This document shows, one piece after another, positions 1-64,000 of a stretch of DNA of 64,000 bases. Numbering within the stretch: the stretch's first letter is position 1; each line of letters opens with the position of its first letter. The position numbers and the translations under genes are program-made. The notes under the pieces were generated by a model. That model had not been told where the DNA came from and searched no databases. It worked only from the letters and a program-made list of their open reading frames with translations. The stretch comes from Nereocystis luetkeana (taxonomy: Eukaryota > Sar > Phaeophyceae > Laminariales > Laminariaceae): the NCBI GenBank assembly GCA_031213475.1, contig JARUPZ010000009.1:4117001-4181000 (forward strand), given 5' to 3'.

Positions 1-142
1 CTTTTATGTTCTGCCAAGTACGTGAACTAGTTGTTTTTTGCTTCTGTTTCTGGAGAATTTCCCGAATAATATTAGTGACAGAACGCCTCCATATATTGAT
101 CCACATCTCCAATAATACATGGAAAACACACTCTCCGATAAG
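1..142 (-). mobile_element. MITE-A copy 1, cut by window edge
   Basis: One end of a miniature inverted-repeat element. It carries the terminal motif CTCTCCGATAAG (131-142) and the internal segment GACAGAACGCCTCC shared with copies at 27.5, 47.9-48.1 and 56.2 kb. Complete copies elsewhere are about 230 bp with CTTATCGGAGAG at both ends, so about 90 bp lie outside the window. No coding capacity. The superfamily cannot be told from so short an end. Confidence 0.7.
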
Positions 143-829
143 AATGACAAGCCTAACAGTAGGAGTGGGACGATTCCAAGACTAACAATAGTGCTCGGAC
201 ACGGTACAAGCATACCTGGTATATTCTAACGGCCAACGTTGTACGTATTGATAGTTGCTTAATGCAGTTGAGAGTTTAACCCCTTCAAGAGGGGGTGTGC
301 CACGCTCCCAATTATCACCGTTAACGTAACTGGGTCATAGAATGAGAGTTGCTCTTTGATTTATACTCAATTTCTCAATTAAATTATTAAATGCGACAGC
401 AAGCAGCTGTGAGTTCGACTGATCTAATGGTCGATACTCAGCTTCGCAAGCTTAGCAGCTGCGTAATACGTTTCGTCTGTGCCCCATTTTTCACTGAATT
501 TACAAATATAATTGCATGACGGTTACGTGCAAGTGTGGTGAGCTTAATTAAGCTTTATTTTTTCCAAACCGCCGGAGGATAGATATACCAGGGGAATATA
601 TCTTAAAAAGGCCGTTCGCGAGTACTCTAAATGCGTTTCTCATTTTATCTCAAAAATCTACCAATTTTTTACATCGTAGTGGCAGGGAGACGGGAGGAGA
701 ACGTACTGTTTGACCCAAGCTCTAGGTTACGAGTACAAACAATCAACAACAGGAAGCGGAGAGACAGAAAGGGCGAATACTACTATTATTATTGTACTAC
801 TCCAGCTGACAGTCTGTGTGTAGTATCGT
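143..829. other. Non-coding stretch
   Basis: No gene or known repeat is recognised. It holds one TACCTGGTA motif at 213-221. The short reading frames here have no visible domain and are treated as chance. Confidence 0.4.
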
Positions 830-2084
830 TGGTGGCAGTGAAGCTCGACCTCAGTACCGGCAGTAATATATATTGCGGTGCATCATGGTGGGCGAATACG
901 AATCGAGAAGCAGATATGTATGTATATACAAGGCGCTTCGCTCCGCGGGTGGCCTACGCCGCCCGCTACGCTCGCTCAGGAAGGGAAAAAGTACCAGGTA
1001 CATCAATTTATGCGAAGCGAACAGAGGTCCACGATTGAATTTCGTTTTTTTAGGTATCAAAATTGCAAACAGGCGACTTGATATTGCCAAGAGTCCCGCC
1101 GCCATGCTTCAGGAAAAAACAGCTCCGAAGTTAGCTCGGACGCCACATAATACGCTTCGCGTCGCGGATGTTGTACGTATGTACATACCCCAGGGGGGGT
1201 ACTCCTGCTGTACTAATTTTCTTATTTTGATATGCTCTACGTACGTCTGTATGCACTCGTATGTGCGAAGAAAGCGAAAGCACAGCACGGCACAGCAGCA
1301 AAAACATTGAAAATTAAACCGAATTTTCCGAAAGAAAAAACATCCCTATCCCCTCGCGTGCATAAATGTTCTGCCTGATTGGAACACCTTACACCCGGTC
1401 CCCGGTCGAAAAGAAGAAAATAAAACAAATCGCACAGAAGAGCTTCTCTATCAGCCTCGTACGCCGCCCGCCCCTCTCGCGACCACCTCGCCACCGATTC
1501 GGTCCGGGTAAAGCTTTTATCACTCGCTGATACAATCAGCCCCGTCGCCCGCCTCCAGTGCTCACCGTGGCCTCCCTTCGCCAGCTCGATAACGTTTGTG
1601 TTCAAACTGCGCACCTCCTTCTTTCAACTTCTTCGGAGTGGTCGCAAGAGTAAGCACCGCTTGAATCGTATCTTGCCCTCCTGAACGACCTTGATAAACT
1701 CGTACATACTCTATCAACAATCGTAAATCGAAGCCAGACAAAGCCCGTTCATGCATCCCTCGTGTCTCGAGGCACACGCGACGCCTAGGCACGAAAGCGA
1801 CGACCGCGCTCCTTACAACCTCCCTTCTACCCGCCAGCATCCACAGACACCCGCGACGGTGCCGGGCTCTCCCGCGGTGCCGTACTCGGAGTACACGCAC
1901 GCACATGAAACGAAAGAAGAAAAAAGGAAGAAAGGACCGAGAGTGCCAATAGAAATAAATGGAGAAAACAAAGAACTGCTGGAAAGGTCCGGCAAGTATT
2001 GAAAGGGGGTGGTTTGGAAGTGGGAGCTCTGAGAGGCCAGGGATGTACCAACCGGGCACGCTCAGGGGTTGTGATCTAAATATG
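830..2084 (+). repeat. R1 dispersed repeat, copy 1
   Basis: About 1.2 kb that recurs inverted at 38.65-39.80 kb and in the same orientation at about 60.02-61.06 kb. The first part (830-890) also resembles 16.76-16.85 kb. Copies share the stretch around GCGAAGCGAACAGAGGTCC, the segment CAGAAGAGCTTCTCT and the end GTAGTTCTAC. Identity is uneven, so the copies are not recent. No terminal inverted repeat or target duplication was found, so it may be a piece of a larger element. This copy carries a TACCAGGTA (992-1000) that is absent from copy 2. Confidence 0.7.
1562..2059 (-). CDS. Unrecognised ORF inside R1, frame open in all three copies
   Basis: A 165-aa frame on the minus strand of R1. An arginine-rich block (VCVRVLR, HRGRA, HRRGC, VLAGR, LETRG) can be read without a stop in the matching frame of all three R1 copies (also near 38.74-39.03 kb plus and 60.64-60.94 kb minus). 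The first half is hydrophobic and phenylalanine-rich. I recognise no family. The opposite strand is also open over much of this stretch, which argues for base composition rather than a protein. Probably not a functional gene, but the three-way conservation makes it worth listing. Confidence 0.15.
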   Translation of the reverse strand: MPGWYIPGLSELPLPNHPLSILAGPFQQFFVFSIYFYWHSRSFLPFFFFRFMCVRVLRVRHRGRARHRRGCLWMLAGRREVVRSAVVAFVPRRRVCLETRGMHERALSGFDLRLLIEYVRVYQGRSGGQDTIQAVLTLATTPKKLKEGGAQFEHKRYRAGEGRPR

Positions 2085-2189
2085 TAGTTCTACGGTACGA
2101 GGTAGACCTTGTGCATACCTGGTTACATGATTATCATACGATAGGTTTCCTTTGTTTTCGTGGTTTCCCTTTTTTAGGAATGCTTCGAG

Positions 2190-2772
2190 TGGTCAACGTT
2201 GAAGATCATGCTGCACAGACTGTGGTCGGATTGCAAGCAAAATAGTGTTGTAGCAGTAAGTGTTTTGCTGAACCAAGACGAACGAACACCATCGTACGTG
2301 CGCGGTGGTATATATCCGTGACGTTTGGGCTCGTGCTCATCGCGGAAAAAAAACATCAGAAGCGGCACAGCAACAACAGCAGACGTTGCGGCGGCAGCAC
2401 CATCAGCAGCAACTAACAGTCAGTATGGCACACGAGGCCAGGGCCAGTGCCGCTGTACGCTCGGGTGGTTGGTATTTCTACATGCAATCGAATACCAGGT
2501 ATAGCTTTTGTTGTTTTCCTGGTTCCTCAACCCGAAATTCGGCATCATTTATCATTTGAAAACGAAAGAACGGACCTGATAATATGCGTCCAACAGAGAA
2601 ATCTCCTCGAAGCTGGTGCCACCACACTACTACTACTACTACTACTACTACTGCTACCACTACTACTTCTGCTGCTGTACTGCTGTATGACCTCTACATC
2701 TCAAAGAACTTCTCCTGCTTCTTCATCCCCCCGTCAGTATGAGGTAAAGCCTGACAACACCACCTACCTGCA

Positions 2773-2821
<49 letters not shown>

Positions 2822-2880
2822 AAGACACGGCCTGAATGTTGCTCTGGGCGGGTACATGCTGCCTACGAGTAGTCGTCATA
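2190..2880 (+). repeat. R2 satellite-like repeat, copy 1
   Basis: Carries the R2 hallmarks: CACGAGGCCAGGG followed by GCCGCTGTACGCTCGG, a CAG/CAA-rich run, TTTCCTGGTTCC, and the block beginning near 2690 (TCTACATCTC, CCCCGTCAGTATGAGG, GCCTGACAACA). The same blocks occur in the same order at 39.9-40.35 kb and 56.7-57.8 kb. It contains a (CTA)n run near 2627-2656 and an (AT)n run near 2774-2818. It follows R1 directly, as it also does on one side of copy 2, so R1 and R2 may belong to one larger repeat. A TACCAGGTA lies at 2493-2501. Confidence 0.6.
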
Positions 2881-4258
2881 GAGTACCAGGTATCGGTTTT
2901 CAGATTTCATTCGGTATGATACTTGTAGAACTAAAATAAAATTGCTCGCACGTAAAAAACAAAGAAATGACGTTTTGAGTTGTATTCGTTCTTCTTTTTT
3001 TGTTATCATGGCCCACAGGTTTACGTTTCTCTGAACGTCTAACGACCGCACCAGCATGGGAAGGTTTCGTTAGCGTGTATGCGGGCGTAGATCCTGACGG
3101 AACTGGCATTGGTGCCGTGTGTTTTGAGTTCGGTGGATACTAAAAAACCGGGCCGGGGCCAATGAAAATATTTTTATGTCGAATCACGCACACCGATACA
3201 CACAATTACTCACGAACTAAAATCGACGCCCTCGTATATAGTACGCGACAGCTCACACGAATTTCCTTTTTTGTCTCTCGTCTTATTTCCTCTCCTTGAG
3301 CTGGAATGTAAATATCTAATTTATTTTTGGGCGAACAGGTGCATAACGCCAAATTCTTCTAATAAATTTGAATTCTCGTTTTGAAAAGGCGTTGTATACC
3401 TTTGTATCTTGAGCGGTTATCATGAATATTTCGTCTCCCACATGGCATCGATCATTCATAATTCCTAAAGTATTTGTTAGAAACAATGCTCTACAGGTTC
3501 TGCAGGCATCGAATTTCATCTTGCCCACCTTCAACGACACTGCTGTAGCACTACTCGGACATGGGGGATATAGCCACTCAATCGACATGGCCTACGTTTC
3601 GCAAGTTTTGGGCGTTAAACCTTCCCCCCTGCTTCTGACTGCCGGGTTTACCCCGCCTGTTTGTGAATCTCCCAGCTGACGGTTCTGCCCGCCTGCTCTG
3701 ACTGCCTCCCTCCGCCTGCTCTTTGTCGTGACGCTCTAGAAAAACCGACGCACCCACCGCCGCGCTTGTTTTTGAGCTGTATGCACATAACGGTAGTTTC
3801 ATGCTCCGCGTGCTTTGGTCTTCTTCTTCAAGAAGATGCACACGGTTATCGTACACTACTTTCGCGCGATCCTGACTCTCGCGAGTGATCAGGCCAATAA
3901 ACCACCCCATGCTTAGTCTCACTAACACACCACGTTTCACTGAAGAATTGTCTAAAGCAGGTGGTCTCGACTCTTAAAGACGAAACCCACCCGGAATAAC
4001 CATCCCGATTGCCTCATCCTCCCGTGACATGTCGTCTTCGTCGCCCATCAGAGTCAGCGGCCCTTTCCCGTTGTCAGAAGCATCTTCATGCTGGCCATAC
4101 GTTGAGAGTGTGGGGGCGTACGAAAATGAAAAGAGGGTCGTATTTCACATTGTTCAAGGGTCAAACTCTGGGACTATTCTCGAGAAGAGAATCACACAGT
4201 ACAATGCTGTAAGTTGTATGTCACGAAGCTGTAAGTCGTAAGTACCCACTAAACACCA
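2881..4258. other. Non-coding stretch with two unrecognised minus-strand frames
   Basis: No gene recognised. Two overlapping minus-strand frames (3316-3588, 90 aa; 3578-3940, 120 aa) show no known motif. The 90-aa frame has a cysteine pair in CRTC and ends with a basic and aromatic stretch, which is too little to call. TACCAGGTA at 2884-2892. Confidence 0.3.
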
Positions 4259-4399
4259 CTAACACTGTGCTGTATCTAGGTACCTGGACAGTAAACCACC
4301 TTGAAGAGCTGAACGTAACGAGACTACAGTAGATGCAACAACACAAAAAAATGAAACCCGTATACAATCAACTTCACCCAAGCTGTCCTCGTATTCCTC

Positions 4400-5640
4400 G
4401 TCGCCGTCCTCGTTATCGTCCTCACTATATATATGCTCGTCCACCTCATCGCTGTCCTCGTTGTCGTCCCCGCCCCCATCACCCTCATCCTGCTCCCCTC
4501 CTCCTTGCTTTTGGTCCCCGTCCCCTGACCCATCCGCTTTCTCTCCGCTATCATCACCCCCCCCCCCCCCGCCGCCACTCCCGCGGCCACCCCCGTCACT
4601 TTCTCCATCAGCTCTCTGCCCGTTGATTTCCTCCCCACTTCTCCCACACCCCCCCCTCCCGCCTCCCTCCCCCCCAGCGCCAACCACCTCGTCCTCGCTT
4701 GCATCGTCCATGAACGCCAAAAGGCTCCGTCAGCCCCTCCAGGTTGATTCGTTCGTCACCTGTCCCGTCTGCCGTCATCAGGCTCCTTGTCTTGTCGGGC
4801 AGGCGAAACCTGTAGCCAGCACGGTTGCCGACCGTGTCCACGGCTGTTGCGACCCACTTGGTGAGCAAGACGCGTCGATCGGATACACTCTGCGCGTTGC
4901 TCTCGCACCATTCTCGAGCCATAGGTCGAGTTTCTTTAAAAAACCTCGACCTTGATGAATGCCCCAAGGCCTGTATCGATGGGCTGCAGTGCGTCCGTGC
5001 AGCTTTCAGGGAAAAGCAACACCAGCGAATTGCGCTCCTTCTTGATGTATACCTCAAACCTGTACGTTGTCTGTCAGTGCTAGGTATCCAGCGTCAGTAG
5101 CGATTGCTCCGCGGGCACCCTACCCCGGCCTTGCATACGACTCTCCTCACGAAAGCATTTTTCTGCCCACTCCGTGCAGTAGTCGCTGTCCGCCCACGCG
5201 AGTTTTTTTCTGGGACAAAAACACCCACGCCAGAGTCGTAGGCCTTATTTTTTAACCTGGGAGATCCTCTTCCCTGTGCCTCAAAAAATAATCCCGCACC
5301 GCATGAGCTCCCCACCCGGCCCAATGGTAGGTTAGATCGTGCACTGCCTCTTTTCCAGCCCACTGAAAGGCTGCGCGACGGAGACGCGCTTACTTCCCTC
5401 GGGGGCCCACGCTTCCGACTGCCCATTTACGAAAGGCAAGGGCACCTGGTAAGAATGGAACAGTTCTTTCCGCTGAAACGGCCCTTACTTCGGATCTCGT
5501 GTCTGGGCAGCCCGCACTCCAGCTTCCGTGTCTACTGAGAACGCGTGCCCCTTACGCTGCGCAGGCTCGTTCTTCGGCTTGCGATAATTTCTGCGGTACG
5601 GCCGGATCTGCGGGATAGACGCTCGTCGGTAGATTCGCTC
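4400..5640 (-). pseudogene. Decayed DDE transposase, Tc1/pogo-like
   Basis: Read on the minus strand from about 5640 downwards, translated pieces in several frames follow the order of a DDE transposase. They are RKPKNEPAQRKGHAFS, SYQVPLPFVNGQ (about 5400-5450), GLEKRQCTI (about 5350), AWADSDYCTEWAEKCF (about 5190), SLLTLD (about 5095, likely second catalytic Asp) and LLFPESCTDALQPIDTG (about 4980-5035). They are followed by DRRVLLTKWV and MTADGTGDERINLEGL, then a glycine- and acid-rich tail. The CTDxLQPxDxG block is typical of DDE transposases of the Tc1/mariner-pogo kind. Stops and frame changes occur at least four times, so it is dead. The N-terminal DNA-binding part is not recognised, and no terminal repeats were found. 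This superfamily inserts at TA, which matters for the TACCAGGTA signal. Confidence 0.75.
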
Positions 5641-5734
5641 TTGTCTTGAGGATATGTTGCATTTTGTTTTTGCAATCTTGCAGAGGGGAAAGGATTTTTA
5701 TGAAGGAACAAAATATATGAAAAACACGTCACCT

Positions 5735-5742
5735 GTGAGGAC
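5735..5742. repeat. Left 8-bp target duplication of the hAT-like element
   Basis: GTGAGGAC, identical to 16162-16169. It lies directly outside the left terminal inverted repeat, which begins at 5743. Confidence 0.8.
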
Positions 5743-5827
5743 TAGGGTTTGTAATCAACTACAACAGGCAAATTAATAATCATGATTAATCACGTTTTTT
5801 ACCGTGAAAATGATAGATTATAATCAT

Positions 5828-6146
5828 TCTCCTAAACTTTCAGATTGCGCGCAAATCCGAGCCAATGCACCACCACGTTTTTATCACTCTCATATTATGA
5901 TATGAAAAACAAAAAAAAAAAACCATCATCATATTATGATAAAAAGAAACCCCACTTGCATCGAACAAACAAACGCCAAACAATGCGACTAGCCCCCGCC
6001 GCCACTTGCGCAATCTACGACACCCGGTCGCACCACCAGCGAACATAACGGGTACGTCTAACAAACAGCAACAAACACACACACGTTACTGCGACCATTT
6101 AACTCCCCCCCACTGACTCCCTCAAAAGCACGGGCGGGTGGGTGGG
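5828..6146. other. Outer 3' segment of the DIRS-like element
   Basis: Between the left edge of the element and the inner 212-bp repeat. It is AC-rich, with an A-run near 5908 and ATATTATGAT words. In a split-direct-repeat element this should match the segment between the recombinase and the inner repeat (6359-6645), but no match was seen by eye. Confidence 0.35.
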
Positions 6147-6358
6147 AACTCAAACTAGTCTGTATCACACCTTGAACCTGTAGCGTTGCCTCTGCTTCAC
6201 TGCGCTGTTGCGTGTAGGCTGCGGCTACGTACCAGACAAGGTGTATGTACCAAGGGCTACGATTCACGCTACCGTGAAACATCGCATTCATCTGATTGGC
6301 TAAACTTCTTACGTACGTACAAAACTCACATTCTCTCATTCTTCCGAGAATACTCTGC
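6147..6358 (-). repeat. 212-bp direct repeat of the DIRS-like element, inner copy
   Basis: Reads identical to 11906-12117 in the same orientation. It lies beyond the recombinase gene, as expected for the inner copy of a split direct repeat. Confidence 0.85.
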
Positions 6359-6645
6359 TTTGTACTTTGCTTTCGAAGTTGTATTATATTAATGCGCAAC
6401 CCCCCGCCCGGAGAAGGGGGTTGGAGAAGGGGTGATCCCCCGGGGCTGCCCCAACGGCAACCCCACGCTAACATCCGTATACTCGAGTCAACTCCCAACC
6501 CAACTGGCGGCGTAGAACTCTCGACGCCAGCTTCCATCGACCCAAATGGGAGTCGACCCTATTTACGGATGTACTCTCACGGCCCCTTTCCCCCTGACTT
6601 GCAATACCATAGGGAACGCATGTAATAACACACTTCTTCATAGTT

Positions 6646-7810
6646 TCACTTCTGTCTAGTCAAATCTAAGAGTGAGTTAACCCGCCCCCACTCTGTGCCC
6701 TGGCCCGGCTGAATCCCACCGCTAATTCCTTCCTGGGCCATCACGTCGGCTACCCAACTGGCATCCTTTCCATGACTGCGAACATACGTCTTGTACGCAT
6801 CGGACGCCCATCGGCCCTCACGCTGCAACACCTCTGGTGTTGCCCCCCCCGCCGACAAGTGAGTTGCGCCTCCAATCCTCAGAGAGTGCAAAGCGTACTC
6901 CTCCGCACGCACGCCCGCCAACGCAACCACTTTTCGCAGAGCTGCCGTCGCTTGCTGCTGTGTCCACATGGACCATCTGCCATTACCAACACCAAAGGCG
7001 GCAAGTGGGGCCGACGAGGGAAGAAACAAATAGCAAGACATCAATTCGATCATGAGATCGACCGCACCGCCACCGTCGCCCACGCGCAACGCCGGACCAC
7101 AACGTACGCGCGTCAAAACCGCCCCTTTCCGCAGTTGGTCCCCTTTCGACCCGCGAAACCTAACCTCAACGCGGTCTGCAGAAGACCACTGCGACGCGGT
7201 AAGCTGAATATTCTCGCGAAAAAAACGCTACATCGGCCCGTCGCAAGCAATAAGTTTCATGCACACGCGACCGAGTTTCCGCAAACATTTCTGACGCGCG
7301 AGTCAAAAAGCAAAAGGAAGCGCAGAGGGCAAGCCACAAGACACGACCCCCCGTCCGCCATGTGGAGATCAATTTTTCGCCCGCTATCAACATTTCCCAC
7401 GAAACAGGCCGACGAACGGTTGCTTGGTTACCAGCGTCGGCACGCGAACGAGCGGCTCCTTTGAGGGCATTACCCAAAACAGGATGGGTAGTGTCCAGTT
7501 CGAACCCTCGTGAAATTCGATGGAAAAACTTGATCGCTGACAAATGGCTCTCGATAGTTGCCGACCGCAATTTCTTAGTGGCAAAAGCGTACGCTACGTA
7601 CTCGAACAAATGCCACACGTTAGTCATGCTGTCTCCGCCACGCTCTAGGAATACAGGCATGTCACAGCGTACCCGAAAGTCTACCCATGCGCCAAAATGC
7701 CCCTGATAAGTGTGTTCAGACGAGGTCGCAATGGCGTTTCGCATGAGTTCGAGGCCAACACCGAAGTACAGAGAGATGTGCCCGCACCCCCCAGGTCCTG
7801 CTCCTGCCAC
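6646..7810 (-). pseudogene. Tyrosine recombinase of the DIRS-like element
   Basis: Two frames on the minus strand (7166-7810 and 6646-7116) together cover a tyrosine recombinase. The C-terminal part shows HSLRIGGATHL (the H-x-x-R box), GRWASDAYKTYVR with the likely catalytic tyrosine, and a VLQREG turn. The N-terminal part holds a core-binding-like helical domain. In DIRS elements this enzyme replaces a DDE integrase and joins a circular DNA copy into the genome. It lies downstream of the reverse transcriptase. Confidence 0.85.
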
Positions 7811-9803
7811 GGAATGTCGGGTCGAACATCACGCAAATTAACGAGGACGGAGGCACAATCCCACCGTGAGATACCATCAGCGGCCACGTTAAAATTCCAC
7901 GTACGTGTTTTGCGTCAAAGTGCCAACCAGAGGAAAACTCGAACACCCCGAGGAGACGCATTAATGCGCCAGATCTCGGCTCCTTTCCCCCTCGACAACG
8001 CCGCACCCACTCGACGGCTGCTTCGTTGTCGCCACGTAACAACACACAGTCCCCCATGGCGAACGGACGTTCATCACACGCAGATACGAGAACCCATGCA
8101 GAAACTACCATGCCCAGCAATTCTAGAACGTTAATTGATATATCGTTCTCATCTGCAACGGACTTACTCGATCCACAAAATCGAGACCGCTCTCCTGCGT
8201 CAAGCTCGTATCGCCAATACACCCCAGTTTCCAAGCAAAAACCCCCGACAGCGGTTTTAGATGCGTCCGAAAAAGGAGTACGTCTAGGGGGGCGCTCAAG
8301 CAAATTATACATCGGAGCCGACAAGGTTCCTCCGCGCGCGTCCCACCCTTCCTCAACGAACCACCGCCAGAACTCGAGGTCACCATGGAACTCGGGTCCC
8401 AGGGCAAGACGCCGCCCGGGGTTTGCCATACGGCAATCAAAATTAGCTCCGGCGGCAATGCGCGGCATACAAACTGAAGCTAACAAGCGGTTAACGAAAA
8501 AACGCCCCGGACGTACAGCAAAGGAAACATGCATGAGGAAGCCAACGAGCTGCGACACCTGCTTCGCAGAAGCAGATGCACGAGACGAGGGCCACTCCTT
8601 GAGGATATTGTGCAGCTTGAGGCGCTTATGGGGCGGCAACGTGACCGTAAGCGCCTCAGTATCAATGATCCATCCCAAAAATTCCAGTTGCGTGTCCCAA
8701 TTAGTAATTTTCTTGGCTGACAGGAGGGGAGGATCGGAAACACCACGTTCGCCCAACAAGCGAAAGTGGTCCGACGCCAGTGACTGTACAGCACGCAAGC
8801 AACGGCGGCCGTCCGGCCACCATTGCAACTCGACGAGAATGCCATCGTCCACGTAGTACCTCACAAAAAACAATTGCTCCCGGTGTTGCCCCCTGAACCA
8901 GGAACGGGCCCACACTCACGCGGGATAGATCGGAAACACCACGTTCGCCCAACAAGCGAAAGTGGTCCGACGCCAGTGACTGTACAGCACGCAAGCAACG
9001 GCGGCCGTCCGGCCACCATTGCAACTCGACGAGAATGCCATCGTCCACGTAGTACCTCACAAAAAACAATTGCTCCCGGTGTTGCCCCCTGAACCAGGAA
9101 CGGGCCCACACTCACGCGGGATAGCAACGACCCGAACTCCCCGCGGCGGGGAGAGTTCAACGTGCGCAACGGCGGCAGCCCCTTGTTGGGAAACGTCTGC
9201 GCCTTGAAAGGTAGAGTGGGTATGAGCATGCTCGAGCGCAGATGCCATTAACCCCCAAAACCCAGGACTATTGCGCCAACCAGACTGCAAGCGCAAATCC
9301 ACGACAACGTGATCACCGAAAACGTATCCAAAATTCGGCGCGCCTGCCGGATCAACCAAAACCTGCCGAAAAGCGTCTTTGACATCCACACGGCACAACA
9401 GGATTCGAGCGCGACTACCATGCGTCTGTCGCAAAAACAGCACCCGTAACGGCACATCACGAAGCACGTGGCCGAGCTCGCACGATGATGCGGAGTCAAA
9501 GTCAGTTTCATCATTAACGCTGGTCCGACCGCCCTCGCGCGCAAACGTAAGATCGTGACTAATCCTTAATTTGGGTTCGAGAACGACACTCAGCGGTGAA
9601 AGGCGAAGACCCTGAATCTCGTCTGCATATCGCAAATCAAACACCACCGCTCGGCCGTGCACCACGTCTGCGCATATCTTATTGTGGATATCCCCCGCAT
9701 GCGTGGCGACGACCGGGTGATTACCATACTCGATTTCTGTGGTCAAATCCCCCCCCCGTGCGACGCCGACAGGCGCGCCCGGCGCCAGCACACGAAGCAA
9801 CAA
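7716..9803 (-). pseudogene. Reverse transcriptase and RNase H of the DIRS-like element
   Basis: The minus-strand region encodes a reverse transcriptase palm with CRVDVKDAFRQ and YVDDG (the active-site Asp pair), a thumb-like EFLGWIIDTE stretch, and a C-terminal region with GDNEAAVEW typical of RNase H in DIRS-type elements. It is interrupted, so not functional as it stands. It overlaps the start of the recombinase region, as is usual in this family. Confidence 0.85.
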
Positions 9804-10377
9804 AGAAATACGAGGGAATTTCTTGATCTCACCAAACCAGTGCTGTACGACAGCAACGTTAATATGCGGAGAGAAAATTGAGGAGCCGATGGTGGACAGA
9901 AAAAGGTGAACACTGCCTTACACTGCCTTGACACTGTCGCAAGAGTGAGGAGCTGAGTGACGCGACCTGATCGAGGCTCGCTGAGCCTCGCGCAGACACC
10001 GCTTGCACCACTACCTCCCGAGCGGCAAGCCACGCATCTACCTCATCTACTCGCAACGCATCCAGACGCACGTCGCCGACCTCACCTTGCACATACGCCG
10101 AGTCAACTGGCAAATAACTCGCACGCACGCCCACACCCGTACCTTTCTCTGAGAAGGGAACCGAACCCGGAGTCACAGCGACGCTATCACGCCCGACGCC
10201 GCCATCGCCCGCCAGAGCTCCTAACGCGCGCCTACGCAACCCCCCCGCTCCTTCGCGAGTGGCCGGCCGAGTGCCCGTTCCACAACTGGCGACGTGCGCC
10301 GTCGCCTCTCCGCCACCGGCCCGCACCGCCGCCGCCCCCCCAGGTCTTGGCCCAACCGACAGGAAGGGCCCGTGTCT
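9804..10377 (-). other. gag-pol junction of the DIRS-like element
   Basis: A minus-strand open frame (9859-10326) lies between the gag frame and the polymerase frame. It is arginine- and glycine-rich at the start and lacks a recognised domain. Probably the N-terminal part of the polymerase region or a linker. Confidence 0.4.
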
Positions 10378-11901
10378 TCATCCCGAACCCGAGCCACCAC
10401 CACCCCCGGCCCCCCCGCGACCACCATCTGGGCGGAGCACCAGAGCCCGCATCCCGCTAGCTTGCGCCGCCGCTCCACCTCGCGTTCCCCCAGCTGGAGC
10501 CGCCGATCCACCGCCGAAAGGAGCTGCAGGAGAGGAAGAGTTGGCCGGGGTATTCGCATGCACGAACTTGCAGTCTGAATACCGGCATAGGCCCGTGGAA
10601 GCGAACATCCCGCACAGCGTGGCGCTCTTCTTTCTGGCCGGACCCGTCTTGGCAGGGGCGAGGCTTTGGCCCCGCTTGGGTGCCCCATCACTGCTGTCGC
10701 GTAGAAATTGGAGAGCTTCCACGATCTTCAGGACTTCGCCACCGGACGAGCAAAGGTTGCGTGTACGACCAAACGCTGGGACAGGCGGCGCGTTAAACAC
10801 GGCGTTGAACTGAGGGGGAACAGTCAACGGACGAACTTGCTGGGCGAACCTCATGAGGTCGTTCACCCACAGGCGCAGGTCTTCGTTCACCGTGTCGCTC
10901 ATAACAGCCCGCGACGCGGAGCCGTAACGCAAAAGGATGCTGCTTAGAGTATGCCGGCGAAGACCGGCCGCCGCGGATGTGAACGAGACGTCGACGGGTG
11001 CCAGCCGGTCCAGGCACGCGCGGTCGTCGGCGACGTCAGCCGAGAGTCCAACTGTAAGAACCGCCATAAGAGCCTGGCGCAAAAAGTCCAGGCGGTCAGC
11101 GACAAACACCAGGTGGTCGACAGGGCGGTCGGCACGTGGCCCATACATGCTCACGTCAAAGTTGCTGACATCGCGAAGCTGAGCCGCCACCCCCGCCGTA
11201 ACGTCGATGCTCTCACCCACAAATGACTGAATATCTGCGGTCGACTCGCCGAGGTTCGGAGGCAAGCGTCCCCGAAGCAGCCAGTGTTTTCGTGACGACA
11301 TTTTCTTCCACAGGGCCGTGTCGTCAGTCAGCTGTGATTTCTGGACGTGCCGCTCCCTCGCATCCCCGCCGTCTCGCACGGAAGGCTCACGGTCGGCAAA
11401 GTTGTCCACAAACTGCTGAATCAGGACCTCGACGTCGGCGGTCTTGGATGCGCCGCCGGCGACGGCGTCCCGAAGGCTCGCAACAGACAGGAGCACGTTG
11501 TCCAGAGATGACTTGACGCCGAGGATCTCCGTATCCATGCGGGAAAACTCGGAGGACACCTGGTTTTGCCAATGCCGCACGTCAGCTGTCGATACCACAC
11601 CCCCCGAGGCTGCCGGCATAGATGGAGGATTAGCCGTAGCAGCAGGAGTAGCAGCCGCAGCAGCAGTAGTAGTAGCAGCATCGTTGGCCTGGCGAGAGGT
11701 CACAGCAGCGTCGGTGGCCTGGCGAGCCTCGGCTTCGGCTCGTCCAGCACGGCGTGCGTCGACCTCCGCTTGCACAGCAGCTACAGCAGCATGAGCATTC
11801 GCCTCGTCTTGTGTTTGCGCAGCAAACAACGCAACCTGCACACCTCGCGCCGCAGTAACCGCGTTGGCACCGGCCTCCGGCGACTTGCTCTCGTCGGACA
11901 T
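10378..11901 (-). CDS. gag-like protein of the DIRS-like element
   Basis: One uninterrupted frame of about 507 aa, starting at an ATG just inside the 5' repeat. The N-terminal third is alanine- and glutamate-rich and probably coiled. A central globular part (about residues 120-370) includes QFVDNFADREPSVRD. A CCCH-type zinc finger follows near residue 440 (CGMFASTGLCRYSDCKFVH), then a glycine- and proline-rich tail. A CCCH or knuckle-type finger near the end is common in gag proteins and suggests RNA binding. It lies first in the element, upstream of the polymerase. Expression cannot be judged from sequence. Confidence 0.7.
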   Translation of the reverse strand: MSDESKSPEAGANAVTAARGVQVALFAAQTQDEANAHAAVAAVQAEVDARRAGRAEAEARQATDAAVTSRQANDAATTTAAAAATPAATANPPSMPAASGGVVSTADVRHWQNQVSSEFSRMDTEILGVKSSLDNVLLSVASLRDAVAGGASKTADVEVLIQQFVDNFADREPSVRDGGDARERHVQKSQLTDDTALWKKMSSRKHWLLRGRLPPNLGESTADIQSFVGESIDVTAGVAAQLRDVSNFDVSMYGPRADRPVDHLVFVADRLDFLRQALMAVLTVGLSADVADDRACLDRLAPVDVSFTSAAAGLRRHTLSSILLRYGSASRAVMSDTVNEDLRLWVNDLMRFAQQVRPLTVPPQFNAVFNAPPVPAFGRTRNLCSSGGEVLKIVEALQFLRDSSDGAPKRGQSLAPAKTGPARKKSATLCGMFASTGLCRYSDCKFVHANTPANSSSPAAPFGGGSAAPAGGTRGGAAAQASGMRALVLRPDGGRGGAGGGGGSGSG

Positions 11902-11905
11902 CCCC

Positions 11906-12117
11906 AACTCAAACTAGTCTGTATCACACCTTGAACCTGTAGCGTTGCCTCTGCTTCACTGCGCTGTTGCGTGTAGGCTGCGGCTACGTACCAGACAAGG
12001 TGTATGTACCAAGGGCTACGATTCACGCTACCGTGAAACATCGCATTCATCTGATTGGCTAAACTTCTTACGTACGTACAAAACTCACATTCTCTCATTC
12101 TTCCGAGAATACTCTGC
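11906..12117 (-). repeat. 212-bp direct repeat of the DIRS-like element, 5' copy
   Basis: The outer copy at the 5' end of the minus-strand element. It reads identical to 6147-6358 in the same orientation, so the element looks young. Confidence 0.85.
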
Positions 12118-12640
12118 ATTATAATCATAATCCTGATTATATTTCCGTGATTGTTTGATTATCTCAAATGTAGGGCAATATTATTCTTTTTATAGAGCGC
12201 GGGAACCGTTATGATAATAATCTGATGTTTGTTGTCATAGAGAGAATTAGGCGTTATTCTTCATATTCTTTGGTTGAGTGCGTGTTGGTAGTACGCACGT
12301 CACTTGGGCAGCAGCAGCTGCGGTTTGGTTGATCCCGGTTGTGGGATTACCAGGTGGATTTCGCACAGAACGGTGCTGGCAGACAGGTAGAACACGCTAA
12401 ACAGACAGGGGGTTGTTGCTTGCAGATGGACAGCGGTTGCTCGCTGGACCAGGTATCGCGTGAATTCTGATCTACCGCTAGGCGGCGAATATTGCAAAAT
12501 AAAAAGTAACTTCGCAAGTGGAGCGGAGGTGGAGCGTTTCGTACGAATCATGACTAATCAATAAACCTAAATTTGGTGATTATTGTTGGTTATTTTTCGT
12601 TATAACGTCTACCTGGTATTTGGCTTCGTAATTTCAAGAT
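12118..12640. other. Resumed hAT-like arm and non-coding DNA
   Basis: Begins ATTATAATCAT, the word also found at 5817-5827, and continues AT-rich like the left arm of the hAT-like element. No gene. TACCTGGTA at 12610-12618 and the near copy ACCAGGTA at 12451-12458. Confidence 0.4.
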
Positions 12641-12679
12641 AGGGTTAGGGTTAGGGTTAGGGTTAGGGTTAGGGTTAGG
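12641..12679 (+). repeat. Interstitial TTAGGG run
   Basis: About six and a half perfect TTAGGG units. It is too short and too deeply embedded to be a chromosome end. It could be a healed break, an insertion, or part of a repeat; a second run (48846-48863) sits inside MITE-D. Confidence 0.9.
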
Positions 12680-14306
12680 CCTGTTGGGTATGTCTATTGG
12701 TCTGTCAATAGGTTGGGTATTGAATATCGATACATATTGCCCCCTGCAATAGGAAGGTGAAAAACGTGTGTCTATCGATAGCCATGATATATATATTTGA
12801 TCAGCAATTTCAGAGCGGGATACGCAATAAATAGACTATTATTATTGTTGTTAGGATATACCAGGTATATAAATACTTCGTATGGATTTGTCTATGGATA
12901 TTCATTTATTTGGCCAACATCGGTTCAAAGCAATAGGTACGATTGGCTATACATTGCTGCTCTTGGCATAAGTATGTGGAATATAGTCCATTGATACCCA
13001 TTTTATTATTCGCCTTCTGACAATGTGCAGAGCGTTATTCATTCAAAATGAAAAAGCTGACATAATTAATCGAATACCACTAACTTCATCGAACCAATTC
13101 TCCTTCCCTGCGTGTACTCCCTTGCACCCCCACCATTTACCGAGATATTTTACCTACCATGTATCTATACGCCACGCTTCCTACTCCGCATCTACATTCC
13201 ACCCCCACGCCATGGGAAGTAGTCCTCCCTCCTCCTCCCTTCTCCCCCTGGCGGCCTGGCGGACCCGCAGGGCGAGCTTATATCGGTGTACTCTGCGCGA
13301 GATCGCGACCTGGGTAGTCACCGATATGACCTGGAAAAGGTGCTCCTTACAAACCCCTTTTCTTGCTAAAGATCCCCGGTCCGTTCCATTGAATTCGCAA
13401 TATGTTCAAGTCTCTATCGATACGTATATTTATTTGTTTGATCAAAATGTTCAGAGAATTTTTGCGCAATAGCCTATTGGATACCCTGGTACCAGGTAAC
13501 ATATAGTACTACTGCTGTAGGTGTGTATGGTTTTGTCGATCGATACCTACTTCGTTTACCCCTCTGTTAGGTGAAATGGTACCGAGGCTTTTGTGCTTAG
13601 TATAGAGATGGATGCGACATTGTCCATCGGCACATATATATTTGGCTCATATAGGTCCAGATAAATAGGTACAATATAAAGGCTTGATGTTTAATTGGTA
13701 TTTATTTGACCAACATATTCAGTAAAATAGGAGGATGTGTACACGTGCAACAGGCTAATGTTTTTAGGATAGGAATGCAAAAACTGTCGATCGATAACGT
13801 ACGTACCTCTATTTTCAATATAAGTATTTATCAATACCCTTTTGCAAACCTACTTGAAGAGATGCAATAAGTCAATATGGATGGATGGAAACGCTTGCAG
13901 ACCTATGTAATTGAGCAGTAGTAGTAAGTAGTATTAGGGTCGACATTATTGTAAGCCTACTAAATTGACCAAAAGGCACACCGATCGATATCACGGCAAA
14001 CCTATCCATTTTATCAATACGTACGTATAGATATATATACGGCGATGCGAAGGTATTGTTCGTACGATAGCCTATCTCGAGGATCACTTTCAAACAATAT
14101 TGGTGTCCAAGATAACAATCGATAGGCATCTTCAAAATACTACCGGACGCACAAAAGGCTGTGGCCGCTGCCCCTATTGTTGCTTTCAATAAATATCGAT
14201 ATACCCCGAAACCAACCCATTGTGGCTCTCAAATAGTATCGATACCCCATCAACGCCCACACCTACCTGTTGTTGGTCCGATAGTCTATTAAATAGGGTA
14301 TTTTAA

Positions 14307-14395
14307 CCCTTTTAGAACTGCAGTTTCATTTTGGGAACAATCCAGTCAAATTTCAAGTAGTTTGTCCCCAAATCGGGACTGCGGTTCTAAAAGGG
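14307..14395. mobile_element. piggyBac-like miniature element (MITE-B), copy 1
   Basis: About 89 bp that is nearly one long inverted repeat. It begins CCCTTTTAGAACTGCAG and ends with the complement CGGTTCTAAAAGGG. The left flank is TTAA and the right flank TCAA. TTAA target duplication with a CCCT start is typical of piggyBac. It belongs to a four-copy family in this window. Confidence 0.8.
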
Positions 14396-14576
14396 TCAAC
14401 CTGTTGGGTGTAAGAACCTACACGACACACAAACATGTCGGTCTAGGCGAGCCTCACGCCACCTTGTTGCGAAGACTAATACTGGGTGTGTGCTTGCCTT
14501 CCCGACAATATCCACCTCAAGCTTGACAAGCTCTTCATGAACAACAACGACGGACAGCGCCGCGTGGATTCTTAGG

Positions 14577-14578
<2 letters not shown>

Positions 14579-14610
<32 letters not shown>
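14579..14610. repeat. (TA)n microsatellite
   Basis: About 16 TA units without interruption. Confidence 0.9.
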
Positions 14611-14613
<3 letters not shown>

Positions 14614-14950
14614 AACTGGAGGTGTAATATAGCCCCGAACCTATCGAACATGCCACGCCACAATGCCAGGCACCTTGGGGAATATGGCGTATTGAATATG
14701 CCTATTGGTCGGCCGAAAGGTTGGGGTATTGCGTATCGAAACCTATTGTCCCCTGCAGTGGGAGGGTGAAACAGAAGTATGTGCTTAGTTGTCTATCGAT
14801 ACCCATTTTTTTTACCAGTATGTTCAGAGACGTGGCGATCGACCCCTATGTATTTGATGAATGTGTTCACAGGTGATTCTAGTGCAGTATAGCCTATTAT
14901 TTTTGTTACGACAAATAAATGTGTGGTATTGTCGATCAATACTTATGTTT

Positions 14951-16000
14951 TGGACAAATGTGCCAAGATGGGTAGGTAAAATAATAGTCTATCAGCCGGG
15001 CAGTAGATCAGTGAAGATGCCAATCTCTACACAGTGTCGGCCACACTACTGTAGGCTTGCTTCCTATGTTTTGAACAATATCGAAGTACTGCTGCTTTTC
15101 GAGAAAGGGGGAGGGGGGGGCGTAGTCATTTTTGTTGTTGCTTGCCTTAGCCATATATATGACCATTGAAGGGGGTCCCTATACTCTACCAGGTAGTAGG
15201 TATACGTTAAATATGTCTTGATGGTTTGAGACGTCTCGTGGGTTGCAAGCTGTAAGGCAATACATAAGGCGTTTTTCTTATCTGCCCCGTTTATTTTGTT
15301 TTCGAGGGGGGCGAGAGGTGTGGGTGATGAATTTTAACAAAGGCGCCCCGCTGGTTACAATGAGGGTTTTTTATTCCGCCTCATATTAGTGCTCTTTTCG
15401 GGGGGGGGGAGTGGTAATAATGTAAAAATGGATTTTGGTTTGGGTGCCCTCGGTTCGAATTGCTTTAGGCGGCTTGGGCCGACACTAGCTCGCTGACCAC
15501 CGACACAACTGCCCCAGCGGATATACCATAATTATTAGTGTATGGAAAAGTGTGTGGAACACCCCCTCTAAATCATGCTGGTTGGAGAAAACTATATACC
15601 CTGGTACGTAGCTTGGGCCACAGTACACCGGGAATGGGTATACACATACCGTGGAGATGGCGTTTGGCCGATGGCGGGTGCGCAGAAGCAGTGCGCAACG
15701 TGTTGATCCCAAGTGCAAAAAGCAACAGAGAGGTAGTTCCTACAACCAACAACATATATATGGGTCTCGACGACGCTGCTGCGGGCTTCGGAGCCGCTGC
15801 TTTTGGGTCTGCCGGCGTTCCTCGTGACTCCAACCGACGCAACCCGATTGCAGATGGCACGACTGCCCTGGCTTTGCTGCTCCATGGACAGTAACTGCGT
15901 GCTGGGCGTGTTGTTGTGCCCTCGGGTCGGGTGCGGTGGTGTCGTAGCCGCCCCAAATAATATCCCGGCATGATAACTCCTTCCATTTCTCCATAAATGA
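14951..16000. other. Non-coding stretch within the hAT-like element
   Basis: G-runs near 15107-15120 and 15404-15410. Three overlapping frames in 15538-16013 on both strands show no known domain. TACCAGGTA at 15187-15195. From about 16000 the sequence becomes AT-rich with repeated ATCA/TGAT words, marking the right arm of the hAT-like element. Confidence 0.35.
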
Positions 16001-16161
16001 TCAAACACTCCATGATTGATCAATCAACCTTTACTTTCTTGATTTCATCATGACCAGATGATTATATTCAAATAATCATTGTTAATCAAGCCAAACATAC
16101 CCGAAATAAGAAATAAGAAATAATCAAATCAAGGCCGTATTTAAAATGATTACCAACCCTA

Positions 16162-16169
16162 GTGAGGAC
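16162..16169. repeat. Right 8-bp target duplication of the hAT-like element
   Basis: GTGAGGAC, identical to 5735-5742, directly after the right terminal CCAACCCTA. Confidence 0.8.
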
Positions 16170-16395
16170 GGTTTTGGAACCGAAGCAGTTTGGCGTGGGG
16201 CCTGATGTGACGTTGGCGAATGTTTGGGCAGATTCTTATTTTACAGAGGGGTACAGTGCATTCAGCCAGATTCTTACCTGCGCATCCCCTCGCAATTCCC
16301 AATTTCTTACTACTATATCCTCCTCGAATTCAGCACGAATGCTTACCTGTACATTCTTGACCTTCCGTAAGTTACTCCCGGTCTGACACTCTTAA

Positions 16396-16484
16396 CCCCT
16401 TTAGGACCGCAGTTCCGTTTTGGGGACAAACCAGACAAATTTCAAGTAGTCTGTCCCCAAAACGGGACTGCGGTCTTAAAAGAG
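16396..16484. mobile_element. piggyBac-like miniature element (MITE-B), copy 2
   Basis: About 89 bp, starting CCCCTTTAGGACCGCAG after a TTAA and ending in a degenerate GGTCTTAAAAGAGA. The two halves pair over about 40 bp each (CAGTTCCGTTTTGGGGACA against TGTCCCCAAAACGGGACTG). Right TTAA lost. Confidence 0.8.
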
Positions 16485-17255
16485 ATTCTCAAGTAAGTGC
16501 TGTCGCGTACTGTACTCATACTGTATATACTACTAACAACACTCTTCTCGTGAGTTTTTCCCCTTGTTCCCATGGAAAAAAGATTCGCGCTTCGCGCTCT
16601 CGTGACATATTAATTTGTACTAGGTAGTAGACTACGTATAACTCGGATGACAATACTTGATACTGTTCTTTGTTGGTAGTTTTATGGGGCAACTCTACGT
16701 AACAAAAGGGTTAGGTGCGGGCGGGAGGTCCGTATCGACCAGAAAAAGGTGGCACGGTGAATATTAGTAACTGGTGGTAATGAGGCGCGACCTCGGTACT
16801 ACCTGCAGTAGTCATAATATCTGCGATGCATCATGCTGGGCGCATACGGATTTTTTTGTATTTAATTATCGTGCTGAACGAACGAACACGAAGGAGCATC
16901 TATTAATACCACGTGCGTACTACCGTACTACTACTGTACGCCGTCGTGGGTGCATCTCAATTATTTTCGTAAATCGTCTTGTCCTCTCCCGCTCTTGATA
17001 TAATATATGAAAAGTGCTGGATTTATTTGGCCGTATGTATCCTGGTTTCCACCTCGAAATTTGGCATAATAATTTGAAGACGAAGTCTGCACTGCTGTGA
17101 CCACAGAAGAAGAAGAACTTGTATCTCTCAGGGATTGAGGAAATTGACACGGACACTGTGGTGGTGGATGTCGACGGGTAGAAAGAGTCAAGAACACACA
17201 ACAACACTTAAGTCTTGACATGTTTTGTCCAGCAGTGTTTTCTGGTCGAAATTCA
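16485..17255. repeat. Non-coding DNA with R1/R2-related fragments
   Basis: 16760-16850 resembles the start of R1 at 830-890 (GCATCATGCTGGGCGCATACGG). 17045-17215 resembles R2-type DNA (TTTCCACCTCGAAATTTGGC). 17095-17210 matches 47278-47390 and, more weakly, 54985-55090; the shared words are ACCACAGAA, ACTTGTATCTCT, GGACAC and GTCGACGGGTAGAAAG. No gene recognised. Confidence 0.5.
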
Positions 17256-17716
17256 TAAGATTCCTACCAGTAAGTAGTCGATACCGCCGGCGGGTCGTGA
17301 TCCCACGTCTCTCCGCGTTAGCAGAGTGTTCTTGTCATACTGTTGAACTATGACGGTTAGATTGTAGGGCAGCTGGGACTGAGACAGCAGTCCGATGACA
17401 GGATGAGACAGGGAGATATGATGAGTGAGAGCCGAGGGGCGAGCAATCATCGTTGCTCTCGTGACGCTCGGGTCAAAGGACAATCAGCGGGGCCTTTGCT
17501 AAGTCCCGCTGCGGATAATCCGCTAGGGAGAATAGCCGCCGCTGAGGATCCGTCAGCGGAAAGTGGAGGAGAAGGCTCCGTGGCGGGACCCAGACATGAC
17601 AATCTCCCGAGTTCCTCGAGCAAAGTTCTTGAAGAGCTTTCTCGAAGGACACTGGGGTTTCCACTACCAGGTATATGGGTAGGCGTGTTGGTTCCGGGGA
17701 CGTGATATCCACATTA
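17256..17716 (-). repeat. 3' LTR of the gypsy-type element
   Basis: Direct partner of 26056-26501. Compared with it, this copy carries two short extra segments. One is a clean 7-bp CCAGGTA at the TACCAGGTA of 17665-17673; the other is about 10 bp including TACCAGTA near 17265. Both belong to the window-wide TACCWGGTA signal. Confidence 0.85.
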
Positions 17717-18840
17717 TTACCCCACAGTTTTAGTGGTGATAGAGCTCGAACTCCACCAAAACTCGAAAGCAATTACACCAGAGACAAAGGGTGACAACAC
17801 GTCTACTAGTCGACATTGTTATTCCAAAAAAGCGATTCGCTTAACGCTTGGAGTTATACCAACTCATTTTGACAAAGCAAAATGCAATTCGTATGTAGTT
17901 GCCAGCCATATCATAGAAAATAAATGTAGACATAACAGCAGGACGGACATTCTGCTGCAGTACCGTAGACAGGCGGATGGATATCCGGACATACATAGGA
18001 TTGGACAGGAACATAGTAGTAAGCGAATGACAGAAAAGTAACCCATTTCACTGACGACACGTTCAGTACATATCGCACTGTGGCTGGTCAGCTGGTGGAT
18101 TACGACAAGTGACATAAAATTAATGACCCTGGACAAATAGAGTATCCCGGGATTATTTACACAGTGTGCCAATAAGACGCACGTTACACGGCCGAGTATT
18201 CACTCGTCGTGTGGACAACATAGCTGAAGGCTCGACAGGCGTAACAGGGTCGTGTTTGCTGAAAAACAATCTGACGACGTACCTGACGGAGACAATATCA
18301 TGTACTTAATACTGCTGTGACAAGGACATTTTGACGATTTAATCTGCGCTTGGCAACTGATGATGGGTGTTCGAGACCGAATCAGAATAAAAGTGTACAG
18401 TAGTAGTAAATCACTTGGGCGGTGACAAAAGCACAACAAAATAAACCGCGCGTTGCAGAGTATTAACGTACTTACTTGAGGGTCGCATCCAATCACATAA
18501 AATATTTGAAGACAAAACAATGTGTTGGATTTACAAGCGACAAGTTGACTGCCATAAGTATCGTAGACATACGTGGGGAAGCGATTTGTTTCGGTCATGC
18601 GACACTTTGTGACGACTGTGCAGTGCATGACAAGACAAACGTGCAACAAACCGACACATTTTGTATGTCATGATCCATTCATTGATATATGTATTGAGAA
18701 CAGAGTGTAACAGAACGGGGTATATATTCTCAGTGAAAAATGGTGTGCGCGAACGCTGGGTATTTCTTTATCAAATCCCTCCACTGGTGTGCAATGGTGC
18801 CGACTACTTTCTACAATAGTCCAAAAGGACAAATGCCATG
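17717..18840. other. 3' non-coding part of the gypsy-type element
   Basis: Lies between the integrase region and the 3' LTR. A minus-strand frame (18200-18649, 149 aa) is rich in cysteine and serine with no known motif. Nothing else is recognised. Confidence 0.35.
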
Positions 18841-20262
18841 AGGGTCGATCTTAACGATAAGTGTTTTTCAGATTTTTGTTTGGTATTTTCCCGAAATATT
18901 TTCAGGAAAAAAAGCCGAACATTTTCACCCCCCCAAAAAGCCGCCTCGAAGTTTTTAGGGTTTTCCAGGAAATTAAGGTACAAGGCCGTAGAGGATCGGG
19001 CAACCCCACCGCTCGAGATGTGCAACCACTCGCGAGCGCACAGAGCTGACAGGGGTCGTTCCTAAGGTCACTCGGAAGTCATGGCCGAACGCAGAAGGCG
19101 CAATAGCTTTCTGGGCTCTCGTGGCCGAGTTCACAAGGTGACCGCACCGAGGTGGCCGACCGACTGAGCTCGGTTACAGCAATAGCTCGGCACCTGCCTA
19201 CGAGTCAGGCTGGTGACTGTGGGGCCACCGCACGCATGGGTTCCGCGAGCGCAGCTGCTGTAGGGACGGTTCTGTGCCGGGTGGGTGATTTACCGGGTGG
19301 ATGATTTATTTCCCGAGCCAACAGAGGCACTTACTCGATAAGATTCAACCCTCGCTGAATTTGGTAAAATGCCGAAATTTCAGGAAAAATGAAATACCAT
19401 ACGTGCCGTTAGACCTATGCCAATGGAAACGCGAAGTAGAGAAGTTTTTTTTCAAATATACCAGGTATGGCTTTAAAAAAACAGCCGAAAATTTTCTCGT
19501 ACCGCCGCTGTGGGGAAAAAAGAGAAAAATGTTTGATTTTTTTTTTTTTTCCAACGGCTGCAGGCGGCGCAATTTGTGTTTTTCTGGTCGCAAATTGTCA
19601 ACACGGTGATCAAAACCAGCTCGTGCGACGATCGACCCTCGATCTCGACATAGACTCAGCCCACGGCCAACCCACTCGGTATCTGGCAAGCCCAACGAGT
19701 ATAGATGACGGCCTCGAAGATATCAGGCGGATCCATGGTCTAGGGGGCGAGAGCTTGCCGGCGGCGTCGTACGGTATCCTCCCAAACCTGAAAAAAAAAC
19801 TATTTTTTGCCTTTCGAGACGGATGGAGAAGTTTTGTCTTCTGTTTTGTGCAAAGCAGCGGCCAAATGTTTTTTTATCACACGCCTGGTCAGCTCCCGCC
19901 ACATGACACCGGCCATGGTGTGAAGACGGTGACCCTAGGGTGGGTCGGAGCCCCTAACGAGCGCACTCCGTTCAGAATTCGTGACGCAATCGTTGGTTTT
20001 GTTGATCGATGTGTGTCGAGTTCTCGGAATCTCGCCGCTTCGAACCACAGATCGGCCTGAGTTTTTCTCAAGCCGATGTTGGCCCAACATCGGCCCCAGA
20101 TTTGCTTTTTTCGGGCTTTTCCAAAAGTAAGGAACTTTTTTTTTTTTTTTTTAGGTGGCCCATAGGAAGCGTGTTCTGTTTTTTTTTGACGGGTATTTTT
20201 GAAATTCAAATTTTTTATTGCAACTTCGCTGTACCATTGGCATAGGTCTTAAGATCGACCCT
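18841..20262. mobile_element. DNA transposon with AGGGTCGATCTTAA ends, nested in the gypsy element
   Basis: The ends are perfect 14-bp inverted repeats (AGGGTCGATCTTAA at 18841-18854; the complement at 20249-20262). They are flanked by ATG on both sides (18838-18840, 20263-20265), a possible 3-bp target duplication. The inside is 1.4 kb with T-runs and no recognised transposase, so it is non-autonomous. The inverted repeats diverge after 14 bp. A smaller element at 33623-34255 has similar ends (AGGGTGGTTATT). Superfamily not assigned. TACCAGGTA at 19459-19467. Confidence 0.65.
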
Positions 20263-21023
20263 ATGAAAAAAACAAAAATCCAAATCCAGGAACGACTCTC
20301 CCATGAAGCGATGTGAGTCGGTATTTTAAATTTTAAAGACGACTAGTAGTGAAGGACTTCGCGCCACCCGGTGCTAACCTCAATTGGAACGATACTTACA
20401 ATGTACCAGGTATGTGATAGACATGTCGATGTTATGTACAACGTCTTGAAGGAGTGAAGAGACATATAATATGAAAAACCGAGACGACAACAAGGCAAAC
20501 GCAAAGGGCACTGCGGACGGCAACTTGAAAAACAACGCGAGGGTACTCGCGATGAAAGTACGCCGCAAAATGCTGACAGGCTGGCACACACACTAAACCA
20601 CAAACTCCTTTGGCTCCACTAGACCTATGGATCACCCCCCCCTGCTAACGAGGTGACGAGGTGATTACATATTTATTACTAAGTCTACAGTGTTGGATAT
20701 CCTAGCACTTGAAAACAACACAGTCTTGGGATCGGATGACGACATGATCTCCCACTGAGTGGGATGCCAAACATAAAAGTCAACTATACTACAGTACACT
20801 ATGTGCACCATTTAGAACTCACCACGGAGGGTGAGGACAATACAGAAGTCCGCGGTACTCGCACTGGACAAATGCCAAGCCATGCGGTGAATACACTGAA
20901 ACACCATCTACTCCTCCTGTAAGATAAGGAGGAGACAAATGATGGAACCAGTAGCACAGGGCAGTCATTAGTGGTTGCTCAAACTGATGAGACATGAAAG
21001 AAAAGCGCTAAAACAAGACAAAA
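20263..21023. other. Non-coding tail of the gypsy-type element
   Basis: Overlapping short minus-strand frames at 20343-20640 have no recognised domain. TACCAGGTA at 20404-20412. Confidence 0.3.
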
Positions 21024-24000
21024 TTATGCCCAGTAAATGTGCTGCGGTGCATCCGCGGAGACAGGACGAGATTTCCGCGGAGGGGGGTTAAATGCTGAGG
21101 AGTCCGTCGACAATACTGCAGCACGGTAGGAAGCAATCATTTCTCTGCATTGAGGAAGGGCGTTGACATGACGCCATATACCCATCTTGGTAGGATAACC
21201 TTCAAGCTTGAGATGGTGCTGAAAGTTAATCAGAGATGTTGCTCCTACTCCCCTCTTGTGTCCATCAATACTCTCAACCGTGAACGCTCCGATCAGAAAA
21301 TTTGAAAAGGAGCCTTCCAGATCGGGCACGGGGAGAGAGGTCCCCAAAAACAAATCGTCGAGCGCATCAAGGTCGGGGATAGGGAACGACAGAGGGACAA
21401 AGTATTTTTTCATCCGGCTGAGGTAAACAGTAATTTCGGTCGGGTTGCCGTCTTTAGTCTTTAGTGACACGATAGATGACGGGAGACGTTTGCGCTCGTG
21501 CGGTATACGGTCCAAGCCAAGGGCTGATCAACTTAGAGTTGGGGCCATCAGCTTCGTTGTATGGGCGGTGGATCAATACTTGATCACCAGTATGAAAACA
21601 GGGAAACGACAGAGTCTCATTGACAGCCGCCTGCGTATCTGCTCGCTCTTTGAAACTACGGCGGGCTAGCTAGTATATAAATTGCAAGTTTTCGACACTT
21701 ATTTTCGAATAATCGAGCTGTGTTTGCGGTGCGGAGGTGGGCGGTACTCCTAGAATGAGATCGACAGGCAGTACAGCTGCGCGTCCAAACATGAGGAAAT
21801 GAGGTGTTTCCTGGAGCGTGGTAAGGTAAGCGGTGTTGTGCGCTAGTTGGACTAAGGGTAGCAGCTCTGCCAAGTTATCGAACGACAAGTTGCTATACAT
21901 AGCCAACATATTAAGGACAGTGATTTGAACACGCGCTAAGACAGAGTTGCCCTGGGGGCGAAAGGCGGCTGTACGCGTTTTTTTATATCCAAACACTGAC
22001 TGCAATGATTTTACAAGTTGATTTTCAAATTCGGTCGCCTGGTCGGAATGTAGAGTTTCTGGAGGGCCAAACACCGAGACCACGCGTTAAATCAAATGAC
22101 GAACAATCGTGTGAGTAGCTTTATCTTTGATGGCTATCAAAATGACAAATCGAGTAAGATGGTCGATGACCGAAAGTATGAATCGATTTCCTTGCGGCAA
22201 GCTCTTATACCCGACAAGATCCTCTGCAACGCATTGGAAAGCGCGCGTGACCGGCCGGTGTCCCACAGGCAATCTAGGCGGGCGGTGGGATGACTTGCGG
22301 TGTTGGCAAGACAGACAATATCCAATATGGGTACGGACATCTTCGGGCACCATCGGCCATCAGAATCTATCTCGAATAGTATCGAATGTAGCTTTAAAAG
22401 ATAAGTGACCTCCGGACGCTGGCAGGTCATGACACGAGTTGATGACGATTTTTCGGAGAGATGTAGGCACTACCAGTTGATCGCGGAGCGTGCTACGCTT
22501 CCTTAAGTGACCAGGAAGATATGACCGAAATAGCTATCCTTCATTGAGAAAGAAATAGCTCATCGTGTATTTAGATTCTGTAAGGGGAAGTGGGGCCAAT
22601 GGAGGTGCATGGAGATACTCAAAGTATTGACAAAATTCCTCTTTCTGTCGATCAACAAGTTTTGCGGAATCTATAGTAGTAGGGAAGACAGACACTACGC
22701 TCATGAATAATTCACGATCGCTTTCGACAGGTGCTACATCGTGCAAGTTAGAAGCGGATAATTCGTAATCGCGGGGTCCAGGTGGGTAGTAAGGTCAGTC
22801 TATCGGTACGTTACCGCAAATCGCGGCCAATATGGGCTCAGAAGGGACAGGTTCCCCCATTGACTTCGCTAGAAGAACGAGACAGCATATCAGGCACAAC
22901 ATTTTTTTTTCCTGCGACATGTTTGACAGTGAAATCCAAATTATGAAGTTCGATGGCCCAACGGGTCAGCATGTTAGAGGTATCCTGCATTTTGTAGAGG
23001 TACGTAAGTGCTTGGTCGTCAGTACAGCAAGTGAAATGCTTCCCCATAGGTAAGGACGCCAATGGGTGACAGCCCAGATCACAGCACAACACTCTTTTAT
23101 GGTCGCACTATAATGACGTTGGCTTTTTGAAAAGCGGTGGCTGTAGTACGTGATCATGTCAAGATCAGAATCGGAGCTACCGTCGAGTGAGGGTTGAGCA
23201 AGAAATGCTCTTACTCCGGCTTCTGAAGGATCGGTATGGACAATGAACTCTCAAGTAAAGTCTGGGTATTTAAGAACCGGCGCGGACGTGAGGGCGCTCT
23301 TAGCGCGAGCGAGAGCTTCGCGTTGCGCGGGCCCAAAAGCCTTCTTGAAAGCGGTCTTTTATACAAATTCCTTACGAGTGATTTCAACCAGCGGCGCTGT
23401 GATTTCAGCGTAACCGTCTATGAAACGGCGGAGTACCTAAAAATCCGCGGTTATCTTTGATACACTCAGGCTCAGGCAGGGCGAGAAAGGCTTTGATAAG
23501 GTCGGCACTGATTGAGATGCCTTTTTCCGAAATAACGTAGCCAAGGTACTCGATTTCCTTCTGGCCGAACATATGTTTACTCGGTTTAACGTTAGAGCTG
23601 CTGCCTGTAACGCTGAGAACATTTGCTCAAGGGATTTAAGGTGAGCTTCGAACGTAGAATGAAGACAAATAATATCATTCATATACGTAAGAATACCTGA
23701 TTCTGGACCAAGGTGGCCTAAAGTGACGGACATCATGTGTTGAAACAACCAAGGGACACTACAGACTCCAAAAGGCATACGTTTGAAACAGAACTTGCCG
23801 GTAAGAGTGACGAATGAATGCTGTGCAGTCGATGTGCTCTTCTGCTACGGGCAGTAGTTGCCGAAATGCACTGAGGACACCGGCTGTATAGACGAACTTG
23901 ACGCCTCCGACTGCATCCCGGCATCAATCCAGGTTCGGAAGGGGCCAGCTTTCGCGGACGATATGACGGTTGAAGGAATGACGATAATCAACGCAGACGC

Positions 24001-25971
24001 GAGGGTTGCCGTTCTTCTTTGCGACTAGAGTACACGGGCTACCCTACAGGCTAGGACGCTCTTCGATTAGGTCTCATTCTTGCATGTCATGGACGCATTT
24101 ATCTATGACATCGGTAGCGTGGGGGGTTGCACGGTATGGAGCACGGTCAACCGGACGTGTGTCAGGGGGCAAGGGAAACGATGCCTCTGCATTGGTGCAG
24201 CGATATAGCTCTGATATGAGCAAGGCAAAGACAGGACGGTACCGGGAGCCCAAATCAAGGGCAGTGGCGTTTTGGTCCGGTAAAAGCTTAGTGTCTACAA
24301 ATGCTTTGGGCAAGGGACCTTCAAGCTCTGATTTGGCTGGAGCGAGTTCGTCGACTGATTCGGGGGTTTTCGCAGCAGCGTTTGCATGTAATTGATCAGG
24401 TGTCACTACTGACACAGTGAACAACTGACCAAGACATAATCCAATCGGAAGTGCAACACCATCAGAGGACGGGTTTGCAAGTTGCACTGCTACTGAGCCA
24501 TCAGCAGCATACCAAGTAGCAAGGGTGCGAGCGACAATAATTTTCTCGAATACCGACGAACTACCAGATTCTAAGAACTCAAGCTCAGACATAATTCAAG
24601 GTTCCACGACAACAGAAGAATCCTGGACAGGGGGACAATCTGTTAAAGCTACGACTAGAGCCTCGTGTCGAGGTTTGAGATCGACACGTTCGCGCAAGCT
24701 CACATCTACCCCTACTGCATCACGGTGGACAGCAGCGACGGACTGATTTGGGTCGCAGGCAGTGGAGGGGTTAGCTGGGCGGGAGGCGGGGTGGCTAGTA
24801 CGATGAACTGCTGGGATAGATTTACCAGCAGATGCAAATGACATACCAGGTACCTGGTAGTTTGGTTTTCCCAATCAAGGACGGCTCCAAAATTAGACAT
24901 GACCTTTTTGTCAAGGAGTATTGAATCGGGACCAAGAGCCGGTAATGCCAACGCTTCGACATCTTGCGTGATCGTACTGAGGGTAAGTGTAAAAACTACA
25001 AACCCTAATATATCCAACGGTGATCCATTCGCTGCTCGCAAGGCAACCGCGGACGGTGGAACAGGTTGAATAGTGACAGAACGCAAGGTTGGGTGGGACA
25101 TCAACCATGCTTGAGAGACAACGGAAATATCAGTAGCAGTATCAACAGTGATTGCGGGCACTGGATAATTTTCTACAGAGACGGAAATTTGAACTCTGCG
25201 AGACGGAAGAGACAAAGAAAAAGGATGGGATCTGTGCACTAGCATCGAGCTATGCCACTCAGCAGCTGTCTTGTTATTATTTGTTGCGGGGCTAACATCA
25301 CCCGGGACAGTCAGGACATGGCTAGAGTGGCGTGACCGCTGTGCACTACGGTTACCTTCCGACACACACGCAGGAACAGGAGTGTCATCAGCAAACGTCA
25401 CCCGCTTGCGCGGATGGTGCGAGCTGTACGCGCCACTACTTCGACCTGAGACAAGGATATTGGCAGACTGCAAACCACGATCAATACGCTGGTTACTCCC
25501 ATCATTGCGAAGACACTCGATACGACAGACTTGGTACCTACTGCTACAGCGGAGCGTTTCCTCTTCGCGCTAACCTTGCTTAGCGTATTAGTAGCAACGT
25601 GTGAAAGTGATACTTTGCGGTGCGGACAGCACTCCTGCGTCTGTACGAGCAGATTGGACAGGGTCAGATTGGACAGCAGTAGTTGAGTTGTTAGACTCGG
25701 ACAGGGGCACAACAGGACAACAAGCGACTGATAATCTTGCCAGTTGTTGTAGCATGCCATTGTGCTGCTCGCTGAGCACCTCGATTTCACCGTTCTCCAT
25801 CTGTTCAAGCTCGTGGTTGACGATACGAGCATACCAAGTCCGGATAGAGGCTATGGAGTCGTCGGAGTTGGAGGGTTCGGTGCTGCCCTCCTTGCTTTCG
25901 TCAGTTCCTGACGAATGCGGTGCTTCCTTGCGTGCTGCCGCTGTGTCGGGGTTGCTGTCCGAGGTCGGCAT
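21024..25971 (-). pseudogene. gag-pol region of the gypsy-type element
   Basis: Parts in order on the minus strand. About 25400-25971 is gag-like, with an acidic serine-rich start. About 24712-25473 is an aspartic protease region (DTATDISVVS). About 23437-24592 is reverse transcriptase, with PFGVCSVPWLFQ. About 22838-23157 is RNase H. About 22087-22353 is the zinc-binding head of integrase (CLSCQHRKSSHRP). About 21670-22083 is the integrase core (LHSDQATEFENQ). About 21024-21515 is the integrase C-terminal region. Broken in several places. Confidence 0.8.
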
Positions 25972-26055
25972 ACTACTGACTACTGCTACAAATCTAGTTC
26001 TCGCCTCGAATCGACTTATTTATGCTGTTGGTAATCAACTGCCGTCAGACGCCAA

Positions 26056-26501
26056 TAAGATTCGTAGTCGATACCGCCGGTGGGTCGTGATCCTACGTCT
26101 CTCCGCGTTAGCAGAGTGTTCTTATCATACTGTTGAACTATGGCGGTTTGAGTGTAGGACAGCTCGAAACTGAGGCAGCAGTCCGATGACAGGATGAGAC
26201 AGGGATATATGATAAGTGAGAGCCAAGGGGCGAGCAATCATCGTTGCTCTCGTGACGCTCGGGTCAAAGGACAATCAGCGGGGCCTTTGCTAAGTCCCGC
26301 TGCGGATAATCCGCTAGGGAGAATAGTCGCCCCTGAGGATCCGTCAGCGGAAAGTGGAGGAGAAGGCTTCGTGGCGACATCCAGACATGACAATCTCCCG
26401 AGTTCCCCGAGCAAAGCTTCTGGAAGAGCTTTCTCGAAGGACACTGGGGTTTCGACTATGTGGGTAGGCGTGTTGATTCCGGGGTAATGGTATCAACATT
26501 A
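26056..26501 (-). repeat. 5' LTR of the gypsy-type element
   Basis: Direct partner of 17256-17716. It lacks both short insertions seen in that copy, and so serves as the empty-site reference for the TACCWGGTA insertion at 17665. Confidence 0.85.
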
Positions 26502-26564
26502 CGCACAATAATAATAGTTCACAGCGTGCAGTTGCACAGCACGCGGATCCCAGTGAGATCCTGA

Positions 26565-26935
26565 ACACGAAGTTCAGGATTGGCCAAAACGACGGGGATA
26601 TATCGCCGCACGGGAGCGGCTGTATGCACCTCTTCGAATAGAGAACTTTTCGCAACTGATAACAGGCAAGCAGACAGAGGCAGGACAGTATCCTCCTGTT
26701 TTGCTACGTGTACACACAACAGGCCCCGGACATATATACCCTCGGTTGTAATGCCGCCGCACCGGAGATGCAGTATGCACCTACCTCTTGGAATAGAGAA
26801 CGAGACTATGAATCGAAGTCTTGAAAATATTCGCAACAGACAGACAACACGCATGCAGACAGAGACAGGTCAACAGCAGTACTCTCCTGTGCTACGTCTA
26901 CACACGGAGACAGGCCCGGCATATACCCTCGTTTG
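26565..26935. repeat. Tandem duplication, about 185-bp unit, two copies
   Basis: Two diverged units share GCCGCAC, TATGCACCT, GAATAGAGAAC, TTCGCAAC, GCAGACAGAG, CTACGT and CATATATACCCTCG or CATATACCCTCG. The second unit begins near 26748. No coding sense recognised. Confidence 0.65.
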
Positions 26936-27510
26936 TAACCCGCTGTGAAAGCGAGGAAAGTCGGATCTTTAGGTTGGTAGGCTGCTAAGAAAACTGCCAT
27001 CGTAAGAAAAACGGCATATAAGGGGTAAACCCGGTTGTTTGAATTATTTAGAACCTCAGGGTTTCGCCAAGATTGGGCGCGTCTTGTTGGTTGGCCCATA
27101 CTACTGTATGAAGTGATCGCCAGAACAGCCCGTGGTCACAGGACAGGCAAAAATCCGGCACCGATACTATAAAAGCATCCAAGGGAGTAATTAATTATTC
27201 AATAGTGACCGTTAACCGATCGCGGGGGAAACAATGGAACACGCTCGAACGGTTCACGAAGGTTGCAAAGCTGAGTATCAACCGATCGGTTGAACGCCCA
27301 GCTGACATGCTTTGCGAAGTTTTTATTGGTGACAGCCCGATGGGCGTGTCTTACGTACACGTATCGCGCAGCTTGCAAAGAAGATGAGTTTTCATCACTC
27401 AATCGGTCGTACTCACAGCTGAAATATAGAAAAAAACAAAAGCGAGTTTCAACCACTGAATCTGTCGTACCCACCTGTAATCACAGGTGACGTTTTTACT
27501 TAGGCTCATT
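26936..27510. other. Non-coding stretch with short repeat matches
   Basis: 26959-26981 (GGATCTTTAGGTTGGTAGGC) matches one end of MITE-D at 48761-48780, so a decayed copy may start here. 27380-27420 (CATCACTCAAT, CGTACTCACAG) resembles 58773-58806. No gene. Confidence 0.4.
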
Positions 27511-27737
27511 CTTATCGGAAATAATTTTTACCTAATAATGTCCAAAGTTTGGAAATAATTGGAGATATGTACCAATATACGGAGGCGTTCTGTCACTATT
27601 CGTGAACTCTCCAGAAGCGAAAAATAACGAGTTCGTTATATTTTACAGATTTAGACAAAAATCAGGAAAATATGGAAGACTGAAAAAATGCGCGAAACAA
27701 ATGTCGTAAATATGGGGGAAAGCAACTCTCCGATAAG
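27511..27737 (+). mobile_element. MITE-A copy 2
   Basis: About 227 bp between CTTATCGGA and the complement CTCTCCGATAAG. The interior, with GGAGGCGTTCTGTCACTATT, is shared with the copies at 1, 47.9-48.1 and 56.2 kb. No coding capacity. Confidence 0.8.
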
Positions 27738-28335
27738 AGTTCCGTAAAAATGTATTAAGAACGCAACGAAGGCTCAAATTGTAAAAATAAAAATGAGAAA
27801 CTGACGAAGGTTTGCGAGGGGAGTTCCAACCACTCACTCAAGAATCCAGGCAAGAATCATCCCACACGTCGGACAGATCATCGATTCCCACGAGGTGACC
27901 TAGATATTTGAGGGCAGACATGTTTCATTTTCTCTGCGACCTGGCTCATGTTGCAGTATTTCGGACGATCAGCCTTCCGTATAGGATGGCGGAGCAAATG
28001 CAACACACAAACATTTGAAAAAATATAACTTCCCACTGAACTTATCCTACACCCGTGCGAAAGAAGCAAGCGCCGAGGCTGCCTACTTGCGTATCCCACC
28101 CAACAAACAAACGAGATACTCGGCGTATCGCTCTAAACGCAACTTGAGAACGAGGCCGCCGTTGTATCTCGTCGAGTGGACTTTGCCAGCGATTAAGTTG
28201 CCACACCGGCAGCCTTTGAGTGCTCTACGACATCAAAACAGAGAGCCGTGCCCTTTCCCCGCGAGGGTGGGCTTCACGTACGCCCATGTTCGTCAAACCG
28301 TGTTCGTGTACCAAAGAATGTAAGAAAAGCTCGAA
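27738..28335. other. Non-coding stretch
   Basis: Small frames at 27878-28099 (minus) and 28015-28323 (plus) have no recognised domain. No repeat match noticed. Confidence 0.3.
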
Positions 28336-29404
28336 CTAACGGCGCCGCTGAGGGAAAGAAGGCAAGCTGTTCTCGTTGGTGCTTCCGGTGGAGGCGCGCT
28401 CAACGGCAGAGTCGACATCGCGCGCCCACTGCCGAACGTCGCTCCACATGCCCGAAAGGACGGATTGGACGAGACCCGACTGCGGTAGGCTCATATCGGT
28501 CTGCCGGAGCTGCCGCACACTCACCCCCCAATCGGGCGGAGGAATAAACGATGGGTACATCACGTGGGCGACGTCCCTCCTGAAGGCAATCAATAATACT
28601 GATCCACCTTTGACATCTTCCGTCTTCATAAATTGCGTGTACATGAAATAAGAGAGACCGTACAGCGGATGAGAAGTATCATCACGGCCACAGCGAGCGA
28701 TCAATGTAGTCTTGTGGGACTTTCGTCGAAGCCGCGAGGCGTCCTTCACGAGCCGTGACAAGGATTTCGTCTTCGGAGCGTTCGCTGCCGCTTGACCCTT
28801 CCTGTCGACGATCCTATCCGGCGAGCGAAGATCTGGTCCACGCAAAAACGGGTCTCGTGCGGCATAATATAGGCTTATTGTATTTTATGCTTCCCATCTA
28901 ACCCATGATTTCGCACACCGCAGCAGGCGCGCCGAGCTCTGTTTCCGACAAAACATTGCACACACTGGACTGTACAATCTTCCGGGCACGCTTAGAAGAG
29001 GGAAAGGATTCCCTTTCCTTTTGGAGCCTAGACACAGCACCGGCCAAGAGAGGAAGAATGGTACCCATTGTGCGAGTCGACTTTGTTCTGTATTCATCCA
29101 GATAGATGTAAAATACAAGACCACGAGCGTCGCTATTTCTAGGGATAACTTTGATGTTCATATTAGAACGTACTCACTGTTGAACGATCCGATTGTAGGA
29201 GTTGATGTGGGTTGATCCAAACCTGACGTTCGACCATAAAATCGTCATCGTCGACTTCAGGTGGCTGTCCGGCCTGGCGCGCAGCCTTTCCCGCGCGCGT
29301 AGCACGAAGAATTCCAGCTTCAAGTATCAATGCAGGTTTTTCGTCGGCATGCTCGTCCATATGTATTCGAGCATTATCCATTTCAACAGAACCATCAGCA
29401 TGCA
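28336..29404 (-). pseudogene. Unassigned frames downstream of the Helitron Rep region
   Basis: Minus-strand frames 29163-29405 (80 aa, acidic middle) and 28336-28845 (169 aa, with GLSYFMYTQFMKTED and SFIPPPDWGVSVRQLRQ) lie in the same direction as the Helitron Rep relic and just after it. They may be decayed middle parts of the same protein, but I do not recognise helicase motifs in them. No Walker A GxGKT motif was seen. Confidence 0.3.
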
Positions 29405-29586
29405 CACGGACTTTGCCATTCTTGACGGATCATTGCGGTAATAGAGGTCTCTCGTCGGTTCCATATCCAAAGCGACATTCTGCTCCCGGTAAAACTTGGA
29501 CGTCGGACCCCTTCTTGGCGTATATCACACAACACTGTTACATCGATGCGTGTTTGCTACTTCCGCCATAGTTGAAGCGTCTTCTG

Positions 29587-31210
29587 CTATACAAGACAGG
29601 CATTCGGCATTTTCACTGGAAAAATATCTTGAATCCTAGCCGCTGGCACAGGCGGACAAAAATTCACATTTGTATTGTCTTTTCTCGCCTTACGGGTTAC
29701 TTCGCCCTCTGGCCAACCATCGGTGTGACCGCCGAATTCGTTGGCATTGTTCGATGATTCCTGAACGATGTCCGTGCTGCTGTAAACGGGTGCTGATCCG
29801 TTCATAAGGCAATAGTCCACTTCCACAGTTGACATGAGGGGATTGCAGATAATACAGCCTACGTGTTTGGCAAGAGCAGCGTCTTTTTCTATTGTTGTGC
29901 CGAGGTCTTCCCGGAGCTGATCGCGGCGGCTATATCCATACACCCAAACCAGGAGATGTGCGTGCAGGGTGAGCCTGAAATGCTTCTAAGTCATGCCAAT
30001 GTATCCTTGCACTTTCCCCAAGGCCCCACCGTCACCGTCAGAAGCGCCCACTCTCAGCACATGGTCGAACACCGTAGTAGTTTCGTGAAAGAATGTCACC
30101 GATGCAACAGGGTTGTCCGCAACGGTTCTTAAGCTCGTAATACAATCGTGCATCTGCTCGTTGCATGTCGATGAACGAATTATGTCATGGCCGCCGTAGT
30201 TCAGGACGAGTGGGTTGTATACGTCCGACGGATTAATCGTCACACCAAAAACGGCTCGCCCAGTTGCATCATCCTAGATGTAGAGTCAGTTCGTGTTTTG
30301 TGTTCCCCATGATCCGTCCACGTAGAATCAGGTGATATAGCATGCAGAGTTCTCAAAAGCGTAAAGATCTCGGGATGTTCACTTGAGGCGGTGCGCACAC
30401 AGTTTCCCTGCTGCAAGTCTGTCGCCATCGACATGAGATCACTGCTCTTCACCAGTGCTTTTTTTCCGGCCACATCAGCGGACATTTTCCCGCGTAGTTT
30501 GAACTGCGCATTGGATATAGAGCTTCGTGCCTGAAAATTATGGCGGCAGCACAGAAAAGGAAAACCCTGTCTTTCCGCCAAGACGGGTCGTGACGGTTGA
30601 GCAGGATCCGGACCCATTTCACGAGTAAAACACGTTTTTGACGAGTTGTGTCAAGTGGCCCTCCACAACCTTTTGGGGACAAGTAACAGAACGCCCCCAT
30701 CCATGCATCATTATTGCGAATGTCAGAAAGATTATCGCCATAATGCGGAACTACAATAGCATTCTCCGTCCCTTGAGGTGGCGGCCTTCCCTGAGACAGA
30801 CCAGCTTTAGACGCGGCCACGACATTGAGATGGAGGTCGTGCCCCAATCTTCGTAGCACAGTTGGATGTTGTCGAGAAGACGTCGCAGCGTCTTCCCCAG
30901 AGTCAACGACAGCATATATGTGTCTCTACTGTAGGCCTTTCCATCTTCTGCCGTAACTCCCTCGACCACCATGTTGCCCGCCGGCGCGATATCGCCGTTA
31001 CCCTCGGCCATAGCAACGCCATCTTAACGCCTGTCGTTCGTATAAGACTCGGATGATCTTCCTCTTAAATTGTAAGGATCTTCTGGTGCTAAAGCCGCTT
31101 TCCTCAGGAACACTTCCGTCAGACGGATAAGTATCGAGGTTAGGCTGACTGAACGCGGCTTCACGTGCCAGCTGAAACCCGCTGACCAAATGACTTCCGT
31201 CGTCCTCCAT
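29587..31210 (-). pseudogene. Helitron Rep protein relic
   Basis: Minus-strand pieces follow the order of the Helitron N-terminal domain. They are GAFCYLSPKGCGGPLDTTRQ and KWVRILLNRHDPSWRKDRVF (frame 30449-30859), then TINPSDVYNPLVLNYGG and VADNPVASVTFFH, then GALGKVQGYIGMT (frame 29986-30243). LHAHLLVW follows, whose HAH at 29956-29964 fits the HUH metal-binding motif of rolling-circle nucleases. The frame 29587-29943 continues with GCIICNP. At least three frame changes and one stop between the YIGMT and HUH blocks show it is dead. The start region 30751-31210 is less certain. No helicase part and no 5'-TC or CTRR-3' ends with hairpin were identified. Helitrons are plain rolling-circle DNA transposons of the host nucleus. 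Confidence 0.8.
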
Positions 31211-33622
31211 ATACCAGATATTTAAAAAGTTCCCACGACGTTCTTTCGAGCTCCAAGTAAGCGCTTAAGCTGGGACGCCGTTGGCTTGTGTTACATCTAA
31301 CGTTTGAGTGTTTAAACCAATCGTCTTAGCGTTATATTTAATGTTTTAGTGTGTGCACCAGCTGTGCCCAACAAAGCGGAGCAGAAGTTGAGACAAACTA
31401 CGACGTATTATTGTGAACATATCCAATAAACCGGTCGCAGCCATAGTCAACTCAGTAGCAACGGATATCGAATTGTTCGCGTAGAAAACTGATGTCCCGC
31501 GAAGAGATCGTTGGTTGGACCCAGCTATGTTTCTAACCTTCCTTGATTCCGACGCGACAGCATGTCCTTTGACGCGAGCAGGCGCTCCACTGCCGTGACG
31601 CGTCGTATCCTGGAGATGGCCTGGTACTTTCCAACTCAAAAGCCTTTTGCTGACTCAGCCTGCGGAATCTTATTTGACAAGAGGGACCTATGATATTATT
31701 CACACACCAGGAAATTGCCCGGGTGTGATTCACCGAACCCATGCACACTGAGAAAGAAGCCATCGAGAACAACACCGTCAACATCATGTGGATATTGTTG
31801 CGAAATTCCGACAGTACTCGATCATGTCTTTGAAGACAAAACCTACCTGTCGCTTTTAGAACATCCTTGTGAGGGGTTTCTCACGGCGTCAACATTAATT
31901 GTTCCGTAACACGGGCCCACCTGTGGCATACACCGCAGGGAAACCTGAACGCAGAGAACGTGTTAATATGATTGAGTGTTACCGTTCGTTTCAAATTACG
32001 ACGATAAAGAGTTACTTTCGAGATACGCTACAGGAAACACAATTCACACCGTTTATTGCCCACAAACACGCGTTCGTCAAAATAATCGACAGCTCCCAAG
32101 AGAATTTCGGGTCGAAGGGGGCCTGTTAATTCGACGCTGTCTCTGCACCGTTGTTGACCTAGCGGGGTGTCGATAGCAGCAGTTGGCCGTATTGGTATAA
32201 ACACTTGACAGGATCGTGCCAAACGACGAACCCGTGCTCGCGAAGGACTGCGTGGGGCTTGTTGTATCTGTGTAGCTACAACAGCGCAAAGCGACGTTGC
32301 AGCCAATCGCAGCAACATCATCGTCAAGCTTCCAGCTGGTGCCAGATTAAACGAGAAGCCGAGGGTCCGGTCAGAGACAAATGATTTGACTACAGTTACA
32401 CAAAAGACGAGTAACCTAAAGCCAGAACTATTGTAAGAGGTACACACCCCTCGGCAGATATGGGTGGCTAGTCGCCAGGAACTAACCGACCAATCCTTTA
32501 CAAATACTTTTTTTTGGTCTCGCTCTTTCAGGTCTGCCTTGAAGTCACACTTGTTTTCGAATTTTGCAGCAAAGTGTCGAGCACGTCTTCGAATTAAAAC
32601 AAACGCCCAGTCTACCTGTCGTCCGTTGTTAAAGCTGACTTCATAGTCGGTATATCTTACCTCCAGCTCTTATCGAAATATTTGTCTAACGACGTATACG
32701 CATCTACTAATCTCGACGGCAGCAAGCTCTCGGCCACTACTGCTGCTGCTCCTGCTGCTACAAGCTATGCGCTCATCAGAGTGTGCTGTTGTATGTGGGG
32801 GGGTCCTAGCTAAAGTACCAGGTATATATCCTGGACGACAAGCACAACGCATGGACGGGTGATATGACTTAGGGCAGGTGCAGTACCTGTGCTCCACCTC
32901 TGTCTATCCATTGTGATGTGCTTCCGCCATCATCTGGAAAACCACGGTTGCCGAAATCTCTCGAACCATGCCTGTTTGAATCACGTCTCTGTGTCGTCCA
33001 GATAATCGGCGGGGTGGTACGCCATAAAATACATGCGCACTTTTTCCCCATTGTCCCCCCCGTGACTGACTACTGGGACCAGTGACTCACCTGGATGCTA
33101 AGTACGTACCGACCAATCAGCGTCGAATTTATTGTCATTTCGATAATATTTTTTATTGCCCTTTATTCATTAGGCTAGCCTTCCGACAATGCGCAGCGTG
33201 AGCTTGCATGTTGATCAATCACAAACATTCCTGAAATAAAAATTCTCCGTATACAAAGGAAACCTATACTCTACACCTGGATATACTATTTCGATTGTTT
33301 TAGACACACGCAGGGGTTGTTACGTATTGATACACTGATGCATAATGTCGAGCGGCCTAATTTGTACCGTATGGTTTTTTTGTGCATGGCGTTACATTTA
33401 TTTAACGCTTTAGTATAATGTGTGTGCACCAGCTGGGCCCGATAAAGCGGAGCAGCTGCAGTTGAGACTAACTACGACGTAACACGCCGAGGATACCCGT
33501 ATCTACTATGATCCACCTGGACGGACAGCATGCCGAATGGCCTCCTATTGATGCTATTGTAACGCTCGAAAACAGGCGATGCCACACGAGTCAGGAGACA
33601 CGAGACGGCACTTTCATACCTT
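31211..33622. other. Non-coding stretch with a short direct repeat
   Basis: 31350-31415 and 33420-33485 share TGTGTGCACCAGCTG, AAAGCGGAGCAG and ACTACGACGTA, an 70-bp direct repeat about 2.07 kb apart that may be paired ends of an unrecognised element. A 25-bp word (CCTTCCGACAATGCGCAG, 33180-33197) recurs near 13.0, 56.1 and 61.7 kb. TACCAGGTA at 32816-32824. Frames on the minus strand at 31346-31787 have no known motif. Confidence 0.4.
32028..32447 (-). CDS. Unrecognised frame with signal-peptide-like segment
   Basis: A 139-aa frame. An internal methionine pair is followed by a hydrophobic stretch (MMLLRLAATSLCAVVATQIQ) that looks like a signal peptide, then a basic and proline-rich part and a C-terminal region with VDYFDERVFVGNKRCELCF. 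Read from that methionine it would be a secreted protein of roughly 97 aa. No family recognised, no intron signals examined in detail, and no copy elsewhere in the window. It may be chance. Confidence 0.15.
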   Translation of the reverse strand: MCTSYNSSGFRLLVFCVTVVKSFVSDRTLGFSFNLAPAGSLTMMLLRLAATSLCAVVATQIQQAPRSPSRARVRRLARSCQVFIPIRPTAAIDTPLGQQRCRDSVELTGPLRPEILLGAVDYFDERVFVGNKRCELCFL

Positions 33623-34255
33623 AGGGTGGTTATTAACCGGATTTTGGTTTTCGCGTTACGAGGAATATTCCCGGATTTCCGGGGGGTTTTTCGCGTTTCG
33701 GGGAATGTTTTCAACCCCGAGAAAATTCCTAAAAACAAAATTTCCGTATCGCGGATAAGTCCCGCACCGTCACAGAACATCTGGTAGGCGCACCGTGTGA
33801 GCCGTGTGCGCCGTGTCACCACCCGGCTCTGCATAGGATTGATCAGGGTCATACCCAGGGTCATTCTCAGGCCGTGGCTGGGCGCAGAAAGCGCCGTGCA
33901 CAACGAAAGCTCTATTCATCCAGTCGACAGAGCCGACTCACCGACATAGTCGAGATCAACACGAAATCGCCAACTATTTTCATGTCGTGGAGGGCTTTGT
34001 CGCGCCAGACGTTGAGCTCGCGAGGTACGGTGAGACATGGTCGCCTCTCTGGAAGTCAGGGCACCTTTAGCGGCACGATCCAGCGGACGGCCTACGCGCT
34101 CGCCGCTGGTTTCGACGATTCGACCAGATGGACGAGCGTGGTAACCTCACGAAACATGAGACCAGGCGATAATAGGACCCACCGCATATTTTTCGCGTTT
34201 CCGTGAGTTTTCCGCGAAACGAGAAAAAAACAAAACTGACGACAATAACGACCCT
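33623..34255. mobile_element. Small DNA transposon with AGGGTSGTTATT ends
   Basis: About 630 bp. The left end AGGGTGGTTATTAACCGG and the complemented right end AGGGTCGTTATTGTCG match over the first 12 bases with one change, followed by T-rich and CGCGTTTC-type subterminal DNA on both sides. No target duplication is visible. A 110-aa plus frame (33874-34206) is not recognised. The ends resemble those of the 1.4 kb element at 18841, so both may be non-autonomous members of one family. Confidence 0.6.
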
Positions 34256-34339
34256 GAACAGACGACTTCGTAGTTTTATTCTTTATTTCGTTGCCTGGTA
34301 TTTTGTAATTGACACTACGTAAGGTTATAGTGTGGTACC

Positions 34340-35053
34340 TGTGATAGAGTACCTTGGTTTATAGTACACAATGTAGATACCAACCATCAGTATGTAAATA
34401 GACCAACCGTCGGCAAACAAGATAGTTGTAAGCGCAGAATGGATACGTATGTCTAGTATCAAAGTAGCCGAGGAGATAGAAATATGCGTACGTACTATGT
34501 TCATACAGAACTTACTGGGCGTTGCGCTGAATAGTATCTTCATACAGGGTGCTATCCTCATACGGAAGTCATGGGGTATCTCGCTACATCGTAGCTTCTG
34601 AAAAGGATACCATGTTCATACAGAATTCCCGGGGTATAAGTACATATCATCCATAGTGAGCCCATACAGGATTCTCCGGGTGCTGCTCAATATAGCATCC
34701 TCATACAGGACTCACCGGGTGTTGCACTTCATAGTAGTACCTCCATACTTGAGGTTTTACGGGATGGCACGCTTGAAGTTGAGAGTGGCGCGTGCCTCCA
34801 GTTGAGGGTGACGCGTGCCTCCTTGCCAGTAGAATATAGCCGGTAGAAGACATATTATATTTCTGTCTTCAAAAACCAGCAGCGTCCCCCCCCCTCCTTG
34901 CTCACTCGTCTCTTGCCCCCTTCGAGCAAGCCGCACACTCCTAATAAAAGAGAAGTATCACGAACTGCGTCTGAGTTTGGGTAAGCACAGACACCTGTGT
35001 CACACTTCTTCTGTGGATCATCATCACTGGTATCCTTTCTCTCCCACATAACA
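34340..35053 (+). repeat. 5' LTR of the short LTR element
   Basis: Starts TGTGATAGAGTACCTTGG and ends CACATAACA. Nearly the same as 36540-37267. Contains several repeats of CATACAG followed by a short word such as AATTCCCGGGG or GATTCTCCGGG. These recur every 50-60 bp (about 34503-34745) and look like an internal degenerate tandem repeat. Confidence 0.85.
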
Positions 35054-35076
35054 TTTGGCGTCGTCGGCAGGACTGA
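35054..35076 (+). promoter_or_regulatory. Primer-binding-like site
   Basis: TGGCGTCGTCGGCAGG lies 2-3 bases inside the 5' LTR and resembles the tRNA primer sites of gypsy-type elements. Confidence 0.6.
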
Positions 35077-35352
35077 ACCTGCGCTTGAAATCACAATGGG
35101 TTTCCAATCGAGATCAAACTCTCCTTCAACTGGATTGTCCCGTTCAAGATAATTGCCGTGGGCCCAGCGCCAGCCTCTTCCGTTCCAGATGGACGGCCCC
35201 TTCACGGCAAGCTCCCGTACTTCGACCTTCCCCCGGACACGCCTGGGCGGGACTCCAAGCACCGCGTCTCCGTTCTCCTCTGAGACCCCTGCCGGAACCC
35301 CGACGACATCGACGATCTCTCCAAACACCTACCGGCCAACCTCACAAAGTAC

Positions 35353-36042
35353 GTGCTCAGCTCTTTCTTCACTAAGTCCCCGCCCTTCCACGTCACCTTC
35401 AACGACATCTCTCCACCGCCCGAACGCCTCGAGGCCGATCAGATTTCGGGACATCAACTCGTTCGCGGCCGGGGAGGCGTCCTCGCCGTAATGTACGAAA
35501 CACATTGGGCCGGACTCCTTAGCCCTTCTTGGGAACACGAACGAGACCTACAGCTTCACCGACCCCACACCCTTCGCTTTTGGTCGAGCACCCCTTCCCA
35601 GCATCGTAAGACCAACCGGCTATACCGCCAGATGCGCATCGGGGCTGCTCACCGCGAACTATGGCGGTCCCGGGGCGAAATCTTCCTCGCCCCCGGGTAC
35701 AGCCTCGTACCACGCACTCTCTGGCTTCGCCGCTTCAGATCTTCACCTATACCCGCAGGGGCGCACCTCTGGTACAAGGCCCGCGATGGACTTTGGTGGT
35801 TGGGCAAAGTTGCCCCCCGCGCGTCGACCGACACCTCCTCCACTAACTACTACATCGTCCGCTTCCTAGACGACTCGGGCCCGATCAAGATTACTCTACT
35901 TCCTACCCTTAACACTACTTCACGGAGCGCGACCCACGGATCCTGGTGTCTTCAGCGTCACCGGGCAGGAGGACTGGCACGCGGTGTACTGCGTAATGCC
36001 AATGCACCCCCCCCACCACCACTCATTCGCCCGATCAGTTAA
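35353..36042 (+). CDS. ORF inside the short LTR element
   Basis: A 229-aa frame. The middle part (about residues 125-200) has LWYKARDGLWWLGKV and YYIVRFLDDSGPIKITL, which looks like a chromo- or Tudor-like barrel often found near the C-terminus of gypsy integrases or in retroelement tails. The rest is basic and proline-rich. The minus strand is also largely open here. The role is unknown; it may be a relic of a longer polyprotein. Confidence 0.35.
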   Translation: MLSSFFTKSPPFHVTFNDISPPPERLEADQISGHQLVRGRGGVLAVMYETHWAGLLSPSWEHERDLQLHRPHTLRFWSSTPSQHRKTNRLYRQMRIGAAHRELWRSRGEIFLAPGYSLVPRTLWLRRFRSSPIPAGAHLWYKARDGLWWLGKVAPRASTDTSSTNYYIVRFLDDSGPIKITLLPTLNTTSRSATHGSWCLQRHRAGGLARGVLRNANAPPPPPLIRPIS

Positions 36043-36539
36043 CAGTAGCTGATGGTCGGGGGATGCGTTAGATTGCCGTATACTAGTTTCGGGACGGGAT
36101 ACTCTCTGCGTTCGCTGTCTGGGACACGCGTTCGCCTTGTGTGTTGATTCCATCTGGCAAATAACGTTCCGCTCCTTTCACTAGGACACAATTCGCAACG
36201 AAAAGGGTTATTGTACCTATCTTGATGTTGCACCTCCTGTTTGCCTTTCCTTAGGGGTGGTCTTTCGGTATTTGGGTATTTGGGTATTGCGGTCTTTCTT
36301 CTTGTCTCTCTCTTTCTTCTTCCCTTTCGTTTCCTATGTTTTCCTTCCCTAGCTAGACCGCTATCCCTACCAGAGGCATCTTAGCCTCATTTACGAGGTG
36401 TGGGTTGGTCTATGGTTTCATTTGTTTGTTGCTTATGAATAACAGTGTCTTCGACCCCCTCTTTCGACTTTCTGATGTCTAAGTAGCCATCTCTGTATCG
36501 TCGTGGGATCTGCATCTACGGCTATTCAGGGTGGGCTAA

Positions 36540-37267
36540 TGTGATATAGTATCTTGGTTTATAGTACACAATGTAGATACCAACCATCAGTATGTATATA
36601 GACCAACCGTCGGCAAACAAGATAGTTGTAAGCGCAGAATGGATACGTATGTCTAGTATCAAAGTAGCCGAGGAGATAGAAATATACGTACGTACTATAT
36701 TCATACAGAACTTACGGGGCGTTGCGCTGAATAGTATCTTCATACAGGGTACTATGCTCATACGGAAGTCATGGGGTATCTCGCTACATCGTAGCTTCTG
36801 AAAAGGATACTATGTTCATACAGAATTCCCGGGCTATAACTACATATCATCCATAGTGAGCCCATACAGGATTCTCCGGGTGCTGCTCAATATAGCATCC
36901 ACATACAGGACTCACCAGGTGTTGCACTACATAGTAGTACCTCCATACTTGAGGTTTTACGGGATGGCACGCTTGAAGTTGAGAGTGGCGCGTGCCTCCA
37001 GTTGAGGGTGGCGCGTGCCTCCTCGCCAGTAGAATATAGCCGGTTGAAGACAGATCATATTTCTGTCTTCAAAAACCAAACACCAACAGCGTCCCACCCC
37101 CCGTCCTTGCTCACTCGTCTCTTGCCCCCTTCGAGCAAGCCGCACACTCCTACTAAAAGAGAAGTCTCACAAACTGCGTCTGAGTTTGGCCAAGCACAGA
37201 CACCTGTGTCACACTTCTTCTGTGGGTCATCATCACTGGTATCCTTCGCCCTCTCTCCCACATCACA
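36540..37267 (+). repeat. 3' LTR of the short LTR element
   Basis: Partner of 34340-35053, about 14 bp longer. Followed directly by TACC, which matches the 4 bases before the 5' LTR. Confidence 0.85.
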
Positions 37268-38035
37268 TACCGGCTCAGCCAGTTGTCTGTGATCGCGACG
37301 AAAACAGCAATACTTGTGAGGGTGGTGGTGTATCTCTCCGTCGCGACAACCCTAGATGTACCAGTAGGCACCAAGTCTCGGCCAGTTGTCTGTGATCGCG
37401 ACGACAGCTAGGTGCTGAGCAGCTACTACACAGTAACTATAACTGTGGTGTGGTGCTGCTGTCTCTCTCTGTACCTGCCGTCGCCACAACCCTTATATGA
37501 CCTCCCGTCGCGACAACTCGTTAAAGAAACATTTATTTGTATTTGTCGATCGCGGCCAAAGCTCTCGGCGGGTGAAACTCAGAAGCGAGCAGAAGAAGCA
37601 GCGGCAGCAGCAGCTAGGTGCCAAAAACGTTATCTGCAATCAGCGGCAGGCAGCAGCAGCTAACGCCGAGCAGCAGCTGCACAGCAGCTACTTCTTGTGG
37701 TGGTGGTGCTCTCTCTCTCAGTCGCTTATATATCTGCCGTCGCGACAACCCCAGAAGAAGCATGAACGTGTCTATCGCGACATGCTCTCGGCGGCCAAAG
37801 CTCACTGCTGTAGAAGAGCAGCAGCATTCCTGAGCTGCAACAAAAGTGATCCGCAGTCAGCGAAGCTGCTGCTCAGGATCTGTGCCGCTCAGGATCTGTG
37901 CCGCTCAGGAGCAGCAGCTGCAAAAAAATCAAGCCTTCGGCGGCCAAAGCTCTCAGAAGCAGCAGCAGCAGCAGCAGCGGCAGCAGCAGCTCTGTCTGAT
38001 TGACTGCAAGGAGGTGGCTTCGCCCAGCTGAGCCG
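37268..38035. repeat. Degenerate minisatellite built on TCGCGAC and CAG runs
   Basis: About four ragged units of 100-240 bp. Each combines GTCGCGACAACCC or GATCGCGAC, CTCTCGGCGG, GGCCAAAGCTC, a CAG-rich run and a CTCTCTCTC run. Copies of the TCGCGAC core lie near 37295, 37342, 37398, 37509, 37742 and 37774. The CAG runs create long alanine, glutamine or serine frames that should not be read as genes. Confidence 0.6.
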
Positions 38036-38466
38036 ACGCACCGACTAAGGTGTATGACATTTGATTGACAAATGCTGACCTCCTTTGGCAATGCTGACTT
38101 TCACGGCAGATTTGAAAGACAAGGCTGACCTCAACGCAGACTTGAAAGAGTCAGAAAAAAATACTTGTAGAAAGTATTGATCAGTGAAATCCAGGCTACG
38201 TTGTGTTTCTTAACTACTTGGCTACAAGATAGCTTTGACAGTTGATTAGGCTACAGAGCCAAATTCGGTCACTTGGACAAAGCACGAAAGGGGGGGGGGT
38301 GGCCAAAAAAAGATGGAATTAGTCTTGAAAATAGTGGAGAAAAGGAGGGGATTTGCGGATGGTAAATATTTAATGGTTTTAGAGCCCAGTGACTACGTCA
38401 CTGGGAATTTGAGGACGAAAAACCTGCATCTCACATGTTTGGTCCGACAGAAAGGGAGTATTTTTC
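38036..38466. other. Non-coding stretch
   Basis: 38070-38150 holds a short internal duplication (AATGCTGACCTCC and AAGGCTGACCTCAAC). Nothing else is seen. Confidence 0.35.
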
Positions 38467-38644
38467 GTGACAGGAGCCACCACAACTTTATCTTGGACTG
38501 ATGGGCGACATCTACTGCAGCAGTGCGCCTCCCGCACCATAACAGCAGCAGCAGCAGTAGCAGTAGGACACGAGGCCAGGGTCAGCATCGCCGTACTCTC
38601 GGCTTGTCGGTGTAACCCTTGCCCCCATTGTACGCGTACATTAG
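38467..38644 (+). repeat. R2 fragment on the left of R1 copy 2
   Basis: CAG-rich run followed by CACGAGGCCAGGGTCAGC and GGCTTGTCGGTGTAACCCTT, as in the R2 copies at 39.9 and 57.5 kb, in the same orientation as the R2 copy on the other side of R1. Confidence 0.6.
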
Positions 38645-39800
38645 AACTACATACTTAGATCACAACCCCTGAGCGTGCTCGGTTGGTGCATCCCTGGCCT
38701 CTCAGAGCTCCCACTTCCAACCCGCCTCCTTTCATTACTTGCCGGACCTTTCCAGCAGTTCTGTGTTTTCTCGGTCTTTTCTTGCTTTTTTATTTTTTCG
38801 TTCCGTGTGCGTGCGTGTTCTCCGACCACGGCATCGCGGGAGGACCCGGCACCGTCGCGGGTGTAAGCGGGTGCTGGCGGGCAGAGGGGGGGTTGCAAGG
38901 AGCGCGGTCGCCGCTTTCGTGCCTAGGCGTCGCGCGCACCTCGAGACACGAGGGATGCATGCACGGGCTTTGTCTGGCTTCGATAAATTATTGTTGATAG
39001 AGTATGTGCCAGGGTATGAGTTATGAAGGTCGTTCGGGAGGGCAAGATAATATTCAAGCGGTGCTAATTTTTGCGACCACGCTAAAGTTGAAAGAGGGAG
39101 GTGTGCAGTTTGAACATCAACGTTATCGAGCTGGCGAACGACGGCCACGGTGAGCACCGGGCTTCACGCGAGGCGGGCGACGGGGCTGATTGTGGCAGGC
39201 GGGCGACGGGCCGAATCGGTAGCGAGGTGGTCGCGAGAGGGGCGGGCGGCGTACGAGGCTGAGAGAGAAGCTCTTCTGTGCGATTTTTTATTTTCTTCTT
39301 TTCGACCGGGTGTAAGGTGTTCCAATCAAGCAGAAAAATATTACACGAGAGGGACGGGGATTTGTTTTTCTTTCTGAGTTTTTGGTTTCATTTTCACTGT
39401 TTTTGCTGCTGTGCCGCGCTGTGCTTTCACTTTCTTCGTACATACATACAGTACAGACATGAAGCATATCGAAAGAAGAAAAAAAGTACAGACAGTAGTA
39501 ACCTACCTGGGGTATGTACGTACGTACGACATCCTCGACGCGAAGCGTATTATGTGGCATCCAAGCCGACGTCGGAGCTGTTTTTTCCTGAAGCATGGCG
39601 GTGGGACTCTTGGCATTATCAAGTCGCCGGTTTGCAATTACGATCCTTGATAAAAACTCAACTCAATCGTGGACCTCTGTTCGCTTCGCATAATTTGATG
39701 TACATTTTTCCTTCCTGAGCGAGCGTAGCAGGCGGCGTAAGCCGCTTGCGGAGCGAAGCGCCTTGTATACACATACGTAGTACGTACCCTGCACTCGTTT
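38645..39800 (-). repeat. R1 dispersed repeat, copy 2 (inverted)
   Basis: Reverse complement of R1 copy 1 along most of its length. It sits between two R2 segments that point the same way, as though R1 had been inserted into R2. At the position equivalent to 992-1000 this copy lacks CCAGGTA, giving an empty site. Confidence 0.7.
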
Positions 39801-39829
39801 TTCTATATGTTTCCTGCTTCCCACCTCGA

Positions 39830-40345
39830 AAGTCGGCATAATATTCTCGAGACGACATTACGAACATGGGCATGCAGAACTTCTCGTAGCAGGTGCCACA
39901 AATAGTGCTGCTGTAGAACATCTACATCAGAGCTTCTCCAGCAGCAAAACAGCAGCAGCAGTAGCAGGAGGATCCACGAGGCCAGGGTCAGCGTCGCAGT
40001 ACGCTCGGCTTTTGTCGGTTTAACCCTTGAGTCCTTTGTACACCGTGCTCAATTTTGTGTGTGTGGTTCCTGATTTCACACTCGTAATCGTAATTTGAAG
40101 ACGAAACATCTACAACCTGACATGACATACATACATGTATCCAAGAGAGGTTCTCGTAGCAGGTGCCACCACTAGTTCTGACTGCTGTACAACATCTACA
40201 CCAGATCTTCTCCTGTTCCTCCGTCCCCTCGTCAGTAGGAGGGTAGGCCTGACAATATCACCTAGGTCCTGCAGCACATGGTCCAAATGTTGCTGTGGAC
40301 AGAGAGGCGAAGTCTGCCTACTATGCCTACTCGTAGTTGGGTTTC
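39830..40345 (+). repeat. R2 satellite-like repeat, copy 2
   Basis: Two partial R2 units. Each has CTCGTAGCAGGTGCCAC, a tract around TGCTGTACAACATCTACA, and CAG runs; CACGAGGCCAGGGTCAGC also occurs. It ends with the block CCCCTCGTCAGTAGGAGG and GCCTGACAATATCACC. Confidence 0.6.
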
Positions 40346-40394
40346 GTTAGTTGTTACGGTACGTAGGTAAAAGAAGGAGCTAAAACAACAAAGC

Positions 40395-40655
40395 CGTCTG
40401 CCTGCTGTGGAAGGCGCAGTCTGCCTGCTGTGGAGTGCTGCGGACAGGCTCAATCTGCATGCTGGGGACAGGCCCAGTCTGCCTGCCGTGGACAAGCATA
40501 GTCTGCCTGCTGTGGAGTGCTGCGGACAGGCTCAATCTGCATGCTGGGGACAGGCCCAGTCTGCCTGCCCTGGACAAGCATAGTCTGCCTGCTGTGGGCA
40601 GGCACAGTGTGTATGCTGTGGACAGCCACAGTCAGCCTGCTGTTGGCAGGCACAA
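40395..40655 (+). repeat. Minisatellite, CAGTCTGCCTGCTGTGGACAG type
   Basis: About nine units of 22-30 bp around GTCTGCCTGCTGTGG, with a higher-order 82-bp repeat: 40428-40509 is repeated almost exactly at 40510-40591. All three frames stay partly open because of the repeat. Confidence 0.85.
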
Positions 40656-41040
40656 AAAAAACATTAGGGTTTTGTATTTTGAACACGGCCCAGCACAGAC
40701 ATGTGCCTATACACGTTGTCGCACCTAGCTCGAAAACTGTAACCGATTTTCCACCCCACCAGGACGAGAAAGTGTCTTGGGTGTGTGTCCGTGCACAGAG
40801 CCCGCGGGGACTGGATTTTTAGCCCGTGCGTCGAGCGCGGTGGTGAAAGGTGGACCAAAAAAATGTGGAATCACACACACCAACTCATACACACACACTC
40901 ATACAGAAAAACTCAAAACAAGGCACCCTACCCTCGTATCCGAGCCGCTATGAAGAGGCTATTTGTAAAAAAAGGCTCGCTTCGCTCGCGCGCCTCATTA
41001 TATTGTGAATTTTTCCCAAACGAAACTAGCAACAGACTGA
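40656..41040. other. Non-coding stretch
   Basis: A CACACA-rich patch near 40870-40905. No gene recognised. Confidence 0.35.
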
Positions 41041-41275
41041 ATAATGTTTGTTTTTTTTTTTGTTTTTTTCTTTATTATCCCAAATATTATCTTTGCCCAT
41101 CTTCTTTTCTTTCTCCTTCCAACTCGTAACTCAGATCCGGGGTCACATAGCAGGCTCTTCTCCCTCCCCCCTTCCGGCTACGGCACGTGCCTTCATTTTT
41201 ATCGCGAGAAGATTTCAGCCTTTTCTTTCCTCGTTGACTCGCATCCGAACTGTCATGGGCTCCAAAACAACTTGA
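41041..41275 (-). mobile_element. tRNA-derived SINE, copy A, head missing
   Basis: Body and tail of the SINE family on the minus strand (CTCGTAACTCAGATCCGG, GTGCCTTCATTTTTATCGCG). It starts from a T-run (the poly-A tail on the other strand). The tRNA-like head seen in the copies at 49.7, 50.1 and 54.1 kb is absent, so this is a 5'-truncated copy. Confidence 0.8.
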
Positions 41276-41305
41276 ATATAGAATGCCGGAAGGTCAGCAT
41301 TAGAT

Positions 41306-41394
41306 CCCTTTTAGAACCGCAGCCCCAGTTTGGGAACAAACTACTTGAAATTTGTGTCGATTGCCCTCAGAATGAGATTGCAGTTCTAAAAGGG
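41306..41394. mobile_element. piggyBac-like miniature element (MITE-B), copy 3
   Basis: CCCTTTTAGAACCGCAG to GCAGTTCTAAAAGGG followed by TTAA (41395-41398). The central part differs more than in the other copies. Confidence 0.8.
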
Positions 41395-41398
41395 TTAA

Positions 41399-42034
41399 CT
41401 CCTGACACGTCACGAGTTTGGCTGTCCATAGTGTGTCCCCAGACGTATAAAAGTATACCAGGTACCTGGTACCTGGTACATTCTGAACAAATTCATGAAC
41501 CGGAATGTTTTCCCGTTTGATACTGATACTGAAACAGTGATAGGTGTGATCGTAAGGGTATTTTGGTGTTGTTGTTGTTTTTGTTGTTGTTGTTGTTCTC
41601 ACATGATGAACTGTCTGACGAAGGAGTGTGTGGTCACACAAAGGCTGGAGCCCTAGGAAGATCCGAAAAGCAAGAAACAAATCGAAAATTCGGCTGCCTG
41701 AAAATACACGAGACGAAGAACGCGCACACGAGCTAAAACCAATGTGCTAACTGAACTAACATGGCCGAGGGTATATCCTCTCAACTATAACATACGAGTA
41801 CCCCCGTTCCCACCACTAACCAACTCGTGGCTGCTGACTACAGCGGATGCTGTCTGAAGTGCTGCCTGCACCGTACGAAACGTACGGTAGTCGTGAAAAC
41901 GAAAGAGGAACACACCTGCCTGATATCTGGAGTGCTGTCAGAGTGAAGACTCGCGGATATGGAGTGAAAATGTTTTTGGTAAGTGTACCCCGTTCTATTA
42001 ATAGAGCGCATCGACTGATATGAAGAATCGAGGC
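41399..42034. other. Non-coding stretch with a triple TACCWGGTA string
   Basis: 41456-41478 reads TACCAGGTA, TACCTGGTA, TACCTGGTA sharing their TA ends. A (TTG)n run lies at about 41562-41597. No gene recognised. Confidence 0.5.
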
Positions 42035-42240
42035 TACCCAAATCTAGTTCGATGCGAGTCGACGAGGGAAGAAAGGCCGAAATCTTCTCGCTATAAGAAT
42101 GAAGGCACGTACCGTAGCGGGAAGGGGGTACAAGAGCCTGCTATGTGACCCCGGATCTGAGTTACGAGTGGGAAGGAGAGAGAAAAGATGTGCGAAGATA
42201 ATAAATGGGATGAGCAAAAAACTATGAAGAAAAGTTCGTG
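42035..42240 (+). mobile_element. tRNA-derived SINE, copy B, head missing
   Basis: SINE body on the plus strand from TTCGATGCGAGTCGACGAGG to GATAATAAATGGGATGAGCA. No tRNA-like head, so a 5'-truncated copy. Confidence 0.8.
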
Positions 42241-42780
42241 ATATGCCGCACACGTATAAACAAAAAAAAAAAAATCTCTCAAAACGCTCACATGAGCAAA
42301 GAGTACCACCCGTGAAAAAATACTCCGAGTAGTACTTTTTATTTTCATTATACGATGGAAACACGACACGACACGACACAAGAAAAAAAACAAGAAGAAC
42401 CTACAGGAGGCTTTGAAAAAATGGGCGAGGAGTTCTTCGGCCGCACGGGGAAAACAACAGGAGAAGCGGGGAGTGCGCTGACAACATAGCGGTGCGAAGC
42501 GGGGAGTGCGCCGACAACATAGCGGTGCGCCGCGACCATCGTACGTTGGAGGGACGTCATGACAGTGCTGCCCGTGCACGCGACGAGGCTGTGGTCATAA
42601 GTGCTGCTGAGACCGAAGGTCGCCAATCGGTCGAGAGTCTAGCCGAGGAGCGAATATTGTCAATGTAAACCGAGGAGCGGCTTCGACTTGACACGGCAGA
42701 AAAATTGTCCGAAAAGCGTTAACCGCCGCCGCACGCGGTGGTAGATACGCTTGCAGCACTATAGCGGCGCTGGAAGCCTA
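42241..42780. other. Non-coding stretch with a 33-bp tandem duplication
   Basis: 42463-42495 (GAAGCGGGGAGTGCGCTGAC and on) is repeated at 42496-42528 with one change. An ACACG run lies near 42361-42378. No gene. Confidence 0.5.
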
Positions 42781-43189
42781 AGAGAGGCGGAGGAGGGCAG
42801 AGGTGGCGAGGGTGGCGAGGCTGTTGGAGATGAATCGCCACCTTCTATCTCCTCCTCCTCCCTCTGCTGCGCCGTCTGTTGCTGCTGCTCATGATACTAC
42901 ATTTGCCAGACTGCAGAGAGCGCTACGTGGGCAGCCTGTGGAGTGGAGAGGCTGGCCACAGCGTGGGTATGCATACACGACAGGAAGGAAGGGATTGTCG
43001 GCGTGGGTTGGGACGGCTGCACCCAGCCAACGGAAACCAAGGAGCGTACCGGGCTACGAAACCGAGAGCCAATTTCGCCATAGAGAAGAAAAATAAACAA
43101 AAGAAGAAAAAAAGGAGGCGGGGACGAACCTCACGTCGGCTGGCAAAGAAAACAGCACGCGAAACTTAGAGACAGAAGGAGGTACTTGT
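42781..43189 (+). other. Probable 5' part of the LINE
   Basis: Two overlapping plus frames (42803-43096 and 42879-43169) are basic, proline- and serine-rich at the start and lysine- and arginine-rich at the end. The position just before the endonuclease suggests a 5' leader or a decayed ORF1, but no coiled coil, RRM or zinc knuckle is seen. Confidence 0.3.
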
Positions 43190-46100
43190 GGCGGTAGCGA
43201 CCTACGACGTGCACACACTGGCTGTAAAGGGGGAACAACGGGTACGGACATGACGAGCGTGTACTGGCGAAGGGACGGCAACTCGGCTGTGACTTCATTG
43301 GCCTGCAGGAAACTCGGAGGTCCGGCAGCACGACGTTCCGTGCGGCAGGGTATCGTGTTTTCTGTTCAGGACAGGAAACAACAGCCACCAGGCAAGGGCT
43401 GTACGAAGTAGGCCTAGCTGTCAAGGAATCGTTGTGCAGTAAGTCTGTGTATACTCATCAGTTCGTTTACGAGCGGCTAATGTATATGCGCTTTGAGCTG
43501 GCTGGCAAATGCGAGGCAGTCAATTTCGTCGTTGCGTATGCTCCAACTGATTGTACCAAGGACGCCGAACTGAAACGTATTTTCTGGCAGAAGCTGGAGT
43601 ACTTGGTGGAAAAAAATCCGACGAAAGAGTATCTGTTCGTACTGGTGGATGCCAACGCGCGAACTGGACAGAGGAAGGAAGGGTGCGGTGATGATGAAAG
43701 CAGAGTGCTGGGAGCGTATGGACGTGATGTTCGTAACGAAAATGGCAGACGGCTACTATCGTTCGCCACCAATTGCAAGTTAGCTCTCACCAACACGTTT
43801 TTCAGCACGCGCAAGGGTGGGATATCGCATACTCACAACGGCATCGGCCCGATTGACCGTAAGCGGATCGACTACATCCTAACCCGTCAAGTCCATCGAC
43901 CTAGAGTACAAGATGCGAAAGTCGTCCCACAGCCTCCTGCCCCAGCTAAGGCTGACTCAGACCACAACATCTTGTATATCAAAGTCCGACTCGGTGGTCA
44001 TTTTGCGCCCAACAGACAAATACGTAGACCGACAAAACGCCGAGAGTTTGACAGGCAGCTATTTATGTCCGATGGAAAGTGTCGTGAACGAGTAGTCTCC
44101 AGGGTCATCTCCTCTTAACCAGCCTATCCAGCCCCGTAATACGTCTGGTATGGTTGAGTTTTTCTCTACGGCTGTTAATGATGCGGTCGAAAAAGAGGTA
44201 CCACCCCCTGCACGTCACCACCGCAGGCGTGGATGGTGTGAATCTGCCGAAACCTTGGCCTCATTACTACCAGCATGGACAGCGAGGGAGGATGCACGAC
44301 AATTCTTGCGTGCCCACCCCCGGGACAGAACCGCGTGGAAGACCCTGAGATCTGCGTGTGCAAAACCTGCAGAAGGTGATTGATGCAGGATTGCATGCGT
44401 ACTTCGAAGCGTACCTTGCCGAAACCGACCGACTCCTAGCGAACAACGACCAGACATGCTTTTACAAGAACTTTCAGAGTACGGTAGGATTGGAAGGGAC
44501 TAAAGCGAGGAGCGAACAGTTCATTAGGGACGAGGATGGCACGATCTTACGGGATAAGGTGCGAATTCGTGAACGATGGGCGGGGTTTTACCACAAACTC
44601 TTGAACACGAAGTCGCTGAAACTCGATCCCACGTTCATCGACCTCTTGCCACCGCGACCACCTAAACTCTCGCTTGAAGATGAACCATCCATAGACGAGA
44701 TGACAGAAGCACTTAAGGGGATGTCGAATTGGAAAGCTGTCGGGCCAGATGGTCTCCCGGTAGAACTCCTAAACATCGACCACCTGGCATTCGCCCAGTG
44801 CTTTCACAACATCCTTGTCAATGTTTGGTTAACAGAAGAAGTCCCTCAGCAATGGAAATATACCGATTATCAAGGTCCTTCACAGAAAGAAGGATCGAAC
44901 TGACTGCAACAACTATAGAAGGGTTTCGCTTGTTGCCCACGCAGGCAAAGTGTTGTTGAAAATCGTCGCGTCCCGCCTCAGCAACTACTGCGAGACCAAG
45001 GAACTACTCCCTGAGGAACAGTGCGGCTTCCGCCCCGCACGATCAACGATTGATATGTTGTTCGTCGTGCGCCGGCTGCAAGAGCTCGGACGACAGAGGA
45101 AAATCCCCTTATACTTGTGCTTCATCGATCTGCAGAACGCGTACGACTCTGTCGACCGAGAGCTGTTATGGAAGGTACTCACACGCTTTGGCGTACCAAC
45201 CAAGATGCTGAGAATTACCCGTAATTTCCACGATGGCATGCGGGCTCGCGTGCGTACTGATGACGGCGAGCACTCGGAATGGTTTAATGTCAAGCAGGGG
45301 CTGCGGCAAGGCTGTGTACTATCACCCTTACTCTTCAACGTGTTCTTCGCTGCTGCGTTACACGTCGTACTAGTACGCTTCAGCCAAGACCAAGCCATTG
45401 TAAGGGATTTGGTCCAACTCAGTGAAGCTGGAGTAGTTCGAACAGGGAAGGAGGAGTCATTGGCGTGCGTGCGAAGGTCTGTATGGTGCATGTTGTACGC
45501 CGATGATGCAGGAATTGTCTCGAAGTCGGCTGAAGGGCTCGCAAATATGATGACAGTCATCGTGACTGTCTTCGAAGCAGCAGGCCTCACGGTGTCGGAA
45601 AAGAAGACAGAGACAGAGGTATAAGCCAACGACCCAGTTCTTATACCTAGGCGGCGTTATCCACGAAAACGCTGCGCTCTCGCTCGAAATCGACCGACGG
45701 ATCCGCCTCATGCGAGCATACCTCAAACGGTTCGGCCCGGAGTTATATGATAGGACGACCGCCCCCCTTAGCCTTAAAGTCCGAATGCTGAAGCCGAGGT
45801 GATTGAGACGCTGCTGTACGGGTGTGTGACGTGGACCCTCAGAGCGGAACACTTTGCCAAGCTTCGAACGGCTCACCACCAAGTCCTGTTGCGAGTCATT
45901 GGCTTCCAGCGCCGACTTCGTACTGACCATGCCACCCTCTCGTACGCGAAGACCCTCAAGATGACACGTTGCGAGAGCATCGAAATAACCATTCGTAAAC
46001 AGCGGCTTTTCTTTGCGGGGGGCGTGGCACGGCAAAGCAAGGAGCGATTACCTAGTCGGGTAATGTTCGGGACGATAGCTAGTGGGGAGAACCCGAGACC

Positions 46101-46515
46101 AGACGGACAGTGTAAGGCTTGGCATAGATGCATAGTCGAAGACCTTAGGTAGTTCCGAGCCACCGAAGGGTCAACGGAAGTTGCCCCCTTGGTGTTTGAA
46201 GTTGAGACCGCGTTGTGGTCCACTGCAGTCAAAAAGGCGGGGAAGTGGTACCGGGGGATCCTTGAAGCAGCCGAACGGTTCATGGTCAGGTTGCACGAGG
46301 CTGAGACTGAAATGAGTAGGCAGCGCCCGGCATCGGCCATGGATGGTTTCCAAGGGAACGGGGGTGGAGGGGGCAACAACAACAGGAGAAGTGGCAGAAA
46401 GCCCGACCAAGGGAATGCGGAGAGGGGGGGGAACAAGAGGGGTAGAAGGGAAACTGCGGTAGACGAAAGTAGGAAGGAGATGGCAGACAGGGTAGCAAGG
46501 CACCAAGTCGACTAG
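43190..46515 (+). pseudogene. LINE (non-LTR retrotransposon) endonuclease-reverse transcriptase
   Basis: Nearly complete pol with an N-terminal AP-type endonuclease and a reverse transcriptase. The endonuclease shows DFIGLQETR, VVAYAPTD, LVDANARTGQ, RIDYIL and the terminal SDHNI. The reverse transcriptase shows [61 protein letters not shown] and FLYLGG. The C-terminal part includes ETLLYGCVTWTLR and IRKQRLFFAGGVARQ, then a glycine- and asparagine-rich tail. The endonuclease copies into nicked DNA by target-primed reverse transcription. The frame changes near 43225, 44120-44150, 44360, 44905-44945, 45620 and 45790, so it is inactive. Most of the RT lies in the same frame as the endonuclease. 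Clade not assigned; no CCHC was seen. Confidence 0.85.
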
Positions 46516-46880
46516 GAAGTAGAACATGCCCATACTACTAGTGCTACCAACTGGTGCAGCTGGTTCGAACGTGGTCTTCCCTTGTCTTCTTTTTTTGTTT
46601 TGTTTTTTTTCTTTCTTGCGCTGACTCTCCGTGATTTTCGTTTTTGTTTTTTTCTTCCTTTTCTGATTGATAAGCCGTACTGAAGGAGCCGTGTGGCGTG
46701 GCTGAATGACGAACCTGCTCTGCTCGTTTCGTATTGCCTGACGCCAAGGGGATGGGCATAGATAGTTGACGAACGCAGGGCGGAGACGGCAGTCTGGGTA
46801 GCAAGGTACCAGGCGGATTAGGAGGGAGAACCTGGCTATACTACTCGTACCACAAATTACTGCCGCCACCTGGAAGGTGC
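46516..46880 (+). repeat. LINE 3' end with an imperfect duplication
   Basis: 46488-46560 and 46795-46875 match (GGGTAGCAAGG, AGGRAGWAGAAC, TATACTACT or CATACTACT, ACTGGTGCAGCTGG against GCCGCCACCTGG). The spacer is T-rich. Either the 3' end was duplicated or two related 3' ends lie in tandem. Confidence 0.5.
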
Positions 46881-47175
46881 TTTGGGCTTTGGTCTGCCTC
46901 TTACTTACCCTTTGTTATTTTTCCTTCGTTGTTTTTTTCCTTGGTTCTTTGTACTCTGTTTACAAGCAGTAGTGGTGTTTTTTGTTAGTTTTTTTCTCTT
47001 CTCTAGCTCGTTCTTTTTTAGGTGTTGGCCACCTCGCCTGCGGGGGGGTCACGACAGTTTTTTTCTCCTAGTTTTTGCTTTCATTTCTTTTTTTTTTCTC
47101 TTTCGATTTGTCTACATTGTTTTTGTTTTCTCTTTGATTGTTTCTTTTCGTTTCACTATTTCATAGATTGCGTAT
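46881..47175 (+). other. T-rich tract
   Basis: Pyrimidine-rich DNA with repeated TTTTTTCTC runs. It follows the LINE end and could be decayed tail or low-complexity DNA. The hydrophobic frame here (46882-47166) is a product of the T-runs. Confidence 0.5.
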
Positions 47176-47914
47176 GTCGTGCCTGTCGTATCTAGTATGA
47201 TGACATGGCTTTGCATTGCCCACTGTAGTGCATACTGCACACGTGGCAACGTAGCATCTCTGTGGCGTAGCTTTGTGACCACAGAACTTGTATCTCTTCT
47301 AGGATTGGAGAATCGGCACGGACACTGGTTGTGCTGGATGTCGACGGGTAGAAAGAACAGTTTAATGTGAAGAACACACAGACACACAACATGCGAAAGT
47401 TTTTCCTTGTTTTCTCTCCTCCTCCTGCAGTACTTCAGGCTTTAGAAAAAAATGATGACGGCTGCTGTCAATTTGCTTTGTTGTGGTTGTTCGAAAAACA
47501 CGAAATACATCACTGCGCACAAGGTTTAATGGACACCGATATTGCTGGTACCGGCTATAAAAGGGACCCGACGCGCACACGTAAATACAACTTGTAGATA
47601 CCCAGGAACGAGTTGGGGAACGTTCTTGAAGGGTCCCCCAGCCCGGCCCAAAGGTAAGGCCTCATTATGGCCCCCCTCGAGATCAGTGTTTATCAAGCTT
47701 TCTTCCCCAAATATAGGTCGAGAAGAAGAAGTTGTGTGAGACACCACCCGCCCACCCTGAGAAAAGATACGACATGATTACTCGGGACTCCAGGTATTCC
47801 CAGATCTGGTTTTCTACGTGTTTCTCCTCTGAAAACCGCCGGTAGAAAAAATATTCGAGTGTGCGGGTTTCTAAATTTTCGAAATATATAAGGTTAACGA
47901 AAAGTATATGTATT
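47176..47914. repeat. Non-coding DNA with a dispersed 110-bp segment
   Basis: 47278-47390 matches 17100-17215 and more weakly 54985-55090. The rest, including 47542-47770, is unrecognised. Confidence 0.4.
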
Positions 47915-48129
47915 ACTTTTACATTTTTTCATTTTTTTTTGTTTCGCGCAATTTTTCAATCTTCCATGTTTTCCTGTGTTATTTTCCCCCAATATTGGAA
48001 CGTTAACGAACTTTATTTTTTTGTTTCTAGGGAATTTCACCAATAGTGACAGAACGCCTCCGTATATTAATACATATCTCTACTATTTTCCAAACTTTAG
48101 AAATTATTGAATAAACGCTCTCCGATAAG
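47915..48129 (-). mobile_element. MITE-A copy 3
   Basis: Runs from CAATTTTTCAATCTTCC to ACGCTCTCCGATAAG, in reverse orientation to the copy at 56.2 kb. It contains GACAGAACGCCTCCGTATA. The left terminal repeat is missing or too decayed to see. Confidence 0.7.
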
Positions 48130-48159
48130 CTAAGGAACCTAAACACTCGGAGGCTATTC

Positions 48160-48372
48160 TTATATTTGCGCAGGTTCTCGAAAAAGTATTTGCCTACAGA
48201 CAAATATTTGCGCAGCTTTTCGAAAAAGTATTTGCCTCCAGACAAATATTTGCGCGGGTTCTCGAAAAAGTATCTGCCTACTACAGACAAATAATTGCGC
48301 AGCTTCTCAAGAAAGTATTTGCCTACATACAGACAAATATTTGCGCAGGTTCTGAAGAAAGTATTTGCCTGC
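48160..48372 (-). repeat. Minisatellite, about 49-53 bp unit, four and a half copies
   Basis: Units of CAAATATTTGCGCAGCTTCT followed by CGAAAAAGTATTTGCCTAC. Length differences between units are multiples of three, so a minus-strand frame (48027-48518, 163 aa) stays open and reads as repeats of KYFFEKLRKYLSVG. There is no spacer variability, so not a CRISPR. Protein status is doubtful. Confidence 0.85.
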
Positions 48373-48751
48373 CAAACAAATACCAAGTAATGTATTTGTA
48401 CAGGGTGTGATTTTTGCCGACCGGGTGACAGCACCGATCCTTCGGTAGGTTCTTCCACCATTCTTATCCCACACAATATATATTTTGAGAAAAAGAACTG
48501 GCCCAAGAATACATGCATGCGGATTTATCTCCGGAAACATACGGACGGTTTAACAAAAAATATAACCATGTGCGTTTCCTTACACTTCGGGGAAGAGTGG
48601 TTTCAACAATGCAAAAATCACAACGATTCCGACCTGCGGAGTACGACTGATTCACCTAATATTAGCGTATCTAGCATGATTATTAAATAAACACATTTTG
48701 ATTTCGATCCTGTGAGTTAGTTAACTCTAAAACTAAGGACCTTTAACAATC

Positions 48752-49014
48752 TGGGAGAAGGGATCTTTAGGTTGGTAGGCTGTTCGGGTGTTTTGGTTCC
48801 TGTTGGGATCAGGATACGGGCGAAGACCCAACCCCACCCCTGACTCTAACCCTAACCCTAACCCGCAGCCAAAACGGGCCAAACTCGCCATAAACGCGGC
48901 TGCGACGAGTTTGCATTGAACCAGGAAATTTCTCAGTTGCGGACGACGATTCCGAAGAACAGACCACGCTACACATTTTTCGAGTAAAAAACATCCCTAA
49001 AAATCCCTTCTCCC
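48752..49014. mobile_element. MITE-D copy 1, enclosing a telomere-like run
   Basis: About 263 bp with inverted ends: TGGGAGAAGGGATCTTTAGG (48752-48771), and its near complement CCCTAAAAATCCCTTCTCCCA ending at 49014. The right half (48865-49014) recurs at 51648-51803. A third relic of the left end is at 26959. Superfamily unknown. Confidence 0.7.
48846..48863 (-). repeat. Interstitial CCCTAA run
   Basis: Three CCCTAA units (TTAGGG on the other strand) inside MITE-D. Confidence 0.85.
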
Positions 49015-49387
49015 AACCTGCTAAACCTACTCCTAAAACTACAGCAAGCAGTGGAAATGATTTCCCAGATACCTGTTATGAAAGAAAAGAGGAAACAAAA
49101 AAAAACACGTAATTCATTTTTTTCCGAATTCGGGGTGAACAAATTTATTATTTCGAACCGGAAATAGAGGTAATTATTTATTTTCCGTCTTCGGGCACAC
49201 GAAATCGACTGACGACAACCAACTGCCCGGCTGCCCAGAAATGTCCGTCCGGCCCCGTATTACGTATTGCGTAGCGGAGTAAGGTGTTGTCAAGACGTGG
49301 TATACTACTGATATCAGATGTACCTATGACCTATGGGATGGTGTCAGTACTTTATAAGTACAAGATGTAGTTTCAGTCCAAAGTTTT
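49015..49387. other. Non-coding stretch
   Basis: No gene or repeat match noticed. Confidence 0.35.
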
Positions 49388-49740
49388 TTTTTTTATTTCT
49401 TGCTCATCCCATTCATTATCTCCGCACATCTTCTTCTCTCTCTCCTTCCAACTCGTCACTCAGATCTGGGGTCACATAGCAGGCTCTTCTCCCCCCTTCC
49501 CGCTACAGTACGTGCCTTCATTTTTATCGCGAGAAGATTTCAGCCTTTTCTTCCCTCGTCGACTCGCATCGAATTGTGCCTACCCAGCTGCTACCCACGC
49601 TGCAAGGCGCTCTAAACAATTGAATCTTTTTTGTTTTTATTTTTGCTAATAAAGTCAAATGTCCGACCCACCTGAGGCTCGAACCCAGAACTCAAACACA
49701 AGTAGAATTCGATGTTAACCACTTGAACAACCGGGGCGAC
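49388..49740 (-). mobile_element. tRNA-derived SINE, copy C, full length
   Basis: About 350 bp on the minus strand, with a T-run at its start and a tRNA-like head at its right end (GGCTCGAACCCAG is the complement of the B box). Body as in copies A, B, D and E. Confidence 0.85.
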
Positions 49741-50014
49741 CGGCAGGTCTACAGCAGTATCACCTGCGTACACATTTGATACCGAGTGCCATTTTGCCGA
49801 AACTTATCAATGAACACACCGGTATAATACCTGATAAACAGGGGAGTTTTTCATTTCCTAATAGCCCAAATTCATTTCGTAGACAACCGAAGTTGTGTGT
49901 GGCCTTTGTCACCGTGTTCGTAATGTCGCTTCGTTAACCGATATTTTCTTTTTTTTTGGTAGAAGCTCGTCATTATCATCATCAGTAGTCGGGAAATGAC
50001 AGCAGTATTCACTA

Positions 50015-50120
50015 TTACGGGGGACCATAGTTAACAGGACCAAATATTGTTTGTAAAAATGGATCAACACATATAGGTTTTTATCTATACCATAGGTCCT
50101 GTTATCTATGATCCCCCGTA
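50015..50120. mobile_element. MITE-C copy 1
   Basis: About 106 bp with inverted ends. Left: TTACGGGGGACCATAGTTAA, then CAGGACC. Right: GGTCCTGTTATCTATGATCC, then CCCGTA. TA-rich flanks allow a TA target duplication, but it is not clear. It abuts a SINE at 50121. Confidence 0.8.
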
Positions 50121-50462
50121 GGTCGCCCCGGTGGTTCAAGTGGTTAACCTCGAATTCTACTGTTTTGAGTCCTGGGTTCGAGCCCCAGGTGGGTCGGACT
50201 TTGAATTTATTTGCAAAAATAAAAAATAGAAAATAATCCAATTGTTGAGAGCGCCTTGCAGCGTGGGTAGGCACAATTCGATGCGACTCGACGAGGGAAG
50301 AAAAGGCTGAAATCTTCTCGCGATAAAAAATGAAGGCACGTACCGTAGCGGGAAGGGGGGAGAAGAGCCTGCTATGTGACCCCGGATCTGAGTTACGAGT
50401 TGGAAGGTGAGAGAGAAGAAGATGTGCGAAGATAATAAATGGGATGAGCATAAAAAAAAACA
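50121..50462 (+). mobile_element. tRNA-derived SINE, copy D, full length
   Basis: Starts with a tRNA-like head. The A-box-like sequence is TGGTTCAAGTGG (50132-50143) and the B box GGTTCGAGCCC (50175-50185), inside a T-arm CTGGG/CCCAG. The body holds TTCGATGCGACTCGACGAGG and GCTATGTGACCCCGG, and the end is an A-run (50452-50460). Such elements use an internal RNA polymerase III promoter and depend on LINE machinery. This is the clearest copy. Confidence 0.88.
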
Positions 50463-50483
50463 ATCTCCACCTGAACGGTAATA

Positions 50484-51256
50484 GGGCCGTCTCCTATGCG
50501 GTTCGATTTTTGAGCTTCAGATTTTGGCTCGATCGCATTTTCAGATGTGAAGTTGGCAAATCGAAACAGCCTTCCTATAGTATGCGGAAAAATCAGATTT
50601 ATTTGTGTGTCGACATTTGGGCAAACGCCGAGACCAACTGCTGTTTTTGTGGTTTGGCGCCGCGAAGAGACGCGCTGGGTGCGCTGCACTGTGCGTAGGA
50701 CCCAAGTGTCCGAGCCAAGGCTGGCCACCTCTGGTCTGGCGGCGAAGAGACGTGGCGAGTGCGCTAGAGCCACCTGCCTTGGTATTTTGGGTTCCATGTT
50801 GTGACTGACAGCAGTGTATTCTACGTACAAGTACTCGTACGTATCCACGGAGAGGTGCGTGCCGAGAGCGCTTCTCTTGGTCTCTAGGCCCGAGCCCGCG
50901 CCAGGCGGCTGACGTCTGGCCACAGAGGGTCGCGCCATCCGCCACCCGCGCGTCGGGCGCGAAGCAACGTCGCTATACAGCCGTCTCACCTTCCAACTCA
51001 TCGATCGTTCTGCTGCTGTTTGCTGTCATGGATAACATCTTGAATTTAGAGAGCATGCCATTTTTCGATTTGAAAATCTGATGACCCAGGTCGTCCGATT
51101 TTGGACCAAAATCCCACGACTTGGGTCATCGGATTCTCAAATCGAAACAATTCTGGTCGGATTTTGAATATTTCGACTGCATAAGCAGGGTCATTCGTTT
51201 ATGAAATCGAAAAATACAAATCTGAAGTTTAAAATAGAATCGCATAGGAAACAGCC
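50484..51256. mobile_element. MITE-E, about 770 bp with long imperfect inverted ends
   Basis: Left GGGCCGTCTCCTATGCGGTT and complemented right GGCTGTTTCCTATGCGATTC match over about 45 bp with scattered changes. The subterminal DNA on both sides is rich in CGATTTT and CAAATCG words. The middle has a GC-rich tandem-like part (50650-50765, AGAGACGCG, GCGCTGCACTGTGCG). No transposase. The GGG start with TGTTTCC is reminiscent of PIF/Harbinger-type ends, but no 3-bp duplication was found. Confidence 0.55.
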
Positions 51257-51645
51257 TAAGAGTTACTACTCTGTACCAGGTATGTGATGATGGGAAAATT
51301 TGAAGGGGTCTCAGAACCTTTTTTTTTTCGCGGAAAACCTGCGATTTACTAGACTGGACTGTCAAAAACCCCGGAAGACTCCTCAAGATGCCGACTTTAG
51401 TTTTCCGATAGCTTCCTCGAGCAATTTTCCTCGTTCCTTCCAGAGTCGTAGTTCGACTGCTGTTCGTCCATATTTTAAAAAAAACTATGTATTTCCAGTA
51501 CTACTCAGGACATCATGATTCCTCATCAAAAGGCTTCCAAAATCCATTATTTTTGGGCCTCCAGAGAAAACTGATTGGCAGCTCAAAAAAATTATCTATT
51601 AATAGGGGACCCCGGGAAACAGGAAGATGTTCCTGCAAGAACCTA
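51257..51645. other. Non-coding stretch
   Basis: TACCAGGTA at 51274-51282. No gene recognised. Confidence 0.35.
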
Positions 51646-51647
51646 CG

Positions 51648-51803
51648 GGGAGTAGCCAAAACGGGCCAAAGCTCGCCATCAATGCGGCTGCGCCGCGTTT
51701 GCATCGAACCAGGAAATTTCTCAGTTGCGGACTACGATTCCGAATTGCACACCACGCTACGCATTTTAAAAGTCAAAAACATCGCTAACGATCCCTTCTT
51801 CCA
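51648..51803. mobile_element. MITE-D copy 2, partial
   Basis: Shares GCCAAAACGGGCCAAA, AACCAGGAAATTTCTCAGTT and the end GATCCCTTCTTCCA with copy 1. The left half and the telomere-like run are missing. Confidence 0.7.
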
Positions 51804-51812
51804 GGCTGTTAA

Positions 51813-51900
51813 CCCTTTTAAAACCGCAGTCCCGTAGTGGGGACAAACCAGTCAAATTCCAAGTACTTTGTCCCCAAAACGGGGCTGCGGTTCTAAAGGG
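51813..51900. mobile_element. piggyBac-like miniature element (MITE-B), copy 4
   Basis: CCCTTTTAAAACCGCAGTCC to GGGGCTGCGGTTCTAAAGGG, left flank TTAA (51809-51812), right TTAA two bases off (51903-51906). It lies 9 bp from MITE-D copy 2. Confidence 0.8.
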
Positions 51901-52637
51901 TGTTAAGCCTACCCGCATTTCGAGGAGTCTACCGGTGTTTTTGGTTCCCCCGCCGAGCATAGGTAACGCATATATTCGGCCTGAAAACTTACCAGTACCT
52001 GGTACTTCTGATTTCTCAAGTGCTCTGAAATAAGTTGCCATAATATAACAGCAGTCAGTCAGTTGCCCCACAAGGAGTACAGGACTGTATTAATAGTATG
52101 TGTTCGTACGTGTACGGGAATCTCGTTTTCTTTTGAGTCAGCAAGGGCGTGCTGTGCCCTATCGCAATGATTAGAGTGTCTCATCCAGGCCGATCCTCAA
52201 CCATCCGGCCACGCCCGTGGAACCAGTTTCGAGGAGATCGCCCATAATAGTTGAAGTTACGAATAGGTTTTTCTTTAAGCATACGTAGAGTACTTCTAGT
52301 ACGCAGATACCGATGAAATCGTCGCTTTTCCATCGCGCCCCGGTCCCTGGACCGGTGCAGGAACAACGATTGGTTGTACTTACCAGCCAGTAAAAATTAT
52401 TAATAAAGACGTGAAATACGTACGCTATAACTTCAACTGATTGAAAACAGTTGATAATCAGTCTATTGTGCTGGGTCCCGGGTAGAACACTCGCCGACCG
52501 TCCGAAAGCAGGATCAAATCAACGCACCAGCCAGAACGGAAACGAGACCGAACCAGACCAGATTCGAAGCAAGGGGACAAACAACGCGCCCGTCCGTGAA
52601 AGTCTTACCCTTCCGTCGCGTACTACGTGGTTTCGTC
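51901..52637. other. Non-coding stretch before the candidate host gene
   Basis: TACCAG-TACCTGGTA string at 51991-52005. 52500-52600 holds a frame (52451-52657) with no known domain; it may contain the promoter or an upstream exon of the gene that follows, but no TATA box or splice signals are clear. Confidence 0.3.
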
Positions 52638-53518
52638 ATGGGCCTTGCTGGGAGTAAAGGACTCCACCACTCGGAGATCGGTTCCCTTCATCCTAACGGC
52701 CGACGGGACCCCCCTTTTTGCCACCAGTCAAACGGCCGCATGATCTCTTGCAAACACCACCGACGACTTTCCGCGGGATCGGGGGTCCTCAAAAATGTGC
52801 TCGTCGGCAAGCCGAGGAGTTGGGGAACCGAGCCACGGATCGTGCTGGCCAACAAGAGCTCGTTTCGAGTCTCCTACTGGGTGGCTCAAGAAGACAAGAA
52901 CAAAACCCCCGATAACAGTGCACGACACCAACGGCAGGTTGTCACCTCCATCAACCAGCATCTCAATGTCCTCGGCGGCCAAACAACAAGCGCAGCAAGC
53001 GGTTTGCAAAGGGACCCGATGGAAACCACAACAACAGCAACGACAGGAGAGTCACCCTCATCTCCTCCTGCCGACTTGGATGAGGATGCTGTATACTTTC
53101 TGACGAGAGACCACCGTATGGGACCGATGGGGAACACCCAGGCGACCAAGGTTGCCTTCCCGGTAGACTGTCAGGACATGAGGGTCTACGCCTTTTTCGA
53201 GGTGGACGGGAGGTGGCGGCTTTACGAGGACAAGGTGTACTCCATTGGACTGTTCAAGAAGGTCTTTACTCTTACTTCCATTAACAGCAACATCACACCG
53301 CACATCGGTCAAGCGGGCTCGGAAACCACGGCCCCATCAACAGCAGTTCCGGTGAGAGATGGAGGTGGGGTGGTTTTAAAATGCACGTACCTGTCGTTGG
53401 TGTTAAATAGTCGGAAAAAATTATGATGATACGAGTATAGCTTTCTTCAACGTTTGCTTGCGTACAATAAACCTTTTATTTTCAGAAAAAGAAACTACTT
53501 GGAATGAATCACCCATAA
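52638..53518 (+). CDS. Candidate host gene, unknown function, one intron
   Basis: Best non-transposon gene in the window. From the ATG at 52638 the frame runs to 53351 (238 codons), where CCG|GTGAG is a good 5' splice site. A pyrimidine-rich stretch with TTTTATTTTCAG ends at 53485, and 10 codons (KKKLLGMNHP) then lead to a stop at 53518, giving about 248 aa and a 134-bp intron. Two compact parts are visible. The first is about residues 65-115, with PRIVLANKSSFRVSYWVAQE. The second is about residues 150-210, with DAVYFLTRDHRMGP, KVAFPVDCQDMRVYAFFEV and GRWRLYEDKVYSI, then ITPHIGQ. A threonine- and serine-rich linker lies between them. The pattern suggests a beta-rich soluble domain, but I recognise no family. 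There is no signal peptide or membrane segment. The start is uncertain; an upstream exon is possible. Confidence 0.45.
53352..53485 (+). other. Probable intron
   Basis: GTGAG donor and TTTTCAG acceptor, 134 bp, phase 0. Without it the frame would run to 53426 with a weak tail. Splicing is inferred, not shown. Confidence 0.4.
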
Positions 53519-53754
53519 GGGGCATGACATGCTCAAAATCCGTTATTTTTTATGCGTTTTGGAGTTTGTTGTGGAAAGGGGTGCGGTGTTGCTCTGGGCA
53601 CCGGGTATTTTGTCGGGATTTCTTGATGTACAAAAATTACTTGCTGGGCTCTGTATTTCTCCGCTTTGTGGTGTTCGTAAAACATGTCATGTTTTATCCG
53701 CAACCATACCTGGTACCTTGATACGTAGTTTCAGCGTCATCGGCAGTTAATTTG
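53519..53754. other. Downstream region of the candidate gene
   Basis: TACCTGGTA at 53707-53715. No clear polyadenylation signal. A cysteine- and valine-rich frame here is not recognised. Confidence 0.3.
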
Positions 53755-54101
53755 AGTTTTTTTTTTTTTTTTTCTCATTCCGTCCATTATCTTCGCACAT
53801 CTTCTTCTCTCTCTCCTTCCAACTCGTAACTCAGATCCGGGGTCACGTATTAATAGCAGGCTCTTCTACCCCCATCCCGCTACGGTACGTGCCTTCATTT
53901 TTATCGCGAGAACATTTCAGCCTTTTCTTCCCTCGTCGACTCGCATCGAATTGTGCCTACCCACGCTGCAAGGTGCTCTCAACAATTGAATCCTTTTTAT
54001 TTTATTTTTTGCAAATAAAGTCAAAGTCCGACCCACCTGGGGCTCGAACCCAGGACTTAAACAAGAAGAATTCGAGGTTAACCACTTGAACCACCGGGGA
54101 G
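53755..54101 (-). mobile_element. tRNA-derived SINE, copy E, full length
   Basis: About 347 bp on the minus strand. The T-run (53757-53772) is the tail and the tRNA-like head is at 54030-54101 (GGCTCGAACCCAGG, CCACTTGAACCACCGGGG). A short insertion (TATTAA) in the body at about 53849 is absent from the other copies. Confidence 0.85.
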
Positions 54102-54210
54102 AATTTGAGTGGGTGATTGTGACTGCCGCTGTGTTCGCTTGTTGTCTGTGTGGCGCTTTGTTGTCTAAATAGAAAAAAACAGAGAGCTGTGTTATTTGAG
54201 TATGAACGTA

Positions 54211-54357
54211 TTACGGGGGGCCATACCAGGTACCTACCTGGTACCTACCTGGCTTAAATAGAACCTACAGCCATTTCAAAAATCTACATATTTCGCCATG
54301 TATGTGCATTTTTACCAACAGTATCTGTTTGGTCCTATTCACTATTGCCCCCCGTAA
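54211..54357. mobile_element. MITE-C copy 2, carrying a TACCWGGTA string
   Basis: Inverted ends TTACGGGGGGCCATA and complement of TATTGCCCCCCGTAA. Where other copies read CCATAGTTAA, this one has CCATA followed by about 29 bp of CCAGGTA, CCTACCTGGTA and CCTACCTGG units, then CTTAAATAG. The string thus entered at a TA of the element. Confidence 0.8.
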
Positions 54358-55084
54358 TAGTACATACCATTGTTGTGGAAGCGCGGATATATACGAGGGT
54401 TTACACGGAGCGAGTATAGGGCCAGTACGGTGCAGCTCGAATCGCGGTACTTTTTTTGTTGGTTTGCATACTACTGCAGTAGTATTGGTATGACAGAACA
54501 AAGCCGGTAGGGCCACAGTACAGCCTGAATCGCGGTGTTTTTTTGTTGGTTTGCATGGCATCGGGGGTGGGGGGTGGGCCGTACTTATTTATTGCTTGCC
54601 TTAGTCGTTTGACCATTGACCACCAATTCCCTTCGAGACGGGCGGGGGCGGGAGGGGGGGGGGGGAGTTATCAAACGTGACAAGTTGCGTGCAACCTCCG
54701 CTTACCAGGTAATATATATAGACATACACACTGTTCTGATACAGTTTTTGACTAATATTGCAGAAACGAAATGACAGATCGGGTGGCGAGATATTGGTTC
54801 GACTAACTCTTTACAGACTTTTGCCTGTATATCCCTCACTTATTTTCGTGTTGCTTCGTCCGTGCAGCAGATTCTTGCCCTTCCTGGGCACGTATGTTGT
54901 CCGTCTAGCAGGCTTTCTGAAGTCCTTACGTCGTTTGCATTTTTTTTTTTTTTTTTCTCTTTCTTCTTTTTTTCACTTCAGTTTTTTTTGTGACAACAGA
55001 ATCATTGTCTCTCTACGATAGGGGATCAGGACGGACACCGGGTGTGCTGATGAATCTGGGTAGAAAGGACGATTTATTGTGAAG

Positions 55085-55086
<2 letters not shown>
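54358..55086. other. Non-coding stretch with a short duplication
   Basis: 54430-54478 (GAATCGCGGTACTTTTTTTG, then TTGGTTTGCAT) recurs at 54527-54560. G-run at 54652-54665. TACCAGGTA at 54703-54711. 54985-55090 matches the dispersed segment at 47.3 and 17.1 kb. Confidence 0.4.

Positions 55087-55133
<47 letters not shown>
55087..55133. repeat. (CAA)n microsatellite
   Basis: About 15 uninterrupted CAA/ACA units. Confidence 0.9.
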
Positions 55134-56004
55134 AACTCACTCCCTACAGCAATAATACTGTAAATTCTGCAGATTCATAATTTGTCTCCCTATATATGCA
55201 CGGATGCCATTCTTGGGCCCATTTTCGTCTCCCCGAATTCGAAATAGAAATAATTACCTCTATTTCCAGATCTATTTTTTTCAATCACATTTTTTTTTGT
55301 TTTACCACATACTGATTTGACAGAGTGGTACGTCAGTACAGAAGTACGATAGTTAGGCGGGGGCAGGACGCCCCACCCCCCAACAACCACCATTAGGCTG
55401 TGGCTTGCCACAAATAGGTTGTTTGTTGTTGTTCTCAGAGGAACGCTTCATTCACCACAAAACAATGTAGTCCGTGGTCGCAAAGCAGTGTCCCATAACT
55501 CTGGTGGAGTGGAAAAATAGGCCCGGGCTGGTTAGTCCGACCGTCACCGACATCACCTATCACCAACATTTTAAGGTTAAGTGAGACGCACGCCAACGAA
55601 AACAACTTGCATGGTGGATATGGGTGGGCGGGAGGGGTGTGTGTGTGGAAATGCAACTAATACATTGACCACCAAGTGAAAGACAGTAACCACTCGACAA
55701 AAATCGCTAACAACATAGTTCACCACAACATGTAGAAATAAATCAACACCCACACAAGTCAAAAGAACAGATAACAGCTGGCAGGCGGGAGGGTGGAGGG
55801 GGATAATCAAGTTCAAGAGCAACATCAACAACAAGACCAAGCGAGTTTAAGAAACATCACTCTTGAAAATAACCACCGCCAAAAACAGTTAACAACACAA
55901 AGCAAACACCAAACGAATGCAGAACAGGATTCATGCTGTCGGAGTATATTGGTTCTTTTTTACTTAGTGTTATGTTATTATTATCATTATTATTATTATT
56001 ATTA
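55134..56004. other. Non-coding stretch
   Basis: No gene recognised. A (TTA)n run ends at 56004, directly before MITE-C copy 3. Confidence 0.35.
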
Positions 56005-56107
56005 TTACGGGGAACCCTAGTTAACAGGACCTATGGTGTACATAAAACCTAAATATTTAACCTTTTTTACTAACAATATTTGGTCCTGTTAACTATGGCC
56101 CCCCTTA
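56005..56107. mobile_element. MITE-C copy 3
   Basis: About 103 bp: TTACGGGGAACCCTAGTTAA, then CAGGACC, to GGTCCTGTTAACTATGGCCC, then CCCTTAA. It sits inside a TTA repeat, so the target duplication cannot be read. This is an empty-site reference for copy 2. Confidence 0.8.
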
Positions 56108-56157
56108 ATATTATTATTATTTCTCTTGCCATCCGACAATGTGCAGCATATTTAATT
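56108..56157. repeat. Dispersed 25-bp word
   Basis: CTTGCCATCCGACAATGTGCAGC (56124-56146) recurs with changes at about 13011-13031, 33177-33198 and, inverted, 61708-61735, usually next to ATTATTA. Confidence 0.5.
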
Positions 56158-56389
56158 CTTATCGGAGAGCGTTTTTTGCATAAATTCCAAGGTTTGGAAA
56201 TAAATGGAGAAATGTATCAATATACGGAGGAGGCGTTCTCTCACTATTTGTGAAATCCTCTAGAAGAACCGAAAATATCAAGTTCATCAACACTCCAATG
56301 TTTGGAAAAAAAAACAGGAAAGTTTGGAAGATTGAAAAAATTGCTCCAGAAAAATGTCGAAAAATTGGGGAAAAAAGCTCTCCGATAAG
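56158..56389 (+). mobile_element. MITE-A copy 4, complete
   Basis: 232 bp with CTTATCGGAGAGC at the left and GCTCTCCGATAAG at the right. Flanking ATT and AAT bases extend the inverted repeat. This is the best preserved copy. Confidence 0.85.
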
Positions 56390-56462
56390 AATGACTCTTA
56401 GAGCTGTTTCCCGCTTCTCCAGGTGCCCAGTTGCAGGAAATCACCTCCGGTACTGTTCCGAT

Positions 56463-56545
56463 CCTACCTGGATCAAGTATGATTACAATCCCCGATTGGA
56501 GGATCTACCTGGATCAAGTATGATTACAATCCCCGATTGGATCGG
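56463..56545. repeat. 41-bp tandem duplication
   Basis: TACCTGGATCAAGTATGATT followed by ACAATCCCCGATTGGA occurs twice, period 41 bp. Confidence 0.9.
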
Positions 56546-56679
56546 TATAAAATTAACAGCTCTAGATAGTTCTTGGAGAAAGGTCCAAGTCACTCTGAGG
56601 CGAGACAGTCTCGCACATTTTCGTGGCAAAAGCTCGTGCGAACGTGCCGATAGCACCATTTTCAACTGACTCCAAATCC

Positions 56680-57800
56680 GACTGCATAAGAAGTGGTCTA
56701 AACCAACATGAACGAACATTTATGTACGCAGTCGTATGTATCCGTGACCACATTGCGACGTTTGGGTTCATTTTTTTCATGAAACCAAAAATCGTCAGCA
56801 GCCGAAAAAGTGGCGGCGGCAGAAGCTGCAGCAGCAAACAGATAAATCGGAAAAATGGGAACGAAGCCAAAAATGAGAACGGACGTTTTTTTTTAGAAAG
56901 CAAACCAATTGTGTACAACTCCACTGCTGCAGCGGTTCGGCACACAAGCTAGGGCCAGCGTCGCTATATGTTCGGCTTGTCGCTCTAACTCAAACCTTGA
57001 ACCCTTTGTACATACACATGTACTCGATTTCGGTGTGTGTTTCCTGGTTCCCACGTTGAAATTCGTATAGTTTGAAGACGAAGAATCTGCACCTACCTCA
57101 TATTTTTTTCAATAGAATGAACTTCTCGTGGCAGGTGTCACCACTACTACTGATGTACTTGTACGACTTCTACAACAGAGTTTCTCCAGCAGCAAAACAG
57201 CAGCAGCAGTAGCAGTTGGACACACGAGACCAGGGTCAGCGTCGCACCCTTCGAGAATTTGTACACGTACTCGATTTTGTCGCGTGTTTCCTGGTTCGGA
57301 ACTCGGAAGTCGACATTATTTAAAGACGAGAAATCTGCCCCCCGATTAGATCGTTTCCTGATGTGACCCTGCTTTGTCCACCACCAGTGAGAACTTCTTG
57401 TTGCACATGGCACCACTACTATTAATACAGACGTACGACATCTACAGCTGAGTTTCTCCAGCAGCAAACAGCAGCAGCAGTAGCAGTAGGACTCACGAGG
57501 CCAGGGTCAGTGTCGTTGTACGCTCGGCTTGTGTCGTTTTAACCCTTGAACCCTTTGCGCACGCACGTACGTACGTACCAGTACTCGATTTTGTTGGGGG
57601 TCCAACGAAACTTTTTCGTAGAAGGGGTCACAACTCCTCCCGCTGTACAGCATCTCCAGCAGATATTCTCCTTTTTATTCGTCCCCTCATCAGCAGGAGG
57701 GTGGGCCTGACAACGACATCTGCAGCATGTCTTGGGGACACGGCCCGACCGTTGCTGTGGGCCGTCACAGTCCGCCTACGAGTACTACTAGAGTTGAGTT
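56680..57800 (+). repeat. R2 satellite-like array, copy 3
   Basis: Three or so tandem R2 units. Markers are GGGCCAGCGTCGC (56950), CCAGGGTCAGCGTCGC (57232) and CACGAGGCCAGGGTCAG (57494). TTTCCTGGTTC lies at 57042 and 57287. CAG-rich runs lie at about 56820, 57188 and 57465. The closing block is CCCCTCATCAGCAGGAGG with GCCTGACAACGACATC (57685-57720). No coding sense recognised. Confidence 0.65.
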
Positions 57801-58225
57801 TCGTTAGGTAAAACTCGAAAAAGAAAAACCGTTATGATATTTTACCGTTGTTGGTTCTGTTTTTTTTACACCAGACACGAAGGTTTTTATTTTCTTCGGT
57901 CCTGGAGACTTGTTTCGCTGCTGTTTCTCCGCCAAGAGCTTATGATGACAGACTCGATCTTGGAATATTTCTCTCCGATGTTCGATCTTTCGGTCTTGCT
58001 GATTCTACCACTTTCTCCCCACCCCCTTGCCTTGCGGGCCGCCATTGGCCTGATCGACCCCGTCGGTCTTGCCTTACTCGTCGGCTGCCTTTCCTCGCCC
58101 CTCTCTCATCGAGGAACGACTACACTCGCTTTCGAGGGGTATCGCGCCGTTATTGGTGCCAAACCGTTGCATATATATCCCGTTTATTTATTTGGTGTAA
58201 TATAATTCGGCACGTCTTGTGTTTT
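57801..58225. other. Non-coding stretch
   Basis: Two overlapping plus frames (57834-58205 and 57848-58282) are hydrophobic but match nothing I know. Confidence 0.3.
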
Positions 58226-58700
58226 CGCCGGTTGAGTGGAATGAAGGTTGTTGAGGAATACAAATTCGGCGGAATCTTGTGAGTTTCACAAGAAAAACAA
58301 ACCAATCGCATAGAAGGGTATCCTACAGGTGGTCGTACATGCTCGGACTGCCTACTGCTGCTGTAAGGTCTGATCTACTGGAGGCGCATTGGAATACTAC
58401 TCCTAACAACTACAGCAGCAGTACTGCAGTTACTTCGAATATATACGTACAAAGCTTTCTTTTCGCCGATCGAATTGAGTGAATGTTGTTGGAAAGTCCG
58501 CCGAGTGTCGTGAGTTCAATTCGAAAAACCGACCAATCGCATCGGAGGATATCATACGTGGTTGTACATTCTCGGACGGTCTACGCGTTCTGCTGCAATT
58601 GTTGATCTCTGGAGGCTGATAGTGATTCGAGTCCTACTACAGCAGCATCAGGACAGTTGTTCAGAGGCGTTCTGTTCCAAATACGTACAAAGCAAAAACT
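58226..58700 (+). repeat. 238-bp tandem repeat, two copies
   Basis: Unit 1 from about 58226 and unit 2 from about 58464 share CGCCG, TGAGT, TGTTG, ACCAATCGCAT, GTGGT-GTACAT-CTCGGAC, CTGGAGGC, ACAGCAGCA and ACGTACAAAGC. A decayed third unit may extend to about 59030. Confidence 0.65.
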
Positions 58701-58815
58701 ACTATCCATAACAAGCGCGCCCAATTAGCGTGTCTGATATAGCATGAATATCACGGAGCTTCGTGAGTTGAGTATCTATCACTCAATCAATATATCGTAC
58801 TCACAGACGACGTTT

Positions 58816-59691
58816 TCACTGTGTATATCCAGATGCGAGGTATTTACTACAGAAATGGGAGAGACGGACCCGCTTTAAATATACGATCCTTCGTACCGGG
58901 TATAAAATATGATGTTCAACTGCACCAGTTTCTGGTGAAAAACGCGTCAAGTTGTTTCGACGAGCACTACTGGAGGTACCCGAGGGTCGGAGACTGCTTG
59001 CTCCGACTGCAAGTACTCGCAGTATGTGGGGGTTTTGTGCTGTTGTAGATACTGCTGTGTGTGTTACATGTATATCCAACATGAACATTTCGGGGTTCAC
59101 ACTGAGAATTCTGCCCATGTCAGGAGTACATTGCGGTTGTTCTGTGTTGCCGATCGATATCAGGTGCGTATCAGGTACCAGGTGTGCGATACAGCTCATA
59201 CCCGCGCTATCTCGATTACTGCCTGTTCTCAGGATTGGGTGCGATAATGCGCATACAGTACGCGTCCTGTTCTCGCAGTAATTCGGGCGTATACTGTAAG
59301 TTGTTGTCTGCTGCGATGCCGTATGTACAGCTGCTGCTGTCGTCCTGCTGCTTGTGTTGCGGCTGGGGCTGCGCAGCAGCAGCTGCAGCAACACACCACA
59401 GCAGCAGCGATGCTTGCTACAAGTCCTGCTGCTGTTGCTGCTTTTTTCGCTGTGCCGCTGTTGCGCTTTTATGTGCGGGAGAGGCCATCTCTCCTGCACA
59501 AGTGCCGTTGGAAGTAGGTACAGCTCGCCATAGATAGGTCTGATATCGACGTCGGTATTGACTTCTTGGCAACTGGGCAAGGTATTGGGCAGCAATGTTG
59601 CTATCGTAAACAAAATCGGGGTAACCTCAATGTTAGAGAAATATAAGAAACCTCTCAGAACTGAGCTAACTTTTGCCCCCTCCGGCAGCAA
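58816..59691 (-). CDS. Unrecognised 291-aa frame
   Basis: A long minus-strand frame with a cysteine patch (CSKHRCCC) and serine- and threonine-rich parts. No domain is recognised. The middle is translated from a CAG/CTG-rich run on the plus strand, which favours a chance frame. No copy elsewhere in the window. Confidence 0.15.
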   Translation of the reverse strand: MLPEGAKVSSVLRGFLYFSNIEVTPILFTIATLLPNTLPSCQEVNTDVDIRPIYGELYLLPTALVQERWPLPHIKAQQRHSEKSSNSSRTCSKHRCCCGVLLQLLLRSPSRNTSSRTTAAAVHTASQQTTTYSIRPNYCENRTRTVCALSHPILRTGSNRDSAGMSCIAHLVPDTHLISIGNTEQPQCTPDMGRILSVNPEMFMLDIHVTHTAVSTTAQNPHILRVLAVGASSLRPSGTSSSARRNNLTRFSPETGAVEHHILYPVRRIVYLKRVRLSHFCSKYLASGYTQ

Positions 59692-60018
59692 CTGAGCTCC
59701 AACGTATCGATGATTTCCCGGCCCATAATGATAGACGGTTCTGATTTTTGGGCTTCAGAGTAGATGGCAGTAAAGGACAGCAATATTTACGTCCAAACAA
59801 ATTGCCATAAAAGTTGGCCTATAATGCGAGTGAGACAGATACAAAAACTGAGAACTCACACTTGGCCTTGCCTTTTTCCTGCACCACTTGGCATTGACAT
59901 AATCCTGTCCGTAACACGATTGGATGGTCCATTTATGTCAACTTGCTTAGAAGCAACCACGACTTGGCGCTGAGGTTTATTTCCCTATCTGGAGCCATGC
60001 GGAGCCTTTGTACATCTA
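59692..60018. other. Non-coding stretch
   Basis: Nothing recognised. Confidence 0.3.
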
Positions 60019-61062
60019 TACTGGTTATCGTAGTTGCAAACCGGCGACTTGGCTATGCCAAGAGTCCCCCGCCGCTATGCTACAGGAGAAAACAGCTTGG
60101 ACGTGACATACGCTCCGCTTCGCGGGCGGTTCCGTCCTCTACGCTCGCTTACATGTCCCACGTACATAACCCAGATAGGGTACCTGTTTTTGTCTTTTGA
60201 TATGCTGTATGTCTGTACTCGTATATACGAAAGAGAAAACACACAGCACAGCACACAGCAGCACTGCATAAACAATGAAAATGAAACCGAAAAAGTCGGA
60301 AAGTATAAACGTCCCCGTCCCCTCTCGTGACATAATTTCCGGCCTCATTGGAACACCTTACACCGGCCAGAAGAAATAAACAATACCTGGTAGCGAACAG
60401 AAGAGCTTCTCTCTGAGTCTCACACGCCACCGGCCCCCCCTGCGACCACCTCGCCACCGATTCGGTCCGCATAAAGCATTCCCATCTCTCTGCCACAGTG
60501 CGGCCCGTCGCCTGCCTCGCGTGAGGGCCAGCGAACACAGTGACCCTCGTTCGCCCGCTCGATAATGTTGGGATTCAGATTGCGTAGCTCTCTTTGTGAG
60601 CGTCAGCTTGGTCGCAAAAAAAAGCACCGTTTGAACGTTATTTTACAATCTCGAACGACCCTGATAGACTGTAACATGTTACCTCCTCAATCGAATTCTG
60701 CAGATGGAGGCAAGACAGATCCCATTTATGCTTCCCTCGTGTCTCGAGGCGCGCGCGATGCCTAGTCACGAAAACGGCGACCGCGCTCCTCGCAACCCCC
60801 TCTCTACCCGCCAGCACCCGCTGACACCCGCGACGGTGATGCGCTCGCCCGCGGTGCCGTGCTCGGAGTACACGCACGCACACGAAACGAAAAAAGAAAG
60901 GAAAAATAACCAAAAGTGCCAAGAAGATGGAGAAAACTAACAACCGCTGGAAAGGACCGGCAAGTACTAAAAAGAGGCGATTTCAAAGTTGGAGCACAGA
61001 GGCCAGGAATGTACCAACGGAGCACGCTCCGAGAGTGAGACATCAGCAAGTAGTTCTACATA
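60019..61062 (+). repeat. R1 dispersed repeat, copy 3
   Basis: Same orientation as copy 1, from GTTGCAAACCGGCGACTTGG to CAAGTAGTTCTAC. It carries TACCTGGTA at 60384-60392, where copies 1 and 2 read CAAATCGCACAGAAG or AAAATCGCACAGAAG without it. Confidence 0.7.
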
Positions 61063-62627
61063 TATATACGACAAGTTGAAAATGCGCACTTATATCTGCA
61101 TATATTTGAAGTCGGTACTATATTTCTCGAGTAAACAAATGCACAGAAAAGGCCGAAGTGTTGGAGCCACGCGATGGGAACCTGGAAGAAAAAAGGCCAG
61201 ACCGACACTCCCCCCGCCCCCCACCCCCCCCAGCAGGCCGAGAAACAGAAAACGATTGCCCTTTTTTCCTGATATATATATTCCTACGTCGTCGTATTTT
61301 ATTTCACGCTTTGATACGCTTCGAACGCTGTTTCCTTGCCCAACCAAACTCTTGCTGTGCACATTCTTTAGGTACGGCTGCTGGGTTGGGTGGCGTAATT
61401 TTTGTCCTCGTAGGTAAGCGGCCATACCGTAGCCGCTACATATCGGTCCCCTCAACGTATCGCCAAAAACATAATATCCAAACAACCAATAATAGTCATT
61501 GAATAGTGTCTGGTACCTGGTATATTGTGTCCACCAGTATCCCCATGATTCTAAGAAAAGCAAACAATCTACCGTAACAACAGCCAATCAATAATACTGT
61601 AGTTTTCAGTTCTCCGAAACATGTTGGCCCGTAGAGCTATGTGGTCTTGGATTTGTATACCGTTCTAGGTATGTGTATGGATTGTCGGGAAATCGAGTTG
61701 AAGATCATGCTGCACATTGTCAGATGGCAAGAGGAATAATAATAGGATAGACAAGCCACGAGAGTGACACAGCACTCTTGTTCACTTCAGTGGGATGCTG
61801 CCCCCAGCGGCATGCATTGCTTTGGAATTGAAGTATCTGTGGTGCGAGTGCTACAGCAGTACCTCAACGTGACGTATCCAGAAGTTAATTTTTGCGTGCG
61901 ATGCGAACTGTCGTGTTTAGTGTCCAATTGTTGGCAGATGTCCTATCCAGGTGCGATATAAAAGTACGTGTTGTTTTACACCAAAGCAGTACGTATGTAA
62001 TGTAGGTCCTCCCCAGACAATGAGAATGGGCAATGCACGTCGAAGACAACGCGACGCCATAACCACCGCAATTAGCTATGTTTTACGCATCGGCTAGATT
62101 GGTAATCGTGACAAGATCGTCACCACGTACTCTGCGTACGTCCTCGCCTGCCTGTAGACGTTTGTGTTATCGCGAAAACTGGCTACATGTCAGGAACATA
62201 TGGTAACCTATCTCACGCAATCCCTTTCGCAAAAACGTCTCTGGCTTGTTGTCACCGCAGGGCACCCCCATTTCGATCTGATCTGGACATCAACCTCGTC
62301 ATTGCAGCGCGGGGACTTTTCGGCTTCGGGGTCTGCACGTCGTCGCGGTTAAACGACGGGGGGGTGACTTCAAGGCGTACCATAACCTCTGTTACGAGCG
62401 TAGTAATCAGGGAGAGATTATTTCATTGCGACGCAGTCATTGTTATCGCCGTTGCCTAGATTGGTGGGCGTTTTCGGGCTGCCTGTGTCTTCTGCGTCTG
62501 GCGGCACCGCAACTCGGCTGCGAGTCAAGACTGCGTCGAACAATCCCGGTCGTGCGCATGTTTTGTGAATGCGAAGGTCGTTTGGGGGCTATATCTACGA
62601 ACGAATGTATCCCAGCGGTAACGTAGT
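61063..62627. other. Non-coding stretch
   Basis: C-run at 61210-61232. TACCTGGTA at 61514-61522. The 25-bp dispersed word lies inverted near 61708-61735. Frames on both strands (61090-61587 minus, 61158-61502 plus) are unrecognised. Confidence 0.35.
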
Positions 62628-62733
62628 TACTACAGGAGACCATAGTAGATAGGACCCAACATTGATAGGAAAAAAATACAAGTATATAGGTGTTTGCATG
62701 TACCGTGGGTTCTATTTAATACGGTCGCCCATA
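62628..62733. mobile_element. MITE-C copy 4, degraded
   Basis: Left TTACTACAGGAGACCATAGT, then AGATAGGACCC. Right GGGTTCTATTTAATACGG, then TCGCCCATAA. Recognisable by alignment to copies 1-3 but with many changes. Confidence 0.6.
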
Positions 62734-64000
62734 AGAGTAGTTTACCGTACAAATTATTATGAGCTTAAACATCTGAGAGCTATTTCTCACCGCTATGCGT
62801 ACGGCGGGTTCAATCCCCGTTGATGATCACACCGCAACGCTTTCCTGGTCATCCAGGGGCGGCAACCGTCTTTTGTGGTTTGGTGTATGTATACGCCTAC
62901 CAGTACGGGGGGCTTGAGCCTCGACGTAAGAGCAGATTATCGGAGCCCGTACGTCACCGTCGGTTGGGAAGACGTGTGAACCGTTTCACGCACGTACCGT
63001 TTTCTCGGCTGTTGTTTTGTCTAGTCAAATACCTGCAACTAAGGACCTGTTCAGGTCAGCAGCAACGAATCCGATGCTGCCGGGATCACGCATACCACCC
63101 CGCTCGTGTTTCGGTATGTACAGCCAGCAACCGATCTGTGCGATCCGGTGGTGTAGCAGGGGTCTACTGGTAGATTCAATCAGTTGGTGAGTCGTTGCGT
63201 CGTGAACTCGCTTTGTTCAAAGTGGTATAAACGGGTAAGCGATGAATTGCGTTCTGAGCGTTCAAAACACCTGGCGCCGATATCTGTCATGTGTTTTAGC
63301 CGTCAACGGGAGCTGGCACGGTATAATCGCATGCCAGAGTGAGTAGGCGATGTTGGGGGCCTGGTGAATCCGGGGCACCCGTGTGTCGTAGAGCAGGAGG
63401 AGCTCCAGATCTAGCAAACGGGGCTCCTTACTGTATCCTTTCGTTGCAGAATACCCGGTAGGAACTTATGAGTTTGGCGAGTCCCGGTTCTGAGCGATAC
63501 TACTTATGAACCGGGGATACCTGTATATACACTACGGTACAGTAAAGTGCTGTAGCATGATGGTTGACAAGGGCACCATGAAGGTATCTCGTGGGTGCAT
63601 GTTGGGCGCAATTATCCTCGCTTCAATGCGCCCAATTCGAAGGGCCGTGATGATTTGCCTTGGTAGCTATACACGAGAATACGTACTCCCGGTGGTTTTC
63701 GCGCGATCAAAGTTCGTATCTACCACGAACGCGTTTTGCAAGTTGTCGATATACTGCGGTGGGGATATTGGTGGCAAGCTATACCACCGTAGTCGTCGAG
63801 TGTACGTATACTAGTGTTTCTCTTGGGTCGGGTCTTTCTGGCCGTCAGAAAAAAACCCAACAGCGTTACAACTACACGGTTAAACTACGCCACTCACAGT
63901 AGACGTTGGTCACACTGTGCATGGAGTCATGAAGGAAGCGCGTATTTATACCCCACAGACGTGAAAGGCCTTGTATCGTTTAGGAAGTGCAAGCGCTGTG
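62734..64000. other. Non-coding stretch at the right edge
   Basis: Frames at 62820-63173 and 63506-63902 (plus) have no known domain. 63880-63905 (CGCCACTCACAGTAGACG) faintly resembles 58790-58815. No repeat with a clear copy in the window. Confidence 0.3.

Follow-up and report, generated by a model that had tools for sequence, protein, structure and literature searches.

Why does one 9-base word, TACCWGGTA, recur so often along the 64,000-base stretch of Nereocystis luetkeana DNA analysed here (the window)? We propose that it is the excision footprint of some TA-targeting cut-and-paste transposon, a reading to which we give a probability of about 0.85. The pattern makes most sense as a scar, left where something larger had entered and then departed.

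Abundance of the word in the window and in the genome

The window holds 25 exact matches to TACCWGGTA, against a mean of 0.27 and a maximum of 2 in 100 dinucleotide shuffles and 0.54 expected under a second-order Markov model (a 46.7-fold excess). The strong enrichment claimed in the original prediction is thus confirmed, as are 24 of its 25 listed starts, the exception being 51997, which should read 51996. With one mismatch allowed, 42 matches were found against 9.79 expected, and the window excess is mainly that of the exact word and not of near-matches. The sites are as follows (no strand is assigned to any of them):

213..221, footprint TACCTGGTA, exact match
992..1000, footprint TACCAGGTA, exact match; clean 7-bp gap in 5 spanning repeat copies, other gaps in 3
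2493..2501, footprint TACCAGGTA, exact match
2884..2892, footprint TACCAGGTA, exact match
12610..12618, footprint TACCTGGTA, exact match; a TTAGGG-type array begins ~20 bp after it
12859..12867, footprint TACCAGGTA, exact match
13490..13498, footprint TACCAGGTA, exact match
15187..15195, footprint TACCAGGTA, exact match
17665..17673, footprint TACCAGGTA, exact match; the paralog at 26256-26501 has an empty TA
19459..19467, footprint TACCAGGTA, exact match; a paralog in the C1 sample has an empty TA
20404..20412, footprint TACCAGGTA, exact match
24844..24859, tandem pair TACCAGGTACCTGGTA, exact matches
32816..32824, footprint TACCAGGTA, exact match
41456..41478, tandem triple TACCAGGTACCTGGTACCTGGTA of period 7, exact matches
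51274..51282, footprint TACCAGGTA, exact match
51996..52004, footprint TACCTGGTA, exact match (the corrected start)
53707..53715, footprint TACCTGGTA, exact match
54224..54252, array TACCAGGTACC TACCTGGTACC TACCTGG of period 11, exact words at 54224 and 54235
54703..54711, footprint TACCAGGTA, exact match
60384..60392, footprint TACCTGGTA, exact match; 7-bp gap in 1 of 3 counted copies, other gaps in 2, best alignments untidy
61514..61522, footprint TACCTGGTA, exact match

Across the 465-Mb genome, itself that of an alga with fucoxanthin and probably a brown one, TACCWGGTA occurs at 182,395 places and the reversed pattern at 1,744, so that the enrichment also holds far above its control genome-wide; the density of 39.2 per 100 kb predicts 25.1 copies for the window, where 25 were found. 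In a 200-kb sample, CCWGG had TA on both sides in 70 of 434 cases (the next most frequent flank pair reached 9), and the CCWGG excess is tied to these TA flanks.

Insertion at TA

When repeat copies from elsewhere were compared (~330 kb), a single exact 7-bp gap faced 13 of the 29 informative words and 9 of the 347 other TA-N5-TA sites that served as the control (Fisher p 6e-11). The paralogs show that TACCWGGTA arose when one TA gained 7 bp (TACCWGG), with TA then on both sides: a short insertion whose target is doubled relative to the empty site, as in an excision footprint, and with the TA target-site duplication of Tc1/mariner/pogo elements. The other 16 of the 29 sites lacked a clean 7-bp gap: for 8 of them the word recurred unchanged in one or more copies, and in the remainder the copies differed by substitutions or other gaps. 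Scar and empty TA were the only states seen among paralogs. An all-against-all repeat comparison of 273 kb returned TACCAGGTA as the top TA-duplicating insertion (11 sites), followed by TACTA (10 sites) and TAATA (6).

The original prediction held that the word moves, and does so independently of any single repeat. Its independence stands; movement of the word itself does not, as worded, although inserted DNA is indeed involved, TACCWGG being gained at TA in a way better read as a scar. The further claim that the DIRS-like element and the LINE are free of the word fits the word-free gaps at 2893-12609 and 41479-51273 (P ~0.02 each if copies are uniform, for gaps chosen post hoc), the element limits being those of the original prediction.

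At insertion sites a pyrimidine adjoins the TA, and the preference can be written as Y at +1, T at +3 and a TA at 7-bp spacing. In the sample, 51 of 216 sides have a second TA that starts 7 bp from the start of the first; the background is 0.069. Genome-wide, a TA lies 7 bp to the right of the word at 58,051 of 182,395 places (25.3% once tandems are removed), and the reversed control gave 153 of 1,744 on the mirrored side, with AT in place of TA. The target preference is shown to be symmetric, a palindromic AT-type preference round TA of the Tc1/mariner/pogo kind.

The proposed footprint, its sister families and its rivals

How might a transposon leave such a word? It would insert at TA and duplicate it, with ends predicted to begin CCWGG, and its excision would leave 5-nt 3' overhangs, CCWGG, on both flanks. 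The overhangs could then anneal (C-G, C-G, G-C, G-C) around a central A.A or T.T mismatch, or perfectly if the ends differ, and end joining would seal the annealed flanks into TA-CCWGG-TA. We regard the 5-nt overhang as probable, with less assurance than the footprint as a whole. Tandem arrays would form where the element inserted again, at a TA left by an earlier scar. Scars would far outnumber elements because element copy number would be conserved while every jump added one scar.

Two sister families, with CGAG and CAGT ends, support the rule that a scar consists of its element's terminal bases. A TA-flanked, CGAG-ended element of ~1.2 kb with the TIR CGAGCTGGGCCGGGCAAG, for which an empty TA is present in locus L040, has ends that match TACGAGTA, a word found 82,203 times genome-wide against 9,641 in the control (8.5-fold). 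The counts of this family's companions, TACTAGTA (7 against 2.2 expected) and TACGCGTA (10 against 5.7 expected), look as if central mismatches had been resolved either way. Pogo-like CAGT-ended elements pair with TACWGTA, which occurs 78 times against 43.4 expected in the 273-kb sample and 117 times against 50.8 when transposase-fetched loci are added. The rule fits both TACGAGTA and TACWGTA; the parent transposon of TACCWGGTA we only infer, because no CCWGG-ended element was found in ~330 kb.

This ~330 kb includes 57 kb selected for transposase matches and is hence not a random sample. Neither a search for exact TIRs of at least 11 bases beginning TACC nor the clustering of 116 TACCWGG ends yielded a TA-CCWG-ended element within it, an 18-nt TIR screen of 273 kb gave no convincing CCWGG-ended element, and 91 large paralog gaps and the repeat breakpoints, inspected by eye, offered no parent candidate. 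TIR matches beginning CCWG were rejected as scars or as lying within longer inverted repeats: among five that began TACCWG, four were scars and one (L036, 452-1789) lay inside longer inverted copies. Also set aside were the TIR-like CCCGTCGACATCCAGCAC and CCCACGCTGCAAGGCGCTC, mostly single ends that seem part of longer dispersed repeats, and nine IMG/VR stretches matching the tandem word, judged to be chance by a rough estimate. The DDE_3 domain had no match in the genome search, and neither had Transposase_1, a profile that is also silent in every control genome, so that its silence shows little. DDE_1 (pogo) had 28 matches genome-wide, and among the 12 whose surroundings were read (11 in 10 fetched loci and 1 in the window) none was tied to CCWGG ends. 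Clear TIRs in these surroundings belonged to two DDE_1 families, both starting CAGT, the loci L034-L043 having CAGT ends or no visible TIR. L040 also has a TIR-like pair, CGCGACAGCACTTAAGAAT.

Within the odds given to an excision footprint lies a variant in which the parent comes not from Tc1/mariner/pogo but from another TA-duplicating superfamily such as PHISTA, which the part of PMC12730594 used here describes as a Harbinger relative with TA TSDs. This would suit the lack of genome matches to DDE_3 and Transposase_1, and also the 5 bp between the TAs, outside the range of 2-4 bp stated for Tc1/mariner footprints in the relevant part of PMC7913693. However, the genome does contain TA-flanked DDE_1 elements whose ends are CAGT, and the CGAG family, itself of no named superfamily, behaves alike; we consider the variant rather unlikely.

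Tandem word pairs number 15,917 genome-wide, against 2 in the control. Period-7 pairs and triples would also arise if the TACCWGG unit spread like a microsatellite, by slippage or templated polymerase error, and pairs with the same W are above half (9,539 of 15,917), which a duplication share of ~20% would explain. Such spread is very unlikely as the source of the word: most words are single (101 single, 6 double and 2 triple arrays in the sample), several arose at what had been an isolated TA, and the target preference is symmetric outside the word. Moreover, extension per unit stays near 8% (15,917 pairs per 182,395 words and ~1,300 triples per 15,917 pairs, the triples by a hand count of 20 of 50 distinct places listed, scaled to 3,210), without the rise that slippage predicts.

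Under the footprint reading, the central base in these pairs is a direct handle on end rejoining. Beyond the pairs with the same W, 4,522 are AT and 1,856 TA, where independence would give 50/25/25. A purely random outcome of mismatch repair is therefore rejected in its simple form, because W is correlated between tandem neighbours. The W counts can be fitted by ~20% duplication combined with either an asymmetric element or repair biased by context, but such a fit uses two parameters for two numbers. In weak agreement, when one-sided sites were turned so that W reads A, a second TA stood to the right at 34 of them and to the left at 18 (sample, tandems included, hand sum). Among the 81 non-tandem rows listed, W was A in 44 and T in 37, which is not significant.

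The ratio of ~182,000 scars to 0 elements in ~330 kb (at most ~4,200 copies at 95% if evenly spread) suggests that scars can exceed elements by ~40 to 1 or more. Programmed DNA elimination would account for this differently: TA-bounded elements would be removed from the vegetative genome in each life cycle, much as ciliate IESs are, leaving a CCWGG scar, and the parent would be missing because it had been eliminated from the sequenced tissue. A multicellular alga would then remove such elements genome-wide and keep only the 5-bp joins in the tissue sequenced, a seaweed analogue of ciliate elimination to which we give very little credence. The lack of a parent in ~330 kb despite 182,395 scars agrees with it, as do highly uniform joins bounded by TA, but a TA-bounded CGAG-family element and pogo-type TIR elements are still in the assembly, it is not needed to account for tandem or mutated scars, and in the ciliate system known best only one TA is left behind.

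In the sample, the exact word occurs 119 times against 2.9 expected and one-mismatch forms 129 times against 64.6, with an excess at every position of the word (~6% per site); the scars are shown to decay by point mutation, in a neutral-looking manner. CCWGG is the Dcm site, and a motif that is bound, methylated or in some other way selected, and is kept frequent by selection or mutation bias, would suit an exact word far over expectation beside one-mismatch neighbours only about two-fold over, but it is scarcely credible for an excess bound to TA flanks, a word that arises by 7-bp gain and a one-mismatch excess at all positions. The artefact that the original prediction wished to exclude is answered indirectly: there is no reason to expect one from adaptors or assembly to pick TA, to give a palindromic target preference or to decay by point mutation.

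Comparison with known systems

Variable repair often makes excision scars difficult to recognise. Of 94 recent transposon excisions in rice, only 8 were perfect, and the rest had deletions, filler or both (PMC4423477, in part); in rice as in this alga, an excision repaired by the host as a double-strand break can be detected by its mark, whereas one uniform 5-bp join is abundant here. With one clean scar kept ~182,000 times, one genome may therefore record a large share of a family's past jumps, and the ~180,000 scars most likely make this genome a count of them. From a single assembly one could then read how often each element jumped, how targets were chosen, how faithful repair was and when the family was active.

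The excision footprint of Sleeping Beauty is TACWGTA. Tc1/mariner/pogo elements share with the present case a TA target and its duplication, a short self-complementary end residue, a central W and a palindromic target preference; their footprints differ from the scars described here, which have 5 residual bases against 2-4, ~180,000 copies in one genome and a predicted parent. In the open-access literature, by titles and the starts of abstracts, the matches listed for TACCAGGTA included no transposon-scar paper, and those for TACCTGGTA in a transposon context were unrelated by title; we saw no precedent for the scar word among the matches listed. The mobilome of Ectocarpus, perhaps of the same algal class, includes 17 Mariner-Tc1 families as set out in the available part of PMC12477816, and Mariner-Tc1 elements, MITEs, DIRS and LINEs are common to both; for that paper the listed counts are 0 for "footprint" and 1 for "excis", the latter in background.

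A parallel on a large scale comes from the IESs of Paramecium, which, in the portions of PMC3894167 and PMC3077386 used here, share TA-bounded excision, precise end joining and large numbers with the scars of this alga. The Paramecium joins are programmed in the development of the somatic nucleus (PMC3894167, in part), whereas the scars of this alga look inherited and decayed.

Abundance and age of the TACCWGGTA word

We propose that the TACCWGGTA words (W = A or T) are, most probably, excision scars that a TA-targeting transposon has left throughout the genome. The original prediction, that the word is strongly enriched across the window, is borne out by 25 exact words, as compared with 0.27 in shuffles and 0.54 expected under a second-order Markov model; all but one of the starts it listed are exact, the exception being wrong by one base. 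The genome-wide count that it called for agrees, with 182,395 places in 465,085,209 bases against 1,744 for the word read backwards (the reversed pattern). Because genome density predicts 25.1 words in the window, and a 200-kb stretch elsewhere holds 70, the window is a fair sample of the genome. The overrepresentation is real.

In the sample, 119 words are exact (expected 2.9) and 129 have one mismatch (expected 64.6). The one-mismatch excess is present at all positions, with a mean change of about 6% per site (a rough figure from a simple background model), and thus the scars are old enough to have decayed. They are probably of a range of ages.

Several other features were observed. An internal TTAGGG-type array (window 12640-12679, 6.7 copies) lies about 20 bp past a scar, and a near-exact 196-bp tandem duplication (8732-9124) lies within the DIRS-like region. 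A 345-bp repeat (53757-54102), perhaps a SINE, has 4,271 first-look candidates genome-wide, 40 of which were scored, the full-length ones being 93-95% identical. The genome also has 68 chlorophyll-binding matches, and one protein has PDB chain 9ygv_17 'FCP17' as its top match (8e-119), followed by more fucoxanthin chlorophyll proteins. These matches point to a fucoxanthin alga, probably a brown one in view of the repeat types and the size of the genome.

Empty sites and target choice

Site 17665 reads ...TTTCCAC-TACCAGGTA-TATGGG..., where a repeat copy at 26256-26501 reads ...TTTCGAC-TA-TGTGGG.... In a scripted paralog test over about 330 kb (omitting L039, a locus described below; 111 words, tandems counted without overlap), 29 of the 111 words had an informative repeat copy, and 13 of these 29 showed a single 7-bp gap, versus 9 of 347 informative sites among 1,071 other TA-N5-TA controls (Fisher p 6e-11). 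For 8 of the other 16 informative words, one or more copies bear the same word; the rest differ less tidily. An independent all-against-all comparison of 273 kb found TACCAGGTA to be the top TA-duplicating insertion (11 sites), followed by TACTA (10) and TAATA (6), with the near variants TACCATGGTA and TACCAGGGTA once each. The numbers from both comparisons are of sites, not events, since duplicated repeats can hold sites from one event.

At non-redundant sites, the flanks outside the word are symmetric. A TA lies 7 bp from the duplicated TA on 51 of 216 sides (0.236 vs 0.069); distances of 2, 4 and 14 bp show smaller peaks. The base adjoining the duplicated TA is mostly a pyrimidine. The five intervening bases are mostly unlike CCWGG, which argues mainly for target preference rather than a series of old scars, although some of the examples listed from the whole genome (CCTGA, CCTTA) could be scars that have decayed. 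Genome-wide, a TA lies 7 bp rightward of 58,051 of the 182,395 words (25.3% once tandem pairs are removed), as compared with 153 of 1,744 for the mirrored control AT-N5-ATGGWCCAT. Since scars have the TA-N5-TA form themselves, they would be expected to make good targets for re-insertion, giving tandem pairs; this helps explain the 15,917 pairs found genome-wide (control, 2). One scar array (window 54224-54252, TACCTGGTACC) has a period of 11 rather than 7.

Predicted parent element and sister families

No TA-CCWGG element was found in about 330 kb (some 57 kb of which was picked for transposase matches), nor in a search over 273 kb. If elements are evenly spread, finding none sets an upper limit of about 4,200 parent copies (95%) and hence a ratio of about 40 scars or more to each element. 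Pfam DDE_1 has 28 matches in the genome, with surroundings read for 12; DDE_3 has no match there, nor does Transposase_1 in a search run without a positive control. The genome contains inverted-repeat elements set between TAs, and the bases at their ends correspond to other enriched words. Listed here are these elements, together with a transposase relic and an inverted duplication:

Window 4951-5211, minus strand: pogo-type DDE_1 transposase relic with two internal stops, akin to locus L040 (about 81% over 1.1 kb)
Sampled contig C1, 143566-144769 including the TAs: TA-flanked element of about 1.2 kb, ends CGAGCTGGGCCGGGCAAG
Locus L036: pogo-like DDE_1 element, ends CAGTGGGGGGCCC
Locus L043: pogo-like DDE_1 element, ends CAGTACCGGCCCGC
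Locus L039 (G000:C34:4442800-4450600): extensive inverted duplication, its exact arms reaching 739 bp

L040 has the same flanks as the C1 element, with a single TA in its place. TACGAGTA, the word matching the ends of the C1 element, occurs 82,203 times on both strands (its reverse, 9,641), an excess that may come partly from local composition; it also forms period-6 tandems (C1:657262/657268 and C1:703332/703338), as expected if it too were a re-targeted scar. TACWGTA, the word paired with the pogo-like elements, occurs 78 times in 273 kb (expected 43.4), or 117 times (expected 50.8) with transposase loci included. These families, whose words were matched to element ends only after both had been seen, support the rule that a scar is TA + end bases + TA, without proving it for CCWGG. 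L039 carries two mirrored DDE_1 copies and no scars, and is either a recent inverted duplication or an assembly artefact. Short palindromic repeats of CCCGGGTA type occur at L035 (5930-6346).

Proposed mechanism and known systems

How might such a scar arise? We infer that excision would leave CCWGG 3' overhangs on both flanks, which could pair through four G-C pairs and be closed by end joining. The Sleeping Beauty scar TACWGTA is explained likewise; its residue is three bases, as compared with the five of CCWGG, under the same annealing logic. The two W bases of tandem pairs are the same in 9,539, AT in 4,522 and TA in 1,856. An element with unlike ends (CCAGG/CCTGG, giving perfectly complementary overhangs), insertion biased in orientation and about 20% tandem duplication would fit these counts, as would context-biased repair. 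Identical ends would make W a random outcome of mismatch repair, which the counts contradict: AT and TA pairs differ 2.4-fold, a difference that stands even though the binomial p of about 1e-251 assumes independent pairs, an assumption violated by duplicated repeats.

No report of TACCWGGTA, or of scars at such density, was found among the matches listed from the open-access literature. The Ectocarpus transposon survey describes 17 Mariner-Tc1 families and uses the term 'footprint' 0 times (PMC12477816), and 8 of 94 rice excisions were perfect (PMC4423477). A palindromic AT target is described for Tc1/mariner elements in a further paper, which puts their footprints at 2-4 bp (PMC7913693), as compared with five residual bases here. 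The scars would be a known kind of mark, unusual in their scale, length and uniformity.
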